Assembly: GCA_029339195.1 (NCBI GenBank)
Contig: JAPTJF010000086.1
Span: 63,743 to 127,742 of the forward strand
From: Micractinium sp. NFX-FRZ
Taxonomy: Eukaryota; Chlorophyta; Trebouxiophyceae; Chlorellales; Chlorellaceae
DNA length: 64,000 nt
Reading direction: 5' to 3'
The position numbers and the translations under genes are program-made. The notes beneath the pieces were generated by a model. That model was not told the origin of the DNA and made no database searches. It worked only from the letters and a program-made list of their open reading frames with translations. This document shows positions 1-64,000 of the stretch, in pieces. Numbering within the stretch: position 1 is the first letter of the stretch; each line of letters begins with the position of its first letter.

Positions 1-659
1 CTGGCTGCAGAGGTGCTGCGCACGGTGCAGATGCAGCCTGACGTGACGCTGGTGATTGTGGGTGAGCGCTGACTTGGCAGGGTCTAGCTGATCTGGCATG
101 TTCGCAGGATTTAGGCTGCCAGGTTGCAGGCAGGGCCTGCCCCCTCACATTTGGACGGGTGGCGGGAGGCTGAGCGGCCAGTGTAGGGTTCACATGGATG
201 CTGGTGCCGCAGGCATAACCACGCCTGCCGCTGAGTGCCACCCCTTCTGTGTTTTGGTCCCGCACCCTTGCAGGCGTGCGCTCCAACATCCCCACCTCTG
301 AGCCGGGGGTGACGCAGCGTGGGGTGTACAGCTGGACGCTGCGGCTGCAGGGGGCGGGGGCGGTGACGCCGGGCGGCGAGGCGTGCCACGATTGCTGGAT
401 GACAGAATCTGTGCAGGTGGGGTGGGGATGCAGGGGAGGGTGCAGGGCTGCTGCTGCCTGCATGAGCTGCATTTAGGACGTCGATGGATGTAGGGGCCTC
501 ATGTGCCTGCATGCTGTGCCGCCCTCCGCTGTGGTTGTCGCCGCGCCTGGGGCCGCAGATAGATGTCGTGATGACTCATGCAAGCGAGCGGTGCACTGCT
601 GCTGCCCCCCCTTCTGTGTGCAGCCCATCAGTCAGGGACTGTTCAAGTCAGGGTTGTGA
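1..659 (+). CDS. 3' end of an unrecognised protein-coding gene (partial)
   Basis: Three exons are supported: before 1 to 61, 274-416 and 624-659, joined by GT-AG introns in phases 1 and 0. The donor at 62 is GTGAGC and the acceptors are pyrimidine-rich. The reading frame opens at base 1 with LAAEVLRTVQMQPDVTLVIV, continues with a stretch containing VRSNIPTSEPGVTQRGVYSW and a CHDCW motif, and ends QGLFKSGL before TGA. The start lies upstream of the window. I do not recognise the family; the visible 75 or so residues show no signal peptide, membrane segment or catalytic motif. It converges on the hydrolase gene that follows. A TGTAA at 1080-1084 lies 420 nt after the stop and may be its poly(A) signal, which would make the two 3' UTRs overlap. 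Confidence 0.6.
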
Positions 660-1418
660 GGACCACGTGATGAGGCCTCCATTGTTGGGACCGAATTTGG
701 GGAGCCCGCACCAGCGCCCCGCACGCTTGCCCTACCTGCCCTCCTGGCTGCACGCATGAACGAACGAATGCACTGCTTTGCACTGACGCCGCACCTGCCG
801 CCTTGTATGTTACACCGCCCTGCCCGCCTCACTGTGCCCGATCCCGTTTTCCTTCCCTGTATCTCCACCCACTGCTCTTGGTTATCCTTTGAGTAAATGG
901 CCCCGCTGTTTGACTGCTGCATTGATCCCAACTCGCTTTTGGGCGGCCGGCCTCTCTGTACCATACCCCCCCCCCCCCCCCTTCTGCTGCTGCTCGGCGT
1001 GCCCTCTCCTTCCTCCCCTCTTTGTGCTTTCATCAGTTGATCGGAGTTGACATTGCCAGATGCTGAATGACGATGTCGATGTAATGATGGTGCCATTCTG
1101 AACTGAATGCATTCTGAACTCAATGAGGCAGCACTCTGATTCTGCTGTGTGCAGCGCAGCATGCGCAGCGCACTGTGCAGTTCCAAGTGTACGGAAAGCG
1201 GGCAATGCTGCCAGGACTTCTGAGGGCGATGCAGAGACAAGCAAACAATGGACATGAAAGCACGAATCCATAAGTGACGCGACCCTGGGAGGGTGGGGGG
1301 GCAAAGCAATAGATAGCGTGCAGGCTTGATGAGGTGACATGAGCTCGGGCCAGGCCGAGAAATGACGGCGCTTTCCGAAGCCTGCTGGTAGTAGAACCAG
1401 CCCCAGGCAGCCAGCTCT
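660..1418. other. Convergent intergenic region / 3' UTRs
   Basis: This interval separates two genes that end toward each other. It holds a 16-base C run at 966-981, a TGTAA on the + strand at 1080-1084 and a TTACA (TGTAA on the - strand) at 810-814, so the two transcripts probably overlap tail to tail. Open frames here are shadows with no exon-like splice context. Confidence 0.5.
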
Positions 1419-4400
1419 TTATTTGGCCAGGTGGTGCAGCCAGGCATCCAACACGTGCTCGCTCCCATACCTGTGTCCATGCAAAGCGGGACCAAAGGGT
1501 GGGGGTCAGGCGGGCAAGGGGAGCCAAGGCGGCCAGGCTTGGGTGGTGCGCAGCCGGCGGCAGGCCTGCACAGTTCCGCGGCTGGCAGCCAGCAACAGGC
1601 GCATTGATTGATTGAATGCATGGATTCGTCCATTGTTTCAGTGAGGGAGTCAGCTGGCGCAGTCGGCAGGCTCAGCAAGCAGCTGTCAATGCCACGGACA
1701 GCTGTCACCGCGGCAGTCAATGTAGCACACAGCTGTCAGCCACCAGTTCTGGGGACGGGTGTCGGCAGCCAACACAGCTGTGGCGACATGCGGGGGGGCA
1801 GGAGCGTCAAGCTGCGGCACACTCGAGCGCAAAAGGCTGTCATGCAGCAAGCGCAGGCACGATTGGATGCCGGCACACTCACCAGGGGACGTCGGCTGGC
1901 TCGTTGAACGTCCGCACCCGGCTCATGCTGCAGGGCAGGGGTGTGGGATGTTGGGAAATGAGGTGACAAGGTGGGGCGCCTCGTCCCCTCCCCTGGCAGA
2001 CATCACAGCAAGACGCTGCCTGCTCCCCTGATACGCAACCCCCTTGTGCCCCACCCCCACTTGCCCCACACCCTGCTTGGTGCACAGAGCCCTTGCCTGT
2101 GGAAGACGCCATCGAGGACCACCTGCTCCGCCCCCTCCAGCAGGGCGCTGCTCAGCGGGACCACAGCGTCGCCCACTGTGCCGTCACCCTCGCCGCACAC
2201 CTGCACGCCATCACCACGTGCACCCAAGCCAAGCAGTCGACCAATCAGGTGTGTGCATGCACGCATGCAGCTTACGCGTTGAATCAAGCAGTTGATCGTG
2301 CGTGCCAGGCAAGCACTCAAGCAGCTGAGCATGCACCGAGTCACCTGCTGATAGCTGCCGCTCGCGTAGCCGCTGCAGAGGGGGGTGGGGAGGAAACAGC
2401 AGCGTGGGGCCGGGGGGCGTGGGGCAGGGGTGGGCAAATGGGAGTGCCATGAGTCAAGGCAAGCAAGCAGGCAGGCAGGCACAGGCAAGGGCTGGAGTCC
2501 AGCTGTCAAGACAGCAAGATTGCAGCTGCCTCCCAACTGCTTCCCAGCCCAGCCCAGCCCGCCCCCGCCCTTGCCTGAGCGTGCGGCGATCCGCCTCCTT
2601 GTTGCCGCGTACCGCCCGCCCGGCCACCGCCACGTACTTGACCCCCTGGCCCGCGAAGAAAGCGCCCGGCCAGGTGGCGTCCACCCAGGTCAGTGCCCCA
2701 CCCGTCATGTCTTTGACCTGCGAGGCACACAACAGAGAGGCAGGTGAAGGTGTTGCCCAGCTGACGCCGACGCCCGGGCAGACAAGACTAGGTATGGCGG
2801 CAGGGGCGAGGGATGGCGGGTGCTGGTCGCAGCTGACAGGCCCAGCACCGAGAGTTGGGTGGCATGTGGCGGGCGGCGGATGGCATGCAGGCATGCATGA
2901 GTGGGCGCACAATGTGTGGTGAGGCCATGCTTAGGAGCCCAGAGGCGAACAGGCATCTCTTCATCGGCAGCAGGGGCATATGCAGTGGACACATAGGGCG
3001 CATGCCATGTGCTGCCCACCCCGCTGATGTGGCGGTTGCCAGCTGTACCTTGTCGGGCGGGGGCGGCGTGTGCGGCGAGCCCAGCGTGACCAGAGCGCGC
3101 ACAGCGGGGTGGGGCTCCAGGTCAGCGCTGCCCAGCGTGTCGGCAGACGCGTTCAACCCCTCCCGGTACTCCACTTGGCCCAAGAAGGCACGAGCCAGCC
3201 AGCCGCCCGCTACGAGACAGCAAGCCAGGGAGCGCAAGGGGGGCACAGAGGTAGACAGGCGCTCACTTGAGCGCTCTTGTTGCCAGCTTGTTGCCAGCTT
3301 GCCAACATGAATGGGGCGAGCCAGATGCACTCGGAAGAGGAACGCAGCGCACGACTGGGTGCCTGCTTGCTTCCAATCTCCAGCCGTGCCTGCCTCATCC
3401 TTGCTCCCACCGTGAATTAACACACAAACAAGAGCCCACCGCAAGCAGCCTACTTTGAGAGCAGTACTAGCCCCAACCGCTCGCTCTCGTCGTCTCCTGT
3501 CCGGCCCGCCCACTACCCGCAGGGCCACACAACGTTTGTAACAACAGGAGCCAAGCGCACCCACCAGAGTGCGCCACTAGGTCCACCTGCTCGCTCCCCG
3601 TCTCCTGCCGTGCCTGGTCCACCAAAGCTTTCACACGCTCCAGGTACCTGCCAGTGGGTGGGCAGGCAAGCAGTTGAAAGACTGGTCCCAAAGTGACATG
3701 GAAACCATGTAATCCTGTTGCCACATACAGAGCTGACGGCGGGTGGAGGAAAGTTCGGTCAGGGTCGAGCAGGCAGATGGCGCAGGCAGATAAAGTGTGG
3801 AAAGCAGGGATTGGCGGGCGGCAGCGGGCAGAAGGGAGCAGGCATGCAGGGGTGGTCGGAAGGGCAGGCAGACGAGAGAGACCACAACGGGCAGGCGGGC
3901 AGGAGCGGGCATGGGAAGCAGGCAGGCAAGGGCAGGCAGGCCTGCCCGCCTCCCTGCCCGACCCATTGCCTGCAGTGCTGCCAGCTCCCCGTGCAAACCC
4001 CCGCCCCCTACTGATGCACAAATGCCCACCCAGCTGCCTCCCCTTCCACTGCCGCCTGCGTCTTTTGCACCCCGGCCTCCTATGACGCAAGACCGCAAGA
4101 GGTCCCTGCCAGCCGCCCACCAGCCGCTCACCAGCTGTACCCCGGGCGAGTTGTGCTGCTGCCGCTCCAGTAGGCGCGGGTGAGGAGCGCCCGAGCCACC
4201 TTGAACCAGTCCTTCCTCTCCAGTGGCAGCACATACACATTGAACCCCCGGCGCTGCAGGCAGGCAGGCAGGCAGGCGGGGCAGGCAGGCGGGGCAGGCG
4301 GATAGTCAGGAAGGCAGGCAGGGAGGCAAGGTAACAGGCAGGCAGGCGGGTAGGCAGGCAGGCAGGCAGGCAGGCAGGACAGTCAGGAAGGCAGGCATGC

Positions 4401-5242
4401 AGGCAAAATAACAGGCAGGTAGTTCAGGTAAGGGAGCAGTCAGGCGGGGCGGGCAGGCAGGCAGGCAAGGTAACAGACCGACAGGCAGGCAGGCAGGCAG
4501 GCAAGAGAACAGGTGGGAGGGGCTTGGACAAGTGTGTGAGCAAGGCAGGCCTGCCCTGCCGGCACGGGCAGCTGAAGCTGATGCGGCAATGGTGCTTCCA
4601 GCATGTGTGGATTGGGTGCCGCTGGAGAGGCGGCCAGAACGGACGCTATGGCAGCAGCACAGCGAATACAAGCCAAGGGGGGCACTAGCAACTGCACTCC
4701 GCTGACAGCCACAACCGCCGGACCACCGAAACGCTGTGCACTCGCCTTGAGCGCTGCTGCAATGCTGGCCTCCTCATCTCCAAAGGGGGCGCAGTAATCT
4801 TCTGTGCAGTTCCCAAACCCCGGAAGCAGTATGATTGGCGGGGCGGAGGGTGGTGCCACCACGCGTGCCACGCCCGGTGGGAGCCCCTCAAACCGGCGCA
4901 CGCCCGCCTCCCAAGCTGCTGCGTCTGTGGCTGCTGCTCCTGCTGCGGAGCGTGGAGCGAGTAAGAAACACAGCAAGTGGCACAGGGAGTTGGGGGAGCA
5001 CATAATGTTACTGACGGGTATCCATTCACTGGCCGAGTCTCAACCCGCGCAGGCTTGCACCGTCCCACGGCCACGCCGCCGGCGGTGCCAGCACCCTGCC
5101 CACCTGCTGCGACGCATCGCTGGCTGCGCCGCGATCTAGAGGATGGCTTCCAGCGCTGCGACAAGCAGTGCTGCTGCCGCTGCGAGCACAGCGCTCGGGG
5201 GACAGAGACCTGTCTACAACTTGCGCTGGCCGGCAGAGTCAT
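1419..5242 (-). CDS. PGAP1-like alpha/beta hydrolase (lipase-type), plastid-targeted
   Basis: A 10-exon model gives 377 aa: 5242-5104, 4942-4686, 4253-4132, 3647-3565, 3209-3049, 2717-2575, 2372-2345, 2200-2097, 1927-1883, 1470-1419. All phases close. The first 46 residues are Arg/Ser/Gln-rich and start MTLPAS, like a plastid transit peptide. The oxyanion strand reads ILLPGFGN. The nucleophile elbow AHSAGGW (Ser) is recreated exactly across the 4/5 junction. The acid is probably an Asp in GEGDGTVGDAVVP and the base is His in GVFHSMS, followed by a C-terminal PWYGS motif typical of plant members of this family. It probably hydrolyses a membrane lipid ester; the substrate cannot be read from sequence. 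Introns 6 and 8 use GC-AG ends (AG/GCAAGG), and the 28-nt seventh exon is needed for phase. The intron 2 donor is weak (GTGCCC). The gene is divergent from the Kazal gene. Confidence 0.85.
4253..4500. repeat. CAGG/CCTG microsatellite in hydrolase intron 2
   Basis: A long imperfect array of CAGG units with CAGGCGGG variants begins right at the 3' splice site of hydrolase intron 2, so in gene sense the acceptor sits at the end of a CCTG tract. The array supplies both the pyrimidine tract and the AG. Confidence 0.9.
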
Positions 5243-6224
5243 TGTGAATTAACACACTTTGTAGCTCCGCGCCGCGTTTGTGGGCAGAAATTGCCGATGA
5301 TTTTTGTGGAACCCTGCTGAGCTGGCAGCAGCAGCGGCGGCGGCGGCAGGGTGGTGCGAGCAGGCGCTGCCACAATACACTGCGGCCCGTTGGTCCAGCT
5401 CTGTGTGACAAGCTCGACTTTTCCTGACCAAGCAGCATGTTATACAGGTCTGTGTATCGCCATGTGGCCTAACCACGTACAGGGTCACAAAGGAGCAGAG
5501 CAGGTTGGCCCTACCCTGTGGAGGGGCTGCCGCTGCGCCCTGCTGCGCATGCTGCTCATGCTGCTTATGCGTCACGCAGCAGACAAAGCAGCGCAGTACT
5601 GGGGGCCTGCAAGCAGCGGTCGCAGCGTGTCCAGCCATAGACCACATGCCAAGGCAAGATGAAGGATGGCATGCCTGCACAGAGGCGAGCCTGGGTGCAC
5701 CATCCGAAGTGCAGCACCGTCGACACAGTGGCGGGGCCGGCGGGGCAGCGCAGTCAGAGAGGTGCCTTGTGCCTGCATTGCAGCGCTCTGGAAAGAAAAG
5801 AGGCTAGCAGTGTGAAGTTGGAGGTCAATAGGTTCACAGACAGGAGGTAGAAGAAGAGGCCGGACGGGAGTGCCCGCCCCAGCAGCGGCGGCACCGGTAG
5901 CACCCACAGGCCGGCTGCTGTTTTCAACTTGAACTTGAACGTGCACGCGCTTGCGGCCTGGCGTTCAACTGGGCGGCGTTCCGCTCGGATCAGGCTGCAG
6001 CAGTCGGCTGCCAGGTTAACAATGTGTTCGCCCTGCAAATCTCCACTTTGAGCCACGGTGGCAGTACGCCCAGTGGCGGATCACCTCCCCGCAGCCCTCC
6101 GGAACCCATTTTCTGGCCACCGTTCGACTTCTGACACGCAGGTGATCATACACCGGAACGCAGACCTGCCCCGGTCCCCTCTCCCCGTAGCCAACCCGTC
6201 CGTGGACGCGGAGAAGAGCTGGTT
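5243..6224. promoter_or_regulatory. Divergent intergenic region
   Basis: This is 982 bp between the start codons of the hydrolase (-) and the Kazal gene (+), so it should carry both promoters and 5' UTRs. I see no clear TATA box, known operator or convincing additional coding exon in it. Confidence 0.4.
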
Positions 6225-9200
6225 ATGAAGCCCTGGTCCCTGCTACTAGTATGCGTTACAGTGGCGATGCTGATCCCCGCCCGGTAAGGAGGGGACGCTG
6301 GCATGCCGAAGTTGTCGCCCCCGCTCGGGGCGTTCGCTGGCCTTCTGCCCCCTTCAGCGCTCAATTGAGGCTAACGGTGGCGAGTGCGCGGTCCCCGTTA
6401 GTGGGGCGCTGCCGGAAACCGGCTGTTGGACTCGCCCAGGTGCTGCGGCAGGTGCCGCTGTGCGGCGGAGGTTGCGAACACCCCAGCCATTAGCTCCCGC
6501 TGCCAGGCAGACCCAGAGGCCCTCCGCCTCTGAGCAGTGTGTCCCTGCTGGTCAGACCCTGGCATGAGGCGTTCTGGGTGCACGCTGCCCTCTGGACCGC
6601 AGGCTGCACTGCTTTTGTACTCTTTGGTTGCTGTACGTAGCAAGCATGAAGGGGGGTTGCCAGGGAGCCGGGATGACGGCACCCGTAGCACACTGGCACA
6701 AAACAAGCTGGCAGTCACCGGGGCCCCGCACAGCATGCCACGCAGCATGGGACAGCTCACGGCACCTGCACAGCATGCCATCCCAGCGGTCCGTGCTGCG
6801 CCCCCGCCCCGTGCGCTGTGTGCACTGTGTGCGCTGTGTGCAGTGCGCTGGGGCTGGGAACCTCACCTCCCTTTCCCCCTACTGGGGTGCGATCCCCTGC
6901 CAGCTGTTGCCAAACCCCTGCTTTTGTTGCCCCTACCACGTCCACCCCTCTCACGGGCGTACACGCACCGCCCGTGTGTGCCCACATTGTTGCGCTGACT
7001 GGTTAAGTTTGGCCGCTCCCCACCCCCCATGCCTCCACCTGGCCTGCCGCTCCCCAGAAGCCACAGCCCGGCCCGCCCCACCTAGCGCCCTCCAGCGCCC
7101 GCCCTTGGCCACCTGCCCTCATGCCCCCCGCCCTCCCGGCCCATCCCACCCTGCCCCTGCCACCGGGCCCCCCCCAAACGTCGTGATGCAGGGCAAATGA
7201 GGAGATCATCACAAATTGCAGCGAGACGCCTTGTGCACAAGAGTGCCTAGAGGAGCCCCTCGTCTATTGTGCTGGGTCCAGCCCCGGGCCCGACGCCCTT
7301 CCCGGCTGCGAAGCCATCGACTGCGCCGTCACCCCAGGCATACAGCAGTGCCTGTGCCCGCTGGACGGCACTCTGTACGACGGCGGCGATGGCACAACAG
7401 ACAGCAACGGGGACGGCACGGGCTCAGACGGCGGAGGGGATGCGGACGGCGGCGAGGGCGGCGGCAGCGACGGCAACGGCGAGGACGATGGCAGCGAGGG
7501 CGAGGGCGATGGCGATGGCGAGGGCGGCGAGGGTGACGGCGGCACCTCCGGACCCCGAGATGACAGCAACGCCCCCGGCCCGGAGGGCCGCCCCCCTGTT
7601 GTCGAAGAGGACACTGGCAACGGCGGCGGTAACGGCGGTGATGGCGGTGAGGATGACCCGGTCCCTGTTGACTGCAGCAAGACGCCGCTGCACCCAGACT
7701 GTTTGGACTGCAGTGTGGAACCGGTGCCAGCCGAATGCCAGGAGCGCAGCCCACCAGACTGCGAGGCAGACCCTTGTGACCTGCGCTGCGAGGCCCGGCC
7801 TGACCCCCCGGGGCTGCACTGCGCAGCGACGCCCCACGAGCCGCGCTGCCGCCGCTGCCCCTGCGGAGGGCCCGAACGTGAGTGCGGCCCGCGCGCCTGC
7901 CTGCCTGCCTGCCTGCCTGTGGCGGGGCATGCCCCGCTGTGCTGCTTGGGGTGAGGAGCAGGGCACCGTGCGCCACCCAAGAACAGGCCTGCTGCTTTCT
8001 AGAGTGTGCCTGTGTCGGGCATGCGGGTGCGCTCCCAACTTGCACGTGTGCCCGCTGAGCTTCCTGCTGCTGCCGACCCACTCCTTTCCACCTTGAGGCC
8101 CTCACGTAACACCTCTCTCTCACCATGCATGCGAGCTCTGCAGGGCCGTGCTGGGCGTACGGAGGCAGGCGCCCGCGCATGCCGCCGATGCCCATCGCGT
8201 ATGCAGTGCAGCGCCCGCGCACTCCGCCCAGGGCGTACCCACTCTTACGTGAGGAGCTGCTGCCGCTGCTGCTGCCGCTGCCGCTGCCGCTGCCGCTGCT
8301 GCTGCTGCTGCTGCCGCTGCCGCTGTCGCTGCCGCTGTTGCTGCTGCTACCCTGACCGTCCTCAAAGCTGCCAATTTCTTTTTTATGTTGCCCTGCCCGG
8401 CCTTGCTCTGCCCTGCCCTGCCCTGCCCTGCCCCCTCTTTAAGCCACTGTCGCTGGCACGCCCCGGCCTGCATGCCTGCTCGGCTACACTATGCAGCAGC
8501 GGAATTGACCTGGGCTGGCGGCCCCAGCTTGTGCGCCCGGTGCTGGCGGCTCACACAGCCCCGCCACTGCCCTGCCTCCCTGCCCTCCTTGCAGCCAGCC
8601 AAACAGGCCCCGGCAGCAGACCCAACGAAGCCCGTGAGTGCGGTACTGCAGCGGTACTGTGCTGCCCTATCTGGCATTCTGCCGCCACCTAAGCGCGGTC
8701 TGTGTTGCTGCTGCCTGCGCACAACTGGCAGGCCTGCCCCGCCTGCCGACAGCCCGCACCCGAGCAGGCAAAACGATTGGCTGTCTAGCTAGCAGACTAC
8801 AGCAGCTGGCTGGCAGCCGCATGCCCAATCAGACCAAGTGTCTGCCTTCCCAGCCCAACTCACTGCATGCCCTGCCCCGCCCTGCCCCGGCCCGCCCCGC
8901 GCGCAGAGTCGTGCCAGTGCATTGAGCTCTTCAGCCCGGTGTGTGGCAAGGACGGCAAGGTGTACCCAAACGCCTGCTTCGCCGGCCCCAACTGCGGCAA
9001 CACTCAAGTGCTGGGTGCCTGCGGGAAGCGCTCCCAGGCTGCTTGCACCGCCGACTGTGCCGCTGCAAAACAGACGCCCAGCTGCCAGCAGTGCAACCTG
9101 CGGTGGGCGCCAACATGTGGGAAGGACGGCAAGGTCTACTCGAACGCATGCTTTGCCAGGGTGGGTACCCCGCCTGCTCTGCCTGCTCTGCTTGCTCAGC

Positions 9201-11010
9201 CCGCTCAACTTCCGCTGCCACGCCAGGCTCACGCCCAGCCGCCCGCCTAGGCCTGCACAGCCCGCACCGCTGTGCTACCTTCCCGCCTCCCCGCCTGTCC
9301 AGCCTCGCTCCCTGGCCGCTCCCGCTCCTCTGCAGTGCCAGACCACCATTGCGTACGGGTGCAACAGCCAAACGTGGGCGGCGTGCGCCAAGGGCTGCAA
9401 AGACGCCGCTGCCAACGCTGGGTGCTTCTGCCCCGCCATCCACCGGCCAGGTAGGGCGCCCGCAAGACCAGCGGCTATGTCTGTTGTTCAGGCATTCCTG
9501 TGTGTGCATGCGCATCTGCGCAAAATGGGCGCTGTGTGGGCCGCGTTGAGGCAGGCTGCATCCCTGCGTCCCTTCTGCTTTGTTGCTCATTCGTGCAGTA
9601 AGGGCAGCTGTGTGTGTGTGTGTGGTGCATCATGCTGCATCGCTATGCGTGTCGCACCCTGGCAACCTCCCTTTCTTCCCATCCCTCCTGGTAGTGGGTG
9701 CTGCCCCTCAAGGCGTGCTGTCGCCGCCGACACTCACCCCTTCCACGTGCACCTCCTTTGTGTGCCTGCCTGCCTGCAGTGTGCGCCAAGAGCGGGAAGC
9801 TCTTCTCGAATGCGTGCACCGCAAATGTGAGTGGGCAGCAGGGGTGACGCGCGCCAATCTTCACTGCTGCCACTTGTGTGGGCCCCGTCAGCGCTGCCAA
9901 ACATCAGCCCAGCGCATTTCAAGTGTGCACCGGCACCTGGGATCAAGCTGGCTTGTGTTGTGTCTTTGCTGCCCCATAGTGCACAGCGATAGAAGCAGGC
10001 ATGTGCCTTTTGCTAGGCCATGATCCTGGGCCCGCCTTGAGTGGCCCACTTCGCACCCTGTTGTGACGTGCCCCTTCCCGCCCCCGTGCCCGCCCACCTC
10101 CCCTACATCCCCTGTATCCCACTCTGCAGTGCGCCAAGCAGCGCACGCGGTTTGTCTGCAGCAAGCTGGATGGAGGGGTGGACTGTGGCAAGACATGCAA
10201 GACGGCGGCGGCGGCGGGGTGCAAGTGCGGCCTGCATGGCCCGGCCGTCTGCGCCTTGGGCGGCCGCCTCTTCCCAAACGCCTGCTACGCACAGGTGCGG
10301 TTCAGTTGAGACAGCATGGTTGCCAGCTGAGATTCATGGCTGCTTGCTGGGAAGTTTGGCTGTTGGCTGAGAGAAATGGCTGCCAGCTGAGCATGCTGGC
10401 CTGCCCGGCTGGCCGGCTGTTGCCCCCCCTGCATCAGTGGCACGCGACATGCTCGCAGCCTCCTCACACCTGCCGCCTCCTGACGCCGCCTTTCCTCTCC
10501 CCCTCACGCTGCCCCTTCCCCTGCTGCCTGCAGTGTGACAAGGCAATCGTGCGGTGGTCATGCACGGGCCGCGCCGACTGCGCAGCCGACTGCGTGGCGG
10601 CAGCAGCTGCCAGCGCCCGCCGCCCACCGCCGCCGCAGCAGCAGCAGCCGCAGGAGCGGCAGGGGGCGTTCGTTGCCTTCCTGCCCCGCCTGTCGGTGGC
10701 GGGCTTCCGGAGGCGGCAAGCCGAGTATCTGGCGCTTGTGCGGCGCCAGGTGGCGAAAGCTGGCGGCGGCGCCAGCTCAGCGCGCGCCTGGGTGGCAGGG
10801 GTCACCACCACGGGCTCCAAATTCAGGGGCACCCATGGAGTGAACGTGCTTACCACAGTTGCCCTTCCCGCCGCCAAGCGGGGCAGCAGCAGGGAGAACA
10901 AGGCCAAGCCGCTGTTGGCTCGGCTCACCAGCCAAAGCTGCACCGCCTGGCTCCGGCCACGCTTTGGTCCCCGGGCAGCGTGCCGTGCGACCACCGGCGC
11001 TGCAAACTAA
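6225..11010 (+). CDS. Secreted modular protein with repeated Kazal-type domains
   Basis: A 7-exon model gives 600 aa: 6225-6283, 7192-7877, 8907-9160, 9336-9450, 9780-9826, 10130-10294, 10534-11010. The start MKPWSLLLVCVTVAM is a clear signal peptide, probably cut after PARA. Residues about 25-75 are Cys-rich, then comes a Gly/Asp/Glu low-complexity stretch to about 165, then a second Cys-rich block. Residues 249-455 hold four Kazal-like motifs of the type PVCGKDGKVYPNAC, each followed by a linker with C-x3-C. Three of the four motifs are cut by an intron at the same place, just after the NAC-x-A stretch. The last 120 residues resemble the LPRLSVAGF/QAEYL type of C-terminal module seen in algal extracellular proteins (inference). 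Kazal domains usually inhibit serine proteases; inhibition here is not proven. Exon 2 could have further small exons before it, but the frame closes without them. Confidence 0.85.
7384..7660 (+). repeat. GGC/GAC-rich low-complexity coding repeat
   Basis: Within exon 2 of the Kazal gene, imperfect GGCGACGGC-type codons encode a Gly/Asp/Glu/Ser-rich acidic spacer. The opposite strand is open and reads as a Ser/Pro or Arg-rich frame, a by-product of the repeat. Confidence 0.85.
8253..8350 (+). repeat. CTGCCG/CTG microsatellite in an intron
   Basis: An imperfect array of GCTGCC and GCTGCT units lies in intron 2 of the Kazal gene. It is followed by a short CCTGC repeat at 8387-8432. Confidence 0.9.
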
Positions 11011-11131
11011 GCTTGCAGCAGCGGGAGGAGCGGCGCAGCGCCGCCTTGCTCAAAGGCGGCTTCTGCAGCCAGCCAGCATCTGCCCCCACGCCCAGCACCT
11101 CCCCTTTCCCTCCTGACCGACTCAGCGCGGC

Positions 11132-11136
11132 TGTAA
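11132..11136 (+). promoter_or_regulatory. TGTAA poly(A) signal of the Kazal gene
   Basis: The chlorophyte poly(A) signal TGTAA lies 122 nt after the Kazal stop codon. Confidence 0.5.
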
Positions 11137-12271
11137 TGCCTGCCGCTCCACAGTTGAATGGGGGTCCCCTCTTGCTCCACCGCTCCTCTCATCATGCACA
11201 ATGCGTACCCAGGCGCTCTGTACCGCTGCCTTACCCCGCCTCTCCTTCTCATCAATCTGTCCACTCCATTTATGATGTTCTGCTGCCCTACCTCCTATGC
11301 GCCTTCTTTCCTTCAGCAAATGCCACTTCATGGCCCCCCTGCAGCCTGATCTGCGCTGCCACCTTTTCCCGGGTCTCTGACACTGCCCTCTTCCTCGAAT
11401 CATGTTCATCAATACCTAGCAACGTGACTGCCTCCCCTCCCCCCTGCGGTGCGCGCCACCTGAACAGCCGCATGCTGCATAGTTGCCTTTCCACATGGCC
11501 TGCCCTGGCCGGCCCTGGTAGCTTACACCCTATGTTGCCCCGCTTGTGGGTTGTGCGCCTGTTGTGCGCCTGCTGCTCGTGCTGCGCCGCAGGCCGGCCT
11601 GTTGCCCTCTCCTGCCAGCACGCGCATGCAAACAGAACCCAACCGAGCGCCCCTTTGCTTCTCGACCGCACTTTCTTTACCTCCCTACCTCCTTGAGCTC
11701 CACGCCCAAGCAGCAGCCTGCTCTCCTCTGGACGTGTGCGTAGCAGCAGCGCAGCGCATCCTTCCTACAGCGCTCAGCCGTGTCGCCCGCACATGGTGCC
11801 GTCATGCATGGCCACCTCTCCCAACCCTCCCTGCTCCAACCCCCCTCGGCCCCCTTGTCCCTCCCCAACTCCTTGAAAGATCTCCCTGGACCAAGCCACC
11901 ACCGCAACTCGACGTGTTTACTAGTAATGTTAACGCAAGCATGCATTGTTGCCCTGCCCCCTCTGCCTTGACTTCCAGACCGCACCCCTCAGGTGCCACT
12001 TGTGCGCGCGAGCCACCCCACTGACACAAGCGCTGCCACGAATCGTTTCATGCACAGCCCCGCTGTGTGCCTCCTGCTCTCCTTGAATCCTCAGTGCCGG
12101 CGCATCCGGCGCCACTTGTAAAGCAGTACTGAGCACTCTGCCAGACAAATCGGTGGAAGTGCGGTGCAGCAGTGGCCAGCCAGCGCTCTCGCACTGCGTT
12201 CCCACGCCTGCAGGTGCTGGGCCCCCTTCACCCGCGGCCTCACCCTCCTCACCCTCAAACAATGGCATTGA
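11137..12271. other. Convergent intergenic region
   Basis: Tail-to-tail space between the Kazal gene (+) and the methyltransferase gene (-). Its open frames lack a consistent set of splice sites and homologous motifs; I see no gene here. Confidence 0.4.
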
Positions 12272-12276
12272 TTACA
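12272..12276 (-). promoter_or_regulatory. TGTAA poly(A) signal of the methyltransferase gene
   Basis: TTACA on the + strand reads TGTAA on the gene strand, 137 nt after the stop codon. Confidence 0.5.
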
Positions 12277-12412
12277 TGTGCACAGGGCAGGGAGCGCATG
12301 GGACCGCTGCTGCGAGCCGCTGCTAGGTCTGCCTTGACCGCTGCCCCTGGCCTGTGCCGCTGGCGCCGCCGGCTGCTGCCCGCACATCGTGCTGCACTAA
12401 TTCGAGAGGGAG

Positions 12413-15400
12413 TCATGCCGCGTCCGGCTGCTTGCGAGCAAACACGACGTACCTGCGGCAAGGCGGGGGTGGCAGGGGGAGGGCAGCGCAGCAGCAGGGG
12501 CAGGTCAGATCGTAAGAGACTGAGGCAGGGTGAGGGATGAGGGGATACCCACTGGGGGCCATGGTGTGGTGCCATGCTGTGCCCACAAAACCACCCATCT
12601 AGTCGCACAATGTGTCAGTGTATGTCATCTGTCTGTGCATGTCATCCGATGCGGGCACTCCACCTGGGACACCGGGCCGCGCCAATATGCGGCACACATT
12701 GGAAGCCGGCACCCGCCCCGCACTGCACAGCTGGTCACTGGAGGTGCCCCCATGCCACCTCAGCCTGTCACACCCCCAGAACTCCCTTGCCCGCCCCGGG
12801 CGGCTGGCCACACAGGTCACGCACATGGGGTCGCCGCCGCCGCCCAGCAGGCCCTTCTTGGGGCTGATGTCCTTGGCCTGGGGCGGGGTGAAGCCGCCGG
12901 GCACCGAGTAGTGGAAGTAGGAGCCTGCAGCAGCAGCAGCAGCAGCAGCAGCCCATGGAGCATATGTCCGTCTGCTTCTGCCAGTGTTCCCCCTCCCCTT
13001 GAGTGGGTGGGGTTTGTGTTCCCCTTGCCACCTGCCCCTCCCTTGCCGTCCCCCCCGGCTCACCCACAATATAGATGTGGTCCAGGTCGCCTGCAGGGGC
13101 AGACGAGGTGGCCAGGGTCGGGTGTGATTCGTGTGGTTTGCGTGAGGATGGCAGCATGGGTTGGCGGGGCGGCAGCATGGAGGCGGCAGCAGCGCACGCG
13201 TGGAGGAACAACACACATGTGGGTGGCACGAGCATGGAGGCAGCAGCGCAAGCAAGGCGGGGTGGGAGGGACGCTGCGGTGGCAAAGGTCAGGCGGGGCC
13301 TGGCCAGGAGTGGGGCTGAGGAAGGCATCGGCTGCCAGCTGCTGGCCACGCAAGCAGGCCTGCCAGCGGAGGCCCACCTGTCCATTGGCTGCACAGCATG
13401 GCACACCAGTACACAGCACAGCACACACAGCATGCAGGGGCACAGCACAAGCACAGCACGCGCACACGCAGCATGCAGGGGCACAGCGCACGCAGCATAG
13501 CGCAGCACAAGATTGCACCACACGCCGCGTGTCCAGGATCACCTGTGGAGGTCCACATCGCGATGGCTGCACAGCATGGCGCAGCATGGGATGCGGGGGG
13601 AGCAAAGGTGAGCACAACATGCTCCCCAGGCCGGCATTGCAGGGAGCCAACAGCCCTTGGCGGCTGCTGGCGCACGCTTGCAGGGGTGCGTGTGCCCTGC
13701 TGGCACCCGCGCCCCTCTAGGCACATCCCCCTTTGTGAACAACCACAGCATGGCACAGCACAGCATGGCACAGCACAGCACGGCATGAAGCTTGCAATCC
13801 ATGGGAAGCTGGGCAGCTGGACAGGGCGTGGACAACCCTTCAAGCCTGACATCTCTGGCCAACCTCCAAGCCTCGTTGTGGACAACTGGCTTTTCAGCCG
13901 AGGCATTCAAATGCAGGGAGGCGAGTGGGCACTCACCCTTTGTGGGGAAGCAGCGGTTGGAGAAGGACATGACCGCCATGCCGCCGGGCTTGAGGCAGCG
14001 GTGCATCTCTTTGAAGACCTCAATCGGGCGGGTCAGGTAATCAACGCTCACTGCACGTAACACGTTTTGGGGCAGGGCAAAGTGGTGGTCGATGATATGT
14101 TTTTCTCGATAGCAAAGGAGGGCGGGAGGGTGCACGAGATTTTGTGCAGCCTACGGCCCGACTCATCGCAGCACGCCTGCCAACGCGCGTGTGCTGACAG
14201 GCAGCGCATCACAGCACACATCCAGCCTGTGGACAGCACGCACCCCCCCAGGCACGGACTTCCACCTGCATTGGTGATGACGTCAAAAGAGTTGTCCTCG
14301 TAGGGGAGCGTGGGGTCCTCATTCAAATCCCGCACAGCAAACTCGGTCAGCTGACGGTTGCGTGCCAGCTCAGCCTCGTTCATGCCCAGGCCTGCATGCA
14401 TGGAACAGGAGTGGAAACACACAACATGAATGCATGGGGACAGGCATCAGCAGGGTGACGAGCCGTGCATGCCAGGCACAGGCAGGCGCAGCGTGTGTGA
14501 GTGGCGCACGACACGTTTGCACCCGCGGCATCAGCGGAGCACTCTGCCCCCACGACGTGAACGTTTTGTGGCGGCAAGTGATGTGCGGTCGTACCCTTGC
14601 CCGGTGGGCGTATGCGGCGTGCGCAGTCCACCCTGCCAGCAGTGCATTCTTCACCCAACACCTGCCCCAACCTGTACGCCCTCACCCGCCACCCTGCCAG
14701 CGGTGGCCCCCTCTGCTTAGTGGGCAACCCCAATCTCAGCACCTCACCTGCCACCCTGCCAGCTGTGTACCCCTCTGGGTAGTGGCTGATCCAGGAGCTG
14801 CAGATGTCCAGCAGGGCGGCGTCCTGGGAGCCGCTGGCTGGAAAGTTCTCGGCATAGAACCTGGGCGGTAGGGGAGGGAGGCAGGGCGTGAAGGGTGGGA
14901 GTGGGGCGGTGGGCAAGGCAGGGGCGGTGGGCAGGTTGTAAAGGCAGAACTGCCATGGCGTTTGGTTGATGAGAGGGGAAAGGCTAGCACCATAGGAGGG
15001 GAGGAGGAGGGACGGGAGGCCCACGTGAGGGCACAGCGTGGGAGGGAGGAGGTGGAGGAGACTGGAGGAGGGAGGAGGGCGAGGGGAGCGGATGCAAGCC
15101 CACAGGGAACAGGTGCAGAGAACGGGCGAGCATCGACAGCGGGCAGCGGCCGATCTCTCCGGCCCTGAGAGATTGCGTCGTGCTTGGCCGCCGGCTGGCC
15201 CTGGCTGGCCGGCCCGGCAGTGATGCGTCACTCACTGCGTGAGCGCCTTGATGGCGCCGTCGTCGATGTGCGTCACAAAGCGCGGCTGCTCGTAAAAGAT
15301 GGTGTCACTGGTCTCATCATACCTGCGTCATTGGTCCAAGGAGGAGGGCGGGGTGTGGCACCAAGGCGGCTGGCAGGTTGAGGCAGGGCGGGGCAGCTTC

Positions 15401-15932
15401 TTCCTCCGTTCATGCCTTCCTGTTGCACCGTTACATTTCCCAATAGGCGCATTGAGCTGGCGCGGTGCACATGAAGCGGCGATACCTGGGCAGCGGGCAC
15501 GATACTGGATGCTGCAGAGTGGGCCGTGGAGATACCACCTCAGTGGGGTCTCCGTGCATGCTCTGCTCACTCTTCACGCCACTCTCCCGCACTTGTGTAC
15601 AACTCCCCCCCACCGCCTTCATCGCACCGCTGGAAGAACTCGGGCTTGAAGGGGAACTGCTCCGGCCACGCAGGATCTTCAAGCACCGCTGCCGCCTTGT
15701 CCACCTGGGTCGCTGCTGCCGCCACGGAGCGCGGCATGCCTGCCGCCATCACGCTGCCGGCCAAGAGCTGCAGGAAGCCGCGGCGGCGCCCGCTGGCGGC
15801 ACCGCCAGCGCCCGCCTGCTGCTCTCCTCCGCTGCAGGCCACGCGCCGAGCGGCTCTGTGTGTCGAGGGGACCGCCACAAAGGGACGTGTGGCCGAACAG
15901 CGGGCTGCCATAGACTGCACCTGCTGCGCCAT
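12413..15932 (-). CDS. Plastid SAM-dependent methyltransferase-like protein (type 11)
   Basis: A 9-exon model gives 311 aa: 15932-15628, 15322-15236, 14860-14748, 14391-14266, 14050-13937, 13566-13543, 13090-13064, 12924-12825, 12452-12413. Every junction restores phase and family sequence. The N-terminus looks bipartite: a transit region, then RRRGFLQLLAGSVMAAGMP, a twin-arginine-like thylakoid signal before AAAA, which suggests the thylakoid lumen. Conserved blocks in order are FFQRYDETSDTIFYEQPRF, FVTHIDDGAI, LLDICSSWISHYP in the motif I position, LPYEDNSFDVI, SVDYLTRPIEVFKEMHR with CLKPGG, then HYSVPGGFTPPQAKDISP and a C-terminal YVVFARK. Motif I lacks the usual GxGxG, as in the plant/algal relatives of this clade, so the substrate and even catalysis are uncertain. 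Exons 6 and 7 are only 24 and 27 nt. The gene is divergent from coiled-coil gene 1. Confidence 0.82.
13395..13790. repeat. CACAGCA/CATGGCACAG repeats in methyltransferase introns
   Basis: Short imperfect units of CACAGCA and CAGCATGGCACAG cluster at 13395-13515 and 13745-13790, within introns 6 and 5. They flank the 24-nt exon 6 at 13543-13566. Confidence 0.7.
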
Positions 15933-16229
15933 GTGCCGCGCCGCTCTCAGCGCCAGTGTGAAGGGTCAAGGTTGGACGCAAAATTGCTCGATGGCTTTGT
16001 TGAACGCGATCCCAGGCTCACTTGAAGACGTAGCTGCGCAGAGGAGATGCACAGAAACCCAGCACCCATCACAGCAGGCTCAGCAGGCGGCTTGAAAGAC
16101 GAGCCTTTAGGAGCTCTGTCGATGTTCAAAGCACGTGGCTTGGCACGCGTATTGATCAAATAAGCCGGCAAGCCACAACTCGTCCGTCGCCGTCTGCTGC
16201 CCCCACCTCGCCCAAACCCGTGGCCCAGC
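15933..16229. promoter_or_regulatory. Short bidirectional promoter region
   Basis: Only 297 bp separate the start codons of the methyltransferase (-) and coiled-coil gene 1 (+), so the two probably share a bidirectional promoter. No specific element is recognised. Confidence 0.45.
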
Positions 16230-18001
16230 ATGTCCCGAGGGCGGACGGGCATCATCAAAGCCCTCAAGGAGGTGCGTCAAGGGGCGCTCACGCTTCGCCG
16301 ACCCCCCCGCTGCTGCCTTCTGCCCCCGCCTCGCCACCGCTGCCGCCACACGCCGCCTCTGCCCACACCCGCTTCCTCTCTGCCCTACGCAGGTGTTCCG
16401 CGAGGTCAAGTTCTTTGGTGATGCGGAGATTGCGACGCTGAAGAAGAACCTGGAGTCTCACAAGCTGCAGCTGGAGCAGCTCAAGGCGAGGCGGGCAGAG
16501 CAGGCGCGGCGCGAGGAGCAGCTGGTGGGTGGGTGCAGGGTCCTCGCTGCGGTGTGTCCGCACGTGCTGGGACTGGATCGGGTCACTTGGTCGGTGCACA
16601 GAACAGCTGCAGTGATTTGTAGCTCTTACTATGCAGCATGGGAGGGCTGGACTGGGGTGAGTGATGAGAAGAGGACTGCGCAGCAGCTGGTGCCTGTGGG
16701 AGGGCGGCTGGTGGGCGTGGGCAGGCGTGGGGCGAGCTAGGGAGTCCTGCAGGTGGTGGGTGGCTGCTGGACGGCGGCACGTGGGCAGGACATCTTTCTA
16801 CCACAGGTGCCCACTCCTTCTCGCTGCTGAGGCCTGCCCCAAGCGCTCCCAGAGACCCGCAAGGCGGCAGAGGCGCTGGGAGGAAGTGCTGCCTGCCAGC
16901 CAGCCAGCCTACCGGACAGCCTGCCAGCCTGCTTGCTTGCCTGCCTGCCTGCCTGCCTGCCAGCCAGCCTGCCTGCCTGCCAGCCTGCCTGCCTGCCTAT
17001 CACATTCAGCCGCATTCTCCGCATGTGTTGTCACCCGCAGGCTCTGCTTGAGATGCGCAAGGCCGTGGAGCAGCTGCAGAACATGCAGGCGATGCTGGAG
17101 GAGCAGGACCAGCGGGTGAGCGGGGGGATGGAAGGGGGCGTGCCAGCTGGCGTGGGAGGGTGCCCAAGAGTGGGCAGAGGACACAGTGGGCGGCTTGCAG
17201 GGTTGTGCTGGCACCGGTGGCAGGGAGGGGCAGGCAGCTGGTGCGAGGAGGGTGGGCGGGCAGCAGTGGCAGGGTGGGAGGGACTGGCGGCTGGGGCAGG
17301 GGGGATGGTGGGGGAGCACTGGATGAAGTGGAGGCGGTTGTTCACGCGTTCAGGCAGCTCCCCGTTCACCTGTTGACGGGCAGCAATTGGCGTTAGTTAT
17401 CTGACTTTGTTACATGTGGATGAGCGCACAGTACACCATCCTGCTGCCCACCAAGTGCAGATGGCGGCTACGGTTGAGGAGCTGGGCCGGCCCCAATACC
17501 CACAACACCAATATTGTCTCCAAATTCGTCTTTGTTTTCCCCCTCTTCCGCGCAGATGGAGGCGGTGGTTGAGGAGCTGGGCCAGCGGGCGATGGCGCAG
17601 CAGGAGCGGGACATGATGGCGCGCGCCATGGGCGTGCTCGAGAACGTGAAAATGGAGGTGGGCCTGGGTTGTGGTTCCCGTGCAGCTCGGTTGTGTGGGC
17701 GGGTGGGGGAAGGGGCCAGAGCACAGCGTGCCTAGCGTGCATTACGTGAGCATGGCTCCACCGCCAGCCTGGCCTCCGCTTTCTGGGTCCCCTCCCTATG
17801 CGCTGCCGCCCCTGTCCACTCAATCATTCAACTTGATGTCTTGATCTGCAACAGGAGTTGGTGACGACGTCTGACGAGGCGCAGCTGCAGAAGGAGCTGG
17901 ATCGCCTTCAAGCTGAGCTGCAGGCGGTGGGCAAGGGGGGCGGGGCGCCGCCGGCGCCACCCGGGCGCCCGCAGAAGCCGGCGGGGCGCAAGCGGCGATG
18001 A
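16230..18001 (+). CDS. Small coiled-coil protein
   Basis: A 5-exon model gives 165 aa: 16230-16271, 16393-16524, 17041-17115, 17556-17657, 17855-18001. All introns are phase 0. The product starts MSRGRTGIIKALKEVFREVK and is then almost entirely charged heptad-like helix (for example ATLKKNLESHKLQLEQLK, ALLEMRKAVEQLQNMQAMLE, QLQKELDRLQAEL), ending in a Gly/Pro-rich basic tail, GRKRR. It has no signal peptide or membrane segment. I cannot assign a family; a cytoskeletal or nuclear adaptor role is possible but not shown. The second coiled-coil gene starts 513 nt downstream on the same strand. The in-frame TGA and the new ATG favour two genes, but one transcript with a longer splice form is not excluded. 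Confidence 0.7.
16918..16999 (+). repeat. CCTG microsatellite
   Basis: Imperfect CCTG/CCAG units lie in intron 2 of coiled-coil gene 1, close to the acceptor at 17040. Confidence 0.85.
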
Positions 18002-18513
18002 GCGACGGCGGCTGCTTTACTTTCCCGCCATTCCCCCTTGAGCTCCTGTATCCTCCGTGCTGCACCCTGTCCCTTGTTCTTTGCTCATGTTGTGTGTGCT
18101 CCCTTGTCTGCCCTGCCAGTGCTGGCAGAAGTGAGAGTAAGCAGCAGCGGCCCCTGCCCTGCTGCCTCCCTGTGTCCCTCTCTGCTCCCTGTTTGCTTGC
18201 TGTTGTTCCTGCACTCCCTGGACTTTCCTGCTCTCCGCGCATAATCTTCTTTGCCCATGGTGTGTCTTTACCTGCCTGCTGCAACCACCCCGGCATGCAA
18301 GGAAGGCCCGCCGCCACTCGGCAAGGACCGCCAGCGTGACTCCCGTCAGGGATTATTTTCCAGCGCTGCGTCTGTATATGCATTGAACCCACATCCGTGC
18401 TCGAGTGAAGAACGGCTCCAGCCGGCCCCAAGGGGTGCAGCAACCCAGGCGCTCTTGGTCTCCTCTCTTTGTGATCGGCGATTGACCTGGCGAGTGCTGG
18501 CGAGCGCAGGGAT

Positions 18514-19829
18514 ATGGCGCTCCTTGGCAGGCGCAGGCTTCTCCGCCGCCTGTTTGCAGCGTTGGAGAAGGTGGCCGGCAACGTAGGGTTAATCAGAGAA
18601 GCGGGCAAGGAGATGCGCACGTTTACGCACGAGGTGCGGGGGAAGCGCATTGTGGCGTGACCAGGCAGCGAAAACGGATCGCGCATGTGCAGTGTCACAG
18701 ACTGCCCGCCGCCGCCGCCTCTGCCGCCGCCGCCAGTGCCAGTGCTCAACAGCGGCTCATTTGCATGCCCGGACTCGTTCCGCAGGCCTCCCCCATGGTA
18801 TTGCTTCACATGCATGTGTCGTAACACCCACTGACTCTGCCATTACCTGTTGCTGCCACTGCGGCTTGCCTTTTGCCTGCCGGCCCACCGCAGGAGGGGA
18901 CGCTGGTGCGGCAGCTCAGCGAGAGCCGGCAGCGCATGGTGGACCTGCAGGTGAGGCAGGCAGCCCCTGTGCATGTGTTACCTCGTTGAACGTGTTAAGC
19001 CTGTGTTGGAATTCCTTTGGGAGCTTTGCCAAAATTTCACCTGAGGGCAGTGTGCTGGGCGGAACCTGCGGTTGGGTGCCATCCTGAACTGTTGGATGAA
19101 GCCGTTTTCTGTGCGGGCATGGCGGGGCTTGTGGTGGGTGGCAGGGTGCTGGGCAGCGCATGGTGGACCCGCAGGTTGGCAGCCAGCCTGGCGCCGCCAG
19201 CTGGGCAGCTAAAGCAGAGGGAAAACCCACATGTCGGGCTGCCACATGCCTGCTCCACTCTGCCTGCCTGCCAGCCCGCCCGCTGATCTCCCACCACCCT
19301 GCCTGGGCTGCTCAAGCACGTGTAGCAAGTCGCAGATGCTTCTTTACAAACGGGAAGTACGCACTTTACGGCCCTCCCTTCCCTGCAGCTCATGCGCGCG
19401 GAGCAGGCGCGGCAGATGCACACCACAGTGGCCCGGCAGGTGCTCGAGGCCATTGAGCTAGTCGAGCGGCGGCAGCATGCGCTGCTGGCACGCCAAGCGG
19501 CACTGGTGCACCTGTGCCAGCAGCTCAGGCAGGAGCGAGATGAGCTGGCAGCTGCGGCGGGGCTGACAGACAGCGGCGGCGGCGGCGGCGGCAGTGATGG
19601 CGGTGATCTGGCGGCGGGCGAGGGGCTGCAGCCAGCAGAGCAGCAGCAGCAGGGCGCGGCATGGCCGGAGACTGCAGCGCAAGGGCAGCAGCAGGGGAGC
19701 AGCTGGCAGCGCAGTGGACCGCAGCGTGCGCAGCAGCACGAAACGAGCTACCAGCCGACAGGGGCGGCTGCAGGGCACCGCTTGCGCGGCGGCGGCGGGA
19801 GCAGCAGCAGCAGCGGCGGCGGCGGCTAG
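18514..19829 (+). CDS. Coiled-coil protein with Gly/Gln-rich tail
   Basis: A 3-exon model gives 205 aa: 18514-18633, 18894-18950, 19389-19829, all phase 0. The N-terminus MALLGRRRLLRRLFAALEKV is basic and amphipathic. The middle (EGTLVRQLSESRQRMVDLQ, then LMRAEQARQMHTTVARQVLE and on through LRQERDEL) is a long coiled coil. The last 90 residues are Gln/Gly/Ser-rich low complexity. No catalytic motif is seen and the family is not recognised. It follows coiled-coil gene 1 in the same orientation, which may mean related function or shared ancestry, although the two sequences do not align obviously. Confidence 0.65.
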
Positions 19830-20228
19830 TCTTCTTACAGCAAGCGGCAGAGGAAAGAATGAAAATCGAAACGAATCCCTACAAAAAGCAGCGCTGGTCA
19901 CGCACACAAATAAACACAACGGCGTCGCACGCACAAAACGAAAGCCAGGGAGGCGTGCCTTTGCCTGCATGATAGCTCAAAGCACAAGATACTGCTCAAC
20001 GCACACACGCTACTGCATGATGCATGCAACCCAATGTTTTTTTCTCTGTCTGAACTGCACATTTTGTCCTCGAGCACACACGAGCTGCAACAGATTATCT
20101 TCCGCCAAAAGATGCAAGCGCTGGGTAGATCTGGGGGCAGCAGCCCAAGCGGGAGTAATGCAGGGGGCAGCGGGAGGCCGGCTGGCCTGGCCCGCACCGC
20201 GCTCAACTAGTGCCCCTGCTGCCGGACA

Positions 20229-23200
20229 TCACTGCCCCTGCTGCTGCGCCCGCTGCCGCGCCTGCTGCGCCTGCTGCCGCGCCTGCCTCCGCTGCTGCAG
20301 CTCCTCCTGATACCGGCCTGCCAGTGGGAAGAAGTAGCTCTCCACAAAGTCCACCTCCTCGCCCTTGAAGTGGTGCTGCATCACACACACACAGGCAGGG
20401 AGCAGGGAGACGCACGGGTGAAGCAGGTTGGGGGCGAGCCAGAGGGACAAAGAGCTTTGCACGCAGTCCACCTCCTCGCCCTTGAAGTGGTGCTGCTGAC
20501 ATGATACACAAAATTTGGGGACACCGAGTGTGCAGGGGTGCATTGGCTGAAAGGAAGCCAACAACACAGCAGTGGCAAGGGGGCAAGGTGCAGAGGCCAC
20601 GTCTTGTGCTGCACCCCACAGGATGGGCAGTCACGGACCCGCCCCCGCCCGCAAGTTCATGGCGAATTTCTTCCCACCGGTAGAACTGTAGAAAGCACGC
20701 TCCTAACCTTGAAAGCACGCTGAGTTACCGATCAGGGCACCTTGCCGGTGTATGTGGGCGCCCAGTTGTGAATGGACACAGCCCCTGCTCCCCACCACTC
20801 GCACTCTAGAAAGCAAGATGATCGGTCCACCAGCCCACCTCGCCGGCGTACATGGGCAGGTCCCCCTCCCTCCCCACTCAACACCCCAACTCTTGCTTGT
20901 GCATTTTTGAGGGCTGGGGTGGGGGAAGCAGGGCAATCTTTGGTGTTGCGACCCACCTTGCCGGTGTATGTGGGAGCCCAGTTGTAGATGAGCAGGTCCT
21001 CCTCCTCTGCCTGGTCAGCGGGGGCCTGGAAGTTGCGGCGCGCCTCCGACACGAAGAAGTTGGCCACCTCCTGCAAGTGAAGGGGCGGGGGTGAGAGCAA
21101 GAGGGGCAGGCGGGGGCAAATGAAGGGTCGGCAGCGTGGGGTGCAGGCCCATGGAACAGCCCCTCCCCTGTGCCAGCCTGCTCCGACTTCATTAGGTCGG
21201 CAGCATGGGGTGCAGCCGCCGGTGGCACAGCCCCTCCCCTGTGCCAGCCTGTGTTGACTGCAATACCTCTCTGCCTCATATCAAAGGCCCACCTGCGTGA
21301 TTTCAATCGCGTCTGGGTGGTGCGGGATGTCCTTGTCGGGTGTCCACTCAAACGCGTTCTTCTCGGGGTGCCTGCGGCCAGGCAGGACAGGAAGGATCAT
21401 GTGTGTGGGGTGGGGTAAGGAGAGAGGTGGGGCGGAAGGGGGTGTGGGGTGGGGCAAGGAGAGAGGTGGGGCGCAAGGTAGGGTGCCTGCAGCCGGGCAG
21501 GCAAGGAGGGAAGTGGGGGTGCGGTGGGGGCAAAGGTGGGGTGGGTGGAAGGTGGGGTGGCTGCAGCTAGATGCAAGGAAGTGATGCAGGGTGGGGTGGC
21601 AGGTGGGTGGAGTGCAGGCACGGCACGGCATGCCATGCCATGGCATGCGGCAGCGCCGCTTAGGCTTGGCTGGTGCCCTACCATACAGCGGCGGCACACC
21701 TCTGCCCGCCTGCCCGCCGCGCGCCCCGACATGCACCCGCTCAATGCCACGTCAGCACGCCACCTCAGCGCTGCCAGCTCACCACTGCGTGCCGTAGATG
21801 GGGTAATCTTTGGCCTCAAAGGTGCTCACATACACCTGGCCCACTCGGTCCACGCTGAGGGACAGCACATCAAAGAGGTCGCGCACACGGGGGTTCTCTG
21901 CCACAGCCGTCCAGGCCAGGCCTGCAGAGGGGGCACAGCCAGCAGGGTGTGTGGGGTTCATTAAGAGACAGCACATTTCAGAGGTTGCGCACACAGCGGT
22001 TCTCTGACACAGCTGTCCAGACCAGGCCTGCGGCAGGGCAGGGTGAGGGCGGGGTGCGGAAGCGGGCAGGCAGGGCAGGCAGCGAGCGACGATGGGCACG
22101 ATTTGTGCTGCGATAGGCCCGCCCCTCGGAGTGGCCACTTTGTGTACACATCAGTTACTCGACAGACTGCAACTGAATGATACTAACACGCACCACGCTC
22201 ACCGTGCGCGTGGTTCTCCATGGCGTAGGGCCGCGTGCGCAGGTGCTCCACCACCTGGGGCGGCAGCGCGCGGAAGAAGCGGCTCTTCTCGGCAGAGTCT
22301 GCATTAAAGGGGGGGAGGGAGGGGAGCCGCCTGCCTCATGCGGGGGAATACCAAACAGCTGGCGGCGGGGGAGGGGAGCTGCCTGCCTCATGCTGCCCTG
22401 CTGTGCTGGCAAAGTGGGTGGGAGATACACCCCAAACCGCCCACCAGCCAGGTCGACGTTTCAACGACGTGAGAGCTGCCCGTTAAGATCAGCAGCCGGG
22501 GAAGGCACCCTATGCAGCACCCACAGCAATCCAGAACAGGGCACACACACCCTTACAACTTGCCCGTCAGGAAGAGGGGGGAGGGCAGGTTCTCGGCGTC
22601 GAAATCCGACAGGATGCTGTGGTTGCGGGACGCCACGATGGCCAGCGTCTCAAAACCCAGGCACACGCCGTACACCTGGGGATGTACAGGGGAGGGCATT
22701 GTAAAAGCACAGTAGGAGTCTTTTGCCGGGCGAAGGGAGAGGGACGGTGCAACTGCACAGGGGATGGCAAGTGTGGGGCAAGCGGAGGAGAAGCAAGCCA
22801 CCGGTCGAAACTGGTGTGTCGCACACGCGTGTGACCGGGCAGGCGGATGGCTTGGAGGGCGGGGGCAGGAGGGGAGGTACTCATGGGCGGGCGAGGGGCG
22901 GGAGACAGCAGCGGGGATCCCCAGCACATGGCTCAGCCAACCATCCACCCGCCCACCCACACTCACCGGGAAGTAGTTCCCCTTGTCGTTTGCCTCGATT
23001 GCCAGGTCGTACAGCTGGCTGACGGTGTCGTAAAAGGGCTCCCCCGGGCGCAGGTTCTGGGCGCCGCCTGGGATGAGGATGCCGTTGACGGCCTGCAGGC
23101 GGTGGCCGAAGGAACGAGTGTGTAAATTCGTTCTGAACGCAAGGGAGGGCTCCCGCGTGGCGCAGGTTCTGATGGGAGTGAAGGGAAGAGGATGCCGTGG

Positions 23201-23915
23201 GCGGTGGGGCGGGGAAGCCCGCACTGACGCACCTTGGGAGCACCGCGCCACCTCTTCCCTGCTCACGTCGCACCCACCTCAGCCCCCCCTGCAACATCAC
23301 TACATTGCAGCAAAAAGTTGGCACACCTTGAAGCGGTGCGCCACCTCCTCCTTGCTCACGCCTCACCCACCTCAGCCGCCCCCTGCACCACCACTATACG
23401 TCACACACGCTTGCCTTGAAGCGGCGCGCCACCTCCTCCCTGCTCATGTCGCACAAGATGGGCACCGCACGCGCCCCCGCGCTTTCCACCAGCTTCACAT
23501 ACGAGCTAGCAATGTAGGAGTGCCCCTTGGGCGCGGGGTCGCCCACCTGCGGGGGATGGGGGAGCCGGATGAGCAAGGAGGGGTGAGGTGGTCGCCAGAG
23601 CAGCGAGGCGCTTGCGGGGCGAATGCGGCGTGCGGCGTGGTGGCCGCTGGCACATGCACCCGCCGCCGCTCTGCTGGCGCACTGCCAGGTCACCTGGGAG
23701 ACGACGCCGATTAGGGGGCGCAGGTTGAGGTCGTGATCCCTCTTGCCCAGGAGCGCCAGGCTGGCAGAGGTGCCGTCTGCAGCTGCAAGTGCTGCCGCCT
23801 CCAGGCCCGCTGGCAGCGGCCGCACCGCCGCCGCCGGTGCCGCCAGCACTAGTAGCGCGGCTAGCAGCAGGGCTGCAGCCGCGCTGGAGCGCTCCGGAGG
23901 AGGTGCTGGCAGCAT
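20229..23915 (-). CDS. GGH: Gamma-glutamyl hydrolase (folate polyglutamate hydrolase)
   Basis: A 9-exon model gives 388 aa: 23915-23694, 23546-23415, 23092-22967, 22675-22564, 22298-22203, 21921-21783, 21371-21293, 21070-20957, 20375-20229. The chosen Met opens a hydrophobic signal (LLLAALLVLAAPAAA), as expected for a vacuolar or secreted enzyme; an upstream in-frame ATG at 24053 would bury it. Family blocks are RPLIGVVSQ, GHSYIASSYVKLVESAGARA, GILIPGGAQNL, the nucleophile VYGVCLGFETLA (Cys), GTQWHPEKNAFEW (catalytic His), and EVANFFVSEARRN. It removes gamma-linked glutamates from folates (class C26 glutamine-amidotransferase fold). Introns 2 and 4 appear to use GC donors; the intron 4 choice restores PLFLT-DSAEKSRFF, which matches the family. 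The C-terminus ends in a Gln/Ala/Arg repeat. It is divergent from NAMPT. Confidence 0.92.
21127..21250. repeat. Two-copy tandem repeat in GGH intron 7
   Basis: Units at about 21127-21180 and 21196-21250 share GGTCGGCAGC, GGGGTGCAG and the run ACAGCCCCTCCCCTGTGCCA, offset by about 70 bp. Confidence 0.8.
21408..21500. repeat. Tandem repeat in GGH intron 6
   Basis: Units of about 43 bp containing AAGGAGAGAGGTGGGGCG at 21417 and 21456 repeat in tandem, followed by a diverged copy of the exon 7 acceptor. Confidence 0.7.
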
Positions 23916-24162
23916 AGGGAGTGCGCTTGTGGGTGTTTGGGCGGGCTCTGAAGGGACCAGGCGCCCTTCTGCTGTAGCTCTCGGGTCTCCTGCGCCGGTC
24001 GGGTAGCCCTTGGAACAATCTATGTAGATCCGAGGGCATTTGCATGCATCCAATGCGCTCCAATTTGCGTGTCACGTGTGGCCGGCATGCTGTGCTGCGC
24101 TCTAGCTGCCTGCGGGCTCGAGAGGCACAGGGCGAAATCCGGGCAACCCACTGATCTCGCAT
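23916..24162. promoter_or_regulatory. Bidirectional promoter region between GGH and NAMPT
   Basis: The two start codons are 248-395 bp apart, depending on the NAMPT start used. The pair must share this short region. No TATA box or known element stands out. Confidence 0.45.
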
Positions 24163-27100
24163 ATGGGTGCAGCACACCCAGCATTTGCCCCAGCGCTGCC
24201 TCTAGCGCAGTGTCTCGGCGCGTCAGGGTTTACGCGCCCTGCAGTTCGTGCCAGGCGCCTGCGGCAGCTCGCAGCAACGCCCGGAGCAGCAGAAAGCAGC
24301 ACTACATCGATGAAAAGTGGCAATGCCGCTGCACCTGCGGCTGCTGGCTCTCCCGCCGTAGCTGCCGCCGCTCCACCGCTCCTCAACCACTGGCTGCCCA
24401 TCTCCGTGCTGACCGACTCCTACAAGACCACACACTTCCTGCAGTACCCGCCCAGCAGCAAAATGGTGGCGGTGAGCCAGAGCATCCATGCCCTGCGCCG
24501 CTGCATTCACTTGCACAGCGCACTCACCGCAGCCGCCCCGCCGCCTGACTGTTTTGGACCTACGTCCGTCAGCCGGCCTGCCCACTAATAACTATCTAGT
24601 ATTCCTGCCCCTGCAGTACGGAGAGTTCCGACAGGGCTACGATGGGGATGCAACTGACACCCGGCTGGTGTTTTACGGGCTGCGCTACGTGCTGGAAAAC
24701 TATGTGGTTCGGCGCTGGACGCTGCAGGTGGGTGCTGCTGCATGGTGGGTGCTGGGTGAAACTGTGTTTTATAATGGGCGCGCAGCACGACGAGTGCTGG
24801 CGGTTATTGGGTGGCTCGGCGCTTTATGCTGCAGGTGGGTGCTGGCTGCTGGGCACTCGTCAATCAGGGCGGTGCACGATGCGAAGCTGGCGGGTCGTTT
24901 CTGTGCCCTTGATCTCAGCTGCACTTACGCCGTGGCCAACAAGAGTACACTGCCCGCAAACACCTTGGCTCGTGCCATTGCGCGCCCCCCCACCCCTGTC
25001 TCACATGCCCCATGTCCTTCACCAAACCACCCCTCCTCCTTCTGTCTGCCACACAGGATGTTGAGATGGCCGACCGCTTCTATGCCAGCCACCGCGCCCC
25101 TGGCCACACAGCCTTTCCCTACCCCCGTGACCTCTTCCTCAAGTTCATCTCGGAGAACGACGGTAGGGTGTGCATGTGAGAATGCGGGGGCAGAGATTGT
25201 AATGCTGGGGCGGGGCCAGAGCGCGGTCAGCAAGGCCGGGGGGGCACTGCTGCAAGGGGCGAAAGCAGAGGTTGTGTGAGGCGGGGTGGTTAGGGGTGTT
25301 CTGATGGGGCCAGGCCACCTGCTGCCAGGATCGGTGCAGCCCTGGTCAGCTGTGTAGCCCGCTGAGGATGTGCTGGGCCTATGGTGTGCTGTGCTGCGCT
25401 GCACTGTGCTGCTCCCAGTCCCCAGGTCTGCTCACCGGTACAAAGCGCTCACTGCCCCATGCTCGCCCTCCCCGTGTCCCTCCCTGTCCCGCCCCCTCCC
25501 CCCCTCCCCCTGGCAGGCTACATGCCCGTGCGGCTGCAGGCGCTGCCGGAGGGCAGCTGCGTGCACGCTCACGTCCCCGTCTTCCAGCTCACAGCGGAGG
25601 GCCCCTACGCCCCGCTCTGCACCTACCTGGAGACACTGCTCACGCAAGTGTGGTACCCAACGACAGTGGCAACACTGAGGTGATGGGGCATGATGGGGGG
25701 GCGTGCAGGCGGGCCTTGAGCGGGCAGTGGACCTGCCTCTTCCGCCGTAACTTCTCGCAAGCGTACCAACACTCTGGGTCAAAGAAGCGTCAAGTCTGCA
25801 ATGGTTCGATGGATGAAGCGATTGTTCGAGGAAGGAAGGCGCTGTGCCTGCTGACCCTCGCACCATGCTGCACCCCCGCAGCCGGCGCGTCAAGGAGCTG
25901 GTGGCCGCAGCATTTGACCAAAGCGTGGAGGGCGGGCGCGCCAGCCCGCTGCTCAACAGCCGGCTGCACGACTTTGGGTTCAGGTGAGGCCTTCACGGGG
26001 GATCAGGGTGTTGGGACAGCAGGCTAGCTCCCACCAGAGACACGTGCTGAGCTGCAGCAGGTAGCGGCATGTGCCTGGCGTTGCCTGACATCAGACTGCA
26101 CGGCTTTGGGCCCAGCTGTGGCGACAGCAACATCCACCTCACTAAGCTCTCATTCAATCGGCGGCACAGCAATGTGCATGCTTTCCACGGCAGGTTGCAT
26201 GCTGTAGCTGCTTGGTAGCTGCGCCGCCAGCGCCTGACTGCAACAGTGCGCCGCCTCTCACCGGTGCCGCTCACGGCCCACCGCACCCTGCTGCAGGGGG
26301 TGCACGTGCGTGGAGCAGAGCGTGCTGGGCGGGGTGGCACACCTGCTGAACTTTGATGGCACAGGTGGGGCATTGGGCGGGCAGAGGGGCGGGTGGGCAT
26401 GCTGCGCATTCGCCGGCAAGCCTGACACCCTTAGAGAGTCAGGCCAGGTTCCAGCCCTTGGGAGGCAGGCTGGCGCCCGTGCTCCTGTGCTGCACCTGGC
26501 CCGCATGTGCAGCAGCCGCAGCGCTGGCAAAAGGGTGCTGCGTCGTGAGCACTGGCACACGCAGACACCCTCGTGCCATCCGGCTCAGCCGTGCGCACGC
26601 CTCCCCTCCCTCAGCTGCACCCCGCTGCGCCGCCCCTGCTGCTCCTGCTGCAGACACGCTGTCTGCTGCCTACTATGCCCAGTTTGCCCTCAACGGCGGG
26701 CGCCCAGTGGGCGAGAGCATCCCCGCCACGGAGCACAGCGTGATGACCAGCTGGCCCTCTGGTGAGCCCGGGGGAGGAGCAAGGTGTGTTGAGGTGTTTT
26801 CCTCTTGAACCAACTCACCGTCAGCGTGCCTAGCCAGGTGCCGTTCCATGCAGCCGCCCGGCTGGCACACACGCCAGCAGCGCACTTTGTGAGCCGGCCC
26901 CGCATGCGCCCTTCCCGACACCCATGGGTGCCTCATTGTGCCTCATTGCGCCTCGTTGTGCCTCGTTGTGCTGGTCCTGAACTGCCCGCCTAGCCGTGCC
27001 ACTTCTACTCCCTGCTGCTGTGCTCTTTTTGCAACCACGCTCAACCAAAGTTTGCTTGAGTAGCTGTGCTGCTGTTCCAATGCATCAGCTGACGGCCCCT

Positions 27101-30100
27101 GTTCTCCCCAGTGCTCCTCATGCGTGGCCCCTGCAGCTGCCCTCACGTGAGCCGCGCTGTGCTCCTTGCACGCTGCCCCCTGCAGAGCGTGAGGCCATCA
27201 GCAACATGATTCATCACTTTGGCGAGGGCGTGTTTGCAACGGTGATGGACAGTTATGACTACGAAAGGGTGAGTGCCGGGGCTGCGAGAAGCATAGCGTT
27301 GGGTGTGGGAGGGCAGGGCGGCACTGGGCATGCGGGGGCTGCCACTTGGCATAGGCAGGTGTGGCTGCCAGATGGCGGGCCGCCATGTATCTGTGTGTGC
27401 ATATAATGTGTGCATGCAATTTGCGTGCATGCGATTGTGCACGCATTTATGTGTGCGTGTGTCGGCGTGTGCATGTTTGATTGCCACAAATGGGTTCCCA
27501 TGGGAGGCGGGCAGTTGGTTTCTTGTGAAGGGCAGGACGGCACAGCAGGCAGGCGGCATGTCTACGGCCCGTTCTTCCCCACTTCACCCCATCCTTGCCC
27601 CTCCCCGCCCTACCCTGCCAGGCGCTCAACGAGGTGGTGCCTGCGGTGGTGGCAGAGAAGAACGAGCGTGGGGGCTTCTGGGTGCTGCGCCCAGACTCGG
27701 GTGCGGCTTGGAATTAGGGGTGCTGAGGGCTGGAGCCGGCGCCTTGGGCAGACGCAGACTGCGGGGCGGGGGCTGGGGGATGGGGGATGGGAAGAATTTT
27801 AGGGCGACGGATCACTTGCCGGCCTCGGCTTGGCACCCCAGGGGTGCCTGTCGACATTGGGGCTCTGGACTCCCCTGCGATTCCCGCCACTCCCCTGCCC
27901 TGCCCCATTGCACCCGCACCCCCTGTGCCTCATGGGCTACCCCTCCTCACCCCCCCCCCCCCCGGCTCCTCCTGCATCCCCCCGCCCCTCCTCCCCACAC
28001 CCCAACCATGCCACAGGCGACCCCACGGAGGCCGTGCTGGCAGCGCTCGAGGCGGCGGAGCGTGCCTTTGGGGCAGATGTGAACGGCAGGGGGTACCGGG
28101 TGCCACGTGGCGTGGGGGTCATCCAGGTGGGGAGGGGACGGAGGGGGGAAATTAGTGCTGCAGTTGTTGACATGGGGATGGCCAGAAACCCACACTGGAG
28201 GGTGGTGGAGAGGGGATGCGGTTCCCAGGCTCCAGTGCGTGCGCACCCGTGTTTTGCCCGCGCTCTCCCTGCCCACCACCTGCGCTGCCCGAGGTGCCGG
28301 CCTTGATTTCCAGCACTATCCATCGGCGGCCATTCCATGCATCCTGTCAGGAATGCTTTTTCACCTACGTGTGTGCCTGTTCGACTTCCTCCCCGGCAGG
28401 GCGACGGCATCGGCTACCACAACATCCAGCGCATACTGCAGGCCGTGATGGGGCGGGGGTACAGCGCAGAGGTGCGCCTGGTGTACTGCCTAACGTACTG
28501 CTGCGGTGCATGCTTCACTGCGGGGACTGGCATACGTGCACAGCAGGAGCGTGGGGGCATCAATCGGCGCAGAGTACAGGCCACTTCCTCCAGTGCGGGC
28601 AGACAAGGGAACACAAGTAATTGATACTTTGGTGTGTGACTGCTGGCAGTGGGCGCAGTGCGAGCGGGGCCCTGCTGCGCACGCCCCGTCCTTTGTTACC
28701 GTGCTTCCATCCACCCCTCTGCCTGCCTGCCCGCCTGCCTGCCCGTCTGCCTGCCCGCCCGCAGTCGGTGGCGTTTGGCATGGGCGGCGGCCTGCTCCAG
28801 CGCCTCAACCGCGACACCCTCAGCCTGGCAACAAAGCTGTGCCACATTGTGTACCAGGATGGCACAGGTGCGCACGCGCCTTCCTTGGTCTGGGCAGGTG
28901 CTAGCATTGGTGTGTGCGGTGCGTATCCTGGCAGCAAGGCTGTGTCACGCCCTCTGCCGGGGTGAGATGCAACTGCTGCATCGCCTTCCTGCCTGCTTCC
29001 TGCGTCCTGCCGCCGAACGGGTGGTTGGCCCAACCCTAGGGCTCCGGCCTGCTGTTGGCAGCCTAGTACAAGCTGTGCCTTCTCAAGAAGCCCCCTTCTC
29101 TCCTTTCCTCCTGCAGCGGTGGGGGCCATGCAAACACGCATGCACTGCCTTACCTCCCACTACCGCCGCAAATCAAAACAGCTCACTCCTCATATATTTT
29201 TGTCACCTCCCCCCTGCAGCCGTGGACACCATGAAAGCTCCCAAGACGGGGCCCGAGAAGGCCTCGCTGCCCGGCGTGCTGGCCGTCAAACGGGTGAGCG
29301 GCGCAGATGCCTGCATGCATGAACACTGGGCGTGCAGCCAGCGGCTGCTGTCACGGAGCAGCACAAGCCGCCTCGCAATGGCTGCCGGGTGGCATCAGCA
29401 CAGCAGCAGCCTCCCTCTGCAGCCTCCTCCCCCAGCCCATCCCCACCCCTGTCATCCCGGCAACCCACACGCCACGCTGTGTTCCCCCTCATCCGCACGT
29501 GGCAGGTTGACGGGGTGCCCACCGCCTTCCCAGCTGACGAGGTGGCACCCGGGGACGACCTGCTGCAAGTGGTGTACGACTGTGGGCCGGTGGCGGGCCT
29601 GCAGGTGGGCTGCACCTTTGCATTTACTTGTTTTGCTTTTTGTTACGAGGGGGTAAGCTTCTCATCAAGTCGGCATTTTTCCAGCTAGCTGAGTGGCCTG
29701 CTCGGTTGCAAATGGTTTGCTGGTGCAGGCCAGCAGGTGGGCAGCTGCTGCGTGTGTGCAGCCTGCGTCAGCCGGTGCCTCTCTCTTGCCGCGCACACAG
29801 CACACATATGTCGCAGCTCCTTTGTGTGCCCATGTGGGCCAAGAGGAAGTGCGGCAATGGCACCACCCCGCCAACCTCTGAGCTGGCCTCCATGCTCCGT
29901 TTCACATGGCCCTGTGCCAATACCGACGGCCACGCCAACGCCGGCCCCCTCTGCCTGCCTGCCTGCAGTGGGAGAGCTTTGACGAGCTGCGAGCCCGGGT
30001 GGAGCGGGAGTGGGCCGCGCTGCCGCCTGCTGCTGACGTGGTGGCGCCGGCGCTGCGGGAGAAGCGGGCAGCGGTGGCGGCACGGCTGGGGGTGCAGTGG

Positions 30101-30103
30101 TAG
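24163..30103 (+). CDS. NAMPT: Nicotinamide phosphoribosyltransferase
   Basis: 15 exons: 24163-24471, 24617-24727, 25057-25162, 25517-25679, 25882-25983, 26297-26364, 26654-26761, 27186-27268, 27622-27700, 28017-28126, 28400-28471, 28765-28867, 29220-29293, 29506-29604, 29969-30103. All phases close, giving 573 aa from the first ATG or 524 aa from ATG 24310; the family is about 490. The extra N-terminus is Ala/Arg-rich and could target an organelle. It makes NMN from nicotinamide and PRPP, the first step of NAD salvage. Active-site blocks are all present: LTDSYKTTHFLQYPP, HDFGFRG, NFDGTD, PATEHSVMTSW, VMDSYDYE, RPDSGD, IQGDGIGYHN, AFGMGGGLLQRL and MKAPKTGPEKASLPG. Land plants lack this enzyme and use nicotinamidase instead, so its presence is informative. 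Confidence 0.95.
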
Positions 30104-30725
30104 GTGTAGGTGTGCGGCGGAGAGGGCAGCCTCATCAGGCGGGAGCACTGCCGTAGGGCAGCAATCTTACTGAAGCGCCTCCCCCCCATCGTTTCAAGTA
30201 CTAAATCCTCTGTGTCTTCATCCCCGAATAGCCCCTTCTATTCGGCCCATCCTGAACCCCTATGACCTCGGCCCCGTTCTGGTGCACACAACGTTGGCAT
30301 GCTTGTGTCCCATGACTGTGCACGCTGTACCCCCTCCATGCCACGTTGACTGCCTGCTAGCTGTCGCATCATCATCATACTGTATCTCGTTACCCTCCAG
30401 TGCTGTTATTCCTCCCCTCGTTCAACTCCCTCCGCCCCGCCAATCCTCAATGCGCCCTCCTTGGCGCCCCCTGCCTGCCTGAGCTCACTCCACCCAACTC
30501 GTGATCCCCTGCTGTTTCACAATCTGGATGAACATAACGCAGCATGTTGACGTGCAGACAGGCACACATTGCATTACGAAGGTGCACTGCACAACGTGTT
30601 GGAGGAGCGACGGGCTGGCAGGGCCCGTGGCCCGGCGTGGGGGCTGGCATGCCCCGGGCCACGGACAGTGCCCAGCAGCGTGCTTGGCAGAGCAGGCGTG
30701 ATGTGCTGCCCCGGCACGTTGTCCA

Positions 30726-31073
30726 TCACATGTTCTTCTCGAGGTAGCCAGTCAGGTGCACGCTGGCGTCCTTTTTGGAAACTTTTGGCTCACGGTGCAG
30801 CACCGCCTGGAAGGCTGTGGTGCAGTCCAGCAGCAGGTGCAGGCTCTCGCTGGTGTGGCTCCTGTGGTGGTTGCCGCTGGGGACTGGCTCGACCAAGGTT
30901 GCCAGCTGCACCCACCTGTCGTTCAGCGCGCAGCTGAGCTGCACACAGTCGCTCGTGTACCCACTGACGACCCCGTGCAGGCAGGCGCGGGTGACGATGA
31001 GCACCTCGCCGGCTGGCACCTCCGCTGTCGCCATGCCGCCCACCGGCACCTCCAGGAACCAGGTCTGCTTCAT
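30726..31073 (-). CDS. Nucleoplasmin-like-domain protein A (plant HD2/FKBP53-type N-terminal fold)
   Basis: A single exon of 115 aa starts MKQTWFLEVPVGG and ends SVHLTGYLEKNM. The pattern FWxxEV-x-G at the start, an I-TxAxL strand, a xLATL strand, a LxL-D strand and the terminal SVHLTGYxE matches the nucleoplasmin-like domain found at the N-terminus of plant HD2 proteins and FKBP53, which bind histones. It is a free-standing domain with no acidic tail and no FKBP domain. The frame is open upstream to 31253 without an ATG, so a spliced 5' exon is possible. It is head to head with paralogue B (about half of residues identical), with which it shares the unusual HRSHTSES loop. The family call rests on pattern resemblance. 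Confidence 0.6.
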   Translation of the reverse strand: MKQTWFLEVPVGGMATAEVPAGEVLIVTRACLHGVVSGYTSDCVQLSCALNDRWVQLATLVEPVPSGNHHRSHTSESLHLLLDCTTAFQAVLHREPKVSKKDASVHLTGYLEKNM

Positions 31074-31822
31074 TGCTGCTGCCTTGGTGCCGCTGCTGCT
31101 GCTCCCGCTGCTGTTGTCGGGAAGGGGATCGGCAGGTGATAGTTTGGAGAGCGGAGGACGCCGGGTAGACCTTTGACGCGGGCAACACAGGGCCAAAAGC
31201 ACCTGGGGGCAGGCAAACACCTGCTCCAGGCTCTGGCCTGGTCGCCCGATCAAAGCACCGCCTCAGGAAGACACGCAGGCGGGTGTCGCCAGCAGCTTAC
31301 TATACTTACAGACGAATTTGGCCGCCTGGAAGAGCCGAAGTTTCTTCTCCACGTGCGGAATGCGATGGTGGATGTCAGGCGGTGCCTCCTTGCCTTCCCA
31401 GTGTGTTCCAACGTGAGTGGTGGAAAGTCGCGACGTATAATAAGTAGAAGAGCAAGCCTCCTCGTGTGTGGTCCTCAAGACATCATCTGGGTTAATCTCA
31501 AGGTAAGGGTTTGCTCTGAGAACAATAATTGGGAAGCAAGCTCTGCTTGTTTGACCATCTCGCATGCACTGACGGCGTGTGTGAAAAGGGGGAACAGTGG
31601 ACTGCACAGGGTGCCAGGCAGAGCTGGGCTGCTGCGCCAGGAAGACGAGGGGCTGCCACCCACCTCTGCTCTTCGCACCAGTAGAACCTCTGCGAAACCA
31701 CCTCTGCCCTTTACTGCTGTAGCAGCAACAGGAGCAGCACCAGCAGCAGCAGCAGCGGTTTGAACCCTGCAGCAGCGGCAGCAGCAGCAGCGGCAGCGGC
31801 AGCGGCGGCAGCGGCGTCAGTG
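31074..31822. promoter_or_regulatory. Shared upstream region of the nucleoplasmin-like pair
   Basis: 749 bp lie between the two divergent start codons. Both ends carry GCAGCAGC/GCTGCTG microsatellite that would code for Ala or Gln if translated in frame, including 31735-31818 just before ATG 31823. I see no firm additional exon. Confidence 0.4.
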
Positions 31823-32176
31823 ATGAAGTCCACCTTCTTTTTGGAGGTGCCCGTTGGAGGCTCGGCACATGCGGCGGTGCCTGCCAACACTGTGCTCATC
31901 ATCACCCGCGCCTGCCTGCACACCGCCATCTTGGACCATCTGAACTGGATCAGACTGAGCTGCATGCTGAGGGGGCACCGTGTGCAGCTCGCGACGCTGG
32001 CAGACCCGTGGGCTTCGGCAGACACCGGAAACCACAGAAGCCACACCAGCGAGAGCATGCACCTGGTGCTGGACTGCAGCACCACATTCCACGCGGCATT
32101 GCGCGTGGCAGATGACTATGCCGGGGGGGTGCAGGGGAGCGTGCACCTGACTGGCTTCTACGAAGACAATGAGTGA
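31823..32176 (+). CDS. Nucleoplasmin-like-domain protein B
   Basis: A single exon of 117 aa starts MKSTFFLEVPVGGSAHAAVP and ends SVHLTGFYEDNE. It aligns along its whole length with paralogue A, including VPVGG, TRACLH, VQLATL, HRSHTSES and LDC-T-F. The frame is open for 21 codons before this ATG, mostly Ala from a GCA/GCG repeat, but with no ATG, so MKS is the likely start. A TGTAA poly(A) signal follows the stop at 32365-32369. The probable role is histone or chromatin binding, by family resemblance only. Confidence 0.62.
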   Translation: MKSTFFLEVPVGGSAHAAVPANTVLIITRACLHTAILDHLNWIRLSCMLRGHRVQLATLADPWASADTGNHRSHTSESMHLVLDCSTTFHAALRVADDYAGGVQGSVHLTGFYEDNE

Positions 32177-32364
32177 TGAGGGTTGCTTGTTGTTTAAGCT
32201 TCGTAGCACTGCTGTGGGCACAGAGCTGTATATTGAGCGGCTTGGGTACCCTGACGTTCTCCTCCCCTGCCGCCAGCCAATCACAGGCATGGCTTTCCCA
32301 AAGAGCACCGCCTCCTGTGGCCCCAGCGGCGTAATCCTGTGTGCGCTGAAGCGCTGAATGCATC

Positions 32365-32369
32365 TGTAA
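32365..32369 (+). promoter_or_regulatory. TGTAA poly(A) signal of nucleoplasmin-like gene B
   Basis: It lies 188 nt after the stop codon and is followed at once by a 22-base C run (32386-32407). Confidence 0.55.
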
Positions 32370-32385
32370 TCAATACAAAGTATAA

Positions 32386-32407
32386 CCCCCCCCCCCCCCC
32401 CCCCCCC
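32386..32407 (+). repeat. 22-base poly-C tract
   Basis: An uninterrupted C run lies between the opposing poly(A) signals of nucleoplasmin-like gene B (+) and ELP4 (-). Confidence 0.95.
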
Positions 32408-32425
32408 TCCTTCACACCAGAGTGT

Positions 32426-32430
32426 TTACA
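32426..32430 (-). promoter_or_regulatory. TGTAA poly(A) signal of ELP4
   Basis: TTACA on the + strand is TGTAA on the gene strand, 64 nt after the ELP4 stop. Confidence 0.55.
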
Positions 32431-32493
32431 TAACACGGGGTATTCATGAAGCTGTCAACAATTCAATCAGCATGAGTCGATTGGCCATCTCAA

Positions 32494-35400
32494 TCAAAAG
32501 TCGATGGCCTTGTCCGCCTTGGGCGGGCCGCCGCACAGCAGGCTGGCCACGCTGCGCCCCATGCCGCTGGCGGCCTCCGAGTCCGCCAACTCGGCATCTG
32601 AGGGAGGGGGAGGGGTGGAAAAGCGACATGGAACAGCGAGAAGTTAAAAGGCAGGCAGAGAGGGGCTGCCTTTGAAGGCGACGACTCCGCCAGCTCAGCA
32701 TCTGAGGGAGGCCGAGGGGGTGGAACAGCGAGAAGTTAGAAAGGCAGGCAAAGAGTGACTGCCGTTGAAAGTAACGGCAAAGGGAGGTGGACGGACTGAT
32801 GGGCGAAAGTGGAAGCGCGAGTGCGGGACCGGGCGGGGCGGGGTGGGGCTGGGTGAGTGGTCAAAGCGGAGGGATTGGGCAGCTGTGGGATGGGCATGTG
32901 GCCGGCAGGGCGAGCCGTTGGCAGTCAGCTCCTCACTCAACCAGTCACTCACTCAACAGGGTCATTCGCCACCGCCGCTCGTCCACCCATGCATGCCCAA
33001 GGAATCAACTTGCCGCTGCTCATCTACTAGGTTGAACCAACAACCAGCCGTCCACCCGCCCACCCGCCCACCCTGCCCTGCCCGCACGGGCCCCGCCCGC
33101 AGCCCACCCACCTGGGTCGATCTCAACGGGGGTGATGGTCAGCCGCCGCCGCTTGTGGCGCACCAGGTGGAGTGCGACTTCCGGGAGAGGAGGGGCCACT
33201 GTGCCCAGGGCAGGGAGCTTGCGCAGGTGGAGGAGGCCCGCCACGCTGGCGGGGTCGGGCGCCAGCCTGGCAGCAATGCGGGATTGCGTGAACAGCAGGG
33301 GGTGGGGCGTATGTATAGCTGGAGAGTGAGGCGGGCAGCTGGGCAGGTGAGCTGGCAGGGTCGGGTGCCAGCCTGGCCGCAATGGAGATGATGGCCGCAG
33401 TGGGCAGGTGTGTGTTGGCTGCAGAGGCGAGGGCGTGGTGGAGCCAGCAAGTGGGAGAGCTCACTGGTGTGACCCCTGAGTGTGCGCGGCTGAGGAACGC
33501 GCAGCACATCTCGTGTGTGCCGGGCCCTCACCCAAACCCCAGAGCGAGCATCCAGCCCCAGCACGTGCGTCCCACCTGGCACTGCCTGGGACGCCAGCCA
33601 AGCTCTCCACCATACACCGCCCCGCCCCCACCTTAGCCCCAAAGGCACCCCACCTGACAAGGCAAGGCAAGTGATGCCGCTCAAACCCCCAACTCGCAAC
33701 CACCTCATAAGCTATGAACCGTCAGCCAGGCTCTCCATACACCAGACACTCCAGGCCGTCCTCCTCCATTCCCACACCCAAGGCCCCCGCCTGACCGACC
33801 TCACAACAGTGGCACTCCCCTGAGTCTCTGTTCCCCCATACCATACCTGACAATGTCCGAGTCGTCAGCCAAGCTTTCCAGCGCAATCACACCGTCTGCA
33901 ATGTGCTGCATGCGTGCCACGTCAGAGGGCGAGAGGAGGGCAGCAGGGACGCTGACCACGGCAGCGCAGCGCCGGTCCCGCACCAACGCCTTGAGCTGCA
34001 GCAGAGTCCGCAGTACCGCTGTACCGCTGCTGATGGTACTACTGCTGCTGCTGCTGCTGCTGTTGGCCAGCTGAGCCGCGGGCTGCCACCCCAGCGAGCC
34101 AAGGGACAGCACTGCTAGGCGTCCCACATGCTGCGGGCCACGAGGCGGGGGCACTGGAACGGCCGCCCTGACAGCCACCGGCGCGGCCACTCCGGCAGCG
34201 GGGGCAGCTGTGCTGCCTGGCTGCTGCTGTGCAGGCGCCAATGAGTCCACAAATGCTGCCGCCGCCGCCACAAGCTGCTGCGTGCTGCCGCCGGCCGCTG
34301 TGGCAGCCTCACTGCCGCCGCCGATGCCGCTGCTGCCGCTGCTGCTGCCGCTGCCTGTGCTGCAGTCGACCAGCTGGGCAGGGCACTGCGCCAGGCCTTC
34401 CTCTCCCACCGACTTCAGCAAATCAAATTGATGGCACCAGTCTTTGAGGCCTGACGGCTTCCTGGCAGTGGTGCTGCTGCCGCCGCCGCTGCCGCCACCA
34501 CCAGCGCCAGCCCTGCTGGCACTGCTAGATGCGGCCAGGCCGCCTGCTGCTGCGCCGCCGGTCCCCCTGCTGCCGCCACCCAAGCCGCCAGCTGGCGGTG
34601 CGGCTGAGCTGGCGCCCTGCTCTGACTTGATGTACCGCCTGTACTGCCAGGCAATGCGCAGCTTGAACTCGTCATCTCCCGCCCCCTCCTCATCTTTGTC
34701 CTGCAAGCAGGCAGCAGTAGGTGGAATTTGCAGGGCATGCAGCAGTGCGTCTGTCTCCTCTGCCGCCACCACAATCCACCCCGGCATCATCTGTTGGCAC
34801 CAAGCCGCCCAAGGGCTTTCATATCCGATGCTCCATAGTCCACCTTTTATGCTGCAGCACGCAGCTTGGCAGCCGCTCTGGCTGCCCCACCATCTGCAAG
34901 CTTTTGTAAGACCGAAACTGCCTCCCCCTGCATCCCTGCCCTGCACCAGAGCTGCTGCCAGGAGCCGTGCCCGGCCCACCTTGTCGGCTGCCTGGCCCCT
35001 CCTCAGCTGCGCAGGGATGAAGGCGGGCAGGCCGCCTGGCGGCGCCGGCGCCGCTGCCAGCATGAGAGCCTGCGAGGGCCATGCGTCGGCACGGAAAGGC
35101 GTCATGAGCACTGTTGGGATGAGAAGCACTGTTGCACGCTAGGGGCAGACGTAACGTGAGGGAGGCAGGCAGGGTGCTGGAGTGGGGAGTGGGCAATGCG
35201 GCACCCGCATGTCTACCCCTCAGCCAGGCAATAGCACAGCAGCGATGCGCCTCTGATGGGACCCAAGACCCCTGGGAAAGCCAGCACCCACCTGGCGCCA
35301 GGCTGCCCTATCAGCCCAGAAGCAGCGGTGCAGCGTGGCGGTGCCTCTCGTGGGCCCCTCATGCACCCCTTTGCCAGCACCCACCTGGCCGCAGGCGGGT

Positions 35401-35878
35401 GCCCTCAGCCAGGAAGCAGTGCAGCAGCGTGGCACGACACCCCAATGAGCGAGCAGGAACCTGCCTTGCGGCCAGCACCCACCTGCCCACAGGCGGCCCC
35501 CTCGGCCAGAAAGTAGCGCAGCAGCGTGGCGTGGTGGCTGGACCAGCCATCTTCCAGCAGCAGCAGCAGAGCACCCAGCGGCAGGCCGCCTCCTAGCAGC
35601 CGGTCAAGGTCTGGATGCCCCGTGGACACCAACGTTTGACCGTAGAGACCGGGCCGTGTGCCGGGGTCTGCACGGAGCCAGGAAGGGCGGAAGGAAAGGG
35701 TGGGCGGGGCTGACTGGGCGGGCACAGGGCAGGCGGCGGCACCGAGAGCGGTGGCGGCGGCGGCAGGGCGGCGGGGCCAAACGGCAGCCTTCACGCTGCA
35801 CAGCGCATTACACGAGTAGTGCACAGACGCACCTGCTGCAGCCGCTGCTCCCTTGCGCACAAAGCTGCCCTGCCGCAT
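32494..35878 (-). CDS. ELP4: Elongator complex subunit 4
   Basis: A 6-exon model gives 500 aa: 35878-35833, 35667-35483, 35138-34980, 34700-33847, 33266-33112, 32597-32494. ELP4 belongs to the Elp456 RecA-like ring of Elongator, which modifies wobble uridines in tRNA. Diagnostic blocks are SFVRKG at the start, GLYGQTLVSTGHPDLDRLLG then GGLPLGALLLLLEDG, RYFLAEG, EFKLRIAWQYRRYIKSEQ, KDWCHQFDL, DGVIALESLADDSDIVRLAP, GLLHLRKLPAL, RHKRRRL and a C-terminal AIDF. Exon 4 carries long Gly/Ser/Ala inserts on both sides of KDWCHQFDL, making the protein larger than land-plant ELP4. The exon 3 acceptor was chosen as the TAG before 35138 because it alone keeps phase; two AACAG sites follow it closely. Confidence 0.92.
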
Positions 35879-37508
35879 CGCTGTGCAGGACGCAGCTCAA
35901 AAGCGGCTGCTCTTCCGGCGCGATAGGCAAGCACCCGTGATTACCACCAAAAGCTGCGAATGGCACAGCCGCTGAAGAACCGGCATGCAAGAAGAAGGAC
36001 GGGCGGCGCTGGGCCGCCACGCTCTGCCGTCCTTGACGCCATCACCTTTGTCTGCTGATGTGCACGAGTTGCCCTCTTCCCCTTTCAGAAATTGCTCAAG
36101 GACAGTGAAGGCTTTCTCTCTTACACACAGAAGTCGCGAGGCATTGCTGCTCTCCATTTGGCAAGCAGGCACCAAAGCAGGTGGGGTGGGCGGCGGGGAA
36201 GCCGGGCGGGGGGGTGTCAGTCCCCCCGCCGCGGCGTGCCGAGGACGTGGGTGGTGAGAGGCAGAGGGGACATGTACAAACCTTAGGGGGACGAATCAAA
36301 TAGGAATCGGTGTGTGTGTGTGGTGGGTGGGTGGGTGGGTGGCACCCATGGAAAAAGTCTGGCCAGGCTCCGAGGGGTTCGGGTTTCTCTGCTGGGAGCT
36401 TTTGTTGAGGCTTGAGGCTGCCCCCACATCATCATCGGGAGGGGGGCGCCGGGGGTTTGGGCAGAGAGGGGCAGGGGTACAGCACTGGCACTGGGGGTCA
36501 CTCGGTAAAGGGGGGAATGAACAGGGTGGCAAGTACACAGGGACGGTGCAGGCAAGGGGGCAGGGGGCGTGCTTGGCCAAGGGGGCGGGCGGGGTTGCGT
36601 GTGGTGTGTGTGTGGGTGGGTGTGTGTGGTGCCAGAGGGGGGTGCAGGCGAGGCTGAACCGCAGTCAGTTATCAATGGTGTATCGCAGGGGGGGCTACCC
36701 AGGCGCACAGGCACGCAGGGTCTCAGGGGTGCGTTAGGTGGGTGTGTTGAGGAGTGTGGAGGGGAGGGGCGGTGAATAGCAGGCACGGCAGGCAGGAGGC
36801 ATGACGTCTGAAGAATACTTTGGGACGGTGCAGTGGGGGATGGTGGGGACACACGCGTGCGGCACGGAGGGCAGTAAGGAGACAGCAGAAGGGTGAAGGG
36901 GTGGCGGCAGCCGGGGCCATGATGGGGCCAGCCTGGCATGCTACATCGTCATCTCAACATATTAAGAATAAAGGCAACTCTGAGTACGGCGGCAGGGGGC
37001 GGCACATGTTGGGTTCGTCTCTGGGGCGCGGCGGCGCGGGGAGGAGGGCGCGCGCCGCGCCCGCTCAGCACGCACAGGCGACATTGGGGACCGATGGATC
37101 GATCGCATGCAATTAGAGGAGGGTCAGGGCTGCAGACGGGCTGCTCTCGCCCTGAGTGGGGGCCCTCTGAGGGGGGGAAATACAGGAGCGGCAGGTGGAA
37201 GAAACGCGGTGCCGGGATGCGCACACACACAGAGCGATGAATGGAGTCAGCTAGGGCCGCGGTGGCGGCGGCGGCTTGGGCAGGGCGGGCGCCAGCCTGT
37301 TGGGCGCGGCTGGGGCGGCCAGCCAAAGGTGGCACCTAGCGCCAAGGCCAGGGCCTACCTACCCAAGCGTGGTTGGCGTGGGGCGTATATGTGCATGCGC
37401 CCGCCCGCAGGCAGGACGGGCGGGCGCGCGTGGGGGGCCAGGCGGGGCGGGCGGGCGGGCCAGCGCCGGCCCAGGTCAAATGATGTTGGTACATGCCGCG
37501 CGCGTCGC
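35879..37508. other. Intergenic region upstream of ELP4 and downstream of the PHT4-type gene
   Basis: 1.6 kb without a supportable gene. It should contain the ELP4 promoter on its left side and the transporter 3' UTR on its right. A GT-rich tract with four GGGT runs lies at 36308-36341. Confidence 0.45.
36308..36341 (+). repeat. GT/GGGT repeat with G-quadruplex potential
   Basis: GTGTGTGTGTG is followed by four consecutive GGGT units, giving runs that fit the G3N1 quadruplex pattern on the + strand. Confidence 0.8.
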
Positions 37509-40500
37509 TCAGCGCTGAGGCTTGGGCAGGCGCGCCGCCGCCTTGGCCGCCAGGCCGCCGCCCTCCTCCTCCTCCCGGGGCGCAAACTGCTCCTCCGAAG
37601 AGGCCCACTGGAGGTATGCCACAGCGCCCACAGCGTACAGCCCCGCCGCCACCTCAAACACCAGCGACCAGTCGTGGGTGGTGTGCAGCACCTGGCCGGT
37701 GGCGTAGATGGAGATGGAGGCCGCCACGCTGGCGAGGCCGTTGGAGAGGCCGTACAGGATACCGCTGTACTGCCAGCTGATGTCCTGGTGGTTACTGCCG
37801 TAGCCGGCGGCGGAGAAGCCGCCCAGGGAGACCCAGGCGGTGACCAGCGCCACGGCGTCGGTCACAGAGGCGGTGCTGCCCTGGCCCTGCAGGGGTGGCG
37901 GGGGCACGGGGGGTGGCGGGGGGGAGGGCAGGGGAGGGGGGTGAGGAGGCGCAGGGGGAGGCCTGGGCGGGCGGTGATGAGGGGGGACTGATGCAGTGCT
38001 GCCCTGGCCGTACTCTGGGGCGGGGCACGTGGGGTGGCGGGGGAGGACAGGGTAGAGTGGGCGGGCGAGGGGCCTAGGGGCAAGAAAAGACAGGTCAGCT
38101 GCAGGCAGGGCGGGCATGGTGCCAGGCGTGGTGCCAGCAGCCCAACAGGCAGCCTGCGGCCTGGCCGCAGTAGTGGCACGCCGCCCAGCTTCTCAGCAAG
38201 ACAAGCACCTGGCCCCTCTCACCTGGTCTGCGGCCAGCTTGATGAGGCAGGCCGCCGGTCCCAGCGAGGCAATGGCCTGCATGAGCTTGCGGGTGCTGGT
38301 CTTGTCCATCACCTGCGGGCAGCGGACATTGAAATCAAGCAAATCAACGACTCGGTCAGTCAACACATCCATTAAGCACTGTAGTGTCCAAGCCCCTCCA
38401 GCTCGCCAGCCGCCCTCACAACATGCCGTTGCGCCAGCACCCAACAGTGCCCCCTGCCCTCCCTGGCCAGACCGGACCAGCCACCCACCTTGTTGTTCAC
38501 GAGACCGTCGGCGATCCAGCCTGCCGCATTGGTGGCGCCCACGGTGACCACAAAGGGCAGCACCGAGTACGCAGAGGAGGCGGCAATGTCAACGCCATAC
38601 ACCTGGTTGTAGAAGGTGGGCAGCCAGCTGCAGCGGGGGAACAGAAGAGGGAGGGAAGAGGGAGACGGGGGTGAGGTGAGGAAGTGAGGTGGATGGATGG
38701 AGGCGAGGGCGGGGCAGGCGCTGGGCTGGCGGGAGGGCAGGAGAGCAGCGAGCGCGGCGCAGGATGGAGAGCAGGCTTCAATGGCTCCCAGCGCTCATAA
38801 TGCACACCCCCTACCCGCAGCAATCCTGCTGCAACCAAGCTTCACTCGCAGCCTCACCTGAATGCGAGCACGTTGCCCACGGACACGGTGCACTGCGCCG
38901 CCACAATGGCCCAGAACGCGCTGTTCCCCGCAAACTTGGCCCACGGCACGTCCTGCAGCCGCAACGGCTGTGCCGCCGCGGCAGGGCTGGCGACTGCCGC
39001 CTCTGCAGCAGCAGGCAGCGCCGCCGCCGCAGGAAGGGCCGCGGCTGGCAGTGCTGTCGCCGCTGCTGCGGCAGCGCCCTGCACGGGCGCGCCCTTCCCT
39101 GCCAGCTCAGCAGCCATGGCGGGGGAGGGGTCGTCGCGCACCAGCGGCTGCCAGCCCAGGAGCCAGACAAAGCCAAGCGACCCGAAGATCCAGAAGACCG
39201 ACTCCCAGCCCAGCTCAGAGATGAGCAGCGGGCACAGCAGGTAGCTGCCGATCGTGCCCAGCTGGTGGCCTGCAGCACAGCACAGCAGAGCACAGCACAG
39301 CGTGGAACAGAAGGGGTGAGGGCCGCATGTGGGGGAGAGAGTGCAGCGTGGGGTAGTGAGCAAGCGAGGTGAGGGGCAGCCGCCCCAGGGGTGCATCAAG
39401 GCGACGATGGGTGGACGCCGGCCACGCCACCATCCTGCCCAGCCGCCATTCCGCACAATAACTTGCATTCAGCAACCCAAAACACCATCCCACCCCACCA
39501 GAGCCAGTAAGGCCCACCCACCAGAGTAGATGAAGGCGAGGGCGCGGGAGCGCTTGCTGTCGGGCACCCACTTGCGCACCAGGTTCTGGATGGAGGGGTA
39601 CGTCACGCCCTCGCCCACACCCATCATCGCGCTGCACAGCATAGCAGGCAGGCAGGGGGATGGGTGAATGGGAGGGCGGGGGCCAGGGCCGGGGCTGGGC
39701 CACGCCGGCTGGGGCGTTGCACACGGTACGCTGCACCCTCCTGCCGGGATCTCTATTCCACGCATGCTTCTCGCGCAGCCGCGCGCACAGGCACACACGC
39801 GCAACGTCAACCAGTCAGCGGGGCCACAGGCGCACACACACACATACCGCACGCCCCCGGCCGCTGCCCGCCCGCCCGCCCGCCTCACCGTGCCAGCATG
39901 AGCTGCCCCAGGTTGCTGCCCGCCGCCTGCGGCGTGGCGATGGTGAACAGGCTCCACAGCACCACGCCGCCGGCCAGCACGTTTTTGGCCGAGTAGCGGG
40001 TGGCCAGGAAGCCGCCGCACAGGTTGGTGACCATGTAGCCGACAAAGAAGGCTGAGGAGACGACGCCCTTTGTGGAGTCGTCCCAATGGAACTGCTCGCT
40101 CATGGGCAGGATGGCCACGCTCATGGCGGCGCGGTCGATGGAGCAGATGAAGGAGACGGCGGTGGCCTGCAGGGGGGACGGGGGCACGGCACAGCGCAGC
40201 ACAGCAGGGGTTACGAACGATGGCAGGGGGGAGGGGCGGGCGGGCCGGGGGACGGCGGTGGCCTGTGCACGTTGAAGAGGTGCGGAAGCGGGTGCTGCTT
40301 GTGTGGAGGCCAGGAGGGTGCGGCACACCACGTGCTAAGTACTGCTGCTACCAACAATCAGTGTGTAGTGGCACCCGACAGCGGCAGCAGGCGGGCAGCA
40401 CACCCATGGTCGCCCCCGCGCCCCACTCCCAGTCCGCACGCTCACCAGCAGCACCAGTGTCAGTGCTTCCTGGCTCATCGACACCTCCTGCTCCTGCCCC

Positions 40501-40994
40501 TGCCTCCCCTGCTGCTGGCGCTGCTGCTGGCGGCGGTACAGCGCCAGCTGGCGCGTGAGCGCGCGCGGGAGCGGCAGCAGGTGTGGCAGGCCCATGGGGC
40601 CGGCGCGCCGCCGCCGCTCTGCCGCCTGCTGGTCCACCGCTGCAGTGGCGGCGTCTGCAAAAGCTTGTCCATAGCGCTCCTCCAGCTGCTGGCGGGGCAG
40701 GGCCACGGCGCTGAGGGCGAGCGAGCGCAGCGCCGGGATGCTGTGCAGCGTGGTTGAGGCGCCAGCCAGGCGCGACGCCGAGGCGCGGTGCTCGGGCAGG
40801 GCGGAGGCTGGCGCCGGGGCGTGCTGGTGAGGCTGGTGTGCGCGGTTGGCGTGGCGGGGGCGCTGCGGCGTGCGCTCTGCACCAGCGCCGGCGGCAGTCA
40901 CGTAGAGCGGCACCCGGCGCGGCGCCGGCCGGCGGCTGCCAGTGCCGCTGGGCGCAAGGCTGCTGCTGCCTCCCAAGCCACGAACGCACTGCAT
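37509..40994 (-). CDS. PHT4/SLC17-type anion (phosphate) transporter, plastid type
   Basis: A 7-exon model gives 651 aa: 40994-40446, 40166-39889, 39631-39522, 39269-38858, 38627-38489, 38312-38223, 37886-37509. Residues 1 to about 170 are basic and Ala/Arg/Gln-rich, starting MQCVRGLGGSSSLAPSGTG, compatible with a long plastid transit region. Major-facilitator segments follow: FICSIDRAAMSVAILPMSEQ, SSAFFVGYMVTNLCGGFLAT, NVLAGGVVLWSLFTIATP, GEGVTYPSIQNLVRKWVP with RSRALAFIYSG, GTIGSYLLCPLLI, SVFWIFGSLGFVWLLGW, LPTFYNQVYGVDIAASSAY and later helices. These match plant PHT4 (ANTR) proteins, which move phosphate or ascorbate across plastid membranes; the substrate here is not determined. A large Ala-rich loop of about 60 residues lies between helices 6 and 7. 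The C-terminus is acidic then basic. Confidence 0.9.
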
Positions 40995-42635
40995 GGATTG
41001 CAGGGTGGTTGAAAATAACGCGCCAAAGGTCAGGTGCGGGGTGAACAAGGGGGCGACAAGGTGCTGCCCTACGGTCGAAGCAAGGGCTTGGGGGTCGGTG
41101 GAGGTTGCTGCTCTGGCCACTTATGCGCACCTGAAACTTGATCATCGCTTCAAAAAGCGTTTAGACAGCCCAGCGGAGCCTTGCAAGGCCGAGGTGTCCG
41201 TGCCGCCAGCCTCTTTCCCCGAGGGCTGGCGCCGTGCTGATGGGCTGTTTGGGATCGCGGCGTGTGACAGAAGCGGAAAGACGGCCTCTTGAGCAGAGCG
41301 CCGGTGTATCAACGCAACGTCTGTTGGCGCGCAATCTCTGGTTGGTGCGGGCGCTGTGAGGGGTGGGAGGCTCTTGGGAGGCTAGAATAGCAAACCTGAA
41401 AGCAAAGGGGGGCGCTGGGCGGGCTTTAGTGCTTGCTCCATGCACAGCAGCTGGGCGGAGGCTGTCAGACTGAAGGCAGAGGCCACGCGTGCAGGCACAG
41501 CTGGCGTCGTGCGCCCACCTTCTGCGTGTCGATTCGGAACGCGGAGTCTACCGCGGCGTTTCTGAGGGGGCCCAGGCATCCTGCGCTGTGCTGCTAGGCA
41601 CAGTCAAACCTGCTGTTCCAACATGCTGGCTGTGATAGGCATGCAGCCGGTACCAAAACCAGGACTTGGTTGATGAGCAGTTATAGCAGTGAGGCCCTGT
41701 TCAGGACACCGTGTGGTCACCGCGTGTCACCACGCCTCAAGAAAACCTGTTAGTACCGGCTCCACTGTACCGCTGCCGCGCTTGCATCGCACCTTTACGG
41801 GCGGTAGACCGGCAGAGCCCTGGCCGCTCTACCACCCAGCACTGCATGCCCACCACCGATCATGGCTGGAGAGAGAGACCCAGCTGGCCAACCAAGCTGG
41901 GCTCACTGCAGGTGCTGCCCTGCCCGCCTTGCGGCCTTGATGCAAAGTCAGATGCTGCACAGCGGCGCCTGACGGCGGTATGCACCCGCCTGGGACGGCC
42001 TACACGCTGTGGAAGGGTCTTGCCAGGGCTGGACAGCACATGTGTGGCACTTGCACTAAGATGAGGTGTTACAAGGTGACGTGTCGGCTGCCTTGATGAG
42101 CCAGCAGGCACGCAGCATGCGGCCTGCTGGCACTGCTTGGCGGCGGCGCGCCTGCTGGGGCCAGTCTTCAATGCCGCGAGAGACCGCCATCCGCCCAAAC
42201 TAGTAACCCACCAAATTTAGTGTAGAAAAGCCGTTTTGTCAACCAAACCACCGGGTGTCGAGCATAGGGTGAGCGAGCGCCGACTTGCGGCGACTCCGAA
42301 GCAGGGTTGCGCTCTGCTGCCTGCCTTGTGTAACGGCCTGTAAGTTGCTAGCTTCGGGGCTATAGGCAGAGCCCCGCCCCGCCCCGCCCCAGAGTTACCG
42401 GCGGCGGTGTGAGCAGCGGCGGCGGTGGCCTTAGCCCTGCCCCGCCCCGCCCCAGAGCTTTTAGCACATCCGGCGGCGGTGTGAGCAGGCACTGCCTGGC
42501 AGGGTTGGCAGCGGCGGCGCCCGCCTTGATACTTGTTCAATCTGCCATGGCTCAACCAAACAGAACAACGTAGATATGACGAAGTAAAGTAACTCCGCTC
42601 CTGCTCTCCCTCCTCTTCCAGCAGCAGCAGCAGCA
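40995..42635. promoter_or_regulatory. Divergent intergenic region between the PHT4-type and YciI-like genes
   Basis: 1.64 kb between two start codons. It holds direct repeats of the cluster GCCCCGCCCCGCCCCAGAG near 42371 and 42437, each followed by GCGGCGGTGTGAGCAG, so a unit of about 65-75 bp is duplicated just upstream of the YciI-like gene. No gene is supported. Confidence 0.5.
42371..42500 (+). repeat. Two-copy direct repeat upstream of the YciI-like gene
   Basis: Copies starting at about 42371 and 42437 share CCCCGCCCCGCCCCAGAG, then GGCGGCGGTGTGAGCAG, offset by about 66 bp. They lie 140-260 bp before the start codon. Confidence 0.75.
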
Positions 42636-44319
42636 ATGGCAGCAGCAGCGGCGCGGCTGTGCCTCCGCCAGGGGCGCGCACAGGCGGGCCTGGCCCTGCG
42701 GCACCGCCCATGTGCTGCGGTGGCCCCGCCGCTCGTCAGGGGGCGCACGGCTGCCGTGCGGGCACACGCCTCTGCCGCAGCAGAGCAGCCAGAGTACCTG
42801 GTCCTGGATTACGACTACACCCGTGAGTCAAACTGATTGCAGGCGTGTGTTCCGGCATGCTCAATACTGCCGCCTGGAAGGAGCAATGTGATGTTTAAAT
42901 GAGTCAGTCAAGTCACTCGGTTGATCAGTTGTTCAGTTCACTTCCCAAGTCAAGTGGGCGCCGTCCGTTTGGTCGCTGCAACGGCTGTCGTAAGCTCACC
43001 AAATCAATGGCGTGCAGACCACGATGCCGAGCTGCTGGCCAAGCGGGCGCCCTACCTGGAAGAGCACCTGCGCAAGTGCCGGCAGAAGGTGAGGCGTGGG
43101 GGGCGCATCTCAGCACCCGCTTGACCGTCACCTCCCTGCCCCTGCCCCTCGCTGTGCAGGCAGCCGAGGGGAAGCTGCCGCCGTGCGGGGGCGCAACTTG
43201 GTGCCCGCCTGATATTCGCCCCCCTGCCCCTGGCTGTGCAGGCAGCCGAGGGGAAACTGCTGCTGTGGGGGGCGGTGGGCACTCCCATCACCTCAGGTGC
43301 CCGCTCATTGATCAGTACATCTGAGGCAACAAAGGCAGCGAGATGCAGTTGGGATGCGCAGGGAAGTGTAACCGTTGCGCCTGGTCCCAGAGCTTGCGCT
43401 TATGATGCCTTGCAAGCGCAACGCTGCATGCCGCTGGCGGCACTTTGCACTGCGTGCCGCTGGGCTGGCGCGTCCGTGCGTGCCGCCCACCTCAGGGCAG
43501 ACCCAAATAAGGACCGCAGATCTAGGTCCTGACTGCAAAGGCTTCCTTGGGAGCACAGCTGACTGATCCCAACCACACCCACACCCTCACCCCCTTTCCC
43601 AGGCATGCTGATCTGGCGCAATGCTGACGCAGCAGAGGTGGCCGAGTTTGTGAAGCAAGACCCGGTGAGCTGAGGTGGCATGCGTGCTGAGCTGGCAGGG
43701 GCGCTGACGTGGCAGGGGTAGGCCAAACTTCTGCCAAGGATGACCGCCACGCCCGCCTGCCCTGCCGCATCTTCGTGCCTCACCGCACAGCAAGGTGACC
43801 GCTCCCCTCCCCTCCCACCCACACGGCACTCTCGCACCCACTTGCAAGAGCAGTTTGTGACAAACGGACTGGTGCGCCATTGGTGAGCTCCAGCTTGAGT
43901 CTATCCCGTTCTACCCTGCCACTACCCAGCCGCCCTAGCAAGCGCCTGCCGGTCAGCCAGCCAGCCGCCAAGCCTCCCGGCTAGGCTGCGTTGGCCACCC
44001 GGCCACCCAGTCGCCAACCGCCGTGATGCAGTGCAGCCGGCTGCCTGCCCATTCGTGCAAGGGCAGGCGCAGCACACACGTTCAGCACGGTTGTATTGAA
44101 GGCGGCCCTGGCCGCCTGCCTTGCCAGCGTTGGCAAGGCACGCTCCTGGGCATTGCCGCGCACGCTGCAGGGCATGGGTGCGCGCACTGGGGGCCCCCAG
44201 CCCTCACGCCCCTGCCTGTCTAACACACGCCCCTGCCTGTCAAACATGTGCAGCCCCCTTGTCCCCCCACCCACAGGACTGTCCGCCCCTTCCACGTACA
44301 CGTCATCGACCAAGAGTAG
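42636..44319 (+). CDS. YciI-like (YCII-related) protein, plastid-targeted
   Basis: A 6-exon model gives 148 aa: 42636-42822, 43018-43088, 43242-43296, 43603-43664, 43854-43882, 44277-44319. All phases close. The first 45 or so residues (MAAAAARLCLRQGRAQAGLA and on) are a typical plastid transit peptide. The mature part has the YCII order: YLVLDYDYTHHDAELLAKRA, RAPYLEEHLRK, GKLLLWGAVGTP, GMLIWRNADAAEVAEFV, KQDPFVTNGLVRHWTVRPF. The conserved His and Asp of the fold are visible (HHD near the start, QDP). YciI proteins are small ferredoxin-like-fold proteins of uncertain, possibly lyase-like function. Intron 2 contains a near-perfect decoy of the exon 3 acceptor. Confidence 0.87.
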
Positions 44320-44504
44320 GAGCGAGGGTGAAGATGAGGGCCACCCCAGCAGAGGTGAAACATGAGCCTTCTGCCGCAGCTTGCCGCTGTTCAATGGCAG
44401 ACCGCAAACGCCGCTTGTCCCGGCTGCAACTCGCTGCCGTGGACGCACAGGGTTGACCTGATCCATGGTGGAAACCCTCTGCAACACTCCCAAACAATCC
44501 ATGC

Positions 44505-44509
44505 TGTAA
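44505..44509 (+). promoter_or_regulatory. TGTAA poly(A) signal of the YciI-like gene
   Basis: It lies 185 nt after the stop codon. Confidence 0.5.
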
Positions 44510-45681
44510 ACCCACCACAAAAGTCCCAACACATAAACTCCAATAAAACACTGAAACCCCAACACCTACAGCCAGGCAGCTCCTTGCCGGCTGTCCCTCG
44601 TGGCACAGCCCCTGCTGCCGCTGGCGGTGTGCAGCCCTGCACCCAGGCTTCAGTAGTGTGCAGTCCTATGCCCAGCCTGCTATAGTGTGCCGGTGCGACA
44701 CCCAGGCCGCTTCGGTCACCTTGAGGCAACCAGCTTACAGCACAGCTTGCTGTGGCTTGATGGGATGACGCGGTGAGACAACGCCGTTGCACAGGCACAA
44801 GGCCAGGCTTTGCACGATCGGATGGCACGAAAAATCCACGCCCTTGTGCGGGGCAAAAGGCCGGGCGAAGGAGGAAGAGAGAGTGGGGCGACCAGGATTG
44901 GGGCGGGGGACATGCAAGCATATGAGATGGGTCGTAGCGACATGAATGGATCGAGCATGGGCACAGCATCAAACAGGGGGGAGGTGGGCGGGCGCTGGGG
45001 AGGAAAGCGGGCCCAGCGGGGCGCCGAAAAGGAGGGTAGGTAGTGGGCTGCTGCCACACAACAAGTGCAGAGAAACAGTGGGGATACACTTGGGTGGCTG
45101 GCAGGCTGAGCACACTCGGGGGCAAGGCAGGTATGTCGGCTGGGTATGATTAAAAAGGAATGGCTTGGCGTTCAAAGAATGAAAGGGGGTGGGGTCTGAA
45201 AGGGGCTGGGTCAGTGGCCGCTGCAAGCGGGGGCGGGGTGGTGGGCGCCAGATGCGCCAGGCTGGCACGAGGGCTGGAGGAAAGGATGGGGAGAGAGAGC
45301 AGTGACAGGGTGTTGCTTCAGTGCGGCACTGGCAAAAGAAAAGGTCGACTGGGCCGGGGCGAAAAAGAAAAAAACATCGGCACGTGGGGTGGCGTGCGAA
45401 CACGCACGCAGTGGAACAACAATTCGGGGGCCCGCTTGCGTGGGCGGGAGGGCGCGCTTGGGCTGGCAGGCAAAGTGGCTCTCAACATGGCCAGGCCTGC
45501 TGCGGACGCAACACAGCCGCGGACAAAGCGGCTGCGTGTACAAGCAAAAAATGGGGGGTAGTGCTCTGGCTCTGGAGCACAGGGGGTGGTGTGCTGGCTG
45601 GTTGTCTGGGGACAGCACAAGCGCATGTGCAGTCATCGGTCCCTCTTTGGCTGTCATCCTCAACACTCCTAAGCTATTGCT
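44510..45681. other. Convergent intergenic region
   Basis: 1.17 kb between the YciI-like gene (+) and the Gln-rich gene (-). It includes short direct repeats of GTGTGCAGTCCTATGCCCAG type at 44628-44700. No coding exon is supported. Confidence 0.4.
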
Positions 45682-47448
45682 TTACTCTTCCATGCTGTCA
45701 CTGCTGTCACTGCTGCTGCTGCTGCTGCTGCTGCTGCCGCTGCTGCCGCTGTAAGCAAAGGCCGCCGCGGCTGCGCCCAGAAAATTTACGGGCAGCGACG
45801 GCTCGCGCTGCCGGCGGGACAGCAGGAGCTGATCGGGGCGTGCAGCGCCGCCTGCTGCGGCCGCGGCGGCTGCCATGGCTGCATCAAATGCGGTGGCCAG
45901 CTGGCGGAGTGACTCCTCGGCTCCCGCTGGCGGGCTGCAGTGGAACTCATCTGTGGCCATGGGCGCTACCCCTGCATGGGGACAGGAAGACGGGGAGGTG
46001 GGCAGGCACTGCGGTCAGATCAGAGTGCGGTGAGAAGAGAGCGCAGTGCACGAGGGGGAGTGGGCATGCGGCTGCACGCTGGGGGGTGGGGTGCTAGCTT
46101 GCACTCTCCTTGGGGGCCAGGCGGGGGCGCGCCAGGCGGTGTGGTACTGCAAGCACAGCTTCCGCGCACCTTCCAGCCACTGCTGCTGCCTGAGGGGCAT
46201 GTGGGCCATGTGGGCGCCTCCCGCAGGGCTCAGGCACAGCTGGGGCCACGCGCACACTGGCGCGTAACGTGCGCGCCTCTGGGCCCCACCTGCGGCTTGC
46301 GGCGCCGGGTGCTCGCCGCCAGCTGGCGGGCGCTTGTTGGGACGCCGCCCCGCCTCGTGCTCCTGCGACAGGGAAGGATGGAGGCAGGAGGGCGGGGTGT
46401 GAGCAACTCTCGCCACTTTTCAAAGGCAGCGGCAAGCCAAGCGGGGCGGGCAGGGTGCACGCAGGCAGCAGCAACAGGCGGCACCCTGCAAACGCGCCAT
46501 GCCAGCTCAGCGCCACGTCCTCACCTGCAGATGCTGCTGCTGCTGCTGCCAATGGATGGCACTGCTGCCGTTGACGATGCCGTCCCGAATTGGCTGGTGC
46601 TGAGAGTGGTGCTGCAGCTGAGAGTGGTGCCGTTGCGACCCTGGCAGTGCCAAGCCGCTGTATTGCACCCAGGCTGCGTGCAGATGCTGCTGCTGCGCGT
46701 GCGCTGACTGATGCGACGACAGGCACAGCCCTGGCTTGCGCACGGCACAGGGCAGCGGCGCGGGGAGCGTAGGGCGGCACGCCTGCCCTACTGCTGCTGC
46801 TGCTGGTGCGTGGCCTGTACTGCCTCCCACCGGCCCCACCGTTGCGCCGGTCTGCTGCAGCTGCTGCTGCTGCCGCTGCGCTGCTCCCTCCTCCCGATCC
46901 CCATGCGCGCCATCTGCGCTGCGCATCGCTGCCGCTGCGGCAGCGGCAAACGGCCAGGGGCAGGTGGGCCCCGACGGGTGCTCCGCCTCCTCGTGCATTT
47001 CGGGGATGGTGGGCAGGGTCTGCTGCGGCGTGAGCGCCGGCTGCCCTCGCTGAGGGTAGGCTGGAGGCGAGGTGCTTGCCATGGTGGGCTGCGTGGGGGT
47101 GATGGGAGAGGTTGCACCCGCCGCCAGTGTGGCGGCAGCGGCGACAGCAGCCAGCGGTGATGCCGCCAGCACCGTCCCGCGTGGCGACGGCGACGGGGAC
47201 TGCAGACGGGCGGGAGGACAGGTTTGGTTGTGTGTCAGATGGCAAACCATTGACATGTGGAGGGTGGCAGGAGGACTAAGGTGGCCCAGAAGACCAGCAG
47301 ACGGGCCCCAGCATATCTGTGGGCCTCTCCCCACCAAGCGCTGAACTGCCAGGGCGCCGCTTTGCACCATCCCCCATCACATCACCTGCTTCTTGCGCGG
47401 GCTGTCGGTCTCGACGCGCACTCGCTTCAAGTTGACGTGATCATTCAT
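45682..47448 (-). CDS. Gln/Ala-rich protein with basic N-terminus and acidic Ser tail (unrecognised)
   Basis: A 4-exon model gives 366 aa: 47448-47386, 47199-46525, 46362-46290, 45971-45682. It starts MNDHVNLKRVRVETDSPRKK, a likely nuclear localisation signal. Residues 22-246 are Pro/Ala/Gln-rich with one ordered-looking patch (TPQQTLPTIPEMHEEAEHP), then EAGRRPNKRPP, then a conserved-looking C-terminal block: TDEFHCSPPAGAEESLRQLA, QLLLSRRQREPSLPVNFLGA. It ends in a Ser/Asp/Glu tail (SSDSSDSMEE). The composition resembles a transcriptional co-regulator, but no DNA-binding domain is visible, so no function is assigned. Exon 3 may be longer: its frame stays open through the following intron. Confidence 0.65.
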
Positions 47449-48448
47449 CGCGCGGGGCAGCAGACCGTCCCGGAAGGGCGGCGCTGCCCAGTGGAAGCCA
47501 GGGCTGGCGAGGGAAGGCGCCGCCAGCGCTTCAGGGAGCCAGCCGGCTTGCTGAAGCCCCGTGCAGGGTTCAAGAAATGTGCAGAACAGCTTGCCGGATA
47601 CAGGGCGTGAGTAAAAAGGGGGCCAGCCGGTGTTGGTGGCTGGTGGAGCATAGCCTTGCTCGGGAGCTGCCGAGCGAACCTGCAGCGATGCTACGACACT
47701 CCTAACGAAATTCTTGAACAAGCAAAGGCTACCGGGCTGCTGGAAGCGCCAATGACCAATGTCGAAACCCCATGGCCGTGCTGCGCGCTGCGCCGGGGTT
47801 TTAGGCTGCGTGCGCCCAGCACCGGAAGGGCTCACAGCTATGCCTGTCGTCGTGGATGACTGTATGGGGTGATTGGATGGCGGAAGCCCCTTGTCCGGTA
47901 TGCTTGGCGCACAAAGGTACCCTGCAAGGCTGCCTTTGAAGAGCGTGCAGCTCTGCGCCGGGGTTCTTACGCTATTTCATGGTCAAAGTGTGGCCACATT
48001 GATGTGGCACACATGTAATTGGCCGCCCGCCGAGTGCAGCGCGGCTGGCGACACTGGGCGGCGGCAGCTGTCCGCGACCCGTGCATATCACAGGGCAGCA
48101 TAGCCCTCATTGCTTCACAACAAATTCCAAGCTGCAGCAGAATCTGGGACATCGTTCACAACGAATGGGACTGTGTGATCTCTGCCGACCCTCCCAGCTG
48201 CTGCGGGAGGTATGTGGTGGGCCAAACCTGTGCACTGACCGACAGCTCACGCACAAGTGAAGCGCTGCGACAGCTCAGCGCCGCCGCTCAACTGCAATTC
48301 AGTCGAGACCCACTCCCTCCCCTTCCTGCATCATCCTTTCCACACATGCACAGTCTTACACTGCTGGGCAGGGAGGAGGACCACACAACGCCGCACACAA
48401 ACGCTGCTGCACCCCTGCCCCAGCCCTGGCCCATGTGTGGGCAGAGGG
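47449..48448. promoter_or_regulatory. Intergenic region between Gln-rich and DnaJ genes
   Basis: About 1 kb that should hold the Gln-rich gene promoter and the DnaJ gene 3' end. A TTACA at 48356-48360 is a TGTAA poly(A) signal for the DnaJ gene, 89 nt after its stop. No gene is supported. Confidence 0.45.
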
Positions 48449-51400
48449 CTAGTGCCGTGCAGCCGCTGGCCCTGGGCCGCCTTCGCACCACCCGCCTCCG
48501 CCGTCTAGCACATCCTCCAGCCGCAACACTGCCTGCTGCACCGAATCCAGGGGAAGCAGCTGGAACCGCCCTCCCCGCCGCGGGTGAAGAATGAGAGCTT
48601 GCAGCTGCACCGCATGCTGCTGCGCCGCCGGCTGCCGCCCGCGCGCCTCCGCCCCGGTGCTGCCGGGCCGCGCAGATGCCAGCAACCCAGCCAGTGCGTC
48701 TGACACAGGCGCGACACGAAACAATAGCCGCCGCTCCCGCTGAAACACCGCCGCCAGCGAGGCAAAGCGCTGCTGCTGCTGCTGCTGCTGCCGCTGCTCA
48801 AGAGAAGCGGCAGGCGGCTGGCCGCCGCTGCTGCCGCTGCTAGCTGGCAGGGGCAGCACAACAAGGTACCTCCCGGGGCTCGCCTCCCAGTCTGCCAGCC
48901 CCATCTCCTGCACACGGCCAGCCGTCATCCCCCCGTCACCGCGCCTGCTGCCGTCGCTGGTTGGATGAGGCCTGCCCGCGGTGGCGGGATCGCCCTCCAC
49001 AAATGCATCTGCAGGGCAGGCACACGCAGGCAATGTAAGTCTTACGACAGACCGGCGCAATGCAGGGTGTGACTGCTGCCTGATCAGGGCACTGCTGCTT
49101 TGGCCCGCAGCATGACGCCCCTGTCAACGCCACAAGCAGCACCCATCAGACTGCAAGCACTCAGCAAAGGAGGGGGGACCCAACCACATGACACCATGCA
49201 TGCCTCCAGCCCCCACTCACCTTCGCCGCCGCTCAACATGTCCAGCAACCACTTCATGCCCAGCAGGGCGCCCGCTAAGAGAGCCACGCCAGCAGCCTGA
49301 CGCAAATCCACCAGCTGAAGCACCTCTCCCGCCACCTCTGCCACCTCATGCCACAGCTGCTCCCACTGGCTCGCCACGTGCAGCGCCTGCAGTGCCAGGC
49401 GGGCGGCCCATGCCCTGGACGCGCCGGGGGCTGCCAACGGCGTGGGCGGCAGCGGCGCTGCGCGCAGCACGCGCTGCTGCTGCTGGGCATTCACGCCACC
49501 CACCAGTGCCATCCACGTGGCAACCTGCTGCTCGTCTGCAAGGCTGCCAGCATATTTGGCCACCAGCAGCTGCTTGCTGCTGCCGCCGCTGGTACTGCGG
49601 GTGGGGCGGTGCTGGCGATAAGCCAGCAATGCCACCTGCTGCTGCTGCTGCTGCTGCTGCCTGCTGCCGCCGCACCGCCCCAGCAGCGCTGCAGGGAGGC
49701 GCCGCCACCAGGGGGCGCACAGGCAGGCACCGCTGCCTTCCCTGCTGCTTCCGGAGAAGTGCATGAGGTGGGCGCACAGCGCCCGCTGCCCACCGGCGTC
49801 CGCCCATACCAGCTGCAGCCTGCCGCCTGCCAGCAGCTGAGCCGCTGCCCGCACGCCCGCGGAGCCGCTGCGCCACCCGCTGCCGCTGCGGGCCAGCCGG
49901 CTGTGAAGCGCCTCCAAGGCTGCCCTTGCGCTGGCCAGCTGCTCGCCGCGCCCCAGGAGCAGCACACAGATGGGTGCCTCTGCTGACATGCTCACCGCTG
50001 CCCCCTCGCCGAGATGGCAAGCACCCAGCTCCCGCTGCTGTGCTGTGAGTGCCTGCAGGTGCAGAACTGGCTGCAGCATGTGCCGCTCTACCTCTGCTGC
50101 CCAAGCAATGCTGTTGGTCAGCAGGCTGCCCTGCACCACTGCCGCCGGCTGGGAGGCTGGCCCGCCCCGCCAGAAGATCAGCGCTGGCGCTGAGCTGGCA
50201 CCCACAGCCTCTGCCCACAGCGCACGATCGGCTGGTCTGCAGCAAGTCAGCCAGCAGCCAAAGAGGGGGAGGTGGTTGGGTTAGAACAGCGCAGAGGAGT
50301 CATAATTTCGCCATCGGTTGCTACCCCTTCCCACAGCAGGTGCAGCCAGGAGCACGCGGCCAGGGTTATTCTGCTTAACAGGGCAGCCGGCTCCCTCACC
50401 TCCACACAGCCGTGGCCGCCACCAGCCTCCCCTTTGCTCCCGCCACAGCACCCAGTAACTCCAGCGGCTGCTGCCGCCCCTCTGGCAGCAGCACCAGCAG
50501 CGCTGTGCCACCTGGCGACGCAGCGGCGGCGGCTCGCAGCCACGGCCTCAGCAGCCGAGCGGTGACCAGGGGCAGCGGCGGCAGGCGAAGCAGCTGTGTG
50601 GCGGCAAAGGCTTGCAGCTCGGCAGCTGTGAAGCGCCCCCGGAAGACCTGAGCACAGGACAGGTCGGTGCAGCCGGCGGGCAGGCCAACCACTGCCGGCA
50701 GCTCGTGAGCGGGCTGGTGAGTGGCAAACAGGCGAAGGTTGGAGGCTAGGTAACGCACCTGCAGGCATGGAGGAGCGCAGGCAGAGGGGCGGGTGGTCAA
50801 GCAGGGCAACATGAGCAGCAGCACAATGCATGGGCGGCGGCGGCGTCTGTGCGAGAGGCCGGCAGGGGTGGAGTGGGGTGGGAGGCTGCAGCAGCCAAAT
50901 AGGTCGGCAGTTGCCGCGCTGGGGCCAGCAGAAGGCAGCCCCGAAGATGCTGTGTTGCGCTGCTGCGCAGCCGCCGCCGTGCACCCAGCAAGGCACGCAC
51001 GGATCGTACGCTTTGCCCGCTGCCATGCCCGCTCACCAGCATTGACTGAGAATCAAAGTCAATGCGCCCGAAGCGCGCCACCCCGTCCAGCTCGTGTGCC
51101 GCCGCCTCCCAGTTTGGGCTGAGCACGCGGCAGTAGGGCGAGGCATGCGAATAGATTTGGATCAGCCAGGGTCGGCTGCCGGCTTGGTGGGTGCTGCCGC
51201 CGTCGCCGCCGCCGCTGCTGCCGCCAGCACCCAACACCTGCCGATAGAAGCTCCTTTCATCGAGCTCTTCGGTTTCAGAGGGTATCCGGCGTGGGGCGCG
51301 CGGCTGCTGCCAGAAGCGCTGCCAGGCTTCCCGGCGCTGCTGCTGCTGCTGCTGCTGGTGGCGCGTGAAGGGGTCGCCAGTGCCGGGGCTGCCGCTGCCG

Positions 51401-51746
51401 GTGCTGGTCAACGTCTCATACGCGGCTTGCACCTGCAGCCACTGCTCCTTGGCCACAGGGCTGGGGTTCTGCAGCCGCGGCGGTTTAGTCAGTTTAGTGT
51501 GCGGTTGCAGAGGAACAGCTGGGCTGGCGGGCGGCAGGGTCGACGGGCTGGCGGGTGACTGTTGGCGGCGGCGGCAGCGGTAACACGCACCTTGTCTGGG
51601 TGCCAATGCAGCGCTTTAGCTCTATATGCGCGCCGTATATCCTGTAAGCTTGCTGTCCCAGGCTGGAGCCCCAAAACTGTGTGGGGGTCGGACAGCCCGC
51701 GGACGCCGCCGCTGAGCAGCAGCAACAGCAGCAGAAGCCAGATCAT
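48449..51746 (-). CDS. DnaJ-thioredoxin-like membrane protein (DNAJC16-like)
   Basis: A 5-exon model gives 840 aa: 51746-51591, 51468-51037, 50758-50400, 50236-49221, 49008-48449. The start MIWLLLLLLLLSGGVRG is a signal peptide or anchor into the ER. The J domain follows directly: DPHTVLGLQPGTASLQDIRR, AYRAKALHWHPDK (intact HPD, split by intron 1), then AAYETLTS. Residues about 150-195 look like a thioredoxin fold: RPWLIQIYSHASPYCRVLSP, then VARFGRIDFDSQSML, with one Cys where CxxC is expected. Residues about 620-645 (DLRQAAGVALLAGALLGMKW) form a likely membrane helix, followed by a 190-residue tail with VLVVLPLPAS-like and QALILHPRRGGRFQLLPLDS segments. The layout (signal, J, Trx-like, TM) is that of DNAJC16. 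Poly-Gln runs in exons 2, 4 and 5 come from CAG repeats. Confidence 0.85.
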
Positions 51747-52244
51747 GGTCGCGGCATCGTAGTAAGCAGATGCGGAGTGTGCAGGCCAGCCGCACGAGCA
51801 AGAAGCCTGACCGAGCTGTCCGCTGATTCTGGCACCAGCGGTGCGCTGCAGCGCGCTGCGGCGCCCTGCTGCGTCACGACTACCGGCTCTTGCTCATGGC
51901 ATCCGGCAGCATGCATCCTGCTGGAATGCATCAATTTCTCACGGTACAATTGCAAACAGCTCTCTGGAGCTGGGTGCAGGTCTAGAAGGCCATCAGGTGG
52001 CAACTGCACAGCCCCAATAACGCCGTTGCACAACCACTGAAAACGCAAGAAGAAACCAAAAGAGAGTTGGAGAAGGCATGCTGCAGGTATAAATAAAGCA
52101 TGTTGATTGAGCTGTTGGGCAGGCCGCTGTGGCGATCTGCTGGGCATGGTGGCTGCTGAGGCAGACAGCCTGGGGCCCCAATCAACGTAGGCGCAAATGC
52201 AACAGCGCCGGTGTGCGGAGCTGAATGGCCGCCACAAACGTGCT
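51747..52244. other. Intergenic region, DnaJ upstream / protease 1 downstream
   Basis: About 500 bp with the DnaJ promoter side and the protease 1 3' UTR. An A/T-rich patch with TATAAATAAAG lies at 52088-52098 on the + strand. No gene is seen. Confidence 0.4.
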
Positions 52245-55200
52245 TCACAGCCAGTGCCTCCTCAGCGCCTCCTCAATCCAAGTCCTGCAAATCCAGGGCG
52301 CCGAAGCATCGAGCTCGGGCCGTGTGCGTGCATCCAGGAGCCCTGCTCTCCGCTAGAGCACCCCCCGCCCACAAAAGTGGCGCGCCCCAGCATGCATGTC
52401 GCCTCCCCACCCAAAGCCGCGCACCTGTAGTCTGCGACGGAAGTGTAGTACCCAAGCTGAGTTGCGTTCGCGCCACAGCCGTCACCCATGGATGGGATAC
52501 CGTAGGACACAACGCCCCCTGGGTCAAGCAGAGGCAGCAGCGGCTGGTAAGTGTACGTGGGCCGTGGCAGTTGGTGGCCGCGCACGAATATTGCACCGCA
52601 CAACATTAATGCAGCGGCCAGCCTTGTGGCTCGCACCCTGGATGCTGCAGACAGCCAAGCAGGCGGCCTTCCCCAGCGCTGCCTGCCAGGCTGCCAGGCT
52701 GCGAGCACTGCCTGCCAGAAAGCACACTCGGTGTTGTAGTTATAGTCGCACTACAAAGGGTGAGCTATACTTCTGTCATACAGCCTCACCTGGGTGTCTA
52801 CCCTCCCATCGATTGCCAGGGGCCCTCCGCTGTCGCCGCTGCACGAGTCGGCGCCGCCCGAGCCGCCGGCGCAGAGCTGGCCAGCCGGGTACCTGCCCTC
52901 CCGCCTCGTGCACTCTGCCCGGCCCACAATGGGCAGGGTGGTGAAGCTGCAGGGGGGGATGGATAGGCAGGAGCCAACGGCAAGGCAGGGGGGAGAGGAA
53001 TAGGGAGGCAGTTGAGGCGGCGGGGTGATGACAGGGCGTGATGAAGCATGACCTGGCAAGGTGGCGCATGGCTTGGCATGCATCATTGGCATGGCCATAT
53101 GGCATGCCTCACCTCCTGCTCCCTCTTCACCGCCCTCGCTGCGCTCCTGCACAGCGCACCTGCCTGCAGTCATCCGTGCCCCCGGCCCGCCCACCTTCCC
53201 CCTGTTGCTCGCCCTCCCTCTCACAGCAGCACGTCGCTGGCGCTCCCAGACTCAGTCACACCCCAGCCCGCGGTGAAGACGCGCTGCCCATGCCGCAGCT
53301 TCTGCACGGGTTGGCAGCACAGTGTCGTATGGTGGCACTGTTCAGGGCGGGAGCTGTGGAGGCACAGAGACTTCCCTGGCATCAGTACCAGTAGTGGGAG
53401 GCTGGCACCTAAAAGGGGTGGCGGCACAGGCGGGCACTGGCAGTGCACCACCCGTCTGCCCACTGGGCAGGCCGCAGCTACTGCACGGGGTGGCAGCATA
53501 GTCTGTTAGGGTGGCACCATCCAGGGAGGGAACTGTGGAGGCACTGGCAATGCACGACTGGGTGCACCAGTGCTTGTGCTGCTGCAGCTTCTGCAGGGTG
53601 GCATTGTGCACCAGAGCTGGGGCGAGCATTATAAGCAAACAAACGCGGTCGTGGCTGCGCCCGGACTCGGGGTTGCAACTCATCCCCACACTGCTAGGCA
53701 GCACTGGGACCGCCCCGGTACTGCCGCCCCGGTGCTGCCGCCCCGGCCTGCGCACCAGGGACGGGGCTGCCAGACTAATGGGGCGGAGCAACGTGGTGTT
53801 GACGGGCCTGCAGCGCAGGCGGGCACGAGCGTAGGTTGGCCAGTGGCTGGTGGCCCGGCCTACGGGTTGCCGGCACGGTGCCGGTGTGCCAGCTGAGACA
53901 TGTGCACGCGGGGTGCACAAGTGCCTGGCCCTGGGTTTGGTGCCCCTCCTGCTGCCCTGTGTGCAGCATCCTGCGCGGTGCCAAGGCCCCACTTGCTCAC
54001 CCCACCCACCGACTTGTGCTGAGTCACCCGCTAGTGGCGGACTTGGGTTGTGCCAAGTCCTCTGCACTCTCTTCCCCACTTACGCACCCACCAACCACAG
54101 CCCGCCACCACCTGTCCAGCTGGACCATGCTGCTCGATACTGTTGCATTCCCAGCAAGTGTTGCATTCGAGCTCTTCGAATGCCCCCCGCCCACACACAC
54201 ACCTGTCCAGCTGGATCAGGGCGATGTCATGCTCGTTTCTTTCAGAATCAATGTCGTAGCCTGGGTGGGCAATCATGCGCTGCAGGGAGTACGGTTGCAT
54301 TGGGTGGGCGGGTGAATGTTTGATTGATTGAGCGGTGGGAGCAGCAGGGCAGGGTGTATTGTTGCAACGGTGGGACCAACAAAGGCAGGGCAGCATGTGT
54401 TGCTGCAGCCTGTGGGAGCAGCAAGGCACCATGTGTTGCTGCAGCCAGTGGGAGCAGCAAGCAGCCGAGTTTAAGGGGTGGGGGTGGGCGTGGGGGTGGG
54501 GGGAGGGCAGTGTGCCAGATGTAGGCAGGTATGCCCACAAGCGCCTCAGCTAAAAGAAGGTGCATCATGCATGCAGCGAGGTCAAGGGAGGCCGCTGTGA
54601 CAGAGAATAATGGGGCACTGCAAGAGGGAGGGGGCAGGCAGTGCCAGCAGACATTGGGCCAGGACACACCAGACTGCAGGTGGCAGCAAGGCATGTGCTG
54701 GCACCACACATTGGGGGCACCGCATCAGCTTCGGCCGTGCCGGCATGCAGCGGCGTGCTGCTCGCAGCGCGCCAGGCTGCTGGGTGGTTGACAAGGCAGC
54801 GGACGGAGGTGTGGCATGCATGCAGTGCGCAGCAGCACATGGGATTGGGCATGCATGCAGTAACATGCAGTACCTCAAGCAGGTGCCGTGCCTCTCCATC
54901 TCCCGGAGATCGGCCCATCAGTGCACGCGTGCAGGCCTGAGTGAAATGCGGGCCTCCCTGGCAGGAGGGGAGCCGGAGTGCATACGCAAGAGGCACACCG
55001 TGCTGTGCAGACAAAAAAAAAAACAGTCGGAACTACAAAGGAACACACAGCACACACAAGCGCCCGGTCTCACCACTGGGAAGCGGGTCTCTTGGTAGCG
55101 GATTGACCTGCGGGTGGTGTCAAAGCGCAGATCGATCCCCGCCATCTGCAGCCAGACAGGGAGCGGGGCGGGCAGAGCGAGGCAGGCTGTTGGGAGCACG

Positions 55201-56656
55201 CGGGCGAGGGCTGTAAACGCAGCCAGGCGGAGCTTACAGGCGGGCCAGGCAGGGAGGCAGGGCGAGAGGATCAGCGTCGATCACTGGGCGGTCCCCTGCG
55301 AGCGAAAAAACCGAGTAAAGTTTTTAATCTGTGTGCGGGGCGGTGAGGCGCAGCAGTGGGGTGCGGCGCGCACGATGCGGCAGTTGGTACAAGGCAGGCG
55401 GGTAGGCCGGTGGGGCAAGCAGGCTGTGGGGCTGTGAGCACACCTTGATTGCATCAGGCCACCTCCAGGGACTGCTAGATCCGGTTGGACCTGTATTGAA
55501 CAGGCAGTGCGCTGCCTGTGCGTGGGACAGGGAGCAAGGCAAGGAGGCCAGGCGGGAGGCAGGGCGGGAGGCAGGGATGAGTCTGGAAACCCTGTGGTAG
55601 GTGCTTAGCTTGGTTGCATCACACACTGCAGCCACACAGCTACCCTAGCGCATAGGGCCCCTGCTGTGGACCTGCTGCGCCCCTCCCCCTTGGGCCCCTC
55701 TGCCTTAGCGGCAGCTCTGAACGGCATGTGGCCAGCCCGCTCACCGTGAGCAGCACGTTCCTCCTAATCAGCGTGGCCCCGCAGTTGTGAGAGTCACCCA
55801 CTGCGTGTGTACAGGGCAAAGCAGAGGGTGGGGCGGGAGGAGAGGGTGGGTGGTGAGCGGAGGGTGCCGCAGGGGCCGTTCCGGGGGCAGGGGCAGGAGG
55901 GGGGCAGAAGGCAGAGAGAGGGGAAGCTTATTGGGTGTGGGTGCATGCCCAACGGGTACCGGGTGCCACGGGGGCGCGGAGGGGGCCAAAAACGGACCCA
56001 GAGAGGGGCCGGGGCAGAAACAGGGCGGGAGGCACCAGGGTCGGAGTGCAGGCAGGAGGGCCAGGGATGAAACGGGGTGTAGGGGGCAGTACGGGCCGTG
56101 GGGTGTGCAGCTCACATGACAGTGATGCCATGTATGGGAACTGCCCCATGCGTGCGACCCGGCCCTGCGAGATGGCGCCAGTCACACCGCCGGGCCTGCC
56201 CTGCGGCGCACTGCAAGTGTCACAACCGGGCAGGCGGGTGGGTGGGTGGCAGACAGGTGGGTGGCACATGGCAATGTGGGGCAGGCGGCATTTGAGTCTC
56301 ATTTTGAGATGACGATGTCAGAGGTTTATCAGCATTGGCACCCTGTGCTGGCACCGGATGCTGGCAGCCGGGTTCCAGCATCCACCCCCGCCCGCTCCCC
56401 CCCCGCTGCCTCACAGCGGCTTGGTCCATGCGGAGGGGTGAATGCCACGGGCCACCGACTCTGCCCGCCTGCGCTCCACCTCCCGCAGCGCCGCTGCTGT
56501 GCGCCTGTCCTCGGCTGCCATGAAGGCGCGCTGCTGCGGGGTCGCGACGCGCGAAACGCTGCGGTCGAGCGGGGGTCCCGCCCGCGCCGTGCGGGCGGCG
56601 GTGCCAGCCAGCAGCACGGCCACAGCCAGCAGCAGCGAGAGAGTGCGGTGGGTCAT
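52245..56656 (-). CDS. Trypsin-like serine protease 1 (S1 family, secreted)
   Basis: An 11-exon model gives 352 aa: 56656-56415, 56210-56116, 55800-55745, 55515-55444, 55145-55074, 54279-54203, 53807-53756, 53301-53225, 52946-52790, 52543-52425, 52284-52245. MTHRTLSLLLAVAVLLAGTA is a signal peptide. A propeptide-like region follows (PLDRSVSRVATPQQRAFMAA through SAWTKPL), then the peptidase domain. The triad is intact: His in AAHC, Asp in HDIALIQLD, Ser in DSCSGDSGGP. The Asp six residues before the Ser predicts cleavage after Lys/Arg. The domain ends GYYTSVADYRTWIEEALRR. Exon number, order and phases match protease 2, so the two are tandem duplicates. Exon 10 here is extended by 36 nt at its acceptor to keep phase, adding PLLPLLDP. 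The upstream Met-free frame before MTHR supports this start. Confidence 0.88.
54320..54470. repeat. Tandem repeat in protease 1 intron 5
   Basis: Units of about 40 bp containing CATGTGTTGCTGCAGCC and GTGGGAGCAGCAAG repeat three to four times with variation. Confidence 0.8.
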
Positions 56657-57484
56657 GCTTCTTCTTTGACTGCACTCGTATCCGAGGTATGGGCACAACT
56701 AAATCAGTGAAGAGGGGCAGAGGCGGCGGCGCAGGCGGTGTTGGCGGCAGAGAGGGAACCATATGCCTACTGCCCCCCGGCAACAGGAGACGCGCCTGGT
56801 TGCGAATTCAACCTTGTCTGCAGGCAATAGGATCACTCCCATGTCTCCAACATTAGCCCCGTGCGTCGCTGCCAGCGCGGGAGGAGGAGAGGGCGCAGGC
56901 CGGAGCCACACAAGAGGCAGCTCTCAGCAAACCAAGCCACCAGGGATTCACACCTGGGCGAAATGACTTCCAGAACAGCGCAGAGGGGCCTTCAAGTCCA
57001 CCGGAGCGTGCCGATCGTGCCTAAAGTTTCACCCAAGAGCCTGTGTGGACGCCAATTGCCACCTTTCTGTGCAAGCAATGGCCGATGCAACGGCACGAAT
57101 CCAGGGGGACGTAAAGATCGTTGCCCAGTACTTTCTGCCATGTGCTGCGCCACGCTGTGGGTGTGCCGCTGCAGCGCCCTGGAGGTGCCACAGCCGATCC
57201 CTTTTACAGGGTCGGCGGAAGAATGCAGTAGCTTGGAATGAATGCTGAATCCAAAATCCAAAAGGGAGAAGGGATCAAATTAGGGGAAGTAGTCATACAG
57301 CATGCAGTTTGGGAAATGGCGCTGCAAACCGGCGCAAAAGCACACACTGTGCATGAATTGCCGAGGTGGGGAGGGGGCAAGCGGCCCAGGGCGCGGACTT
57401 GAAAGAGCGTCCCGGCAGCCTGCCGGTCTCCTCTCGGCGTCAAGCTATCGCATTATTTTTAATTTGGTCCCTCATAGCAGCAGA
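56657..57484. promoter_or_regulatory. Intergenic region between the tandem proteases
   Basis: 828 bp holding the protease 1 promoter and protease 2 3' UTR. TTACA at 57204-57208 is a TGTAA poly(A) signal for protease 2, 277 nt after its stop. No extra gene or pseudogene fragment is seen. Confidence 0.45.
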
Positions 57485-60400
57485 CTATAGGCGGTACTTC
57501 CTCAGGACATCGTCGATCCACTTCCTGCAAGGGGCCGCGGGTGGGGCAGGTGCGGCGGGGTGGGCGGGGCCCGCAGGGCGAAAAGGGGCCGGCAGCAATC
57601 TGTTCTTGCCGCACATGGTGCATGGACCTACCAATAACAGGGTGCACAGCACAGGCACGGGAACAGGGGCACTTTGTCTGCTCCCCGCCCAACTGCCCTC
57701 CGCTGCCGGCCCCGCCCCGCAGCACCGCTGCTGCTCCCTCCCGCATGCTTTTGTGTACACCCATTAAGCAAGTACAAGGCTTACCTATAGAACATGACGG
57801 ACGTGTAATATCCTGTCACTTTCGGGTCAGACCCGCAGCCAGTAGGGCCGTACGATACGACACCGACCTGCAGAAAGAAGGGGGGGACATGTCTAGTCTA
57901 GTCTAGTCCTTACAGCTTGGATAAGCCGGCCGGCAGGGGTGAATCACGTTGCTGCGGCGCGCACACGCAGGCCGCGTCTAATCTGTGCACACCCCTAGCA
58001 GGCTATGCACACCGTGGTCGGTGCCAGACCATCTAGCAGCCATGGCTCCTGGGGCTGCGCCACTCCCTAAACCGCCCCGCCCCACCCTATCCCACCCCGC
58101 CCCGCCCACAAGCAGCCCTGACCTGGACGTCGGTTTTTGCATCGATCTGCAGCGGCCCGCCGCTGTCGCCGCTGCACGAGTCGGCGCCACCCGAGCCGCC
58201 GGCGCAGATGTGGCCCGCGGGGTACCCCCCCTGCCGCCTCGTGCACTCCTTGCGGTCCACAAAGGGCAGGTAGGTGTAGCTGCAGGGCAGGAGGGCCGGT
58301 TGTGTTGTTAGTAGACAGTTATGAGGGGCAGGGGTGGCCGCGGGGCAGCCCCCCCGCCGTGTCTGGTGCGCATTGCCCCCCCACAGTAGGCAGGCAGGCA
58401 GGTGGGTGCACGTAGGCACCGGGGAGGGACGCAAGGGGCTTGGAGGGTGGGGGGGCGCGTCCCTATGCACGTGTGCGTGAGTGTGTGAGTGTGCATGCAT
58501 GCTGACCAAAGAGGTCATGAGAATGGCACACGGCCCGGCCGGCTCCCCCAAGCTGCGCCGCGCCGTGCCGTGCCCTCTCCACCCCTCCTCTTCTCTCCGC
58601 TTCGAACCCATCTGCCCTCCCACACACCCAGCCAGCCAACCACTCACAGCAGCGCTTCGCTGCCTCCGGGCGCCGTCTCAGTCATACCCCATCCTGAGGT
58701 CATGAGAGTCTGTCCCTGCCTCAGCTTCTGCGGGGCACAGAAGTGAACAAGCACATGCATAGGGTGCATCAGCGCCTGCCCGTGCCTCGGCTTCTGCAGC
58801 ACACCGTGCCTCAGCTTGTGCAGCATAACGTCGCTCAGCTTCTGCACCGCACTTTGCCTCAGCTCCTGCAGCACACCCCACATGTGCGTGGGGCGGGGAA
58901 CAAGCGGGGCCCGCCCGATGCACAGCAGCAACAGAGCATCGGGAGCAGCAGCAGCGGCTGCGGCAGCAGACGAGACAGCCAAGCAGAGCATGCCACACTG
59001 GACACCTTGCACACTGGCGCGGCAGCATGCAGCCCCCCACCCGCACAGCCCAATAGGCAGCCCTACACTCACAAAAGTGGCTGGGGCGAGCGCGATGGGC
59101 GGGAAGGCGGTCGTGTTCACCGGCCTGCAGCGGCGGCGGCAGGCGCAAGTGCAACGGTCCTCACACGCAGGCTGCTTTCAAAATGTGCAGCAAGCCTGCC
59201 ATGCTCTGGGTGCAGCAAGCCTGCCATGCTCTGGGTGCAGCTGTGGGTGCAGCTCTGTATGACCCTTTCTGCTGGAGGCTCTCCGGCCTGTCCATGGCGC
59301 AGCAGTGCTTCCGCCCCACCCTGCCCACCTGTCCAGCTGGATGAGGGCCATGCCCTGCTGCCTTGGTACTGTTGCATTCCCAGCAAGTGTTGCATTCCCA
59401 GCAAGTGTTGCATTCAAGCTGCATGAGTGCGACCCCTCCTCACCTGTCCAGCTGGATCAGGGCAATGTCATCAGCGTAACCGTCATTCTCATACCCAGGG
59501 TGCACGATCAGGCGCTGCATGGCGGGTGTGGCAAGAGGGGCGGGCAGGCAGGTGGGTGGGCAGGCAGGCGGGGTGTGCATGCTCAGGCAGGTAGGCGGGT
59601 GGCCCCTCCCGGAAGGACAGCTCTTCCGCCAGCACTGCTGCCCACGCTGTGTTGGAGGCGCCGTCAGGCTTCACATGTAATGCTGCCAGCGCTGATGAGG
59701 TGCTGTGGAGCGCACGCACAGCTGGGGTGCATACGTCGCGGTTGCTGCGCTGCAGGCGCCCCGTACCAATTATATTAATTTATAACCATATATATATATA
59801 TATGGCCCGCACTCACCACTGGGAAGCGGGTTTCGCGGTAGTGGAAGAATGCCAGGGTGTCGTCCCACCGCAGGTGGATGCCGCCCACCTGCATGATACA
59901 GATTCAAGAGAGGAGGTTGGAAAGGTCATGAGCAGGGCTAGCTGTTGACCTTTTTGCAGATCCAGTGTATGGTATGAACGGCTTGCCAGGCGCAGGTGGG
60001 ATGCCGCCGACCTGCGGGGAGCACAAAATGGGGGAGAGGCTTGTCAAGGGGTAGGGCAGGGCGGGCCACATGATAGAATAGTTCCTTGTCTTGCAACTGA
60101 GGCTGGCGGGATGCCAGAATTGGACACAGGAGGCAAGCCGAGCGCCAGGCAGGCAGGCGGGCAGGCAGGCAGGCAGGCAAGCACGCGCTGGAGCGGGGCA
60201 GGGCAGGCGGAGGAGCAGGCAGACAGGTGGCGGGCCCGCCCAGCACCCACCTTGACCTTGTCGGGCCACCGGTAGCCGTCGCCGTTGATCAGGCAGTGCG
60301 CCGCCTGGGGATGGCACAGCGGGAGGGGCACGGGGGCCGGGGCTTGAGATGCAATGAACCCTAACTCAGGCGGTGAGGCACACCGGCAGCACGCTGTGCG

Positions 60401-61685
60401 GCGCACCTTGTGATGAGCATCTGCGCGCCTTCGTTGCGGGAGCCCAGGCGGTGCCGCCCTGCGCCGTGGCCCCAGCGCTGTGTGCATACGGCGCGCTGCC
60501 CCTCGCCCCTCACACGCTATGCATACGCTGCCCCTGGCTCCCGACCACACACGCACACCCACCCTCACCGTCAGAATGACGTTCTTCCGGATCAGGGTGC
60601 CGCCACAGAAGTGGTCGCCATTCTCGTCGCTGAAATCTGCAGCCAAACACGATGCAGGGTATATGCTGTTGAGGAACACGTGAATTATGTTTGCTCTGCT
60701 GCCAGCGATGCACTGAGGTGGCCCAGACAGCAGCGCTACCACTAGCATGCCCTGTGTTCTGGGCCGACGGCGACGGCAGGGAGCAGACACGGCAGGGCGG
60801 GAGCGGGGCGGTCTGACTGTGGGGGCAGCATACGGGAGCAAGCAGGGGCAGGGCAGGGTGGGTGCGCGGCAGACCGCCTGACTAGGGGCGGGCAGGCAGG
60901 CGCTGGCATCAGGCGGGTACTGACTGCCAGCTCACCGCTGTTCCAGAGGGAAGCCATATAGGGCAGCTTCCCGTCAGCTGCCACCTTGCCGCGTGAGATG
61001 GCGCTATGCACGCCGCCAGGCCTTGGCTGCGGGGTGCTGCAGCCGCGAGCAGGACGTCGGGGGGTGGGGAAGGGAAGGGCGGGGGCGGTGGGAGGGTGGC
61101 CAGGGAAGGCCAGGAAGGGCGGCTGGCAAGGGAAAGTGGGCGGGCAGCTTGGAAGGACCAGGCGCAGAAGTATGGGCTGCTGTGACCCGATTTGAGTAAA
61201 GCACACCACGGAAAGCACGTGGTGAAAGTGGTGGTCGTGAGGATCGGGTGCAGCATGTGGCGGCGCATCGCCAGCCCCGATCAAGGTGTGTGTGTTCCTA
61301 GTGCTCCTGCCCCCGCCCACCCAGCTGATAAGAGCTTTTGCCAAAAGCATTAGATGTAACTCGCGGGGAGGGAGAGCGGGCATCAGCATGCCAAGTGTGC
61401 AGGGGCACAGCGGGGCCGCACCCCATGCCCCACTCACAATGGTTTGGACCAAGCAGAGGCGGGGATTCCCTGGGCCAACGCCGCCGCACGCTTCTGCTCC
61501 ACCTCCCGCAGACCCTTTGCCATCCTGCCGTCTTCGGCGGCAAAGTAGGCGCGCTGCTGCGGGGTCAGTGCGCGCGCCACGCTGCGGTCGAGCGGATGGA
61601 CAGCCGGCACTGTGCGGGCGGCGGTGGCGGTGGCTGCCAGCAGCAGGGCCGCAACCAGCAGCAGGAATGCCCGGGATTGTGCCAT
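57485..61685 (-). CDS. Trypsin-like serine protease 2 (S1 family, secreted)
   Basis: An 11-exon model gives 341 aa: 61685-61438, 61036-60936, 60636-60569, 60304-60251, 59888-59817, 59514-59444, 59124-59073, 58727-58648, 58279-58123, 57867-57785, 57524-57485. MAQSRAFLLLVAALLLAATA is the signal peptide; an ATG 45 nt upstream at 61730 would place it internally. The propeptide-like region (PLDRSVARALTPQQRAYFAA through SAWSKPL) closely matches protease 1. The triad is intact: AAHC, DDIALIQLD, DSCSGDSGGP, with Asp in the S1 pocket, so trypsin-like specificity is expected. It ends GYYTSVMFYRKWIDDVLRKY. Seven-nt or smaller length differences aside, exon phases are the same as in protease 1. A (TA)n run at 59788-59802 lies next to the exon 5 donor. 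Confidence 0.9.
58727..58880. repeat. Tandem array of exon 8 acceptor-like units in protease 2 intron 7
   Basis: Five or six imperfect units of about 25-28 bp, each containing a version of CCTCAGCTTCTGCAGCACAC, extend into intron 7 from the exon 8 acceptor at 58727. In gene sense each unit reads as pyrimidine stretch, GCAG, then AAGCTGAGGCA, the first codons of exon 8. Confidence 0.85.
59788..59802. repeat. TA dinucleotide repeat
   Basis: A short (TA)n within a locally A/T-rich patch, in intron 5 of protease 2 close to the donor at 59816. Confidence 0.9.
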
Positions 61686-63374
61686 GACGAACAACGCCCT
61701 GAAATTTGCGTCAAGGGGGTGTGAATGCATCTTGTTTGTGGCAGAGCATTGGTGGCACGCCGGCAGCGTGTGCCCCTACCCCACCGGCGCCGCCGGCGGC
61801 GGCAGCGCACTGGCCGCATGCCCCTCAGGCGCCCTGCACCCCCTCGCTTCCGCACGCCACCGACCTTCAACTATGCCTCCCTATGGCTTGACAGATGCGG
61901 CGGGTAGCTGGGAAGGCCCGAGCGCTCGGGCGGGGCGTCGGTGTTAGTGGTGAGCCCGCGGAACTCGTGTGATGGCTGTTATGTGCTCGCAAATGGGATC
62001 GAGCAGCATAAATAATGTATTAACCGGCCCCGAGAAACCTGCGACGCGGTTTTGTGTCTGCCAGTCAGCTTCCCTGCAAATCGCAAAACGGGATCCGCGT
62101 TCGTTCTTGCGGGGATCAGGGCCGTGGTGCTAGGGTCCAGGGTTGGGGAACGACAGAGAGGCTAGCAATCGAGGCAGGGGAGCAAGGTCGGCTGAACTCT
62201 GCGCCTGCTGAGACTGTACTGCCACCGCCGTTGGCGGCGGCCTGGCCACCTGCCTTGCAGGAACCCCAAAGCTTTTTGTAGGCAGGCCTCCACCCCCTTC
62301 TGGTACCCAAGCACGTGGCCAGTTCCGAAAATGCCTCTGTCCATGCCCTGCTCTGCTGAAGGCGCAGCCCGGCTGAAAGCGAGCACGCAGCGCTAACGCC
62401 GAATGGGGCGCACGGAAGGCACCAGGGCATTGAATTTGCATGAGAAAAATGGCTCCCCCGATTTGACTTCTCAGAGTGTTCCATACCGCAGACGTTCACT
62501 AAACTTGAGGGGGCAGCCTGCCCAGGTGGAGTATGCCATGCAAGAGAGGGAGGAGATCCGTGGACTCACAAATCAAGCACTAACCCAGAACTCGAAAATG
62601 GAGCTTGACATCATCCCCATGGGTCAATGTAAAAGACATGCAAGGTGCAGACGTGGGCGGGAGACAGGCGTGCACGGGGACAGTGTGTGCTGGATGAAGC
62701 AACGGATGCATGCCAACATGCACTCCTCCAGTCCCGGAGGGTAATCCCCGGCTTACTGTTGTACGCGCGCACACACCAGGGTTCTCCTGGAGGTGTCCCC
62801 CGGTGCTCGTGAGAGCACACACACACAACTGCCTTTCCGATCGAACTATGACATCTTGAGGGAGCAAAAACCCCCGGATAGGGTTCCCTGTTTGCTCAAT
62901 GTCAGAGGTTCGATACTTCTTCGGTACTGTTATATGGCGAAATCCATATAGCACCCCGTTTCCATGCACTCCTCCACAGCAGGCCTCCTTTCCGGTGTGA
63001 GCGCTCAACATGCATTGTACGGAACACCCTGCACGTGTTGCAACGTTGCATCAAACACACACACCAGTTTCTGCGCTCCTCTTGGGGCAGCGCATGCACT
63101 GTGCGCCGCGGCCGCCGCCCCACCACAGCGTCCACCGCCCCGCCCCGCCAATGTGATCAGAGCACGCCATCGGCCGCCGGCATCGCATTTCTGTGCACAC
63201 CAATTTGATCGACTTCCATTTTTGAAGCTCTCCGTTCTAGCACTCCTTGCTGAAGGCCCGATCAGTCCAAGTGTGTCGGACACGAGCAGCGTGCACTGCA
63301 TTACGCACACCAACGCGTGATTGCGTTGATCGACATCAGCAGGCAGCAGAGCGGAGGAGCCTGCGCGGTGGAGA
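61686..63374. promoter_or_regulatory. Divergent intergenic region between protease 2 and the TFIIH gene
   Basis: 1.69 kb between start codons. It is noticeably less GC-rich than the rest of the window at 62000-63050. No gene, tRNA or mobile element is recognised. Confidence 0.4.
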
Positions 63375-64000
63375 ATGGCGGCCCGCCCTCCTGCTGACGG
63401 GCGGGGCGTGGACCTGGAGGAGGACGATGGGGATGAAATGAGGTGCGCAAATTACGCGTCGGGCCTGGGGCCTGTGAACATCCACCTGCGTCCCCGCCGC
63501 TGCCGCCCGCCGCCGCCGCCGCCGCCGCCGCCACCGCTTACTTCCCGTGCGCCTGCCACCGCTGCTGCGCCCAGGGTGGGGGAGGAGGAGCGCGGGCGGG
63601 GAGCATTTGAGCGCGAGTACGAGGACGACCATTCCTGGGAGGACCTGGAAGAGGACGAGTTTGGCAACCTGCGGGCGCCGGTGCGTGCGGGTGGTTCCTC
63701 ACAGCAATGGCCGTGCGGGGTGGGCGGTGTGTGCGGGTGTGTGTAGTGCTGGCGGGTGCTCGACAGGAATGGTGGCGCGTGTGGGTGCCGTGGCTGTGTT
63801 CAGTAAGCTGGAGGGTGCTGCGCCTGCCGACGTGTTACGTCGCCGCCCCGGACCCACCCTGGAGCCCTTGGGGTGCGGCGAGCCGGTGCTGGTTCTGCAT
63901 CTTGCAATGAGCCAGGAGAGCTTGGGGCCAGGACGACTGCCTGGGAGTTAATGGTGACCGTGGCGGTCACAAGGTGCAGGCCTTTGGGAGTGAGGTGCAG
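63375..64000 (+). CDS. GTF2H2: TFIIH core subunit 2 (SSL1/p44), 5' part only
   Basis: The first exon(s) run from ATG 63375 to the donor at 63680 and the gene continues past the window. The product begins MAARPPADGRGVDLEEDDGD and includes AFEREYEDDHSWEDLEEDEF-GNL, which matches the conserved N-terminal motif of TFIIH p44 (in plants a WERxYxDDRSWExLQEDE stretch). p44 is a regulatory partner of the XPD helicase in transcription and DNA repair. Inside this exon, 63443-63574 has GT-AG ends and is a multiple of three with no stop, so it can be spliced out or retained as a Pro-rich insert. The von Willebrand A-like domain and zinc fingers would be encoded beyond 64000; the bases to 64000 look intronic. 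Confidence 0.75.

Follow-up and report, generated by a model that had tools for sequence, protein, structure and literature searches.

Copies of splice boundaries in the window

The window, a 64,000-nucleotide stretch of a contig from Micractinium sp. NFX-FRZ, harbors genes whose introns contain a diverged copy of one of their own splice boundaries, here called an echo. The sequence-only reading had listed 16 such pairs outside the protease genes, and all 16 are present where it had placed them, with 77-100% identity over 17-78 nt; the protease genes hold echoes too. Each pair was compared with 400 composite intron stretches, counting those with an equal or better score. For 15 of the 16 pairs, 0-3 of 400 stretches score equally high, and, since the source introns lie inside this pool, some of the 1-3 matches may be echoes themselves.

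The methyltransferase gene (PF08241, reverse strand) carries a donor echo at 14680..14725 (functional edge 14742-14787; 44 nt, 86%, offset 62). On the forward strand, coiled-coil gene 1, for which comparison with Pfam gives no match, has an acceptor echo at 17457..17491 (functional copy 17552-17586; 35 nt, 86%, 0/400 null stretches), and coiled-coil gene 2 a donor echo at 19152..19188, placed by pair alignment with the functional edge at 18928-18965. The GGH gene (reverse strand) holds a series. Its acceptor echo GGH1 (20438..20496) copies the functional edge at 20320-20379, the site at which homologues are joined, and has residues of its own lineage in common with it; the donor echo GGH2 (20738..20773; functional 20954-20989) lies in the same intron. 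An acceptor echo at 21480..21529, chiefly on the intron side, pairs by alignment with 21366-21415, and the acceptor echo GGH4 (21964..22038; functional 21858-21931) contains an in-frame stop, the gene finder having wrongly made part of it exon. The donor echo GGH5 (23325..23366; functional 23411-23454) is joined by an extra copy at 23244-23273, giving a 93-nt array. NAMPT (forward strand) has donor echoes at 24810..24849 (functional 24704-24741, by pair alignment) and 26088..26122 (functional 25956-25991; 77-81% identical), and an acceptor echo at 29103..29133 (functional 29206-29236) that is weak and near chance, its score being reached by 8/400 null stretches (NAMPT3).

In ELP4 (PF05625, reverse strand), the acceptor echo at 32682..32769 aligns with the functional copy at 32578-32676 over about 100 columns at 78%, and the tandem unit continues into the intron (spacer-to-intron p 0.02). 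The echo at 33351..33384 matches an exon stretch at 33245-33278 whose edge status is uncertain, because the gene model ends the exon at 33318, 40 nt past the pair. The donor echo at 35373..35435 (functional 35471-35540), partly called exon by the gene finder, belongs to a 94-nt array of about three units (35217-35531). A PHT4-like transporter (PF07690, reverse strand) has an acceptor echo at 37987..38043 (functional 37864-37922) with a spacer homologous to the remaining intron (p 0.02). The acceptor echo at 43139..43193 (forward strand; functional 43221-43274; 55 nt, 91%) lies in a gene given the putative name YciI in the sequence-only reading and stands outside all counts, because the gene finder missed this gene. 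Of the two protease genes, both on the reverse strand, gene 1 has an acceptor echo chiefly on the intron side (53468..53544; functional 53289-53365) and a donor echo (54109..54127; functional 54200-54218), and gene 2 a donor echo (59319..59352; functional 59434-59467).

The assignment of functional sites is backed for GGH and NAMPT: in 8/8 cases the functional side is the one to which 12 homologous proteins (six for each gene) align. Metagenome proteins reach 93-94% identity with NAMPT and GGH. Two homologous proteins touch GGH echoes, each time as a second, weaker match.

Frequency and geometry of the copies

Counts were made in 264 kb, comprising the window and 20 sampled 10-kb stretches, with gene models from a self-trained gene finder. 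This gene finder miscalls several echoes as exons. Where more than 10% of a copy fell within predicted exons, it was discarded; 65 of 79 rows remained, and these correspond to 54 edges. Echoes occur outside the window too: of 1148 splice edges, 54 have an intronic copy in the strict scan (16/280 in the window and 38/868 in the sampled stretches). For the wider repeat counts, low-complexity segments were removed first, overlapping segments at neighbouring offsets were merged and introns above 900 nt were omitted. Direct near repeats number 204 (85 exon-intron, 59 intron-intron, 53 exon-exon and 7 others), whereas four controls at far offsets yield 1, 1, 0 and 2. Inverted repeats, from a cruder seed-based count, show no excess (near 4, far 5), and templated insertion in both orientations therefore finds no support.

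The geometry described in the sequence-only reading largely persists in the larger sample. Offsets cluster at 80-139 bp in 45 of 71 exon-intron pairs, with a lesser group near 200, and both kinds of edge are hit: donor edges account for 40 rows and acceptor edges for 39, counted before removal of copies called exons. Acceptor copies retain AG in 29/33 cases; among donor copies GT is present in 22/32 and GC in 5/32. The boundary is crossed by 61 of 87 exon-intron pairs, and 9 more end within 12 nt of it (70/87 together), as a duplication spanning the splice site requires; the 17/87 that fall short of the boundary count against the tandem-duplication reading. The spacer matches the remainder of its own intron in 20/59 cases at p<=0.07, where about 4 are expected, some of these being multi-copy arrays; a second count gives 18/50 at p<=0.05. 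Multiple copies occur at 9 of the 54 echo edges, mostly with like spacing, and a single array in L018 accounts for two of these edges. The copied unit had been described as comprising the splice site and about 20-60 nt of exon. This is its visible core, and in about one third of cases the unit appears detectably to continue into the intron. The suggested lengthening of introns is also borne out (median 356 nt with an echo versus 228 nt without, p 2e-11).

The exon edge is not the favoured target that it had seemed to be: per available pair, exon-intron copies are just 1.4 times as frequent as intron-intron copies, and simulated duplications blind to splicing give class mixtures similar, though not identical, to those observed. 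What makes the edge appear special is the conservation of the exon member, together with the need for a neighbouring copy to abut the copied splice site.

Decay and age

Echoes decay without visible coding constraint. Their mismatches are nearly flat across codon positions (0.116/0.134/0.164), multiples of three are not favoured among the offsets (remainder 0/1/2 = 22/21/22), and the flanks past the echo lack coding character on average: whatever the frame, their mean log-odds lie between -0.14 and -0.20 per nt, against +0.15 in frame for true exons. A reading as coding or alternative exons is rejected on these observations. The translations of the GGH4 and GGH5 echoes contain stops. In two protease paralogues the spacer end is near-identical, which neutral decay does not predict and which counts against the tandem-duplication reading.

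Protein residues were compared for GGH1, GGH2 and GGH5, and in each the echo and the exon have residues of their own lineage in common; these three echoes therefore appear to postdate the split from the named Chlorella and Micractinium. Young units of at least 46 nt are nearly missing, and long young tandem units are missing inside introns as well. The duplication had been called frequent; as a present-day process this does not hold, and the scarcity of young copies suggests that the process was formerly more active than now. The tandem-duplication reading does not account for this lack, which is counted against it. Assembly collapse may be a source of the missing young copies, but in a single case the assembly did resolve an exact repeat, 121 nt long and at 66 bp.

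Splice-blind simulations were run once at each of 360 settings, of which 314 were kept and 46 gave fewer than 15 detections. A steady rate of whole-unit duplication with neutral decay is rejected: exponential ages lie 18 log-likelihood units below the best setting and predict intron extension in 40-76% of the most similar class, where 0/19 is observed. A coefficient of variation of 0.8 in age is 5 log-likelihood units worse, and between 0.2 and 0.6 there is little difference. When ages lie away from zero, the simulated class mixture, extension and homology come near those observed; even so, the best run stays 7 log-likelihood units below a perfect fit, and no single setting run reproduces all measures together, the drop with exon length among them. 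Sharp, highly similar copies make up 19/85 of those observed, 26/145 at the best setting and 11/88 at the best setting with the narrowest ages. Spacer homology reaches 27-53% in five simulated settings, compared with 20/59 observed; in the most similar class it is 4/19.

Origin of the copies

The echoes are probably relics of old short tandem duplications that spanned a splice site, one copy being hidden by splicing. The proposal of local tandem duplication across exon edges, tolerated through splicing, is supported here by the direct near repeats, the crossing of boundaries and the spacer homology. A tandem duplication, usually with a unit of 60-140 bp, would happen to include a donor or acceptor site, so that the exon end and splice site come to lie twice; the outer site would stay in use and the inner one leave with the intron. 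Use of the outer site is backed by homologous proteins for GGH and NAMPT and presumed for the other genes, and tandem geometry is detectable in about one third of cases. The spliced-out copy would then be free to mutate. Because selection on the protein holds the exon member, an exon-intron pair fades more slowly than an intron-intron pair, and of the whole unit the exon edge therefore stays visible longest. The identical process would also be at work within introns. We infer that the duplications arise from repair of breaks with overhangs and that most are old, few new ones of such size having been fixed since.

The sharp border of the echoes could also be original rather than a product of decay, if a splice-linked process copied the exon edge and splice consensus alone into the intron. 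The metaplot, with a peak from exon -30 to +10 and a dip from +10 to +30, accords with this, as do the short intron part (median 6 nt, against a median exon part of 26.5 nt), the stop of the most similar copies at the splice consensus and the remaining misfit of the tandem model. Among the 19 copies with an identity of 93% or more, not one reaches 15 nt into the intron, which counts against the tandem-duplication reading, and intron flanks match in just 2/17 cases, although they should match after a recent whole-unit duplication; our explanation for both is age plus sampling noise. Edge-only copying is nevertheless improbable, given the spacers homologous to the remaining intron, the similar rate of intron-intron copies and the confinement of sharp, similar copies to short exon parts (similarity of at least 93% in 0/16 copies with at least 35 nt of exon versus 19/48 shorter ones, p 0.0015); moreover, any boundary-spanning pair abuts the boundary automatically. 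About equally hard to credit is that selection keeps the echoes as decoy or regulated splice sites, or that gene conversion homogenises them with the exon. The AG of most acceptor copies and the near-identity of spacer end and echo in the two protease paralogues speak for it, and the codon-flat mismatches, the incomplete retention of GT, the offsets lacking a period of three, the stops in GGH4 and GGH5 and the non-coding flanks speak against it. Selection on echoes would not explain why young long tandem units are also missing within introns.

A family of mobile elements or introners that makes long target-site duplications would likewise leave clustered offsets and copies flanking a spacer, and in two cases spacers of different genes share a short match, one of 26 nt at 88% and one of 37 nt at 81%. 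In the 66-Mb genome, however, a search that skips very common words finds for 3/3 spacers no copy beyond the spacer itself, its echo and a paralogue, and among 63 spacers the cross-gene matches comprise the protease paralogues, a 15-nt word shared by L015 and the L018 array, and the two short pairs. This origin is rejected for the spacers tested, which reveal no repeated family, and is very unlikely overall. An artefact of chance similarity in GC-rich introns, faulty gene models or assembly errors can be given no greater weight: the gene models stem from self-training and some echoes were called exons, but far-offset and inverted controls are near zero, homologous proteins back the GGH and NAMPT edges, many copies show a divergence of 10-25% that sets them apart from assembly duplications, and the exact repeat noted above was resolved.

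If the tandem-duplication reading is extended to the age distribution, a past episode in Chlorella-like ancestry is conceivable, though on balance doubtful: tandem duplication of about 100 bp would have affected a large share of introns and since nearly stopped, leaving exon edges as fossils datable gene by gene. Depending on the model, three fitted settings give about 0.4 to 1.3 duplications per intron.

Relation to known systems

In rice, insertions are reportedly short tandem duplications linked to break repair; Gao and Lynch reportedly treated internal duplication and intron creation, and there is also work on paired nicks in plants. Among the papers listed in the literature searched, subscription journals aside, none is named as surveying exon-edge copies across the genome of a green alga. 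Introns can be gained through tandem genomic duplication of a segment containing AGGT (PMC3443670; PMC2891723). The likeness lies in a short duplication that touches splice sequence and is absorbed by splicing, the protein remaining unchanged; there, however, an exonic duplication creates a new intron, whereas in the alga an existing intron is lengthened and gains a dead splice-edge copy (PMC3443670; PMC2891723). The algal intron is not a new one bounded by two AGGT copies: it extends past the copy, which is generally 60-140 nt away from the site in use. Short tandem duplications through repair of breaks with overhangs are described in cells of human and mouse, with plants as a suggested further case (PMC8355091). 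They resemble the echoes in direct orientation, short units and lack of an element family, but are new, short insertions (<100 bp), whereas the algal copies appear to be old relics with units near 100 bp and a presumed repair route (PMC8355091). Direct repeats also occur near intron borders (mean 11.4 bp), likewise where exon meets intron, and are interpreted as insertion footprints; these pair the 5' with the 3' border, whereas the alga pairs a border with a copy inside the intron (PMC11782384). Introners similarly alter introns genome-wide, but are repeated elements, and among the algal spacers searched no repeated element was found (PMC9860276).

Implications

Echoes offer a concrete, countable route for intron growth, and the privileged look of exon edges is explained by the conservation of one pair member. 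They also call for caution with gene finders, which can mistake them for exons. Being a neutral copy of conserved sequence whose ancestor is known, an echo is usable as a local clock and, where a genome's introns are otherwise unalignable, as a means of estimating neutral decay. If the lack of young copies holds up, a mutational process would have changed its rate in one algal lineage.

Material and gene models

The genome holding the window comprises 66 Mb in 838 contigs. The window was analyzed together with a sample of 20 stretches of 10 kb, one per contig from contigs 1-20 at a fixed position, chosen blind to the finding (264 kb altogether). A gene finder self-trained on these 264 kb, without RNA support, gave 632 exons and 574 introns of up to 900 nt (mean intron 254 nt), with 2 internal stops among 29,049 codons; it fuses same-strand neighboring genes, overlooks some genes and labels some intronic copies as exons. 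Pfam matches back the methyltransferase, ELP4 (PAXNEB, a family that we take to be ELP4) and transporter genes. The closest named homologues of the NAMPT and GGH proteins come from Micractinium species and Chlorella vulgaris (80-89% identity), and two metagenome proteins, not necessarily from one organism, are 93 and 94% identical to them. This makes the alga in all likelihood one of the Chlorellaceae.

Copies of splice edges within introns

The sequence-only reading held that introns in the window contain diverged copies (echoes) of their own splice boundaries, and all 16 non-protease pairs were found, 15 of them exceeding chance and one, the third NAMPT case (NAMPT3), being weak. In all eight GGH and NAMPT cases homologous proteins (six per gene) match the functional side, and at GGH1 and GGH2, the first two GGH cases, the nearest homologue runs exactly across both functional sites. 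Homologues reach the echoes of GGH1, GGH2 and GGH4 only as a second, weaker match to the same residues. Because of this, the GGH and NAMPT echoes are not misplaced constitutive exons, a possibility that the earlier reading had raised against itself. In the GGH intron 20376-20956, echoes of a donor and of an acceptor are both nested between the sites in use, and the two kinds occur together in 3 of the 51 introns with echoes. At the GGH exon end 23408-23454 there may be a GC donor (CAAG|GCAAGC) whose echo has a GT donor (CAAG|GTGTGC); the gene finder picked a GT two codons further on, and the GC site agrees with the homologues, which do not have the two extra residues.

A repeat search with controls covered the 264 kb. 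Direct ungapped repeats with offsets of 30-329 and a score of at least 16 number 204 (85 exon-intron, 59 intron-intron, 53 exon-exon and 7 others). Four control ranges of equal width at far offsets gave 1, 1, 0 and 2. Inverted repeats show no near excess in a seed-based count (4 near versus 5 far). At score 18, repeat density is similar in the window (0.42/kb) and the sample (0.38/kb). Under the strict low-complexity filter an intronic echo accompanies 54 of 1148 splice edges (window 16/280, sample 38/868), in 51 of the 574 introns and in 14 of the 20 sampled stretches; the relaxed filter gives 64 such edges across 555 introns of 60-900 nt.

Preference for exon edges

Repeat coverage is highest over the 30 nt of exon and 10 nt of intron that meet at the splice site, with a dip to either side. 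The anticipated excess of exon-edge over intron-internal copies was present but weak, since the frequency of exon-intron copies per available position pair is only 1.4 times that of intron-intron copies (1.2-1.4 across five score limits), and since a unit that spans the boundary necessarily leaves the exon copy adjoining the copied splice site. In 70 of 87 exon-intron pairs the exon copy lies at the copied splice site or within 12 nt of it. Offsets have a mode of about 110 for exon-intron pairs and are mostly 20-120 for intron-intron pairs, a difference attributed, with no formal test, to the room available to a boundary-spanning unit. Exon edges are not clearly a preferred duplication target.

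Origin of the echoes

Exon-echo mismatches are spread almost evenly over codon positions, the sequence flanking echoes is non-coding on average, and offsets show no preference for multiples of three. Of 32 donor copies 10 have lost the GT, and 5 of these ten read GC. Introns with an echo measure 356 nt versus 228 nt for those without, and 9 of 54 echo edges have at least two copies, mostly at similar spacing. In 20 of 59 cases (p<=0.07; chance would give about 4) the spacer between echo and functional edge is similar to the rest of the intron that holds it, which is what a whole tandem unit would give; in the first ELP4 case (ELP4a, 32682..32769), YciI and PHT4, likeness is visible by eye to either side of the splice site. 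Against a tandem unit, spacer-intron likeness occurs in only 4 of 19 cases of the most similar class, and the adjoining 60 nt of intron are alike in 2 of 17. No family copies of the three spacers searched were found elsewhere in the genome, and a mobile-element source of the echoes is highly improbable; two short spacer matches between different genes speak for it, and on their account its standing rose by a trace while confidence in the main explanation slipped as slightly. The echoes are probably relics of old tandem duplications that spanned splice sites.

Two trypsin-like protease paralogues (54100-54230 and 59320-59470) have in common a donor echo and a 31-nt stretch of identical spacer; the remaining intron parts are unalignable and the aligned exon stretches about 74-84% identical. 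This block, by eye open in frame in both, may be a conserved element, a short conversion or an alternative exon. Long poly-C tracts lie in an intergenic region (32386-32407) and an intron (27950-27963).

Age of the duplications

At a steady duplication rate a large share of copies would be young and would still show the entire unit. Of the 19 copies at least 93% identical, none reaches 15 nt into the intron, and none of 28 tandem arrays with units of at least 46 nt stands at 93% matches; leaving aside mainly exonic arrays, 12 reach 93%, all with units of 13-25 nt. Among the edge cases, a 71-nt pair (93%) in the sampled stretch L018 looks youngest. At L018:7353-7771, the most recent-looking site in the sample, an exon start of ~55 nt is copied 116 bp away at 93%, next to a 65-nt array of more edge copies. 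A protease intron holds young tandem repeats at 59185-59241 and 59370-59415 (units 25 and 18 nt, 100% matches), long units elsewhere being old, and a predicted exon in stretch L004 (5904-6107) contains an array of 33-nt repeats in which 121 nt recur exactly at a distance of 66 bp.

In simulations that insert duplications blind to splice sites, steady birth (exponential ages) lay 18 log-likelihood units below the best simulated fit, itself 7 units short of a perfect one. Coefficients of variation of age from 0.2 to 0.6 fitted about equally (0.8 was 5 units worse), so the data demand a scarcity of young copies, not one exact date; mean ages in well-fitting simulations were 0.12-0.35 changes per site. 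High similarity (at least 93%) is found in 0 of 16 copies with at least 35 nt of exon versus 19 of the 48 with less exon (p 0.0015), a drop that three fitted settings reproduce clearly (0.04 versus 0.18), partially (0.13 versus 0.28) or hardly at all (0.21 versus 0.25). Under ages away from zero, the few sharp, near-identical copies would mostly be lucky short ones. Given about one duplication per intron, the three settings yield 0.30, 0.22 and 0.09 detected edges per intron; the observed 0.115 thus implies about 0.4 to 1.3 duplications per intron.

Shared residues offer a relative placement, as distinct from formal dating. The GGH1 echo reads HHF, as do its own exon and the 94% homologue, while in the eight other homologues the second residue is K or R; a threonine in the GGH2 echo and an alanine in that of GGH5 are likewise common only to the own exon and this homologue. 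The GGH5 echo also retains a lysine seen in 5 of 9 homologues, including the nearest, where its own exon now has arginine. On the simplest reading, these three copies would postdate the split from the named Chlorella and Micractinium but predate the most recent change in their own lineage. The comparison was uninformative at NAMPT2 and NAMPT3, yielded little from GGH4 and gave only a possible older residue at NAMPT1.

Relation to published work

Published work describes related facts: introns gained through tandem duplication (PMC3443670, PMC2891723), tandem duplications born of repair (PMC8355091) and direct repeats found where introns meet exons (PMC11782384). Among the papers listed by the literature searches none was a survey of exon-edge relics across a genome, though one may exist. 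The splice-edge observation itself holds. For this alga, the proposal of frequent tandem duplication across exon edges was right in kind as to mechanism, but edges do not stand out clearly as targets, and the duplication process looks old rather than ongoing.
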